The notes beneath the pieces were generated by a model that was given only the letters and a program-made list of their open reading frames with translations, searched no databases and was not told where the DNA came from. Made by a program: the position numbers and the translations under genes. A DNA stretch of 38,840 nt from Okeania sp. KiyG1. Its GTDB lineage: Bacteria > Cyanobacteriota > Cyanobacteriia > Cyanobacteriales > Microcoleaceae. Positions 1-38,840 of this stretch are shown here, piece by piece (positions within the stretch are counted from its first letter, which is position 1; each line of letters opens with the position of its first letter). The DNA lies in assembly GCF_014132355.1 (NCBI RefSeq), contig NZ_BLZO01000138.1, positions 1-38,840 of the forward strand, in the 5' to 3' direction.

Positions 1-2
1 TC

Positions 3-1436
3 CCTCTAGTAATTGTTTTAGTAATTGTACCATCTGTGGTTGCTATATTATTAAGAATTGTACTTCATTTTGACTTAGTAAATCAAGGAAATAAAGTAAG
101 AAGACTAATTAATCAGCAGTCAGTAAATAAGCCAAGATTTATCGAATATTTAGAGGACAGATTTACAGATGCGAGTAGTAAACTAGAGCAAGTTAATACA
201 GGAGCATTAATAGACCAAGTTTATAGTAGACAAAGGTTATTTGGATTAATATCTTACGAACAAATAGAATATTTATGTCGAATTTTACCTAATCTTCTTG
301 TGTCTTTTGGATTATTAGGTACTTTTGTCGGCATTACCATTAACTTGACTTCTTTAAGTCAAACAGTTAGTGATACTAATGCTACCGATGTTAGTAGTTT
401 GCTCCGGGAATTACAAGTACCATTACAAGGCATGGGAATTGCCTTTACTAGCAGCTTAGTAGCAATATTATTTAGTGCAGTAGTTACATCAGTTAATTTT
501 ATTTTTAATACTAGCCTTGCCAAAACTAGATTAATTAGTTTACTAGAAGATTATTTAGATAATATTTACTTACAAACAATAGAAGGTCAAACTCAGCTTG
601 ATAAAGTAGTAAAAGCAGTTGCTTATTCTTTTGAAGGATTTTTAACCAGATTTGGTCAAACAGTCAGAGTAGGAGTAGAGTCAGCTCTACAAGATAAAAT
701 TCAAGAAATTCATAATGCCAATACTACTACCAGTAAATTAGCAGAACAGACCTTTGTGCGATTAGGAGAAGCTGCTGCTACAGTGGCAAAAAGTTCTAAA
801 GATTTTCAGATAGCAGGGGATAAATTTCTAGAAGTAGCACAGACATTCGAACATAGTCAATTCCCGCAAAAGTTAGCTAATTCAACAGCAGAATTAGCTA
901 ATATTCAGAGTAATTTTTCTCAATCAACCTCGACTCTAGCTACTGCTGTTCAAGCAATAGAAATAGTAGTCATTGAACTACAGGGATATAGTAAGAGACT
1001 AGCAAAGTTTGGAGAACAAATTGCCAGTAATAATCAAACTTCATTAAGACTATTAGAATCTCATCAAAGTAATCAAAAATCTTTAGCTGAGATGATTCGA
1101 CAACTCCAAGAAGCATCACAAGGTTTTCAGTTAGCAGTGGGAAGTCTGGATACTTTACAAAGAAGAGTAGTATCCAAAGCAGATAATTTAGATGAAGTAC
1201 AAATTCAACTCAAAACTCTAGCAAATGCCTTGAATAATTCCACAGATGGTATTAGTCAGAGCATTAAATCTTTAGGAGACCAAATAGGGAAAGGCATGAG
1301 TAATCAAGCCAATCTAAATAATTCCCATTTAAGCGTCATCGCCACAAATTTACAAGAATATATCAGTCAAATGAAAGAAACTAAAAATGAAATTTATCGA
1401 CTGACACATATTATAGATAGATTAGCAAATAAGTAG
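3..1436 (+). CDS. MotA/TolQ/ExbB-type proton channel protein, ZorA-like (5' partial)
   Basis: The reading frame is open from the window edge, so the start lies outside; the GTG at 36 falls inside a hydrophobic segment and is unlikely to be the true start. Visible parts are a membrane segment at the edge (LVIVLVIVPSVVAILL), a second around RILPNLLVSFGLLGTFVGI, and a third around GMGIAFTSSLVAILFSAVV. The GLLGTFVGI and GMGIAFTSSL motifs are typical of MotA/TolQ/ExbB channel subunits, which assemble around a MotB/ExbD-type partner and pass protons or sodium ions. The last 280 or so residues are a long Gln/Ser/Asn-rich helical tail, as in ZorA of the Zorya anti-phage system. The next gene encodes an OmpA/MotB-like protein, so the two probably form one inner-membrane motor. 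No ZorC, ZorD or ZorE homologue follows, so a defence role is an inference. A general cyanobacterial envelope motor is the main alternative. Confidence 0.85.
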   Translation, partial: PLVIVLVIVPSVVAILLRIVLHFDLVNQGNKVRRLINQQSVNKPRFIEYLEDRFTDASSKLEQVNTGALIDQVYSRQRLFGLISYEQIEYLCRILPNLLVSFGLLGTFVGITINLTSLSQTVSDTNATDVSSLLRELQVPLQGMGIAFTSSLVAILFSAVVTSVNFIFNTSLAKTRLISLLEDYLDNIYLQTIEGQTQLDKVVKAVAYSFEGFLTRFGQTVRVGVESALQDKIQEIHNANTTTSKLAEQTFVRLGEAAATVAKSSKDFQIAGDKFLEVAQTFEHSQFPQKLANSTAELANIQSNFSQSTSTLATAVQAIEIVVIELQGYSKRLAKFGEQIASNNQTSLRLLESHQSNQKSLAEMIRQLQEASQGFQLAVGSLDTLQRRVVSKADNLDEVQIQLKTLANALNNSTDGISQSIKSLGDQIGKGMSNQANLNNSHLSVIATNLQEYISQMKETKNEIYRLTHIIDRLANK

Positions 1437-1442
1437 ACACCA

Positions 1443-1486
1443 TTTCAGTTATCAGTTATCAGTTATCAGTTATCAGTTAGCCTCAT
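1443..1486. repeat. TTATCAG tandem repeat
   Basis: About four copies of the 7-base unit TTATCAG follow the stop of the channel gene. Similar TTTCAGTTATCAG tracts occur near 30424 and, in reverse orientation, at 20014-20042. It is a short dispersed tandem repeat and not coding. Confidence 0.8.
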
Positions 1487-1611
1487 AAGGTCAGAACTAA
1501 AAAAATGTACTTTTTCACATATTTTTTCTCCCTAAAAACCCTAACCAGGACTCACGCATGACTTGTATATTTTGTCAAGTTTTATATTAAGTAAAGATGT
1601 GGGTAATGGAT

Positions 1612-1649
1612 AGCTTAAAAGGGAAGCTTTAGACCGAATTTTTCGGTAA
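1612..1649 (-). repeat. Relic of tnpB-element left end (hairpin plus TTAC)
   Basis: Read on the minus strand this is TTACCGAAAAATTCGG, then a TCTAAAG segment, then a hairpin with arms AGCTT/AAGCT. It matches the left end of the tnpB elements at 21390 and 38058. It is one of several solo ends in the window. Confidence 0.55.
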
Positions 1650-1724
1650 TGGATAGAATTATGGAATCCGGTTATACAATATGTATTTATAATTCTATAA
1701 TTACTTCAATATTCAATCTTCCCT

Positions 1725-1856
1725 ACTCCCCCACTCCCCTATTCCCCTACTGCCTTACTCCCCTACTCCCCTACTCCCCCACTCCCTTACTCCTCTACTC
1801 CCTTACTCCCTCACTCCCCTACTCCCCTACTCCCCTACTCCCCTACTCCCTACTCC
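1725..1856. repeat. CTCCCCTA-type minisatellite
   Basis: About 130 bases of imperfect 8-base units (CTCCCCTA, CTCCCTTA). The open frame across it encodes only Pro/Tyr/Ser/Leu repeats and is not a gene. It separates the two motor genes and is preceded at 1663 by GGAATCCGGTTATAC, which resembles the inverted-repeat end of the element at 32239. Confidence 0.85.
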
Positions 1857-1889
1857 AGGTCTCCCTCTTTTTAAGGAATTAAAATAATT

Positions 1890-2735
1890 ATGCGTCATCG
1901 TTCACGACTTGTTGAAGATAATCGCGACCTAGAAATTTGGCCAGCATTTACAGACTTAATGTCTAACTCTTTTATGATATTAAGTTTATTATTGCTATTA
2001 GCTATTATTAAATCTCTGTTTATAGAGACAATTTCTGATGCCAACGAAAATCGGGCCCTACAACTGCAACAAGAAATTACTAATTTACAAAATCAAATTC
2101 AACAAAAGACTGGTGAAGTAACAGGATTACAAGGACAAATTGGTAACTTACAAAACCAAGTAACAAAATTACAAGGATTAGTAACTACCTCTGAAAATGA
2201 ACTAGAGCAAAAGTCAAATAGAGTCACACAACTAGAAACAGAAATTGAAAAATTGAAGTCTCCACCTGTAATAGTAATTAGAGATTCTCAGTCTCGAAGA
2301 TTTGAATCAGGAAGTGCAGAAATATCGGGAGATTTAAAAAGTTTTATTGAGGGAGATTTAATCAAACAAATAGAGGATTTTGCTAAGGAATATAAAGGTT
2401 ATGTTGTTGAAGTAATAGGTCATACTGATGGTCAGGTAAATCAGAGAAGTGGAAGTAATTTAGATACTCAGTTAGAACAAGTTGCTAAGGGTAATGAATC
2501 TGTTAATAGTCTGACACCAGGTTCCAATGCAGATTTAGGTTTGATGCGTGCTTTATCTGTTGTACAAGAACTTCAAAAAAATCCTCGTTTGAAAGAATTG
2601 GGGTTAAAATTTCGGGCCTATTCTGCTGCACAATTATATAATCCTGGTGGAGATTTTGCCGGGGTAAATCGTAATCCAAATCAGAGTCGGCGTCGAATAG
2701 AAGTTAGATTTACTCCTAGTGCGGTTGAGAGGTAG
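1890..2735 (+). CDS. OmpA/MotB-domain motor partner, ZorB-like
   Basis: 281 residues. One N-terminal membrane helix (about 24-45) contains WPAFTDLMSNSFMIL. The Asp in FTDLM sits where MotB and ZorB carry their ion-binding aspartate. A coiled coil follows (about 55-125, repeated LQNQI/LQGQ units), then an OmpA-like peptidoglycan-binding domain (about 135-277) with VIGHTDG, ADLGLMRALSVVQEL and RRRIEVRF. This is the classic architecture of a MotB/ZorB stator subunit: a short cytoplasmic tail, one helix, and a periplasmic wall anchor. It pairs with the channel gene upstream, from which it is separated by about 450 bases of repeats. An AAGGA ribosome-binding site lies 12 bases before the ATG. Downstream there is no nuclease or helicase gene of the kind found in known Zorya systems. 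Confidence 0.85.
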   Translation: MRHRSRLVEDNRDLEIWPAFTDLMSNSFMILSLLLLLAIIKSLFIETISDANENRALQLQQEITNLQNQIQQKTGEVTGLQGQIGNLQNQVTKLQGLVTTSENELEQKSNRVTQLETEIEKLKSPPVIVIRDSQSRRFESGSAEISGDLKSFIEGDLIKQIEDFAKEYKGYVVEVIGHTDGQVNQRSGSNLDTQLEQVAKGNESVNSLTPGSNADLGLMRALSVVQELQKNPRLKELGLKFRAYSAAQLYNPGGDFAGVNRNPNQSRRRIEVRFTPSAVER

Positions 2736-2875
2736 CTTCTTCTCAAAACACTTTTCTACATTTTCTTAAGCTGGGGAGATAGGGAGTCGGGGAGTCGGGG
2801 ATGGGGAAACCTAGAGTGGAAAAAGAAAAAACTTTGACATCTGTTTGATGCTAAAGCCCAAAAATATAGACTATC

Positions 2876-3007
2876 CTAGAGCGTGTCATCAATTAAATCT
2901 GAAAGAGCTATATGGCAAGAGTTTTAGGCTTTTGGCCTTAAAAGTTACCAGACGCTAAAAACCTTGACTGACAGAGCTTTGAACCTCTAATTGATGACAG
3001 ACCCTAG
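2876..3007. repeat. MITE with IS5-like CTAG flanks
   Basis: TGTCATCAATTA at 2884-2895 is exactly inverted at 2988-2999 (TAATTGATGACA). CTAG stands just outside both ends (2876-2879 and 3004-3007), the 4-base duplication known for the IS5 subgroup of that family. The interior has no coding capacity, so this is a non-autonomous miniature element. Confidence 0.75.
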
Positions 3008-3040
3008 ATAAATATCGACAAAATGTCTAGGATATGAAAC

Positions 3041-3151
3041 AATCGCGAATTTGCAGAAAAATTAGCAGTCAGTGCCAAAACCATAGCAAATATTGTTGCA
3101 ATGGAGGTCCTCAAGCTTGATGAAATACCCTATAAATTTTTTGGTGGGTAA
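3041..3151 (+). pseudogene. Possible helix-turn-helix protein remnant
   Basis: A 36-residue open stretch reads REFAEKLAVSAKTIANIV, which resembles a helix-turn-helix, then ends at a stop. There is no start codon, and a stop lies upstream in frame. It may be debris of a regulator or transposase. The rest of 2736-3352 holds only the MITE, G-rich short repeats (2772-2810) and GAGTCAGGAG repeats near 3222. Confidence 0.25.
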
Positions 3152-3352
3152 TATCAAATTTGCTATTCTTCGGTATAAAATCTTTTGAAGCTAGGAGTAT
3201 AAAATCTTTATCTTTTGAAGCTAGGAGTCAGGAGTCAGGAGCGAGGAGTTAGGTAGGGAAGCTATCTATAGGAAAAAAACAGCTATAAAGATTTGGAAAT
3301 GGTGAAGGTGGGGAAGGTTTTTATACCTAATTAAATTGATTTGATATGATAT

Positions 3353-4546
3353 TCAGCTTTTTTTGGTTTTTTTCTTGAGCGACGAACCAGCAAAACCAAC
3401 TACTAATAACCCAATTAATACAGAAGGTTCAGGTACATCTACATTTGATTGAGATTTAGGTACATCTACATTTGATTGAGATTTAGGTACATCTACATTT
3501 GATTGAGATTTAAGTACATCTACAGTTGATTGAGGTTTAAATACATCTACAGTTGATTGAGGTTTAAATACATCTACATTTGATTGAGGTTTAGATACAT
3601 CTACATTTGATTGAGGTTTAGATACATCTACAGTTGATTGAGATTTAGGAACATATACAGTTGATTGAGATTTAGGAACATATACAGTTGATTGAGATTT
3701 AGGAACATCTGCAGTTGATTTAGAATTAAGAACATTTGTAGGCATATCTGAAAAAGTTTTTGCCTGGATAAATACAGCAGAATCGTAAAAAGCATCACCA
3801 GCATCAGCGATCGCTAATCTAATACGATGACTTCCAGGACTAAGTCCTAATGCTTGTGCAGTAAATACATGAGTAAAACCATCATATTCTAGATCGAAAA
3901 ATGGTCCACCCTCACTCAGGTCATTGTTATTGAAAAGTTCAGGGTTACTAGCATCAGTTCCTAGTGGTTTACCTCCATTAACTGTATTGATAGCAACTGG
4001 AGTAGATGTACCAGGAATTAGAGCAATATTTTCTCCATTTAAGAAGAAACCGAAGACATCATTGAACTCAGTGTTTGTCCATTCTACATATTCTTCAGAG
4101 GCAAATACATAATTGAAGTAAAGGTCTCCTCCTTCACTTTCAAAGTCAAATTCCAGAATTGTTGCATCAAAAGTTGTTTGCTCTTGAGGAATCAACCCAT
4201 CCAAATCTGAATCTCCAGGCAATTTATTGTCAGTAGTTTTCTGATCTGAATCATTAGGACCTTCAGCATCTGTAGCTGTACCTGTAGTTAGAATAATACC
4301 GCTATCGATGCCAATACCAGATGATAATCCGTTGGTGAAAATTCCTGAAGCACCTGCTGTACCTGTGTAGTTTATAGAAGCTGGTGTAATGGTAATCCCA
4401 CTGCCTAGAATTTCATTAACTAAATCATTGCCATTACTGGTAGGAGTTATGGAAATTGCCTGAGCTGCTGTGATACCACTGAGAGCAGTAAAAGCTGTTC
4501 CAACAAAGGTTGTTGAAAGTTTTTTGATAAATTGTGAAATAGTCAT
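3353..4546 (-). CDS. Secreted choice-of-anchor L domain protein with PEP-CTERM signal
   Basis: The start chosen is the ATG at 4546, because the signal peptide begins there (MTISQFIKKLSTTFVGTAF, then SGITAAQA). An upstream ATG at 4582 would add 12 residues. The mature part carries a choice-of-anchor L domain: SGIILTTG, TILEFDF, YFNYVFASEEYVEWTN, NDVFGFFLNG and ALIPGTSTPVAINTVN. Next come ten full copies of a 9-residue repeat (KSQSTVDVP and variants). The C-terminus is a PEP-CTERM sorting signal: VPEPS, a hydrophobic stretch (VLIGLLVVGFAG) and a basic tail (KKKTKK). PEP-CTERM proteins are exported and processed by an exosortase, often for extracellular matrix. The gene stands alone and its ligand is unknown. 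The repeat runs straight into the VPEP motif, as if that motif seeded the expansion. Confidence 0.9.
   Translation of the reverse strand: MTISQFIKKLSTTFVGTAFTALSGITAAQAISITPTSNGNDLVNEILGSGITITPASINYTGTAGASGIFTNGLSSGIGIDSGIILTTGTATDAEGPNDSDQKTTDNKLPGDSDLDGLIPQEQTTFDATILEFDFESEGGDLYFNYVFASEEYVEWTNTEFNDVFGFFLNGENIALIPGTSTPVAINTVNGGKPLGTDASNPELFNNNDLSEGGPFFDLEYDGFTHVFTAQALGLSPGSHRIRLAIADAGDAFYDSAVFIQAKTFSDMPTNVLNSKSTADVPKSQSTVYVPKSQSTVYVPKSQSTVDVSKPQSNVDVSKPQSNVDVFKPQSTVDVFKPQSTVDVLKSQSNVDVPKSQSNVDVPKSQSNVDVPEPSVLIGLLVVGFAGSSLKKKTKKS
3431..3700 (-). repeat. 27-bp coding minisatellite (10 units)
   Basis: Ten head-to-tail 27-bp units inside the PEP-CTERM gene encode KSQSTVYVP, KPQSNVDVS, KPQSTVDVF and similar. 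A degenerate partial unit (SKSTADVP) precedes them. The length is a multiple of three, so copy-number change keeps the frame and only alters stalk length. Confidence 0.95.
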
Positions 4547-4891
4547 AGCTAGATTGACCCTGAAAAAGTAAGATGTTGACATTACATAGTTGAGTTATTT
4601 GTTTATTCCTCAACATATTCTTAGTATCAGTAAATTTTCGGATTTTTAGTGTGATCCCGATCTTGAAAAGATAGTGATATTTACTTAGTAATATGATATT
4701 CGGCTGAATTCTTATAATATCTGGAAAGACAAGTAATGGGTAATTGGGAATGCGCTAAAATAATAAAATTTATCAAATAGTGATGAATAAAGAACTGTAT
4801 CTAGCTACTAACTCCTGACTCCCGGCTTCTTATTCATATACTCCAAAAGTAGTAGATAAGTATCCAATGCAACAGCACAATTTTTGTAAGC

Positions 4892-4940
4892 TACGACAAA
4901 TTACTTACGACAAATTACTTACGACAAATTACTTACGACT
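4892..4940. repeat. 14-bp tandem repeat
   Basis: About 3.5 copies of ACGACAAATTACTT. The rest of 4583-4956, upstream of the PEP-CTERM gene, shows no gene; it probably holds that gene's promoter. Confidence 0.8.
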
Positions 4941-4956
4941 AATGACTTAGCCTTCT

Positions 4957-5169
4957 TCAATAATCACAGAAAAGTCGATCGCTGTTTATGATATTAGGAT
5001 TAGTTTGCAAATAACCATATACCTGTTGACAAATTTCTAACAACAAATCATCCAGATTGAAATTCCATAAAATAATCTTGCTATCGGCAGCAGCAGAAGC
5101 TAAAATTTCGCCATCAGGACTAAAACCCAAACTCAAAACATTAGCCTGATGAGTATTAAAACTTTTGAG
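4957..5169 (-). pseudogene. Partial duplicate of the 3' end of the neighbouring WD40 gene
   Basis: About 70 codons match the last WD40 blade and C-terminal tail of the gene at 5553-7358 at roughly 70% identity (for example THQANVLSLGFSPDG against THQANVLSVSFSPDG, and the shared CQQVY.YLQTN tail), including the stop. Homology ends abruptly near 5169; upstream residues in this frame are unrelated. It is a leftover of a tandem copy or of recombination between paralogues, with no start of its own. Confidence 0.8.
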
Positions 5170-5322
5170 CGCAGTATAGAACCCCTGATTGGATCGAGAA
5201 AGGTTGCCATGGCAGGCAAGCATATAGTTGAAAAACCTAGTCCTGTAATTCCTTTTAGAAAAGCTGCAAAGAAAAATGATAAAAATATGGAAACCATTGT
5301 CTGGAGATTCATTTGTCATATC

Positions 5323-5489
5323 ATATCAAATCCGTTTAATTCGGCACGTAAAAAATGTTCCATCTTCAACGATTACCAAATATTTCTCCATATTCCCCTC
5401 CTCGGAGGGGTTAGGGTGGGTTCCCATCCCCCCATCCCCCATCCCCCCATCTCCCCATCTAATTACACCGATGCTACCGGATTTGATAT
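5323..5489. repeat. MITE-like cassette enclosing CCCCATC minisatellite
   Basis: ATATCAAATCCG (5323-5334) is inverted exactly at 5478-5489 (CGGATTTGATAT). Between them lie a CCCCTCC/GGAGGGG hairpin near 5396 and CCCCATC repeats. Related left ends (ATATCAAA.CCGCTTAATTC or close variants) recur near 33497 and 33596. Confidence 0.65.
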
Positions 5490-5552
5490 CAAGTGCAGAT
5501 AATTAGTTATAGCGCTATGCACAAGTCAGAAGTCAGCAAAATTAATGTCAAG

Positions 5553-7358
5553 TTAGATTTCACAGATAAATCGATCGCTCTGACTGACATTAGAATTAGT
5601 TTGCAAATAATCATATACCTGTTGACAAGCTTCTATCAACAAATTATCCAGATTCAAATTCCATAAAATAATCTTGCCATCGGAACCAGCAGAAGCTAAC
5701 ATCTGACCGTCCGGACTAAAACTCACACTTAAAACATTAGCCTGATGAGTATTCAAACTTTTGAGCAAAGTACCTTCAAAATGCCAAACCCTCAATATCC
5801 CATCTGTACTACCAGAAACCAATATCTGACCATCTGGACTGAAGTCAATGCTATTGACCTGTCCTGTATGTATGAAAGTATGTAGAGGTTTTCCATTTGT
5901 TAGCCAAATTTTGACAGTACCATCACTACTAGCAGTAGCTATTCTCTGCTGATCGGGGCTAAACTTAATGTCTCGAATTTCCGAACCGTGACCTTCTAGA
6001 GTCAATAGCAATTTTCCTTCATCGCTGAGAATTTTTACTGTGTTGTTATTAGCAATAGCTCTAATTTTGCCATCCGAACTCAAAGCTGACAATTTTGGCA
6101 GCTTTCCCTTTTGAGTGCCCAATAATTTACCGTTTTTGGTTTGCCAAATTTTGATACTTCGATCGCTACTCGCCGAATAAAGCTTTTTGCCGTCTTTGCT
6201 AAACTCAATTTTGTAGATTGGAGAATTATGCGCTATTAATGGCTTCAACCTATTGCCAAAGTTCCATAAAATCACTGCTTCGTCAGCACCAGTTGAGGCG
6301 AGGATGTTTTCAGTAGGGCTGAAACTGACACCATAAACGGGAGCATTGTGCCCCTTAAAAACTCCTAGCAGCTTACCATCTAGACTCCAAAGTTTCACAG
6401 TATTGTCATAACCAGCAGAGGCAATAGTTCGATCGTCAGGACTGAAACTGATACTCTGAATTAGACCATTATCTCCTTCTATTATATTGAGTAGTTCAAA
6501 TTTTTTGTTTTGACGACTCCACAGAGCCATCGCTTTACCACTTGTAGATACTAATAGTTGCCCATCTGAACTGAAATCAAGACTTTTAACTGAAGCGTTA
6601 TTGTTTTTTAGTGTTTGAAGTAACTCGCCAGTTTCTAGATGCCAAAGTTTGATAGTTTTGTCAGTTCCACCAGAAGCCAATAATTGACCATCAGGACTAA
6701 AACTGACACTTTCAACCCAACCACGATGTCCGTCTAGAGTTTGTAGTCTTTGACCATCTTCACTCCACAAAATTACGCTACCGTCTGCACTTGCTGATGC
6801 TAATCTTTTACCATCTGGGCTAAAACTGATATCTCTGACTTTGTGTTGATGTCCGACCAGAGTTTGTAGTAATTTCCCCTCAAGACTCCACAGTTTAATT
6901 GTTCGATCATGGCTAGCAGAAGCAAGTAATGGTTTATCAGGATGGAAGCTAATACTACGAACTTCGGCATCATGGTCTGTAAATGTTTGCAATAATTTTC
7001 CTTGAGTATTCCATAGTCTGACTGTGTTATCGTCACTAGCAGAAGCAATGAGTGTACCAGTAGGGTTGAAAGTGACGCTAATTACTGTGCTTTCATGTCC
7101 ATGAAGACGGTTACGCTCTTTTGATAAGTAAATTCCTTGATGCAAAGCCATTATTACTCGCATTCTAGTATCTGCACCAACACCCCATGATTTTTGGAGT
7201 TTTTTTCCTGCTTTTATTTCTACTATTAAAGCATCTAAAGCACGGTCTGATTCAAATAGTGTTTCTGAGGAAATACTGAGTAAGTCTAGTTTAATTTTTC
7301 TCTCGCTAATTAGGGATTTAATTAAAAATATACCTGTTAAAATAACAAGAATAGCCAT
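5553..7358 (-). CDS. WD40 propeller part of an AAA-like/WD40 protein
   Basis: 601 residues: a membrane helix at the N-terminus (MAILVILTGIFLIKSLI), a linker, then about twelve WD40 repeats ending in WN, LW or IW (such as GHESTVISVTFNPTG), and the tail NLDNLLIEACQQVYDYLQTN common in cyanobacterial WD40 proteins. The ATG at 7358 is probably not the real start. With one more A in the A6 run at 7371-7376, the frame of the gene upstream (7337-8275) reads RIAFFSSIAMAILVIL straight into this one. The full protein (5553-8813, about 1,085 residues) would be an AAA-like NTPase, a membrane helix and two propellers, a layout usual for cyanobacterial signalling or conflict sensors. The ligand is unknown. 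Confidence 0.85.
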   Translation of the reverse strand: MAILVILTGIFLIKSLISERKIKLDLLSISSETLFESDRALDALIVEIKAGKKLQKSWGVGADTRMRVIMALHQGIYLSKERNRLHGHESTVISVTFNPTGTLIASASDDNTVRLWNTQGKLLQTFTDHDAEVRSISFHPDKPLLASASHDRTIKLWSLEGKLLQTLVGHQHKVRDISFSPDGKRLASASADGSVILWSEDGQRLQTLDGHRGWVESVSFSPDGQLLASGGTDKTIKLWHLETGELLQTLKNNNASVKSLDFSSDGQLLVSTSGKAMALWSRQNKKFELLNIIEGDNGLIQSISFSPDDRTIASAGYDNTVKLWSLDGKLLGVFKGHNAPVYGVSFSPTENILASTGADEAVILWNFGNRLKPLIAHNSPIYKIEFSKDGKKLYSASSDRSIKIWQTKNGKLLGTQKGKLPKLSALSSDGKIRAIANNNTVKILSDEGKLLLTLEGHGSEIRDIKFSPDQQRIATASSDGTVKIWLTNGKPLHTFIHTGQVNSIDFSPDGQILVSGSTDGILRVWHFEGTLLKSLNTHQANVLSVSFSPDGQMLASAGSDGKIILWNLNLDNLLIEACQQVYDYLQTNSNVSQSDRFICEI

Positions 7359-8275
7359 AGCAATACTACTAAAAAAGCTATTCTTAGTCGTTGACGTAAA
7401 ACTTTATTTATTTCTAACTGGGAGCGTTGTTTTTCTTCTTTAAGTTCATTTTCTTGGCTAGCAGTTAAGAATTTATAGTCTTTATTACTTAAACTTTTAT
7501 TTGTTGCCCATAGTTGAGCATCTTGTAATGCTTGACCTCTTAATAATCGAGATTTATCTTGATAATTAGAAGTCAACCAAGCTGTTATTGCTTCGGAATA
7601 GGGGCGTAATTTTTCTAGCTCTTGTTCTATCCATTCTAAGTTAAATACTTCTTGATAGATGCGATTATAAACTCTTAATTTATTACCTCGTTTTACTACT
7701 AATCCTGATAAGCATAATTGGGTTTGTTCAACACTGGAATCAGTATCAATTTCTCCCTTATTTAAAATTTGTTGATAAAGTCCTAATAATCTATTAGCTG
7801 TTTGTTCATCCTTCAGGAGGCGATCGCTAATTGTTCTTAAATGTTGTGGTTCATCAATTGATTGCCAATTTTCAATTATTTTTTGTCTGACTAAATTTTC
7901 TACAAAAGCAGTCTCAGAATAATTTATGTTTTTTTCTACTATCTTATTCCCAGATGTTACAGTGTTTTTTGTGTCTGTATTTAATCCTCCATCGTTATTT
8001 TCAACTAATTCTATATCTTTTCTTTCTAGTGAAGATTGAGGTGAATATAACTGAATCAACCGACAAACTTTTTGAGTTAAAAATGGCTGTCCTCCTGTCC
8101 AATCCAAAACTGCTGACATTACTGCCTCAGAATCATTAATTTTTCCTGTTAAGCCTAAAGTTAATGGTTGAATTTCATTTATTTGAAAACCTGTTAGTTC
8201 AATTGCTCGACCAATATTAAAAGGAGTACGTTGTTTATCCCTAATTAAATCTGAAGGGGTGGCAACTCCCATCAT
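7337..8275 (-). CDS. Central part of the AAA-like domain of the same protein (frame-shifted)
   Basis: Open reading in this frame extends upstream to 8434 and includes the Walker B-like IVIFVDEVDS, so the ATG at 8275 (MMGVATPSDLIRDKQ) is internal. The segment continues the AAA_35-type domain (TPFNIGRAIELTGF, DWTGGQPFLTQKVCRLI), then a helical linker (LLRGQALQDAQLWA) and the first half of a membrane helix (RIAFLVVLLWLFLLF), where the frame ends. The neighbours on both sides are the missing parts of the same protein. The breaks are at T-runs 8454-8459 and 8420-8424 and A-run 7371-7376. One added base in each restores one continuous frame. Confidence 0.8.
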   Translation of the reverse strand: MMGVATPSDLIRDKQRTPFNIGRAIELTGFQINEIQPLTLGLTGKINDSEAVMSAVLDWTGGQPFLTQKVCRLIQLYSPQSSLERKDIELVENNDGGLNTDTKNTVTSGNKIVEKNINYSETAFVENLVRQKIIENWQSIDEPQHLRTISDRLLKDEQTANRLLGLYQQILNKGEIDTDSSVEQTQLCLSGLVVKRGNKLRVYNRIYQEVFNLEWIEQELEKLRPYSEAITAWLTSNYQDKSRLLRGQALQDAQLWATNKSLSNKDYKFLTASQENELKEEKQRSQLEINKVLRQRLRIAFLVVLLWLFLLF

Positions 8276-8423
8276 TACAAATGTTATTCGTTCATATTGT
8301 GGTTGATTTGCTCGTCTATTATTGAAATTTCTAATAACAGCAAAAAAATCGTCAGCACTAAAAGGTAAATTTAATATACTATCAACTTCATCAACAAAAA
8401 TTACTATTTTTTGAGAAACTTTT

Positions 8424-8813
8424 TCAAGAGGAAATCATTGATAAAATTGTCAATTTTTTGACTGGAGATAAAAATATATCTTGAGTATTCCACCAACTGT
8501 CGATATCAAAAATATCGTCTAAATTTAAACTACTAACAATACTATCAATTATTCCAGCATACCATTGTTCATTAGTAATTTCAAAAGTACCAATCCCTGT
8601 CAAATCTACACTAGCACAAAGAATATCTTCTGCTTGTAATCTTTGAATTGTTCTAACTCTCAAACTTGATTTACCCATTTGTCGGGAGTTTAGTACAAAA
8701 CAAAACTCACCTGCTTTAATTGCTTGATAAAGCTCTTCGTCAGCTTTTCGTTTAACATAACTAGGAGCATCATTGGGTAAACAGCCACCTAAATGATATT
8801 GGTAATTATTCAT
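8424..8813 (-). CDS. N-terminal part of the AAA-like (AAA_35) domain protein (frame-shifted)
   Basis: The 5' piece of the gene that continues to 5553. It has the typical family opening: [40 protein letters not shown] and [14 protein letters not shown], the P-loop being SRQMGKSS. It carries on to [15 protein letters not shown], after which the frame is lost. Adding one base at 8454-8459 gives [13 protein letters not shown], and one more at 8420-8424 gives VSQKIVIFVDEVDS. These proteins bind nucleotide through the AAA-like domain and are thought to act as regulated switches. The ATG at 8813 matches the family start. Confidence 0.85.
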
Positions 8814-9026
8814 AAAAAATTAGGGGATAGCTACTTTTTCTTATTTTTTGTCATATTTTTTTACGGAAAAATTCAGGTATAATACCAATTTTATAAATTT
8901 TGCTACAAATAATTTTCTAGGTTTTAGGTGGTAGGTGGTAGGTGTTAGGTAATAGGTACTAGGTTTTAAGTTTTAGGTGAATTATTAGTTATTTACTAGC
9001 CAGTTTATTTGTAACATTATTTTTTA

Positions 9027-9209
9027 GTAAGCATTCAGCGGTCAGCAATCAGCAATCAGCTATTGCTTTTAGTTTACTATAAAAGCCTTATTAATTGTCT
9101 AACTACAAAAGTTGGCTCCCTTACTCTTAAAGTCTATATTAATTTAAACACTGTCTTTTAGAAGAGAGTTTTGTTGCTGATAGCTGACAGCTAATAGCTG
9201 AATGCTTAC
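9027..9209. repeat. GTAAGC-ended MITE with 8-bp target duplication
   Basis: GTAAGCATTCAGC at 9027-9039 is inverted at 9197-9209. The 8-mer ATTTTTTA flanks both sides (9019-9026 and 9210-9217). The interior holds GTCAGCAATCAGC-type repeats. The same family lies at 30755-30957 in opposite orientation, with relics at 20696 and 19936. No coding capacity. Confidence 0.85.
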
Positions 9210-9220
9210 ATTTTTTAAAT

Positions 9221-9265
9221 TTGGTATAAAGCCTCTCCATTCATGGAGAAAAAAGAAAAAAAATC
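9221..9265 (+). repeat. tnpB-type left-end hairpin, interrupted by a MITE
   Basis: TTGGTATAAAGCC is followed by a hairpin with arms TCTCCAT/ATGGAGA (9234-9249), matching the tnpB-element left end. The sequence just after it is split by the element at 9266-9382. Confidence 0.55.
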
Positions 9266-9382
9266 GGGTGCATCTCAATGCGTGAATAAAGCCAAAATTT
9301 TATTGCTTTAGGGAACAGGGAATAGGGAACAGGGAATAGGGAATATATAGGAAAAAGTATTTTTGCAAATATGAGATGCACC
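9266..9382. repeat. MITE with 9-bp target duplication, carrying a GGGAATA minisatellite
   Basis: GGTGCATCTCA (9267-9277) is inverted at 9372-9382. AAAAAAATC flanks it directly on both sides (9257-9265 and 9383-9391). Inside are repeats of GGGAACA/GGGAATA. The remainder of 8814-9896 has GGTAGGTG repeats (8926-8962), GATAATT repeats (9430-9452) and CACCTAACACCTA repeats (9806-9824), but no gene. Confidence 0.85.
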
Positions 9383-9452
9383 AAAAAAATCTTTGATCCA
9401 ATCCTCTTTTTATAAGAAGATTTCAATAATTGATAATTGATAATTGATAATT

Positions 9453-9546
9453 ACCTCTCCCTAAAACGGATAGGATTGAATAAAAGGAAAATTAATTCAT
9501 TGTTTCTCCTTTAAAGGAGAGGCTTTAAACCTTAATTATTCGGTAA
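9453..9546 (-). repeat. Hairpin MITE related to the tnpB-element left end
   Basis: On the minus strand it starts TTAC then CGAATAATTAAGG, followed by TTTAAAGCC and the perfect 16-bp palindrome TCTCCTTTAAAGGAGA (9505-9520). The far end is CTATCCGTTTT then GGGAGAGGT. A close second copy lies at 12102-12198. Confidence 0.75.
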
Positions 9547-9896
9547 TTCTAAATTCTTAATTCTAAATTGTTGAATAAAACTCTGTCTATAACCCTATAA
9601 TATTAATAGACATCTCCAGAAAAGAGGGAGTAGGGAGTAGGGGGGAAAATTGAGAATTTATGTGGGATAATTGATTTTATTTTTATTCTTGGAGATGTCT
9701 AATCGAAACCAATTAATTAATACCAAATTCAAGAAAGATTGTTACAGTAAAATCCGGGCGTCAAAGGATTGAAAAATTGGCACTTGTTCTCTCTCATAAC
9801 TAACACCTAACACCTAACACCTAGAAATCAACCACTGTAGCAATATTTCATGAAAATGGTATAACTGATAATCATCTCACAAAAGTTGAATCGAAA

Positions 9897-10892
9897 ATGT
9901 CTACAAACCTCTGGACTCGTCGTCATATTTTATCTCTAGCAGAATTTACACCCGCTGAATACAATATTGTACTACAAACAGCAGCCAGTTTTCAAGAAGT
10001 TTTAGGCCGCCGGATGAAGAAAGTACCTGCATTACAAGGTCTAGTAGTAGCAAACTTATTCTTTGAACCCTCCACACGCACCCGCAATAGTTTTGAACTA
10101 GCTGCTAAACGTTTGTCTGCGGATACTCTAAATTTTGCCCCTGGTACCTCTTCTCTGAGTAAAGGAGAAACTATCCTAGATACAGCAATGACCTATCTAG
10201 CAATGGGTACAGATATGATGGTCATTCGACATCGTGATGCAGGAGTTCCCGCAGCGATCGCTTCGGCAATGGATCGCAATGGTTCTGGAGTGCGAATTCT
10301 GAATGCTGGAGATGGTCAACATGAACATCCTTCTCAAGCTTTACTTGACCTATTTACTATCTGTATGTTGTTAGATTCAACTCAACCTAGAATAGAACTT
10401 TTAGAGGGAAAAAAAATTGCTATTGTCGGAGATATCCTCCACTCTAGAGTAGCACGATCTAATATTTGGAGTTTGACAGCTTCTGGTGCCGAAGTACATT
10501 TAGCTGGAACACCTACTTTACTACCTAAATATTTCACCGAATTTGGCAAAAATAGACCGAGTAAATTATTTGTACATTGGGATATTAAACCAGCTCTAGA
10601 AAAAGCTGATTTTGTAATGACCCTACGTCTCCAAAAAGAAAGGATGAGCGAATCTTTATTACCTAGTTTACGGGAATATCATCAATTATTTGGTATTACA
10701 CGCGATCGCCTCAAACTTTGTCAACCAGGAGTCAAATTATTACATCCTGGACCTGTTAACCGAGGAGTAGAAATTAGTTCTGACTTAATGGATGACCCCC
10801 AGTTAAGTTTAATTTCTCAACAAGTCACCAGTGGTATTGCTGTAAGAATGGCTTTACTATATCTTTTAGGTGGAAGCAAAACAGAATCTTGA
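9897..10892 (+). CDS. pyrB: Aspartate carbamoyltransferase catalytic subunit
   Basis: 331 residues, full length. It joins carbamoyl phosphate to L-aspartate, giving N-carbamoyl-L-aspartate, the first committed step of pyrimidine synthesis, in the cytoplasm. The carbamoyl-phosphate loop [19 protein letters not shown] is present, with the SLSKGET loop, [14 protein letters not shown] and, near the C-terminus, [13 protein letters not shown]. The ATG at 9897 matches the family start (WTRRHILSL follows closely). The gene stands alone, with no pyrI nearby, as usual in cyanobacteria. The frame crosses an A8 run near 10412 intact, which matters for judging the frameshifts elsewhere in this window. Confidence 0.98.
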
Positions 10893-10972
10893 ATATAACA
10901 ATTATCACATCGGTGAGTTACAAAATTATAGGTTTTATATCATGTATCTTGAAATACCCACAATAAAAATTT

Positions 10973-11119
10973 GGCGTTGCTGAATACTGGGATGATTTCG
11001 GCGCTCCACGGGGACACGGGGACACGGGGACACGGGGACACGGGGACACGGGGACACGGGGACACGGGGATTATGGTTTATGCTCTGGTGACAAAATCAT
11101 CCCGCAATTATACAATGCC
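10973..11119. repeat. MITE enclosing an 8-bp GGGGACAC minisatellite
   Basis: Imperfect inverted ends: GGCGTTGCTGAAT and GGGATGATTT on the left (10973-10998) pair with AAATCATCCC and AATGCC on the right (11093-11119). About eight copies of ACGGGGAC fill 11008-11070. The rest of 10893-11548 holds a GGGAATA/GGGAACA tract (11128-11176) and AT-rich DNA with no gene; moaE's promoter probably lies at its end. Confidence 0.7.
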
Positions 11120-11548
11120 CTAAATTTTAGGGAATAGGGAATAGGGAACAGGGAATAGGGAACAAGGAACAGGGAGAAATTTATCAGAGAAAACATTTTT
11201 ATCCTTGGCTAATTAATGAAACTTGATATTAGATAATAATAAATAATAACATTTTAAAAAAGAATGTTACGAATAATAAGTGCTATTACAATACTTTATA
11301 TGAAATGTCTATTTGACGAAAAAGATAATTTACTAGATAAAAAATAGTATTAAATTTATTTATTCTGAATTTTGACTCCTGACTTATAAGAAATACCCTA
11401 GCTATTTATAGCAAACATTTATAAATATAGCTTCAGAATCAAAATAATAAATAATTTTTTTACTCTTGAATTATTCTCTAAAAATATGGAAATTTTGCTA
11501 GGATTAATATAGTTATTAAATTACTGGAAACCAATTATTACTGATAAT

Positions 11549-12031
11549 ATGAATTCTAGTTTAAAAGTACCCTTATCTACCAAACTCAAACCAGAACAAA
11601 ATCATTTTGCTATTACCATAGCTCCTTTATGTATTGCTGAAATCTACACTTTAGCCGATAATCCTGCTAATGGTGCTGTAGTAGTAATGAGTGGAATGGT
11701 TCGCAATCAAACAGACGGTAAATCTGTAGTGGCCTTAGAATATCAAGCATATCAACCTATGGCCATCAAAGTTTTTGAGCAAATTTCCAGAGAAATTCGT
11801 ACTCAATGGCCAGAAGTTGAGACTGTAGTCATTCATCATCGAGTGGGACGTTTAAAAATTGGTGAAATCAGCGTGTTAGTGGCCATTGGTTGTCCACACC
11901 GTTCAGAAGCTTTTGAAGCTTGCCGTTATGGCATTGATACTTTGAAACATACAGCTCCTATATGGAAAAAAGAACATTGGGCCGATGGGTCGAGTAGTTG
12001 GGTCAGTATTGGAGCTTGTGAAGAGCAATAG
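11549..12031 (+). CDS. moaE: Molybdopterin synthase catalytic subunit MoaE
   Basis: 160 residues. MoaE, with the sulfur-carrying MoaD, converts precursor Z (cyclic pyranopterin monophosphate) into molybdopterin. Visible family motifs are GAVVVMSGMVRNQTDGKSV, LEYQAYQPMA, VVIHHRVGRLKIGEISVLVA, HRSEAFEACRYGIDTLK, and the PIWKKEHW segment carrying active-site lysines. The first 20 or so residues are a poorly conserved extension. No other molybdenum cofactor gene is adjacent. Confidence 0.97.
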   Translation: MNSSLKVPLSTKLKPEQNHFAITIAPLCIAEIYTLADNPANGAVVVMSGMVRNQTDGKSVVALEYQAYQPMAIKVFEQISREIRTQWPEVETVVIHHRVGRLKIGEISVLVAIGCPHRSEAFEACRYGIDTLKHTAPIWKKEHWADGSSSWVSIGACEEQ

Positions 12032-12101
12032 ATACAATTAATAATTAATAATTAATAATTAATAATTAATAATTACCTCTCCTTGAATTAATAATTAACA
12101 A

Positions 12102-12198
12102 TTACCTCTCCTTGAAAACGGATAGGATTGACTAATCATGAAAATTTTTGCTTGTTTCTCCTTTAAAGGAGAGGATTTTTACCTTAATTATTCGGTAA
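12102..12198 (-). repeat. Hairpin MITE, second copy
   Basis: Same build as 9453-9546. The minus strand begins TTACCGAATAATTAAGG and carries the perfect palindrome TCTCCTTTAAAGGAGA (12157-12172), ending with CTATCCGTTTT and AAGGAGAGGT. AATTAAT repeats lie before it (12036-12074). It sits just upstream of the sigma-factor promoter. Confidence 0.75.
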
Positions 12199-12209
12199 AG
12201 CCAAGAATG

Positions 12210-12236
12210 GGAACTCTAGAAAAAATTTCTCGTCTT
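12210..12236 (+). promoter_or_regulatory. Candidate ECF-sigma promoter (autoregulation)
   Basis: GGAAC at 12210-12214, then 16 bases, then CGTCTT at 12231. This fits the GGAAC/CGTC pattern and spacing of many ECF promoters, about 50 bases before the sigma-factor start. It is inferred from pattern only. Confidence 0.4.
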
Positions 12237-12285
12237 TAGATAGGAATCAAAGCTAAATAACAAAATTATTGAGCCAGTTCCCCTG

Positions 12286-12942
12286 ATGAATCAATATATA
12301 TTTGTACCCTGGTCTAAGGTTGAACAAACCCTTTCGCAAGTGGAATTGCCACCTGAAAAACTCTCTAATTACGATCTAGTATTGCGTTGTCAACAAGGAC
12401 ATCGCCCAGACCGTGCTATTTTTGCAGAACTTCTAAATCGATACCAACTCCATGTAGACAAAATTTTGTATCATTTAGCCCCTGAATGGCAAGACCGCTC
12501 AGATTTGGCTCAAGAGGTTTGGATTCGTGTATACCGTAACATTAAAAGATTACAAGAACCAGTAAAGTTTAAGAGTTGGCTGAGTCGTATCACAACTAAC
12601 CTGTTTTATGATGAGTTACGGAAACGAAAACGAGTTACCCCTCCTCTATCGTTAGACGCTCCTCTGGCCTTAGATGATGGTATTATAGATTGGGAGATTG
12701 CTACAAAAACTCCAGGGCCAGAAGAAGAATTGAGTACACAAGAATTTTATGATTATCTGAGGGATGCAATCTCTCAACTACCAGAAGTCTTTAGGGTGAC
12801 AATTGTATTGAGAGAAATAGAAGGTTTATCTTATGAAGAAATTGCAGAAATTACAGGAGTTTCTCTAGGCACTGTCAAATCAAGAATTGCTAGAGCTAGG
12901 CAAAGATTACAATTACAACTCCAAAAATATCTAGATATTTGA
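12286..12942 (+). CDS. ECF (group 3) RNA polymerase sigma factor, SigG-like
   Basis: 218 residues. Sigma region 2 spans about 48-115 (FAELLNRYQLHVDKILYHLA, DLAQEVWIRVYRNI, KSWLSRITTNLFYDELRKRK). Region 4 spans about 160-212 with the helix-turn-helix LSYEEIAEITGVSLGTVKSR. A linker of about 45 residues, rich in Leu, Asp and Pro, joins them. It would direct RNA polymerase to a stress or envelope regulon. The next gene is a membrane anti-sigma factor, which places it in the same arrangement as cyanobacterial SigG with its anti-sigma partner; the exact orthologue is not proven. An ECF-like promoter lies upstream. Confidence 0.92.
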   Translation: MNQYIFVPWSKVEQTLSQVELPPEKLSNYDLVLRCQQGHRPDRAIFAELLNRYQLHVDKILYHLAPEWQDRSDLAQEVWIRVYRNIKRLQEPVKFKSWLSRITTNLFYDELRKRKRVTPPLSLDAPLALDDGIIDWEIATKTPGPEEELSTQEFYDYLRDAISQLPEVFRVTIVLREIEGLSYEEIAEITGVSLGTVKSRIARARQRLQLQLQKYLDI

Positions 12943-13082
12943 ACTATCTACATAGAATAAGTAATTGAATTTTCAGTAAAAACTTGGTCAAGATAAATCT
13001 CTAAATATTAATCAAATTGAATCTACTAGAACGAAAATAATTCAATTAACTTTTCTGAGAAAACATCAAGGTTTTCTGTGGT

Positions 13083-13622
13083 GTGAATATGAATAAAAAT
13101 GTTAATTCAAAAACGATCGACAATCAATTTCAGGGTGGAAAAAAAATGATGAAACAAGAAAGGTTTGAATTAGTAAGTGCATATTTAGATGGTGAAGTAA
13201 CTCCATCACAACGTAGAGAAGTAGAAGTTCTACTTGCTACAGATCCAGTTGCTAAACATCTCTATCAAAGACTACTAAAACTACATTCTGAATTTCAAAG
13301 AATGCCAGTACCTCCAAAAGTACAACCTGTGGAGATAACGGTAGATCGAGTCTTCGCTCGAATCGATCAAAGATCGAAACGAAATTTTGTTTTAGGTGGT
13401 AGTGCTATTGCTGGTCTATGTATAGCATTGATATCGGGAATAATCTCAAATAGTCGGACTAATATTGTGCAGCTAGCTGAAAATTATAACTCTGAAACTG
13501 TACAAATTGCTTTAAATGAGCCTGTAATAGAAATAGTAAATCCTAATAATGTGATGCTAACTATAAACGATCCAGTAGTTCAAATTCCTCAACCTCCACT
13601 TGCACCAGTGAAAAGTCAATAA
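13083..13622 (+). CDS. Membrane-anchored anti-sigma factor
   Basis: 179 residues from the GTG at 13083. Other possible starts are the ATG at 13089 and the ATG at 13146 (MMKQERFELVSAYLDGEV), and the last fits where family similarity begins. The N-terminal part (FELVSAYLDGEVTPSQRREV, LATDPVAKHLYQRLL) is the typical anti-sigma helix bundle but lacks the HxxxCxxC zinc motif. One membrane helix (FVLGGSAIAGLCIALISGI, about 102-120) is followed by an exported tail of about 55 residues rich in Asn, Val and Pro. It should hold the upstream ECF sigma factor at the membrane and release it on an envelope signal. It lies 140 bases after that gene, probably in one transcript. Confidence 0.85.
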   Translation: MNMNKNVNSKTIDNQFQGGKKMMKQERFELVSAYLDGEVTPSQRREVEVLLATDPVAKHLYQRLLKLHSEFQRMPVPPKVQPVEITVDRVFARIDQRSKRNFVLGGSAIAGLCIALISGIISNSRTNIVQLAENYNSETVQIALNEPVIEIVNPNNVMLTINDPVVQIPQPPLAPVKSQ

Positions 13623-13810
13623 CCAACAATAAGATTGAAAAATTAAAGTAGTTGGCAAATTATATTCCTTTAATACTTGGAATTGGAAAGGTTTATCAAA
13701 ATAATTGGGTCTTTAACCCCGCTTTTTAAGGCCAAATATTTTTGGAGGGTTACTCAAAATCCCCGTAACAAAAATAACTTCTGAATTTTGAATTCTGAAT
13801 TTTGAATTAG

Positions 13811-14212
13811 TCAATGGTTTGTCCAAAATCCACTAGGCAATAATTTACCACCAAATAACTGAACCTTTTCTGGTAACATTAAGTAGCTCCAGACAGTACA
13901 TAAATATTCTCCATTAAGTCCAAAAGTATCAATTTTTTGTCTCTGGTACTCGTTTTCTTCTTGAGAGCGTTCAGGATGATAATCTTCTAGTAGGTCCAAA
14001 TCTAACAAAACCTCTGGATTTCTGAATGATAAGACAAATCCATGGACATTCATATCTCCTCTAGTCATAGCTGGATAGCCAAAAGGCAGTTCATACAAAA
14101 GGCCATTCGTGGTTGCCGGAAAAGCATCCACAAGATATTCAGCACAATAGGATTTGTAGTTTGCTTCTCCTGGTTTAAGAGTACCGTAGACAAATACTTG
14201 AAGATATTTCAC
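13811..14212 (-). CDS. Gamma-glutamylcyclotransferase family protein
   Basis: 133 residues. It opens MKYLQVFVYGTLKPGEANY, the YGTLK substrate loop of the gamma-glutamylcyclotransferase/AIG2-like fold. It continues with LLYELPFGYPAMTRG and LDLLEDYHPERS, where the Glu fits the catalytic acid. Such enzymes release 5-oxoproline from gamma-glutamyl amines or peptides, but the substrate of this subgroup cannot be told from sequence. It is a single gene, ending beside AATTCTGAATTTTGA repeats. Confidence 0.88.
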   Translation of the reverse strand: MKYLQVFVYGTLKPGEANYKSYCAEYLVDAFPATTNGLLYELPFGYPAMTRGDMNVHGFVLSFRNPEVLLDLDLLEDYHPERSQEENEYQRQKIDTFGLNGEYLCTVWSYLMLPEKVQLFGGKLLPSGFWTNH

Positions 14213-14275
14213 TTTGACTTGACATCCTCACACTACGAGAGATGGGCCTAACTTATTTGTTTTCGCTTAAATTTT

Positions 14276-16356
14276 AACCCACATTCCGCACGACAAAATG
14301 TAGTATACAAAGAGGGTAAAACTTGAGTAAGTATTTAGACTTATAGTATGGGTAAGAAGCGATGTAGCTGCCGCACTTGCTCCGCCAACGCAAATCAATA
14401 GAATGTTATAAGTTGCCAGAACTCACCAATATACCAATTCAAAAATTGCCAAAGTTCCTCTATCACGCTAAGCGTGATAGCTGCCGCACTTGCTCCCTCC
14501 GCCAACGCGTTTGCGCAGCATTCGGTAGGAAAGCGGAACGGAGTTCTATCGCACTAATTGCCAAGGGGTTTATTCTACTACTATTCAATCATTGATGATT
14601 TTGGCCTTCTACCTCTTTTCATCTCAAGTTTCTCAACTGAGTAGATAGTATCTTTGACAACTAGGAGGAAAAAACTTCAATAATTCGCGCACGCTCATAA
14701 GTGAGATTAGATATACTCTTAACTCCAGAATTAATCAATAAATGAATCGACTGAAAACACTGAAATATCCAATGGTTTTGTTGGTCTATTAGTAGGGCGA
14801 CCTAGTTGATTTTTTACAGTAGATTTAGTTCGGTTTAAAGTTTGAGGTAATTGACGCTGGCAATCACGTGTAAACCAATAAACATCAACCCATAATTAGT
14901 CCCAAAGCTTCGATTCGACGGGGAGATTTAAGGAAGACACTATCAGTTAAAAATAGAGGGTATGCCCAGAAACCTGAAACCTCTTTCAACTGATTGTTGT
15001 CCTTGATATTTAGACAACATTTCTTAATCAAGTTAATTCGATCTTATCCAGGACATTTGTTGCTAATATAAATCGACCTGCTCGTTTCTTTTCTAGTTGG
15101 ATTTTTGACTCTCTTAAGCCCACTTGAACTTGGAGTTGATCAGGAAAATCCGTATCAGATTTTGACTCTACGAATTGAACGTTAATTTCTGTCAATTCGT
15201 GGTCTAAAAACCTTTTTAATAGCTTTCTTGTTGCTGTTTCTGCATCTGATACACAAGCAAATTTTTCAGATTTTAAAGAGCCCAGTTTTTTGTCAACTTC
15301 AGCTCGTTCTTTCTGGATTTTTTTCTCTAGACTTTTCAAATCCGATTCTCGGCGCTGTTGAGTTTCAACTACTAACCATCTTTGTTGAATCCCTCCCTAG
15401 GTTTTTGAGAGTTCTTGATAGCTATATCCTTTAAGCTCACTGGGATTCAAATCCGCACTATCTACTTCTTCAACTAGCTTCTGCGCTGCTTTTATACGAA
15501 CCGAAACTCGGCTTAACCATCTAATATTTGTTAGTAACTGTAGATTTTCTTGGGTAGATCAAGCACTATCTGCCACCATGAAACTATCAAATTTTAACTG
15601 ATTTTTAAACTCTTTCATGGCTTGCACAAATTGTTTTTGGCTGCTATTCATTTCCCGACCCAATTCTCATCCACAATGGCACATCTCCATCGTTTGTACA
15701 AATTAAATCGCTCATAAATTGTTTTAAGACTGTCAATTATCTTATGAATATCCATAAGTGATGCGCGATAGTTTTTGGCTCTAAATCTTCTTCATATTCA
15801 TCTTCATCTGTGTGTTCATCTCCATGAACATGAAACGAAGTAGAATCTAGGTGGACTGTATTTGTTTCTAATTGATAAATTTTCACTGCTTCGCTCCACC
15901 ACAGACATAAAAATCTCATTTAATCCTCTGCGATACATTTGGTCTAATACCAGACCTAATTTATCATCATTAAAATACTCTGTTTTCACAGCTTTTCCAA
16001 TTAAGTGTTCTATTGCTTTTCCATCAAAAAATTGACTAAATAAATATAGTGGAGATGAAACCTTACCTAACCCATTTAAGAGCATTCCTTTGACTACTTG
16101 ACCCCCTGTTATTTTTTCTGGTAGCTCAACTCCAGCGTAATTGATTAATTTTCTCTTCTATACCAATCTCATCAATAATTCCTGCTACTAAACCTAGATG
16201 GTCTACATTAGTCACTTCTATTGACATTTTCTCCTCTTTTTTTGCTCTTTACCTGAGGTCTATAATTACACTTTGAGGTTTTTTTTGAGATGTCTCAATA
16301 CTTACTCAAGTTTTACCCTCTTTGTATACTACATTTTGTCCTGCGGAATGTGGGTT
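14276..16356 (-). mobile_element. Degenerate IS1634-family insertion sequence
   Basis: About 2,080 bases with long inverted ends. The left end, beginning AACCCACATTCCGCA at 14276, is matched in reverse at 16342-16356, and the match runs on for about 55 bases with a single mismatch. The transposase inside lies on the minus strand and is broken. Between the left end and the transposase 3' end (14346-14600) are extra short repeats: AGCTGCCGCACTTGCTCC twice, a TATCACGC/GCGTGATA palindrome at 14461-14479, and a dispersed TGCTGCGCAAAC module. No clear target duplication was seen. Confidence 0.85.
14650..16227 (-). pseudogene. IS1634-family transposase, multiply frame-shifted
   Basis: It begins MSIEVTNVDHLGLVAGIIDE at 16227. 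Pieces in different frames follow: GQVVKGMLLNGLGKVSSPLY, LETNTVHLDSTSFHVHGD, then the mid region FACVSDAETATRKLLKRFL and RAGRFILATNVLD. The last piece is a C-terminal stretch around FLTDSVFLKSP and ALGLIMG, ending near LTYERARI. These are the landmarks of IS1634-type (DDE) transposases. Several frameshifts and stops break it, and not all are at homopolymers, so this is genuine decay. The 3' boundary is approximate. Confidence 0.8.
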
Positions 16357-16524
16357 CAATTCCGTAACGGTTAAAACCCGAGGTAATTATCAATTATCCA
16401 TTATAAATTATCAATTAATGAACTGTTCCCTATTCCCTAGGGCGTAGGCTATAATTTTCAAGTTTTCCCCATTTGTGGTTGCCAGTAGTACAATATAACG
16501 GTTGTTTTAGTTTTATTATAGAGT

Positions 16525-17820
16525 GTGATTGAACGTTACACCTTGCCCGAAATGGGTGAACTTTGGACTGAGAATGCCAAGCTAAAAACTTGGTTAGAAG
16601 TAGAAATAGCTGTCTGTGAAGCTCAGGCAGAACTTGGTTATGTACCTACTGAGGCTGTAGAAGAAATCAAGGCCAAGGCTAATTTTGACCCAAAACGGGT
16701 TCTGGAAATTGAGGCAGAAGTCCGCCATGATGTGATTGCTTTCTTGACAAATGTGAATGAATATGTTGGTGATGTTGGGCGGTATATTCACTTAGGGTTG
16801 ACAAGTTCCGATGTTTTGGATACTGCATTAGCATTGCAGATGGTTGCGAGTCTAGATTTATTGTTGTCATGTGTTGAAGAGTTGGGACAAGCAATTCGCT
16901 ATCAGGCACAACAGCATCGGGAAACTGTGATGGTGGGTCGTTCCCACGGTATTCATGCGGAACCTATGACTTTTGGTTTTAAGTTGGCAGGATGGTTGGC
17001 AGAGGTTTGTCGGAACCGCCAGAGATTGGTAAAAATGCGGGATAATATTGCTGTGGGTAAGATTTCTGGAGCAGTGGGAACTTATGCAAATATTGACCCA
17101 CGAGTTGAGGCGATCGCTTGCCAAAAACTGGGACTTCAACCGGATACTGCATCTACTCAAGTAATTTCACGCGATCGCCATGCTGAGTATGTGCAAATTT
17201 TAGCGTTGCTGACTGCTTCTATAGAACGTTTTGCTGTGGAAATTCGTAACCTTCAGCGTACTGATGTTTTAGAGGTTGAGGAATATTTTTCTAAGGGTCA
17301 AAAAGGATCGAGTGCAATGCCTCACAAACGTAACCCCATTCGTTCGGAGAGGTTAACGGGAATGGCGAGAATTGTGCGGGGTCATGCTGTTGCTGCTTTG
17401 GAAAATGTTGCTCTCTGGCACGAACGGGATATTTCTCATAGTTCTGTTGAAAGAGTGATTTTGCCTGATGCTTGCATTTTAACTCATTTTATGATCAAAG
17501 AAACTACTAATTTAGTCAAAAATTTGTTAGTTTATCCAGAAAACATGAAGCGAAATATGAATGTTTATGGAGGGGTGATTTTTAGTCAGCGAGTGCTTTT
17601 GGCTTTAGTAGAAAAGGGGATGATTCGAGAGGATGCTTATCAAATTGTTCAGTCTTGCGCTCATCAAGCTTGGAATCAACCTAATGGTAATTTTCAGGAT
17701 TTAATTTGCAAGAATGAAGAAATTAAAAGTAGGTTATCTGAGGCAGAAATTGCAGCTTGTTTTGACCCGAAACATCATTTAAAACATTTGGATGATGTGT
17801 ATCAAAGATTAGGTATTTGA
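16525..17820 (+). CDS. purB: Adenylosuccinate lyase
   Basis: 431 residues, full length. It splits fumarate from SAICAR and from adenylosuccinate in purine synthesis. It starts at a GTG (MIERYTLPEMGELWTENAK), since a TAG lies two codons upstream in frame. Family marks: the HLGLTSSDVLDTA segment, GRSHGIHAEPMTFG with the catalytic His, and the fumarate-lyase signature GSSAMPHKRNP near residue 264. The C-terminal domain is complete (FDPKHHLKHLDDVYQRLGI). It lies directly after the IS1634 element, whose end is about 170 bases upstream, so its promoter must lie in that gap. Confidence 0.98.
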   Translation: MIERYTLPEMGELWTENAKLKTWLEVEIAVCEAQAELGYVPTEAVEEIKAKANFDPKRVLEIEAEVRHDVIAFLTNVNEYVGDVGRYIHLGLTSSDVLDTALALQMVASLDLLLSCVEELGQAIRYQAQQHRETVMVGRSHGIHAEPMTFGFKLAGWLAEVCRNRQRLVKMRDNIAVGKISGAVGTYANIDPRVEAIACQKLGLQPDTASTQVISRDRHAEYVQILALLTASIERFAVEIRNLQRTDVLEVEEYFSKGQKGSSAMPHKRNPIRSERLTGMARIVRGHAVAALENVALWHERDISHSSVERVILPDACILTHFMIKETTNLVKNLLVYPENMKRNMNVYGGVIFSQRVLLALVEKGMIREDAYQIVQSCAHQAWNQPNGNFQDLICKNEEIKSRLSEAEIAACFDPKHHLKHLDDVYQRLGI

Positions 17821-18072
17821 AGTTTGATTTTGAGTATGTAGAGATTTTTTCTCCGTTGATAGTAACTTTCAAATGTTGAGCGATCGAGATAAAATACTTG
17901 GTGATTTTTGCCATTTAGGTTGAATTATTGAAGCTATAAATTACTTATTTATTCATGCCAAATTATAGCGTTAAATTTGGTTGATTTTTTTGAAACTGAA
18001 TTAATCAGTAATTTCAATTAAGGATGTTGGTAGCTCCTAAACAGAAGTTTCTATAAGAAAAAATCTCAATTT

Positions 18073-18125
18073 ATAGTTCCGCTAACTGCACCCAATTAAA
18101 GTAATATCGGGTTGAGCGGAACTAT
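18073..18125 (-). terminator. Likely rho-independent terminator of the small hydrophobic protein gene
   Basis: ATAGTTCCGCT at 18073-18083 is exactly inverted at 18115-18125, with further ACCC/GGGT pairing inside. Read on the minus strand it lies just after the stop at 18150 and is followed by a T-rich stretch. The rest of 17821-18149 shows no gene. Confidence 0.6.
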
Positions 18126-18149
18126 GAGTTTGGCAATATTTAGTAAAAA

Positions 18150-18422
18150 TTAATCGCGCGCTAACCACCAAATAAATGCACCAACAGCAACTGGTGCTGC
18201 TACTACTGCAACTATTGGAGCGATCGCTACTGATGCTGCTCCTGTTGTTGTTGCTACAGTTATACCAACACCCCCAGTTGTGGTAGCTATACCAGTGGCA
18301 GTTGCTCCGGTAACAGTTGCTAATGTACTGCCTGTAGTAGCTGCTCCACCGATAGTAGCTAATGCACCGATAGTAGCTAATGCACCGCCTGCTAAAGTTG
18401 TTGCTACGATAGAATTGCTCAT
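18150..18422 (-). CDS. Small Ala/Thr/Gly-rich hydrophobic protein, function unknown
   Basis: 90 residues with almost no charge before the C-terminal RD. It is built of alternating Gly/Ala/Thr/Val (GGALATIGALATIGGAATTG, GATATGIATTTGGVGITV) and ends with a strongly hydrophobic segment (IAPIVAVVAAPVAVGAFIWW). A strong AAGGAG ribosome-binding site lies 9 bases before the ATG, and a terminator follows, so it looks like a real single gene. The composition suggests glycine-zipper helices in a membrane, or a pore-forming or bacteriocin-like peptide. No family was recognised. The opposite strands give no sensible product. Confidence 0.65.
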   Translation of the reverse strand: MSNSIVATTLAGGALATIGALATIGGAATTGSTLATVTGATATGIATTTGGVGITVATTTGAASVAIAPIVAVVAAPVAVGAFIWWLARD

Positions 18423-18601
18423 AAAAAAAATGACTCCTTTTTAAGTAAAATTGATGAGGCTTAATCAAGCATTTTTTTGCCTCTCAATTAATACTTTAGT
18501 GGCTGAATTGATAATATAAATTATTCCTGACTAACGGTCATTATTAACAACAATGATAAAATGATGACTATCATCAAAAAAATCGTTTTGAAGTAAATTC
18601 G

Positions 18602-19671
18602 ATGAATCAAACTGCAAGTAATTATAAATTTATTCAAGATTTAATTAATTATAACTTTTATGCTGAAGCTCAAGCTAGTTGGAATGTTAATAATTTAATT
18701 TATGACTTAGAAAAATTAGAGAACAATACCCGCCAATAGGAGAAGGTTTAACCAAATTTCACAAGCAGTATTTATTAATGGTATTAGTAGGGAAACAACT
18801 TCCGGATATGGTGGCTGAACTGGAAGATATTTCATCAGTTGATTCTCTCAGGACTAAACTAAGTAATGATAAAAGAAAAAAAGGTATTCATTTTTGCTTA
18901 CAAAAATTGCTGAAACAAGAAATTGGTAATCCTCAAGATATCATTTTTCATTTATTTAATTCTCAATATAGAAAGCAACCTCAACCTCCTAATTTTGAAA
19001 AAGAAAGAAGTTTATTAATTAGAATACCCGATGATGTTTCAGCAAAACAATTGTTAGAAATTGAGAACAAAGTGAGGGCGATAACAGGATGTCCTTATCT
19101 TAGGGTAGTGGAAATTAAAATGGGTAGTATAATTTTGCATTTAAAAGGTTCTCAATCTGCTTGCGAGCAAATAGAATCTTTGCACCAACAAGGTTTACTT
19201 TCAGATAGATTAGGTGTTCCTATTATAGATGTAGAAATCATGCCTAGTCAGGTTAATTTAACTCAATGGTTTGAGTATATTTTGACATCTGGATGGCAAG
19301 GAGCAAATGAATTATTAACTCCTTCACAATTAGCATTAGTTAGAAGTGCAGAAATTAAAGCTGGAAAGTTAATTGATTTACGAGCAAATATGTTAAGTCA
19401 TGCTGTAGTTTTATTGGTCAATTTAAGACGAGAAGATGATGATCTTCCTGAAGTAGAAATAACTTTACGGGTTTATCCCACTAGGGATAATGTTTATCTT
19501 CCTCCTAATTTGAAATTGATTGTTTTAAGTGAAAATGAAGTTTTTCAAGAAGTTACTGCTAGAAGTGAAGATAGGATTATTCAATGTAAATTTGCAGGAG
19601 AAGTAGGGGAAGAATTTACGGTAAAATTAGTGTTAGATGAAGCCGTAATTACGGAGGATTTTGTTATTTAA
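18602..19671 (+). CDS. DUF1822 family protein (one frameshift)
   Basis: The C-terminal two thirds match cyanobacterial DUF1822 proteins: WFEYILTSGWQGANELLTP, SAEIKAGKLIDLRANMLSHA, VEITLRVYPTRDNVYLPPNL and the closing DEAVITEDFVI. The first 45 codons start at ATG 18602 (MNQTASNYKFIQDLINYNFY) and end at a TAG at 18737. One extra base near 18730 would join them to YPPIGEGLTKFHKQYLLMVL and on into the main frame, whose first internal ATG is at 18778. The N-terminal part (about 1-150) is helical and unlike usual DUF1822 starts; it may be an interaction domain. The gene is followed 24 bases later by xisH-xisI. Function is unknown. Confidence 0.75.
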
Positions 19672-19695
19672 TTAAATTAGATTTATTTTAAAGTT

Positions 19696-20137
19696 ATGCC
19701 AGCTAAAGACTTTTTCATCATGCTGTTACATCAGCTTTAATCAAAGATGGTTGGAAAATTACGGACGATCCTCTATTTATTAAGCCTAGCACTAAAATAT
19801 CTTTATACATTGATATAGGTGGCGAACGAGCTATTGGTGCAGAAAAAGATGGTCAAATAATAGCAGTAGAAATTAAAAGTTTTTTGTCAATGTCACCCTT
19901 GGCAGAATTTCATACTGCTCTTGGTCAATTTCTTAGTAAGCATTTCCTCCGGAATGCTGCGCAAACAGCCGTCAGCTATTAGCTATCAGCTATCCCGATG
20001 CAACAGCTACAAGGTACTGATAACTGATAACTGATAACTGAAATGACTCTTTTATTAAACTTTCTGTAAGTACCTATCAAGTTAAATTATTAATTTTCGA
20101 TCCTTTAGAAGAGGTAATTGTTTTATGGAGCGATTAA
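19696..20137 (+). pseudogene. xisH: xisH interrupted by a miniature element
   Basis: The start MPAKDFFHHAV (needing one more T in the run at 19711-19715), LYIDIGGER and AVEIKSF are clear XisH. The D...ExK pattern is that of the PD-(D/E)XK nuclease fold. After FHTALGQFL (19935) the frame enters GTAAGCATTTCC, the end of a MITE family seen at 9027 and 30755, and stops about 16 codons later. XisH sequence resumes near 20063 (SVSTYQVKLLIFDPLEEVIV) and ends at 20137, overlapping the xisI start. About 30 codons are missing. XisH and XisI were named for control of fdxN-element excision in Anabaena, but most pairs have no such element nearby. Confidence 0.85.
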
Positions 20138-20457
20138 ATTATTCAGAAATTGTCACACAAATACTTAAAGAACACTATCAATATCATACTCAAGATTCAC
20201 AATATGAAACACAACTGATTTTGGATTCGGAAAGAAATCATTACCTCTTAATTTCTTTGCGTTGGCAAAATGAACAACGGGATTATGGTTGTTCTATTCA
20301 TGTTGATATTAAAGATGGAAAAATTTGGATTCAACAAGATTTTACTGAGCAAGGAATTGCTCAACAATTATTAGATTTAGGTGTGCCAAAATCGGATATT
20401 GTTTTGGCTTTTCGTTCGCCTTTTGTGCGGCAATTTTCTGATTTTTCTGTAAACTAG
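20125..20457 (+). CDS. xisI: XisI family protein
   Basis: 110 residues, the usual length. It begins MERLNYSEIVTQILKEHYQY and shows the family core LILDSERNHYLLISLRW, GCSIHVDIKDGKIWIQQDFT and LGVPKSDIVLAFRSPF. Its ATG overlaps the last codons of xisH, so the two were translationally coupled. It is intact although its partner is destroyed. A second, damaged xisI lies at 28848-29177. Confidence 0.93.
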   Translation: MERLNYSEIVTQILKEHYQYHTQDSQYETQLILDSERNHYLLISLRWQNEQRDYGCSIHVDIKDGKIWIQQDFTEQGIAQQLLDLGVPKSDIVLAFRSPFVRQFSDFSVN

Positions 20458-20469
20458 AAATTTTGACTT

Positions 20470-20598
20470 TATAGCAATGAGCGCTGGTATATTTACAAAT
20501 TGCAGGAAAGGCCAAATAGCTAAAAGTCTTATATGATCAGCAATTTATTCCCCCTGTTGCCTGTTGCCTGTTGCCTGTTGCCTGCGCACAGCGCTATA
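20470..20598. repeat. TATAGC-ended MITE carrying TGTTGCC repeats
   Basis: TATAGCAATGAGCGC at the left pairs imperfectly with GCGCACAGCGCTATA at the right. TGTTGCC is repeated inside (20551-20583). The whole unit reappears in reverse at 35421-35552 with many shared bases, which fixes its boundaries. Confidence 0.8.
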
Positions 20599-21389
20599 AG
20601 TGCTTATGCAAAATTAATTGTATATTCTGTGCCAAAGTTTTTCGTATGGATTTTCTACTGCACTAAAAAACTCATATAACTCTCATAAGCTTCTAGTAAG
20701 CATTTCCTTGCTTACAGCTTCTATTTCTCACCATTTAAGTGCTTATGCAAAATTAATTACCTGTTCTGTTGATTCCCTATTTAAAATCCAGAAGTTGCGA
20801 TCGCTTTCTTCTATGACCAAAATTAAAAACAGTTTCCCGCAAGAACGCAAAAGTATAAGTAAAAAAATATAATCAACTATTATTATTTTTTCTGCTTATA
20901 AAAAAATCTCTGATTTCGGCTAATTGTTACAAAATATTTCACGTACTTGCGTTATTTCAGCGATTTGGTATCATATGGATACATAGTTTATTGTGCCAAT
21001 TTTGTATTTAAAAATAAGAAATTTTCCCTAGAAAAAGCTACAACCTTCTATTTTTCGTCAATATAGGATGCAAAAATTTATACCCTTTCTACGGATGAAT
21101 AAATCTCAAAAAACTAATTTTGAACAGGTGTCGGTGCTTAAGAAATTATAACTATTGACAAATTTGTTCTGATAGTATCCAAAAATTGAAGGGTAGAGGC
21201 AGGCAGAAATTTTTGATTTGCTTGTAGCACTATAATTCAAGCTGACCAATACGAAAAATTTAATTTGAAGGGATTCACCTGAAATCCTAATTATTAAAAT
21301 ATACAATTACAGCGCTTTCCGTTGTTATGAGGTACGGTAGCAGCACTTAGCAAACCAGTTTTTTAAATGTTGAGGATTCATTAACTTAC
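20599..21389. other. Intergenic region without a convincing gene
   Basis: It holds a 22-bp direct repeat (AAGTGCTTATGCAAAATTAA and two more bases) at 20598-20619 and 20737-20758. An 84-codon frame (20618-20872) runs across the 20-bp palindrome at 20696 and is not convincing. The rest, to the tnpB element, is AT-rich and I see nothing definite. Confidence 0.5.
20696..20715. repeat. 20-bp palindromic mini-insert with 8-bp target duplication
   Basis: GTAAGCATTTCCTTGCTTAC is only the two ends of the GTAAGC MITE family with 8 bases between. AGCTTCTA flanks it exactly on both sides (20688-20695 and 20716-20723), so it was inserted by transposition or is a deleted insert. Confidence 0.75.
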
Positions 21390-21487
21390 CAAAAAATTGG
21401 GTTTAAAGCCTCACCCTTCTATGGCGACTTTTTAGTTGATTTGATTTCAATAAATATGTTATCATACTGTTAGTTCAGATAGGAATT

Positions 21488-22740
21488 ATGAAAGCTAGAT
21501 TTAAGTATCGTATCTATCCAACACCGGGACAAAAATACCGAGAGCGCAAAGCTATTTGGTTGTGTGCGTGTGGTTTGGAATGATAGCCTAGCTTGTTGTC
21601 AAGAAAAGTATAGATCGGGAGAAAAGAAACCCAATAATTCTCAACTACAAAAAAAGTTTATCACGCAATCTAAAAAGACTGAAGACAGAGAATGGTTATC
21701 AGAAGTTTCTGCTATACCATTGCAGCAATCATTGAATGATTTAAACCGTAGGGGCAAACGGCCGTTTGCCCCTACAAACTTTTTTAAATCGACTAAAGGT
21801 CAGAGAAAAGGTAGACCAATTAAACCTCCTAAATTTAAAAGTAGAAAGTCAAAGCAAACTGCTAGGTTTACACTCGTGAGGATTTAAAGTTGGTCAACAT
21901 AAAGTTTATTTGGCTAAGATAGGAAAGCTGAAAATAGTTTGGTCAAGAGAGTTACCTGCTCCTCCATCATCAGTAACAGTAATCAAAGACGTAGGGGCGA
22001 ACGGCCGTTCGCCCCTACATAGATATTTCTTGAGTTTTGTAGTAGAAATACAACCAGAAATCTTACCTCAAACTGATAATTCAGTAGGTATAGATTTAGG
22101 CATATCTACCTTTGCTACATTTAGTGATGGTACAAAGGTTGATGCTCCTAAACCACTTAAGAAACGAATTAAGAAGTTAAGAAAGTTAAGTAAGTCATTA
22201 TCTCATAAAACCAAAGGGTCTAAAAGGTATGAAAAAGCAAGACTAAGAGTTGCTAAGTTTTCCTACGGAATGCTGCGCAAACATGCCAAACTGAAAGATA
22301 CGCTTGACAGATTTTCTACATAAATTATCTACTAAAATAATTCGTGAAAACCAAACAGTTGTTTTAGAAGTATAACAACGTTTCTGGAATGGTTAAAAAC
22401 CGTAAATTATCCAGAGCCATATCAGATTTAGGTTGGAGACAATTCCGGACATTCTTAGAAGGAAAAGCAGAAAAATATGGTCGCGATTTTAGAGTAATTA
22501 GTCGCCCTTGAACCTACTTCTCAAATTTGCTCAAATTGTGGCTTTAAAGGTGGCAAGCTAGACCTTAAGGTGCGAGAATGGGAGTGTCTCAACTGCGGTG
22601 CAAAACATGATAGAGATGAGAATGCAGCGATAAATATATTAGTTGCGGGCGGGCAGTCCGAGACATTAAACGGACGTGGAGGTAAGCGTAAGACTAGCGT
22701 CAAGGTAGCAGCAGCCAGTGTTAGCGGCAGCTATGCGAAG
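21488..22740 (+). pseudogene. tnpB: Decayed TnpB with two palindromic inserts
   Basis: Starts MKARFKYRIYPTPGQKY, then loses frame at once relative to the copy at 38164. Pieces continue in other frames: REWLSEVSAIPLQQSLNDLN, the RuvC-I region SVGIDLGISTFATFSDG, a spoiled RuvC-II (VVLE then a stop), GRDFRVISR, and the zinc ribbon CSNCG/CLNCG with [14 protein letters not shown]. Two 28-bp perfect palindromes (arms GTAGGGGCAAACGG and GTAGGGGCGAACGG) sit at 21748-21775 and 21991-22018. A further 21-base in-frame insert, TCCTACGGAATGCTGCGC plus three bases, lies near 22261. TnpB is the RNA-guided nuclease ancestor of Cas12; this copy cannot make it. The 3' limit is approximate. Confidence 0.85.
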
Positions 22741-22812
22741 CAAAACGTCAACCCGCCGAGGAGTTACGGCTCGGTAGGAATCCCCATGCCTTTAGGCCGG
22801 GGAGGATGTCAA
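22690..22812 (+). ncRNA. Probable omega (re)RNA scaffold of the tnpB element
   Basis: In tnpB elements the guide-scaffold RNA covers the 3' end of tnpB and the right end. Here the segment is GC-richer than its surroundings and contains stems CCGAGG/CCTCGG-like pairing near 22755-22772 and TCCCC-GCC/GGC-GGGGA at 22781-22803, ending at TCAA. The guide would begin at 22813. Position is inferred from element structure. Confidence 0.45.
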
Positions 22813-22948
22813 AGTGCTTTCTACTGTTATGAGGTACAGCCATCGGGCTATGCAGGCAAGATGCCTGCGCCACAAGAGGCAAGATGCATGCGCCACAAGA
22901 TTTTCAGCATTTACCTTGTACATCATTTTGATAAATTTAGGAGCAGTT

Positions 22949-25900
22949 ATGGGAAAGTTAGTTACTCTCAATATTGATGGCGGGTTTCACGAGGGTTTTT
23001 CGGTGCGGGGTGAAATTTGGCAAGATGTAGATTCGATAAAAAATGAACCTAATTTAGCGATCGCTAGTAAGTCAGCACATTTACCTCCACATTTAGAAAT
23101 CTTAGAGCAGTATCGTCATTGGCAAAGTTTATATACAAATTTAGATGTCTTTTTTCTAATCGTTTAAAATCTAAAGCAGGTTTTACTAATATTTCTGATA
23201 ATGATAAAAATGGAGCTTTTGCAGGTTGTAAAAAGGCAGCTACTTTATTATCCAAAACTTTCAATACTTGGTTTGGTTCCTCCGATTTTCAACCGATAGA
23301 AATTTTGCTTCGGAATTATTTAGATAAATCGGAAAGTACGAGAATTTTATTGACAACTGAAAATTATGGTTTACGACGTTTGCCTTGGCATGAATGGAAT
23401 TTTTTAAAGGATTTTCCGAAGGCTGAAATTGCTCTAGCTACTCCTAATTTTCAACGAGTTGATACGACTAAAAATTTAGACAAAAAGATAAGATAAAAAT
23501 TTTAGTTATTTTGGGAGATGATGCGGGGACTGATGCTGATGAAAAGGTGATTCGGGAATTAATTCCTGATGCAGAAATTTGTTGGTTAATAGAACCTCAA
23601 CGTACAGAATTAGATGAACCTTTATGGCAACAATCTTGGGATATTTTATTTTTTGCTGGTCATGGCAAGACGAAAGATAATGGGAGTATTGGTACGATTC
23701 AAATTAATGCTCAAGATGTTTTGACTATTTCTGAAATAAAAAATCATCTTCTACAAGCTGTTAAGTCTGGTTTAAAGTTGGCAATTTTTAATGCTTGTGA
23801 TGGTTTAGGTTTGGCTTATCAATTGGCAGAAGGTGAGGATTTACATTTACCGCAAATTATTGTGATGCGGGAAAATTTGCCTGTAGTTATTGCTCCAAAG
23901 TTTCTCCAATATTTTCTAGAAAATTATACTCAAGGTTTATCTTTATATAGTTCTTTGCGGGAGAGTCGCCAGAGGTTACAAATATTAGAAAAGGATTTTC
24001 CCTGTGTCAGTTGGTTGCCTGTTTTATGTCAAAATCCTGCGGAAATTCCTCCCCGTTGGTGGGAGTTGGGAGGAAAAATTCAGATATCTCCCTATAAAGG
24101 ATTGAGTGCTTTTACTGAAAATGATACAGAAATATTTTTTGGCAGGAAAGTGTTGACTAATTCTTTATTGGAAAAGGTGGCAAGGCAAAATTTGGTAGCT
24201 ATTATTGGTGCTTCGGGTAGTGGGAAATCTTCCTTGGTTGCTGCTGGTTTAATTCCTCAATGGTTGGCTCAAGCTACGGAAATTTTACCCCATTTTGTCG
24301 TGAAAATTCGTCCTGGTTTTCCTCAATGGAGTTTACTCCTAATGGCAAAGAAATTTTAATAGGAGATAGTTCTGGTGTAGTGCATTTTTGGAACTTAGAA
24401 ACTTGGGAAAAAATTAGAGAATTTAAAGCCAATACTAATCAAATTACTAAAATAGCTGTTAGTCCTGATGGAAAGCAAATATTAACTTTAGGAGTTGATA
24501 TTAATTCAGATAAAACTCCTGGCCTTGCAGCAAAGCTTTGGGATTTATCAGGTAAACCAATTGCAGATATTGATTTTTTCCAAAACACTATAGGTTTTCT
24601 TGGTGATGTTAGTTTTAGCCCCAATGGTAAAGAAATTGCTATAGTAATCACAAAAAACCAGGGTACATTCAAATTTTATGATTCTAGCTCTGGAAAGCTC
24701 ATCCCTCGAAGTACAACAAACAGTCTTTCAGGCTTTAACTTCAGTTACAGTCCTGATAGTAAAACAATTGCTTTTAATGGGTTATCGGGCATTAAATTGC
24801 TAAATTACAAAGCTAAATCAGATTTTATAGAATTGCCTGCTGACTATGAAAAGGAAATCAACCAAATGAAACAAAAAGGTTTTATTGATTTGCAGTATAG
24901 CGCAGATGGTAAAAAATTATTGTAATCAATAAAGATTATGGTAAGAATTATGTAGATATTTGGGATTGGCAAGAAAAAGAAAAAAGAAGAATTAATGTTG
25001 GTAATCGTAATTTTGCCAGCATAACTCCTGATGGAAAATTTATAATTATTGTTACTAGAAAAAGCATTCAAAAATTTGATTTAGAAGGTAATTTAATTCC
25101 TGAACTAAAAGCAAGTATTGGTCCAGAGGAAAAAGTTTTGCACTCTTGGTCTGCTGGCACATACATTGGTCATAGATACTATAACTCAAGTTTAGATGGC
25201 AGCACAATAGCTACAATTGGATTTTTTACTATGGGGCAACCCCCCCTGCGCTTCTGGGATTTATCAACCCAGCAAGTCAAGCAGTTTAAAAACAATTTTG
25301 GTTATTTGCGCCAAGTATTAGTTAGTCCAAACGGCAAATATATTTTGACTATTTCAACAGATTTAGTAACTAAACTTTGGGATACCTCTGGTAATTTGCT
25401 CTATCCGCTAGATGTTGATGCAAAACACTCCTCAAATCAAGAGGAAGTTTCAATGCTAGCTATTGTACCAGGTTCAATAAAGAAAACCATTTCGGGTAGT
25501 TATGAAGTACACATACTTGATGTTTTCCAAAATTCTACAGCAATGAAAGCAGGTTTGAGAAGTGGTGACGTAATTGAGGCAATAGATGGTCAAGAAATTC
25601 CTAACAATTTAAGTGACGTATTTAAATTGCTCATGGGAGAACCTGGTACTCCTGTAAAAATTAACTTTATGAGTTCTGAGCGTGGTTTTGAAAGGCAGGA
25701 AAAACAATTCTTAGAGAAAAATTTGTTTATGATATAACCAATTTATCGCTTTTTGCTGCAGAAGGGATAAAATTTAGCCCTGATAGTCAATATTTGGCAA
25801 TGTGGAAAGGGAGCAATTTATCCTTAAGAAACATAAAAACTAACAAACTGGTTGAAATCAATAATCCAGAGGAGATTATCACTGTTGATTTCAGTCCTGA

Positions 25901-26300
25901 TAGTAAACTTTTAGCAGTAACTAATACAGATAATTCAATCAGAATTTGGGATTTTTCTGGAAATTTAGTTAATGAAATTAAGCTGCTACAAGTTCCTTCT
26001 AGGATAGCTTTTAGTCCTGATAGTCAGCAAATTGCAGTTTTAGACCCCAATGAATTCACCATCTGGACTCTTGACGGAAAACAAATTGCTAAACATACAA
26101 TTCCCGAAGAAAATCAAGGTAAAATAGTCTTTTCCCCCGATGGTAAATATATAGCAACTGGTCAAAGCAAAGTATTTATTTGGCAGAATAAAAACTTAAA
26201 CGAACTATTAGCAACAGGATGCGATTGGTTGCAAGAATATTTAACTACTCGCCCCCAAGAAAAAGAGAAATTAAAAGTGTGTCAAGAAGAAGTCAAATAG
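22949..26300 (+). pseudogene. CHAT-STAND-WD40 protein with inserted PDZ domain (frame-shifted, internal deletion)
   Basis: Starts [19 protein letters not shown] at 22949 after AGGAGC. A CHAT caspase-like domain shows the catalytic His in ILFFAGHGKTKDNGSIG and Cys in AIFNACDGLGLAYQL, then ISPYKGLSAF and a STAND P-loop, AIIGASGSGKSSLVAAGL. After KIRPGFP (about 24320) the text jumps straight to WD40 repeats (FTPNGKEILIGDSSGVVHFW), so most of the NTPase is missing and the frame changes. A PDZ domain (FQNSTAMKAGLRSGDVIEAI, LLMGEPGTPVKINFM) sits between WD40 blocks, and the tail NLNELLATGCDWLQEYLTTR is typical. Other breaks are one-base shortages at 23150-23155, 23482-23486, 24911-24916 and 25717-25721. 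The intact type would be a sensor that activates a protease, probably in conflict or cell-death signalling (inference). Confidence 0.85.
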
Positions 26301-26352
26301 TTAGAAAATTCATAGTATGATAATTAATCATTCAAACTTGCCCAAAAAATAA

Positions 26353-26661
26353 ATGGAACCCCTATCCAATAACTGGGCAGATATTCAGCCCGATAAAATA
26401 TACCAAACAACTAACGATCAGTTAGTATCTTTTAGCAAAGAGCAAATACAACTGGGGATAAAATATGACCAAAATAACAAACATTTAAAAGCTATTGAAA
26501 AAGGAATAGTTCCCCCTCGCGGTAATATTGGACTTGTTGCTTCCGAAATAGAAGGTTTTGACCTAAAATCAAAAGTATTAGGAAAAGGAGGCGATCGCCG
26601 ATTTCACGGAATAATTATAGATGAAGTTTTACACTTTCCTGGTTTTGTAACAGAACATTAA
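26353..26661 (+). CDS. Hypothetical protein, 102 residues
   Basis: Not recognised. It is a soluble-looking protein with no membrane segment, mixed charge, and a C-terminal half rich in Gly (GIVPPRGNIGLVASEIEGFD, VLGKGGDRRFHGIIIDEVLH). It starts 52 bases after the WD40 gene and ends 13 bases before the next frame, so it may be cotranscribed with both. There is no clear ribosome-binding site. Codon use is like its neighbours. The pairing with the small gene after it would fit a toxin-immunity or toxin-antitoxin set, but nothing in the sequence proves that. Confidence 0.55.
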   Translation: MEPLSNNWADIQPDKIYQTTNDQLVSFSKEQIQLGIKYDQNNKHLKAIEKGIVPPRGNIGLVASEIEGFDLKSKVLGKGGDRRFHGIIIDEVLHFPGFVTEH

Positions 26662-26674
26662 TTATCAATTAACT

Positions 26675-27044
26675 ATGACTCAAATAGAATTAAAAAATCA
26701 CCCCGTTTGGCAAGATTTAACAGAAGTAATAGAAAATTTAGATGCTAACTCTTTAGTGAGAGAACATCTAGAATTATGCGATTATAAAATCTGCGGTTAT
26801 TGGGATGAAGAAGATAAATATTATGAAGAAATTATCTTGCCTCGTTCCCTATCTGCTGAGTTAGTTAGTAACTCAATTGGTGTTACCAATAAAAACGTTG
26901 GATTAAATTAAAATTTTTCTCAAAGCTAATGATATAGCTGCACAAAATCTGGGAGAACTAACTATAATTTATGATGAAAATCTACAATTTTTAGATGAAA
27001 ATTGGCAGATAAATATTGACTCTATTTTGGCTTATCAACTATGA
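26675..27044 (+). CDS. Hypothetical acidic protein (two probable one-base shortages)
   Basis: Begins MTQIELKNHPVWQDLTEVIE and, as read, ends after 78 codons at GVTNKNVGLN. Adding one A to the run 26891-26895 and one T to 26914-26918 continues it as KRWIKLKFFLKANDIAAQNL, then ELTIIYDENLQFLDENWQIN, to a TGA at 27042-27044. That gives about 123 residues. The protein is acidic, has no membrane segment, and includes CGYWDEEDKYYEEI. The family is not recognised. It closely follows the 102-residue frame and precedes the DUF433 gene by 55 bases. Confidence 0.5.
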
Positions 27045-27098
27045 TATAGAACTTAGCTTTGATAATATAATCAAGACAAATTCATAATAAATCTCAAA

Positions 27099-27473
27099 AT
27101 GACATCTCCATCTAATCAACAAAAAGCGATCGCCATAACCGAACGAGGATTAACAATAACAGGAACTCGCATAACCATCTACGACATCATGGACTATTTA
27201 ACAGCACAGTACCCACCTCAGTTTATCCGCAGTATGCTAAGTCTCACCGACGAACAACTTCAGGCAGCTTTATCTTACATCGAAGCTCACCGTCCAGAAG
27301 TTGAAGCAGAATATCAAACGGTACTCCAAGAAGCAGAAGCACTCCAAAAATATTGGGAAGCACAAAATAGCACCCTATTTGCTCGCATTGCTACCACACC
27401 ACCAAAACCAGGAACAGAAGCTATCCGTGCCAAACTGCAAAGAGCTAAAGCTCAACTGGGATCGCAAGTATGA
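27099..27473 (+). CDS. DUF433 family protein (antitoxin-type)
   Basis: 124 residues. The core ITERGLTITGTRITIYDIMD, YPPQFIRSMLSLTDEQLQAA, LSYIEAHRPEVEAEY is the DUF433 winged-helix domain, followed by a helical tail. Its stop overlaps the start of the next gene (ATGA at 27470-27473). In cyanobacteria DUF433 and DUF5615 genes occur as pairs and are predicted to be antitoxin and PIN-like toxin; that role is by association. Confidence 0.9.
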   Translation: MTSPSNQQKAIAITERGLTITGTRITIYDIMDYLTAQYPPQFIRSMLSLTDEQLQAALSYIEAHRPEVEAEYQTVLQEAEALQKYWEAQNSTLFARIATTPPKPGTEAIRAKLQRAKAQLGSQV

Positions 27474-27865
27474 ACTTTTTGATAGATTATAATCTCAATG
27501 GGCCTGCTCTAATTCTACTAGGTAGTCTGACTGCTAGCGGTTGGTTAGATTTGATTGACGTTCGTTTTGTCAATTTTTCCGAAGTAGAATTACCAATGAA
27601 TAGTAGCGATCGCCAAGTTTGGAGGTTTGCACAAGCTAATCAAATGATTTTGCTAACCGCTAACCGCAGTATGAAAGGTAAAGATTCTTTGGAGCAAGTC
27701 ATCCGTGAAGAAAATACCCCTACTTCTTTTCCTGTATTAACCATCGCTAATGTCGATAGACTCCTAGCTGACTCAAATTATCGAGAACGTTGTGTCAACC
27801 GCTTAGTAGAAATTGCGATAGATATTGAATATTACCAAGGTACAATGCGAATTTTTATCCCTTGA
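27470..27865 (+). CDS. DUF5615 family PIN-like protein (toxin-type)
   Basis: 131 residues. N-terminal MNFLIDYNLNG supplies the first acidic residue of the PIN-like fold. SSDRQVWRFAQANQMILLTA, then NRSMKGKDSLEQ, gives the central Asp and the conserved LTANR. PIN-like enzymes are RNases. The 4-base overlap with the DUF433 gene shows translational coupling, as expected for a toxin-antitoxin pair. It looks intact. Confidence 0.88.
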   Translation: MNFLIDYNLNGPALILLGSLTASGWLDLIDVRFVNFSEVELPMNSSDRQVWRFAQANQMILLTANRSMKGKDSLEQVIREENTPTSFPVLTIANVDRLLADSNYRERCVNRLVEIAIDIEYYQGTMRIFIP

Positions 27866-27945
27866 AATTTCTTGGAGCAAATATAATATAATTTATGCAA
27901 ACTTCTTAGCCCGCAAATCAACTTTAACAAAAATAATAACTCAAA

Positions 27946-28161
27946 ATGGTAACTACCTATCGTTTAAAAGCTAGTGAACTCGATCAGAGCTTTTTAGAAA
28001 GATTAAAAGCTACTTATGGAGATCAAGAAATAGAAATCAGTGTTTCTAACTTAACAACACAACTAGAAGCAATGGCAAACGATCCATCTATTCAAGCTGA
28101 AATTCAGCAAATAGAACAGGAATTTAAAATCACTGAAATGGATGGTTTAACTGATTTATGA
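27946..28161 (+). CDS. Antitoxin of a MazEF-type pair
   Basis: 71 residues, acidic (MVTTYRLKASELDQSFLERL, EIEISVSNLTTQLEAMANDP). It overlaps the MazF-like gene by 4 bases (ATGA at 28158). The fold is not the classic MazE swapped-hairpin by eye; it resembles the short helical antitoxins common in cyanobacteria. Identity as antitoxin rests on position and size. Confidence 0.8.
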   Translation: MVTTYRLKASELDQSFLERLKATYGDQEIEISVSNLTTQLEAMANDPSIQAEIQQIEQEFKITEMDGLTDL

Positions 28162-28505
28162 CCATTCAAAGAGGCGAGATTTATTTTGTTAATCTTAATC
28201 CGGTTCAAGGCAGAGAACAAGCAGGACAAAGACCTGTGTTAATTTTATCAATTGATTCTCTTAACCAACTACCCTTAGTTATTACTGTAATTGTAGGAAC
28301 AAAAGGTGAAAATATCACCCGTGACTTTCCCACTAATGTGCGTGTTTCTTCTTCTGAAAGTGGATTGCCAATGGAGACTGTTTTTTTATGTTTTCAAATC
28401 CGTTCTTTAGATAAAAATCGTTTTCCTGATTCTCCAGCGGGACGAATTTCTGAAACTAAAATGGCAGAAATTGAGGCATCAATTCGTTATTGTTTAGGGT
28501 TATAG
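28158..28505 (+). CDS. MazF/PemK family endoribonuclease toxin
   Basis: 115 residues. The family core is visible: IQRGEIYFVNLNPVQGREQA, GQRPVLILSIDSLN, VITVIVGTKGENITRDFPTN, and ETVFLCFQIRSLDKNRF. The Arg of RGEIY and the following G-x-E-Q-x-G-x-RP loop are the usual active-site region. MazF cleaves mRNA at short sequences and is neutralised by its cognate antitoxin, here the overlapping upstream gene. It appears full length. Confidence 0.92.
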   Translation: MTIQRGEIYFVNLNPVQGREQAGQRPVLILSIDSLNQLPLVITVIVGTKGENITRDFPTNVRVSSSESGLPMETVFLCFQIRSLDKNRFPDSPAGRISETKMAEIEASIRYCLGL

Positions 28506-28847
28506 AATATTCTCATTGAGAATATTAATTCTAGTTCATTGTTTTCGAGAAGAAGATTCTATTATTAGAATTATTTCTGCTATAAAAGCTACTCAAAACG
28601 AATTGGTGCTAAAATAATACAATTCTATAATCACAATAAACTATGAACCAAACAATTAATGTCAGTGGTTTAAAACCAGAACAAAATATTTCAACTTATT
28701 GAGATACATCCACGCGGGCAAGATGCCCGCACTGGGAACATTTAATTGTTAATATCTGTACTTCTTATGCGAGAAATCTTCTGTAATATTGACTCTATTT
28801 TTATTGCTACTTAAGTCGAGCGATCGCCTTTTTTCCAGAGGATAAAA
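28506..28847. other. Intergenic debris with an antitoxin-like start and a GCGGGC hairpin
   Basis: An ATG at 28643 opens MNQTINVSGLKPEQ, which looks like the start of another small antitoxin, but it stops after 19 codons. About 10 bases further lies the hairpin GCGGGCAAGATGCCCGC, of the same type as GCAGGCAAGATGCCTGC at 22852. Nothing else is seen up to the xisI remnant. Confidence 0.4.
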
Positions 28848-29177
28848 TTAGGTAGCTATTTCCAAATAACCTCGATGTTGAGGATGTATAAAATTCAAAC
28901 TAATATTCTCCTGATAAATTCCCATCTCTACTAATTTTTCTACTATTGATTCTTCCGTATCATTACATTGAATAATAATACTATCCTCAACAATATCAAT
29001 ATGTACAACACATTGATGAATAGGCTTATATTTATACCATCCCACCCACAAAACCAAATAACGCATTCTTTCATCATCAAAAATTAGCTCAATTTACGAA
29101 TCTTCATCCTTGAGATATTCATATTCACAGAGAAGTTTTTTGACACATTGCTTATAAAAATCTATGGTATTATCCAT
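28848..29177 (-). pseudogene. xisI: Orphan xisI with in-frame stop
   Basis: From ATG 29177 the frame reads MDNTIDFYKQCVKKLLCEYE, then YLKDEDS, a TAA (about 29096), then IELIFDDERMRYLVLWVGW and the complete rest of XisI (CVVHIDIVEDSIIIQCNDTE, GIYQENISLNFIHPQHRG). It is 110 codons in all, the normal length. A single C-to-T change at a CAA codon could explain the stop. Translation from the internal ATG at 29066 would give only 72 residues. There is no xisH beside it. Confidence 0.85.
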
Positions 29178-29261
29178 TGTAAATCTGACTCTGAAAAAGA
29201 GAAAATAATTAGTTTCAAACAAATTATAATATAATTGACCATTATATTATTGAAAAAACAA

Positions 29262-29516
29262 ATGAAAGCCATTGAAGTAACAGGAACTATTGATGAAAAC
29301 GGACAATTATTCCTCGACCAACCTATTGAAAATTTACCTCCAGGAAAAGTGCGAGTTATCCTACTTTTTCCCGAAGTAGCAGAAGAAGATGAACCCGATC
29401 CTGACGATACTCCCGTTGAAGAAATAAAAGCTAGTCTCAGAAGAGCATTGCAACAAGCAAAATCTGGACAAACTAAACCAATTTCTGAAATGTGGGAAGG
29501 AATAGACGTTGAATAA
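29262..29516 (+). CDS. RelN-like antitoxin, toxin partner missing
   Basis: The start is the ATG at 29262; a TTG at 29235 would only add nine residues. 84 residues: MKAIEVTGTIDENGQLFLDQ, PGKVRVILLFPE, then an acidic hinge (EEDEPDPDDTPVEE) and a helical end closing with MWEGIDVE. This is the pattern of cyanobacterial RelN-type antitoxins, normally followed by a RelE/ParE toxin. Here the next frame is a remnant of another antitoxin, so it stands alone. Confidence 0.72.
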   Translation: MKAIEVTGTIDENGQLFLDQPIENLPPGKVRVILLFPEVAEEDEPDPDDTPVEEIKASLRRALQQAKSGQTKPISEMWEGIDVE

Positions 29517-29552
29517 TACCCTTTAATATCAAATAAAAAACAGGATAAATAT

Positions 29553-29693
29553 ATGCCACAAATCACCCTAAATATCCCCGATGAATTAATTTCACGTATC
29601 CATTATTTTGAAGAACAATTACCCCAAATTTTAGAGCTAGGAATGCGGGAATTAAATGCTAGTTCAACGGAATGCTTACATAAAATATTATGA
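29553..29693 (+). pseudogene. Truncated antitoxin-like gene fused to a MITE end
   Basis: 46 codons: MPQITLNIPDELISRIHYFE, EQLPQILELGMREL, then NASSTECLHKIL. The first part is like the N-terminus of larger cyanobacterial antitoxin-like proteins. The change occurs where the DNA becomes GGAATGCTTAC, the right end of the GTAAGC MITE family. Its stop overlaps the ATG of the dipeptidase gene by four bases. Confidence 0.6.
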
Positions 29694-30412
29694 AAACTTC
29701 TTACCTACTACTACTTTTACAAAGATCGATAGTTCTCATTTTAGCAGCACTTATATTTGCAATATCTATCAATTTTCCGCAAGTCAAAGTAGGTATTACT
29801 CAAGCAATATTGAATCATAACATAGCTGAATCTAAAATACCTGAATGGGCAAGATTAGTAGATATAAAAACTCTTAATTCTGAGATTATTTTAGATATTC
29901 GCTACGCCACTACAAATAATTTCCTCAACCAAAAATTATACCCTGTAGCAAAATGTGCTTTAAGAAAAGAAGTAGCAGAAAAATTATCACAAGTTCAGGC
30001 AGATTTAAAAACAATAGGATTAGGTTTAAAAGTTTATGATTGCTATCGACCTCTATCAGTTACAAAAAAGATGTGGGAAGTTTTGCCAGATTCTCGTTAT
30101 GTTGCTAATCCTGAGAAAGGTTCTCGACATAATCGTGGTGCTGCAGTTGATGTGACTTTAGTTGATTTAAACACTGGTAAAGAGTTAGAAATGCCTACAG
30201 AATTTGATGATTTTTCTGAAAAAGCTTGGCGCAATTATTTAGGTAATAAATTAGAAGTTCAGAGAAATAGCGAACTATTAGTAGAGAAAATGAACAAGTA
30301 TGGCTTTGAAGCTTTAATAACAGAATGGTGGCATTTTGATGCAATAGGATGGCAAAAATTTGCTATTTTGGATGTACCCTTAGATCGAATTACTGAATTT
30401 CAAAAAATATAA
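29690..30412 (+). CDS. D-alanyl-D-alanine dipeptidase, VanX-type (M15D)
   Basis: 240 residues with an N-terminal signal or membrane segment (SIVLILAALIFAISI). The zinc-site motifs are complete: SRHNRGAAVDVTL near residue 145 (SxHxxGxxxD) and EWWHFDAIG near 212 (catalytic Glu and third ligand His). YDCYRPLSV and LDIRYATTNNF are also family marks. It should cut D-Ala-D-Ala, and the export signal puts it in the periplasm, so wall recycling or breakdown is likelier than vancomycin resistance; no vanH or vanA is near. Its ATG overlaps the stop of the truncated antitoxin. Confidence 0.92.
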   Translation: MKTSYLLLLLQRSIVLILAALIFAISINFPQVKVGITQAILNHNIAESKIPEWARLVDIKTLNSEIILDIRYATTNNFLNQKLYPVAKCALRKEVAEKLSQVQADLKTIGLGLKVYDCYRPLSVTKKMWEVLPDSRYVANPEKGSRHNRGAAVDVTLVDLNTGKELEMPTEFDDFSEKAWRNYLGNKLEVQRNSELLVEKMNKYGFEALITEWWHFDAIGWQKFAILDVPLDRITEFQKI

Positions 30413-30532
30413 ATTATGGATGTCATTTCAGTTATCAGTCATCAGTTAGCCTCCTGTCGGAGGAGCTACGCTAACAGTTATCAGTACTTCTGCAATAAGG
30501 AGGCTTGATATAAGGACTATCCTATTTTTTTA

Positions 30533-30574
30533 TCCCCTTAAAAGGGGAGGCTTTATACCAAAATTTTTCGGTAA
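30533..30574 (-). repeat. tnpB-type left-end relic with hairpin
   Basis: The minus strand reads TTACCGAAAAATTTTGG, then TATAAAGCC, then the hairpin TCCCCTT/AAGGGGA (30533-30548). The same end type is seen at 38058, 9453 and 12102. The nearby DNA (30424-30490) has TTATCAG repeats and a CCTCC/GGAGG hairpin. Confidence 0.6.
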
Positions 30575-30754
30575 AAAAGTTACTAACTCAGGACTAAAGT
30601 ATTAAACCCCCTATTGTGGATAAATTCTGTTAAAGATAAGTATTATATTATGAAAAAATCCGGAGTTTGACTTTGAAGTTGAGAAAGTTTATGATAGAGA
30701 ACAATTAATTTGTCAGTAATTACAAATAAAAACATTAAATAGTTGTCACTAATT

Positions 30755-30957
30755 GTAAGCATTTCCTGCGGACTGCTGCGCAAACAGCTATTAGCTGTCA
30801 GCTCTCAGCTATCATGATGGGGTTTTAATGAATATAGACTGTTTCAGCCAGATTTTATAGTTAAGTATAAATTCTGCCTCAATTAGTAAAGCTTTTATCT
30901 AAAACTAAAAGCAATAGCTGATTGCTGATTGCTGATTGCTGACGGCTGAATGCTTAC
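30755..30957. repeat. GTAAGC-ended MITE with 8-bp target duplication
   Basis: GTAAGCATT at the left (30755) pairs with AATGCTTAC at the right (ending 30957). CACTAATT flanks it on both sides (30747-30754 and 30958-30965). The right 45 bases are the reverse complement of the left part of the copy at 9027. The left part carries the module CCTGCGGACTGCTGCGC. No gene inside. Confidence 0.88.
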
Positions 30958-30996
30958 CACTAATTCCGATTTTAATCAATTTTTATGGAGAACAAT

Positions 30997-31776
30997 ATGA
31001 AAAGTATACTACTAGAACCAACTTATATTTTTAATGATGAAAATCCACTAACTCAAACAATTAACTTGACTGATAACTATGAAAAAATCCCCAGTCAGAT
31101 TACTGAAAATCAAGATTTCCCAGAACAGTTCAGTCGTCACGGATATCCAAAACAATTACAAGATAACCTCGAACCTTGGGAAATAGTTCGGTTAATTAAA
31201 CAAACTAGAATTGAGATTGCTGAATATGCAGAATCAACTATTATTGGTTCAGACAATAAATACGATAAAATTAAAGCCGAACTAGGGATGAATATTATTA
31301 TTCCCAAAGGCAAAATTGAACAACTCAGATTAGAAGTTTCTTTAATAGGAGGTAATGATTCTGAACCAATAATAGCTGTAGATGGATTACCATCTGATTT
31401 ATTTGATGAAAAATATCTAGTCCAAGGCAAAGTTACAGTAGCAGTTGATAAATTACTAAAATTTATTCCTGTAACTGTTAATGTTTTAAATATGTTACCT
31501 GCTGATATTGAACTAGAACCTTGGGAATTTAATGTGGGACGTATGAGAGATGTCACAATTGATTTTTCCGGTGGATTAACTTCTCAACCAGCTTGGTTTT
31601 TTCAAGGTAATGGGATTAAAAATGATGTGAGAGTAGCTCTGACAATTAAAAAACCCAAAAACTTACATAAAGTTACTGCAGATGTACGAGCAGCTTGGAT
31701 ATATAAACCAGGTTTATTTCGTTCAGAAAAAGTTGGTAGTGATGTGAAAAATATCCTGATTTATGAAAAGTATTAA
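30997..31776 (+). CDS. Hypothetical protein, about 259 residues
   Basis: The ATG at 30997 is preferred because GGAGA lies 6 bases before it; the ATG at 30985 would overlap that site. The family is not recognised. There is no signal peptide or membrane helix; the composition is mixed alpha/beta with many Ile, Glu and Lys. Notable stretches are QLQDNLEPWEIVRLIKQTRI, IIIPKGKIEQLRLEVSLIGG, INVLNMLPADIELEPWEF-like text near residue 180, and VRAAWIYKPGLFRSEKVGSD at the end. The recurring EPWE motif (near 55 and 187) is odd. The gene stands alone between repeat blocks. Confidence 0.7.
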   Translation: MKSILLEPTYIFNDENPLTQTINLTDNYEKIPSQITENQDFPEQFSRHGYPKQLQDNLEPWEIVRLIKQTRIEIAEYAESTIIGSDNKYDKIKAELGMNIIIPKGKIEQLRLEVSLIGGNDSEPIIAVDGLPSDLFDEKYLVQGKVTVAVDKLLKFIPVTVNVLNMLPADIELEPWEFNVGRMRDVTIDFSGGLTSQPAWFFQGNGIKNDVRVALTIKKPKNLHKVTADVRAAWIYKPGLFRSEKVGSDVKNILIYEKY

Positions 31777-31900
31777 ATCAGTTTTATACAGTAATAAATA
31801 TGCTCTATTATGTTGAGGTATATTTATCATCAAAAAATGCTTAAAAGCTCTTTGATTTATCTAGGGGTTTGTATTCTTTTATATATTATTTTTTATTTTT

Positions 31901-32154
31901 AATTAGGGCTTGCACTCATAAAGCTAAAAGTCAGAATAGCTAAGGTAATTGAGCTTTTTATATTCAATTTATCTCCTAAGTTATTGGCTCTTATTGGCAT
32001 CAATTTACTGAAATTTTCTGCTGAAATTCAACAAAATTTCTTCACATAAAATTGCCAAAACCATTGCCTGTTCTCCACAAACCGACCCGTCCCCGCGTCT
32101 GGTGCGTCCCCGTGTCCTACGTCCACCAACCAATTTTTCAGCAGACCCTAATTA
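31901..32154. repeat. MITE with AATTAGGG ends
   Basis: AATTAGGGCTTGC at 31901 pairs with GCAGACCCTAATT ending at 32154. Inside are GTCCCCGTGTCC-type repeats (32089-32118). The right end resembles IS5-group termini seen in cyanobacteria. No gene inside. Confidence 0.6.
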
Positions 32155-32238
32155 GGGTTTGCTTATGGAAAGTCTTTTTGCTGGGATAGGGACCCACCCC
32201 TAACCCCTCCCAGGAGGGGAAAAAGGGACCCACCCCTA

Positions 32239-32404
32239 ATATAGAATCCGGTTGAATAGTTATTGTATAGTTGGGAGTAGGGGACCCACCCCTACTGCTC
32301 CCAGGAGGGGAAGAGGGGAGTGGGGAGTGTGGGAGTAGGGGAGATTAAAGGTTTAAAGTAATTTAAGAAATTATCAACATATACTATATAACCGGATTCT
32401 ATAT
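32239..32404. repeat. MITE with ATATAGAATCCGGTT ends, enclosing G-rich minisatellite
   Basis: ATATAGAATCCGGTT (32239-32253) is inverted exactly at 32390-32404. Between are GGGAGTAGGGG repeats and a CTCCC/GGGAG hairpin. CCCCTCCCAGGAGGGG hairpins also lie outside it, at 32203 and 32403. The rest of 31777-32496 has no gene. Confidence 0.75.
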
Positions 32405-32496
32405 AACCCCTCCCAGGAGCGGAAAAAGGCAGTAGGCAGTAGTTAGGACGTAGAATAAATGGGAATTACAAAGTCAGTGGCCCAAAGAGTTGAAAA

Positions 32497-33362
32497 TTAG
32501 CCAATTTCCGCCGTCATACTAATAACTGTTTCCACAGTTTTACCCGGTTCAGCAATTAATAAACTTTCCCCAGTATTCATAGCATTACGAGGTGCAGTCC
32601 AAGGTTCTAAACAATAAAAATCTTTACCTTTCACAGTCCAAAAAACCAGAGTAGAGTAATTACTATCGTAGTTAATAGTTAACTTTAAATTACGACTTTT
32701 ATCAGTAACTACTGCGGACTGCTTCGACAAATTTACAAAAGCCCAATCAATTTCTTCGGCATTAAAATCAAACTCTCCAGAAAAAGTATTAACAGTTGGT
32801 TCACCCTTAAGTTTATATTCATTTGAAGGTAAATCAAATTCTAATTGACTCTTATCATTCACAGCAAAATAAGGATGAATTCCTGTAGCAAATGGCATAG
32901 GTTTCTGAGATAAATTCGTGTGAGAATATCGCATCTCTAGAGTATTACCCCGCAATATATAGGTATAATTCAACTCAAAATTAAATGGATATACTGCCCG
33001 AGTTTCATCACTGCTGCGGAGAGTCACAGTAATACTTGCGCCATTCTCGGTAGACTGTTGTGTAACTTCCCAAGGAAGGGTACGAGCAAAACCATGTTGC
33101 TTGATTTTGTAGCTTTCTCCATCTAACGTATAGGTATCGTCAACCACGTTGCCACAAATAGGGAACAATAGAGGAATGCCACCGCGCACCGAAAGAGTGG
33201 GGTCAGCAAAACGTTCCTTATCCATATAAAATATTTTTGGTCTTGAGTACGCCAGTCAGTAATAATGCCACCTCGTTCGGGAACAACTACGACTAAAGAC
33301 TGAGTGGTCTCATCAGAAAGGATATAGGGTTGATTTTGATTTTGTCCAACATTAGCAGGCAT
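32497..33362 (-). CDS. Aldose 1-epimerase-like enzyme (one frameshift)
   Basis: About 288 residues if the T-run 33234-33238 gains one base. The first part (MPANVGQNQNQPYILSDETT, VPERGGIITDWRTQDQ) then joins IFYMDKERFADPTLSVRGGI, PLLFPICGN, KQHGFARTLPWEV. Later come TGIHPYFAV with the conserved His, and CLEPWTAPRNAMN with the acidic residue. The fold is that of galactose mutarotase, which interconverts alpha and beta sugar anomers; this branch also includes glucose-6-phosphate 1-epimerases, so the sugar is uncertain. Read literally, only 242 residues from 33225 are made, lacking the first strands. Confidence 0.85.
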
Positions 33363-33439
33363 AGATAATTCACCTAAAACAACTGCTATTAAGGTCTCAC
33401 AGAATAGTCTGAAAAACTATTCATTTTGGACATAATGTG

Positions 33440-33776
33440 GAATTTAAAGTCAAAAGTCAAAAGTCAAAAGTTAAAAGTTAAAAGTGATATTCTATATCAA
33501 ATACGCTTAATTCGGTATCAAAAAATGTTCCATCTTCTCATCTCCCCATTCACTAAAGTCAAAAGTCAAAAGTCAAAAGTTAAAAGTGATATTTTATATC
33601 AAATCCGCTTAATTCCGTATCAAAAAATATTCCATCTCCCCATCTCCCCATCTCCCTATCTCCCCATCTCCCTATCTCCCCATCTCCCCATCTCCCTATC
33701 TCCCCATCTCCCTATCTCCCCATCTCCCCATCTCCCCATCTCCCTATCTCCCCATCTCCCTATCTTCCCATCTCCT
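33440..33776. repeat. AAAGTCAA and CCCCATCT repeat block
   Basis: Two segments beginning AAAGTCAAAAGTC (33448 and 33555) each lead into ATATCAAATCCGCTTAATTC or a close variant, the left-end type of the element at 5323. From about 33630 to 33776 come 8-base units CCCCATCT/CCCTATCT, which run up to the last codons of sasA. The long open frame across it is not a gene. Confidence 0.85.
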
Positions 33777-35022
33777 CACCGATAAACTGGTAAAGTAAAC
33801 TTAAAACAACTACCATGATTAGGGTTAGACTCTACCCAAATTTTGCCGTAGTGGGATAAAATAATCCTCTGACATAGAGCTAGACCAATACCATAACCTT
33901 CTTTTGACTCATCACGCTTGAGCCTAAAACTATCTTCAAAAATACGGCCGTGATTTTCTTTAGGAATGCCAGGGCCACTATCACAAATTGTTACTTGAAT
34001 CTTTTGAGTAGTGCGATCGAGAATTAAAACCTGTATTTTTCCTTGTTTAGGAGTATACTTAATGGCATTATCCAGCAAATTAACTATTACCTGACGTATT
34101 CTTTCTCGGTCGGCATAAACTAACGGTAAATCACTAGGAATATCCTTTTTCAACTGCAAATCTTTTGACTTAAGTCGGTCTCGAAAACTAATTATCACCT
34201 CGCTACACAATGCCCCCAAATCTAATTTTTCAGGCTGAATTTGTAACCGCGTACTTTTGCCTCTTGGCCTCTCCAGAATATCTATAATCATTTTGTCGAT
34301 CGTGCGAACTTGGTAACGTGCCTGCTTAATTAGCCTTTCCACAAGAGTTGGAGACCTTCTGGGAACCTCACTATTAGCCGTTTTTTGAGTTGATTCTAAA
34401 GTCTCTAAAGCCAAAGAAACTGCTGTCAGAGGGTTGCGTAAGTCGTGAGCCAACATTGCCACAATACGGTCTTTAAATCTTAGTTGAGCTTGAAGTTGTT
34501 CTTTCTCCTGTTTGAGACGAAAAATCTCATCTGACATTTGCATTAATTCCGCAGCACAGTCGATGGAACTAACAGATAATTTTTGATTAACAACCTGTTT
34601 AGACTGAGGCTGAGAGTTATGAGTGTGCCAATATTCGGCGATAGAACGTTGCCAGCGTGGCCACCAATATTCCAATTTGGCAATTAAATCTGTACCAGTT
34701 AGGGTTTGTCTCGGTTCAGGATAAATTTTGAGTAGGGCAGGAGTAGCAATTAACTTGAAATGCTCTGCCATATAGGGTTGTTCTTCTACGTCAATGACTT
34801 GAAATTCAAAGGGATAATCATAATCTTTTTTAAATTGTTGAGAGACTTACGAATGGCTTGAATTTGCTGTTGAGAGCCAGGACGTTTATTGATAAACAAT
34901 AAAATCTGTAAACATCCCTGCTCATTATTATTATTAGATTTTTCTGAAGACACCTGTACAAAATCTCTAGGTAAGTGGGATAGGCTATTAGCATCTCTTT
35001 TGCAAATAGAATAATTTACCAT
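33776..35022 (-). CDS. sasA: SasA, KaiC-interacting histidine kinase (one frameshift)
   Basis: Full protein of about 415 residues if the T-run 34826-34831 gains one base. The N-terminal piece has the KaiB-like thioredoxin-fold sensor (LQILLFINKRPGSQQQIQAI, then DYDYPFEFQVIDVEEQPY), which continues as MAEHFKLIATPALLKIYPEP and LEYWWPRWQ. The kinase shows the H box (MLAHDLRNPLTAVSLALE), N box (NLLDNAIKYTP), G1 (DSGPGIP), F (RIFEDSF) and G2 (GYGIGLALCQ). SasA is stimulated by KaiC and phosphorylates RpaA, passing clock time to gene expression. As read, the kinase piece begins at 34771 without the sensor domain. Loss of sasA would be surprising, which argues for a sequence error. Confidence 0.93.
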
Positions 35023-35256
35023 TTAGTAGTAATCCATATTGAATATTCCCGCCTACCTAGATACTTGGCCCGATAGTGTAAGCGGGGCGGGGTTTACCAC
35101 TTACGATTAAAAAACAAAATGTTGAATTTTATATTTTTCTATTAATGGCCTATAAAATAAAATTTGTTTCTGAGATAATTTAATATCTATTTCATATTGT
35201 GACACTAATACTTTAAATTCGCCTTCTAGAGTGTATCGAGATTATCTAATGCTTAC

Positions 35257-35285
35257 TTGACATAATTGATACTTTATAGTATGTA
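35257..35285 (+). promoter_or_regulatory. Candidate sigma-70 type promoter with structured leader
   Basis: TTGACA (35257-35262), 17 bases, TATGTA (35280-35285). Just after it CTTACCAG (35299-35306) is inverted at 35339-35346 (CTGGTAAG), enclosing an ATG (35315) that opens a 20-codon frame ending at 35377. No larger gene follows. It may be a small RNA or the start of a lost gene divergent to sasA. Confidence 0.35.
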
Positions 35286-35420
35286 AACACAGATAAATCT
35301 TACCAGTGGTTATAATGACTCAAACGAGGGATAATTTTCTGGTAAGTGGTATACTGCAAGCTTCAATTTTATGGTAGTTAGAGGTTTGCTAAGGATACTC
35401 TGATGACTTTGTGCCTCATT

Positions 35421-35552
35421 TATAGCGCTGTGCGCAGGCAACAGCTCCGGAAAGCAACAGCTCCGGAAGGGGGAATAAAAACTGATAATATAAGACTTTT
35501 AGCTATTGGACAGTTCTTGTAATTTGTAAATATGCCAGCGCACATTGCTATA
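35421..35552. repeat. TATAGC-ended MITE, reverse copy of 20470
   Basis: TATAGCGCTGTGCGC at the left and GCGCACATTGCTATA at the right. Large parts are the reverse complement of 20470-20598 (TAAGACTTTTAGCTATTGG, TTTGTAAATATGCCAGCGC). Confidence 0.8.
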
Positions 35553-35567
35553 ATCTAAAATTTTTTT

Positions 35568-35696
35568 TATAGCGCTACGCATTAATGTGTTTGACATTTC
35601 TAAACCCTGTTAGCGGAGCATTTGAGCACCGAAAACCCTTTAACAATTTACTATTCCCCATTCCCTATTCCCTATTCCCTAGCACGTAGTGCTATA
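35568..35696. repeat. TATAGC-ended MITE with CCCTATT repeats
   Basis: TATAGCGCTACGC pairs with CACGTAGTGCTATA at the right end. CCCTATTCCCTATT repeats lie inside (35651-35680). It sits 15 bases after the previous MITE and 32 bases before the DUF2079 gene, so it may affect that gene's promoter. The remainder of 35023-35420 has no clear gene. Confidence 0.75.
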
Positions 35697-35728
35697 AAAT
35701 TTAATTTTGAAATATTACTATAAAGTGG

Positions 35729-37365
35729 ATGAAGTTGGTTAGCTGGCAAAAAAATCAGTCCCTCAGAATGGTGCTTGTGGTGGCGATCGCCTTCTTTGTT
35801 CTCTGTCTATTATTTAATCTGCATCGCTATTATAGTTTTTACGCTTCCTACGACCAGGGTATATTTAACCAAGTCTTTTGGAATAATATACACGGTCGTT
35901 TTTTCAAAGTTCTCTCTCTTCTGCTCTTTCCACAAATGTAGTTCACCAAGGCCAAATACCAGAAGTATACTATCACCGCTTAGGCCAACATTTTACTCCA
36001 GCTCTATTGCTGTGGTTGCCAATATATGCTCTATTTCCATATCCCATTACCCTAACAGTTTTACAAGTCACATTAGTTACTGGTGCTGGTTTAGTTTTAT
36101 ACATTTTAGCTAGGCACTATCTCCAGCCACCCTTATCAGCCATAATTACTATTAGCTTCTATTGTGCTAATGCAGTAATTGGCCCTACTCTCGCAAATTT
36201 CCATGATATTTGTCAGATACCTATATTTGTATTTAGCTTACTATTGGCAATGGAAAAACGCCGATGGTCTTTATTTTGGATTTTAGCAATATTAATTTTA
36301 GCAGTGAGAGAAGATGCGGGAGTAGTTTTATTTGGAGTAGGATTCTATCTAATTTTGAGTAAGCGCTACCCCAAAATAGGTTTAGCTATTTGTACTCTCA
36401 GTTTTGTTTATATGGTGGCTTTAACAAATCTGATTATGCCTATATTTTCCGAAGATATTTCCCAGAGATTTATGATGGAAAGATTCGGTCAATATGCGGA
36501 AGGAGAAGAAGCTTCTACTCTAGAAATAATTTGGGGTATGATTAGCAACCCTTGGCGTTTAATTGGAGAAATTTTTACCCCATTTTTTGGCACCATCAAA
36601 TATTTATTAGGTCAATGGTTGCCTTTAGCATTTGTGCCTGCTGTTGCTCCCGCTTCTTGGATGATCGCGGGGTTTCCTTTGTTAAAATTATTTTCTGCTC
36701 AAGGTTTGTCTGTACTGTCAATTACTATTCGCTACGCAATGACAGTAGTACCTGGATTATTTTATGGTGCAATTTTATGGTGGGGAAAGAGAGAATCAGA
36801 AGTTGAAAACTCACCACTGCCATCACTAAAGTTTCAGCGTTTCTGGGTAATTTGTCTTTGCTTATCTCTATTTTTTACCTTCACTTCTAATCCTAATCGT
36901 ACCTTCTATTTTTTAGTACCAGACTCAGTACAACCTTGGGTTTATGTACCTGCACATCAACAATGGCAACACGTTAGTCAAATGCGACCGTTGTTAGGGA
37001 AAATTCCTGATGATGCTAGTGTGGCAGCAACAACTTATATTATTCCTCACTTATCAGGTCGTCGAGCAATATTGCGGTTTCCCAGAATGCAATTTAGAAA
37101 TGATGCTAGAGAAGTTGAAAAAGTAGAATATATTATTGTTGACTTGTGGCGGTTGAATAGATATCGAGTAGCATTTAAGAGCGATCGGCAACGACTGGAA
37201 AAAATTGTACCTCGAATTGAGGATCTTTATAATTCTGGTGAATATGGAATTACTGGTTTTGCAGATGGTGTAGTTTTGATGGAAAAAGGAGTAGTTTCTA
37301 ATCCTGATGCGCTTGATGGATGGGAAAAATTCCGTCGAGAAATTGCTCAATTTTCTGATAAGTGA
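35729..37365 (+). CDS. DUF2079 family membrane protein (one frameshift)
   Basis: About 545 residues if the T-run 35899-35904 gains one base. MVLVVAIAFFVLCLLFNLHR and YASYDQGIFNQVFWNNIHGR then run on as FFQSSLSSALSTNVVHQGQI, PEVYYHRLGQHFTPALLLWL. Many membrane helices follow (LILAVREDAGVVLFGVGFYL, FAFVPAVAPASW-like text), and a C-terminal soluble part (VEYIIVDLWRLNRYRVAFK). The early YDQGIFNQ and GQHFTP motifs are DUF2079 marks. The family has a GT-C glycosyltransferase-like layout, but its reaction is not established. Read literally, the long frame starts at 36007 and lacks the first loop with the putative catalytic Asp. Confidence 0.87.
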
Positions 37366-37477
37366 AATTGTAGGAGCGGGTTTATTTGATTTTGTTTAAT
37401 TCCCATTAATTTAACGTGGAACTCGCCCCCTACCTCATCTAATTTTCTTGTCAAATTTGTTGATTTGATTTATTAAA

Positions 37478-37647
37478 TATAGCAATCAGGAATCAGTTGT
37501 GAGAATTGAAGTATTCCTTAAAAGTACAGAATATAGGAATTATTACATTCATATGATACGTTTTTTCTTCTTTTCTGTTGCCTGTTGCCTTTCGGAGCTG
37601 TTGCCTAAAAGTTTCCAATATCTCACAACTCAAATCATATTGCTATA
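37478..37647. repeat. TATAGC-ended MITE with TGTTGCC repeats
   Basis: TATAGCAAT plus AGTTGTGAG (37478-37503) is inverted at 37622-37647 (CTCACAACT then ATTGCTATA). TGTTGCCTGTTGCC lies inside. In the rest of 37366-37822, GACAATAG (37743-37750) and CTATTGTC form a spaced inverted repeat just before the next gene; no other gene is seen. Confidence 0.75.
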
Positions 37648-37822
37648 AGTGATTGCAGTCTTTTTGTTAAGATATTGTAATAACAAGATAATACACAGAG
37701 AGATTGGTTATGATTATTGTAAGTTCCTGTTGGTATATGTGGGACAATAGGTCTACTTCCTCCAACTAAACACTTCCTCTATTGTCACGATTTTATTTAC
37801 TGCTTGGTAAAAAAGGTTAATT

Positions 37823-38074
37823 GTGATTATAAAACGCGATATACATCTTCATAAATTTCAAATCAGATGGGGAGAACCTTTATTAGAAAAATTTGCTGCT
37901 CCTCCGGAAGATGTCTTAGGAGAATTGTCTCATTTTGAAATGGGAATTAGGAGTTTTTGTTACGGGTGCGATCGCCCCATCTCCATCGAAATAGGCAAAG
38001 AAGAAATCAAAGTCTTCTTAGACCCCGATATCTCTATGCTCCTGGAAGAAGATTTACCGAAAAATTGGGTTTAA
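37823..38074 (+). CDS. Hypothetical protein, C-terminus replaced by an insertion
   Basis: 83 codons from GTG 37823, with AAAAAGG six bases before it. MIIKRDIHLHKFQIRWGEPL, FAAPPEDVLGELSHFEMGIR and FCYGCDRPISIEIGKEEIKV are host sequence. The last residues, KNWV and the stop, come from the left end of the tnpB element, which begins right after TTAC at 38054-38057. The original protein was therefore longer. The CYGC pair hints at a metal site. The family is not recognised. Confidence 0.65.
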   Translation: MIIKRDIHLHKFQIRWGEPLLEKFAAPPEDVLGELSHFEMGIRSFCYGCDRPISIEIGKEEIKVFLDPDISMLLEEDLPKNWV

Positions 38075-38840
38075 AGCCTCGCCCATAAGCGGGCGACTTT
38101 TTATTACGGGTTGATTTTATTTCAATCGATACGTTATCATGTTGTTAGTTCAAGAGTCAAATTATGAAAGCTAGATTTAAGTATCGTATCTATCCAACAC
38201 CGGGACAAAAATATCAATTAGCCAAGCTATTTGGTTGTGTCCGTGTGGTTTGGAATGATAGTCTAGCTTCCTGCCAAGAAAAGTACAAATCAGGAGAGAA
38301 GAAGCCTGTTAACTCACAACTACAAAAACAGTTTATTACTAAGGCTAAAAAAAATGAAGATAGAGAGTGGTTATCAGAGGTTTCTGCTATACCATTGCAG
38401 CAATCTTTAAATGATTTAAACCAGGCTTATCAAAACTTTTTCAAATCAACTAAAGGTCAGAGAAAAGGTAAACCTGTTAAACCTCCTAAATTTAAGAGTA
38501 GAAAATCAAAACAGACTGCTAGGTTTACAAAAGGTGGGTTTAAAGTTGGTCAACATAAAGTTTATTTAGCGAAAATTGGAAAGCTGAAAATAGTCTGGTC
38601 AAGAGAATTGCCTACTGCTCCATCATCAGTAACAGTAATCAAAGATTGTAGGCGAACGCGAATCGCCCCTACTAGATATTTCTTGAGTTTTGTAGTAGAA
38701 ATACAACCAGAAATCTTACCTAAAACTGATAATTCAGTAGGTATAGATTTAGGTATTAAAACCTTTGCTACATTGAGTGACGGTACAAAGATTGATGCAC
38801 CAAAACCACTCAAAAAACGAATTAAGAAATTAAGAAAGTT
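38058..38840 (+). mobile_element. IS608-type tnpB element, apparently intact, 3' end outside window
   Basis: Begins after TTAC with CGAAAAATTGGGTTTAAAGC, then a hairpin with arms TCGCCC/GGGCGA (38079-38096). The following 60 bases and the tnpB start are close to the decayed copy at 21390. There is no tnpA in the visible part. Confidence 0.8.
38164..38840 (+). CDS. tnpB: RNA-guided endonuclease TnpB (3' partial)
   Basis: Open for 225 codons to the window edge with no stop. MKARFKYRIYPTPGQKYQLA, LFGCVRVVWNDSLASCQEKY and QQSLNDLNQAYQNFFKSTKG form the N-terminal helical part. SKQTARFTKGGFKVGQHKVY, LPTAPSSVTVIKD and RYFLSFVVEIQPEILP form the beta-barrel part. SVGIDLGIKTFATLSDG is RuvC-I with its catalytic Asp. 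Between VIKDC and RYFLS there is an extra RRTRIAPT, encoded by a worn form of the GTAGGGGCG palindrome found at the same point in the decayed copy (38648-38672). The frame is kept. TnpB cuts DNA next to its target-adjacent motif, here predicted TTAC, and so helps the element persist. Confidence 0.9.
   Translation, partial: MKARFKYRIYPTPGQKYQLAKLFGCVRVVWNDSLASCQEKYKSGEKKPVNSQLQKQFITKAKKNEDREWLSEVSAIPLQQSLNDLNQAYQNFFKSTKGQRKGKPVKPPKFKSRKSKQTARFTKGGFKVGQHKVYLAKIGKLKIVWSRELPTAPSSVTVIKDCRRTRIAPTRYFLSFVVEIQPEILPKTDNSVGIDLGIKTFATLSDGTKIDAPKPLKKRIKKLRK

Follow-up and report, generated by a model that had tools for sequence, protein, structure and literature searches.

Frame breaks in A/T runs of an Okeania sp. 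KiyG1 contig as probable leftover Nanopore base-calling errors

Broken genes in the window

The window, the whole 38,840-nt stretch analysed here, is contig C138 of the Okeania sp. KiyG1 assembly (10,982,302 bp in 198 contigs), and its positions 14278..38840 recur in reverse orientation on contig C139 (24564–1) at 99.93% identity. The assembly was built from MDA-amplified single cells with Nanopore reads, Flye and Pilon, a source of error-prone long reads as residual long-read homopolymer error presupposes (PMC7660993); by our reading of that paper, the Pilon polishing used 75-cycle MiSeq reads. A sequence-only reading had listed 13 breaks in genes of the window, all taken as one-base losses in A/T runs of 5–6 and ascribed by preference to long-read homopolymer error. 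We compared the window with related genomes, among them G012 from outside the genus Okeania. Of six genomes, two had no match in the loci used for the AAA_35–WD40 gene, four none for the short gene, and one each none for sasA, the epimerase gene and the DUF1822 gene, which is not evidence of absence. All 13 listed breaks proved to be frame changes relative to congener genes, and each shifts the frame as the loss of a single window base would.

Three of them lie in an AAA_35–WD40 gene on the minus strand (5553–8813), whose congener ORFs are 1086–1096 aa long. At 7371..7376 a T is added inside the run in all four matching congeners, and at 8420..8424 all four have one more base. The break at 8454..8459 is aligned as one base short against three congeners and as two bases long against one; its lost base may lie in the A-run immediately to the left of the T-run. 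Pfam AAA_35 profile positions 5–104 and 184–241 are split over two window ORFs. On the plus strand, a DUF1822 gene (18604–19671; Pfam DUF1822 match, congener ORFs of 356 aa) has a break that the earlier list lacked, at 18711..18715, where both congeners compared have A6. The adjacent plus-strand xisH (start 19696) is broken at 19711..19715, where three of three genomes have one more base. The gene is further interrupted by an inserted repeat that contains a stop, common to G002 and G005 and not found in G012; a longer run would therefore not restore it, and xisH is a true pseudogene.

The CHAT–nSTAND1–WD40 gene (plus strand, 22949–26300) contains four frame changes at runs. One extra base is present in four of four genomes at 23150..23155, and A6 in five of five at 23482..23486. 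In the WD40 part, at 24911..24916, G004 and G002 have one more base and the frame changes against four congener proteins; this break rests on separate sequence and protein comparisons, as the congeners are too diverged there for it to count among the 14 clusters described below. The last frame change had been placed at 25717–25721. We rejected that position, since the run length in G002 is equal and the alignment is gapless over 25700–25800; the frame changes shortly upstream of it, in the A-run at 25700..25704. The other 12 listed breaks lie at or adjoining the run that had been named. The same gene has a non-homopolymer internal deletion of about 1.83 kb within nSTAND1 (24322..24332), where 1828 nt of G002 and 1833 nt of G004 separate matches that are 3 nt apart in the window. 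The nSTAND1 match ends at profile position 77 of 379, and the deletion junction is identical in C139. Longer runs would thus not restore the CHAT protein, and the proposal that adding one base at each run gives a continuous, family-consistent protein fails for this gene as it does for xisH. A short unknown gene downstream (plus strand, 26674–27045) is broken twice, at 26891..26895 (A6 in two of two congeners) and at 26914..26918 (one more base in two of two).

Towards the right end, an aldose-1-epimerase-like gene on the minus strand (from 32497), whose Pfam Aldose_epim match starts at profile position 60, is broken at 33234..33238; C139 and five of five genomes have one more base. The minus-strand sasA (33776 to about 35020) is broken at 34826..34831, where five of five congeners have one more base and C139 has the window length; its 331-aa piece matches KaiB, HisKA and HATPase_c. 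A DUF2079 gene (plus strand, 35730–37365; Pfam DUF2079) is broken at 35899..35904, with T7 in C139 and in six of six genomes. A further candidate at 35123 was discarded; it falls outside the frame-breaking clusters, and congeners also show substitutions there. Private window substitutions in five of the broken genes fall 23, 15 and 68 times on codon positions 1, 2 and 3, and by this third-position bias these five are not long dead.

Run length and break density

Congener run length serves here as a proxy for true length, and on this measure error rises with run length. Among runs in congener ORFs, the window was short at 0/199 of length 4, 0/55 of length 5, 4/25 of length 6, 3/7 of length 7 and 0/1 of length 8, that is, at 0/254 runs of 4–5 versus 7/33 runs of at least 6. 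An A8 run that had been noticed to be in frame agrees with the single run of 8. Two large contigs from this assembly were short at 2/83 runs of at least 6 (Fisher P = 0.002 against 7/33), and congener controls at 0/128 (Fisher P = 9e-6; L075 was excluded here because it overlaps L145).

Frame-breaking clusters show the same concentration: 14 in 15,261 congener-covered coding nt of the window versus 8 in 64,303 nt of the two large contigs (P = 6e-6), and none in 51,054 nt between two congeners under the same settings. The break density of the window is above chance expectation. The 14 include a cluster at 27072, which is seen with one congener only, lies outside the listed genes and is not counted as a break in any of them; an earlier test that left it out and treated the large contigs under different settings gave 13 in 15,261 versus 7 in 61,259.

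The claim that no break is a gain holds for 12 of the 14 uncompensated window clusters, which are one base short in every genome showing them. The other two were aligned as two-base gains somewhere, the cluster at 8452 against one congener (it is one base short against three) and that at 25696 against the sole congener covering it; as a gain of two is frame-equivalent to a loss of one, these calls are compatible with loss. Likewise, the runs are of 5–6 as regards the window letters, but the extra congener base is often not an extension of the same-letter run: it is not mere lengthening at 7371, 8454, 19711, 24911 and 26914, nor in some genomes at 8420, 23150, 33234 and 34826.

Some counts go against an artefact: two gains are found among the eight clusters of the large contigs, and in one of these contigs, C91, 1/350 runs of length 4 is short. 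We considered whether long runs are under-represented in the window and dropped the idea, the frequency of A/T runs of 7 matching that in congeners. The longest A/T runs of the window are of 8 bases, at 18 per 100 kb versus 24–33 in congener stretches, and runs of at least 8 number 76 in 400,000 nt of the two large contigs versus 172 in 554,703 nt of congeners (P = 3e-4), stretches that are not homologous.

A second copy with other run lengths

The shared stretch of C138 and C139 has 17 differing columns, 13 of them one-base gaps and four mismatches; two of the four (15210 and 15212) amount to an A-run one shorter and a T-run one longer. Eight of the 13 gaps are covered by congeners, and in all eight the longer version matches the congeners, leaving the shorter contig as the odd one. 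At three of the ten listed runs that both contigs share, including 33234 and 35899 with one more base in C139, the lengths differ. Run lengths thus differ between consensus copies of what appears to be the same DNA, as expected of error. At the remaining seven, and at 25700, C139 has the window length, which counts against an artefact; such agreement would be expected if both contigs were drawn from the same reads, and these sites would then have no internal witness.

The two contigs could instead be true genomic copies, a 24.6-kb duplication drifted apart by indels, a view compatible with other readings of the breaks and in keeping with the differing left flanks of C138 and C139. We consider it unlikely, as drift should yield mainly substitutions, yet 13 of the 17 differing columns are one-base gaps. 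Moreover, the shared stretch starts precisely where a 2.08-kb repeat element ends, the flanking 6-base repeat TTCAAT fits the left flank of C139 and not that of the window, and in G004 and G005 it is the C139 left flank that neighbours the region. The observations are better explained by a misjoin through the 2.08-kb element or by a chimera formed during MDA.

The seven runs on which both contigs agree also speak for the breaks being real frameshift mutations of the strain, that is, recent pseudogenes. The xisH insertion with its stop, common to two congeners, and the 1.8-kb CHAT deletion, present in both contigs, point the same way, and true frameshifts are possible in these two genes, which are damaged otherwise too. 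As an account of the breaks in general we regard this as very unlikely: they are mostly losses and limited to sites where congeners have long runs, and their density differs several-fold among contigs of one genome. The sasA, epimerase and DUF2079 genes look otherwise intact with a third-position bias, and C139 has the longer run in two of these three.

Origin of the breaks and comparison with known systems

Given the provenance of the assembly, the second copy with other run lengths, the longer congener runs and the dependence on run length, the breaks are best read as leftover Nanopore base-calling errors in A/T runs of the assembly and very probably do not exist in the organism, a reading to which we give a probability of about 95%. 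The same four lines support homopolymer error as it was originally preferred. Runs of at least six A or T would have been read one base short by Nanopore and left uncorrected, probably where short-read polishing of C138 was thin or ambiguous; uneven MDA coverage together with the doubled stretch may have caused that failure, and the living strain would have the longer runs. The breaks are almost certainly such errors, because they are absent in close relatives and some are also absent in C139, and no unusual biology has to be invoked.

It had also been suggested that genomic frameshifts are rescued by slippage of RNA polymerase or ribosomes on the runs. Several breaks do sit in A/T runs of otherwise intact genes, and such rescue is known in Buchnera and Blochmannia, according to the portion of PMC3017870 drawn on here. 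No listed break is shared by congeners in any alignment readable at a listed run (G012 is unreadable at 34826), C138 and C139 disagree at three of the ten shared listed runs, and slippage would have to rescue the CHAT gene four times, with a further shift of frame where its deletion lies. The runs are of only 5–6, and measured transcription insertions increase exponentially with run length in the data consulted from PMC5574713. Slippage is therefore scarcely credible, and so is a narrower version in which breaks common to both contigs (e.g. sasA at 34826) are partly real, with full-length protein made by polymerase slippage in a lineage-specific manner within Okeania. If true, slippage would carry a phenomenon of reduced endosymbionts to an 11-Mb free-living cyanobacterium; no evidence here points so. 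Very probably, then, the breaks would not be a real feature of the organism, and claims of gene absence, pseudogene counts or slippage made from the KiyG1 assembly are unsafe for genes such as sasA, with the greatest risk in its short, partly doubled contigs.

The closest known cases are long-read assembly errors, in which frame-shifting homopolymer indels are likewise detected via related genomes, as described in the parts used of the Kastor (PMC12007338) and Homopolish (PMC8011154) papers. The former ties deletion errors to runs of two to eight, chiefly of A and T, in the passages at hand (PMC12007338). The tables of the latter give Flye drafts with more insertions than deletions, which may count against an artefact, depending on the sense of the two terms (PMC8011154). 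Unlike the cases in those sections, the KiyG1 errors cluster in one contig, part of which is present twice in a Pilon-polished assembly. The slippage genes of Blochmannia and Buchnera resemble the present ones in being intact but for a frameshift located in a poly(A) or poly(T) tract, and within the excerpted text some of their frameshifts are kept across species, in tracts of up to 12 bases (PMC3017870). In KiyG1, unlike in the endosymbiont genes covered by that excerpt, the runs are of 5–6 and the listed breaks occur in no readable congener.

Broken frames and run lengths against relatives

The window was compared with five Okeania genomes (G001–G005) and one family member from outside the genus (G012), wherever the loci matched. 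The sequence-only reading had named 13 A/T runs as one base short, and relative to these genomes each break does correspond to a frame change equivalent to the loss of one base in the window. Twelve lie at or directly beside the run named, but the thirteenth was misplaced: at 25717–25721 the G002 run is equally long, and the frame change sits at 25700–25704. One further break of like kind, absent from that list, was found at 18711–18715. The AAA_35-WD40 gene (5553–8813) is read as ORFs of 1086–1096 aa in all four genomes with a match, sasA as 415–418 aa in five of five genomes, and the DUF2079 and epimerase genes as 530–556 aa (6/6) and 286–297 aa (5/5) in relatives. The DUF1822 gene (18604–19671) gives ORFs of 311–356 aa in four genomes; in G012 there is just a 64-aa ORF, which covers a short match in part. 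For the short unknown gene, G002 has an ORF of 118 aa and G001 one of 95 aa that spans 83% of the match. Because substitutions private to the window in five of the broken genes (CHAT being represented by its 5′ part only) fall 23, 15, and 68 times at codon positions 1, 2, and 3, these genes must have been under constraint until recently.

Runs in congener ORFs, with flanking bases required to match, showed the window to be one base short at 0/199 runs of four, 0/55 of five, 4/25 of six, 3/7 of seven, and 0/1 of eight. Two large contigs from this assembly had 83 runs of six or more, of which 2 were short, one of them by two bases, as well as one short run of length four; between congeners none of 128 runs of six or more was short, L075 being omitted since it overlaps L145. 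For runs of this length, Fisher tests gave P = 0.002 against the large contigs and 9e-6 against the congeners. Uncompensated frame-breaking clusters, counted with identical settings in all comparisons, number 14 in the window (15,261 coding nt), eight in the two large contigs (64,303 nt; six losses and two gains), and none between two congeners (51,054 nt), giving P = 6e-6 and 1e-9, respectively. The rate tests assume independent sites, an assumption that holds only roughly. Of the eight large-contig breaks, seven were inspected; they are in other genes, and several adjoin A/T runs. Over the first 200 kb each of contigs C91 and C187 (L087–L106), A/T runs of eight or more number 76 in 400,000 bases, compared with 172 in 554,703 for congener stretches, which hints that runs may be shortened throughout the assembly.

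A second copy and the origin of the breaks

Contig C139 of the same assembly repeats window 14278–38840 in reverse; the alignment of 24,570 columns contains four mismatches and 13 one-base gaps. The mismatches at 15210 and 15212 amount to an A-run one base longer and a T-run one base shorter in the window. The gap is in the window in seven cases and in C139 in six; congeners align at eight of the 13 and carry the longer version at all eight, so both contigs err by loss. Ten listed runs fall in the shared stretch, where C139 matches the window's length at seven and that of the congeners at two (33234 and 35899), and is shorter than the window at one (25717). It also carries a private break at window position 23400, where the window's length agrees with four of four genomes.

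The assembly containing the entire window (as contig C138) comprises 198 contigs and 10,982,302 bases, exactly the two figures published for the Okeania sp. KiyG1 draft genome (PMC7660993), and is very probably that genome. For a DUF2079 protein of the window, the best-matching named genomes, among which the window's own record may be lacking, are Okeania. The template of the published draft was single cells amplified by MDA, sequenced by MiSeq (75 cycles; four cells, 116 to 145 Mbp per cell) and Nanopore (1.13 Gbp) and assembled with Flye 2.7.1 and Pilon; the reads are stated to be public (PMC7660993). Short reads fitting two contigs, combined with uneven MDA coverage, may have left polishing with little to work on. 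The doubled stretch alone does not account for the three breaks at 7371–8459, which lie outside it. The preference for long-read homopolymer error was borne out, in that sequencing error offers the best explanation of the listed breaks, with xisH and the CHAT gene damaged otherwise besides. Rescue of the proteins by slippage of RNA polymerase or ribosomes, floated as the alternative, is not needed and found no support here.

Other damage in xisH and the CHAT gene

The reading frame of xisH (from 19696) meets a stop within an insertion at 19930–20040, common to the window genome, G002, and G005. As G002 and G005 have the additional base, yet share this stop, xisH is a true pseudogene here irrespective of run length. 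Part of the insertion is repeated at many places in these genomes; the G001 and G004 matches skip most of it, and G012 lacks it, with an uninterrupted xisH of 139 aa. G002 has one more stop, private to it.

The CHAT-nSTAND1-WD40 gene (22949–26300) lacks about 1.83 kb at 24322–24332, between the start of nSTAND1 and the WD40 part, with a frame change at the junction. The junction is identical in C139, so that the segment is missing from both contigs, either by real deletion or as an MDA artefact. The gene is read as 1753 aa in G002 and 1811 aa in G001. In G004 it falls into two ORFs of 727 and 924 aa, in G005 its ORF (1476 aa) has a late start, and in G012 no long ORF covers its 5′ part; it is therefore fragile in these relatives.

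The element at 14278 and a probable join in the contig

The stretch shared with C139 begins exactly where a 2.08-kb element with inverted ends (14278–16354) ends, at 14278; relatives of this element occur elsewhere in the genome and in congeners. TTCAAT flanks it on the right, and in C139, not in the window, on the left too. In G004 and G005 the C139 left flank adjoins the purB region, and the window's left flank lies on a different contig from that region. Because of the start at the element end, the missing TTCAAT, and this flank order, it seems that either the assembler or MDA joined the window at 14278 via an element copy, and the window resembles a misjoin, or an MDA chimera, between two loci. 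Two relatives of another repeated element lie at 21386–22665 and 38054–38840, about 84–87% alike to copies on C139, and both contigs end inside the second of the two. By eye, this repeat resembles an IS605-type OrfB gene.
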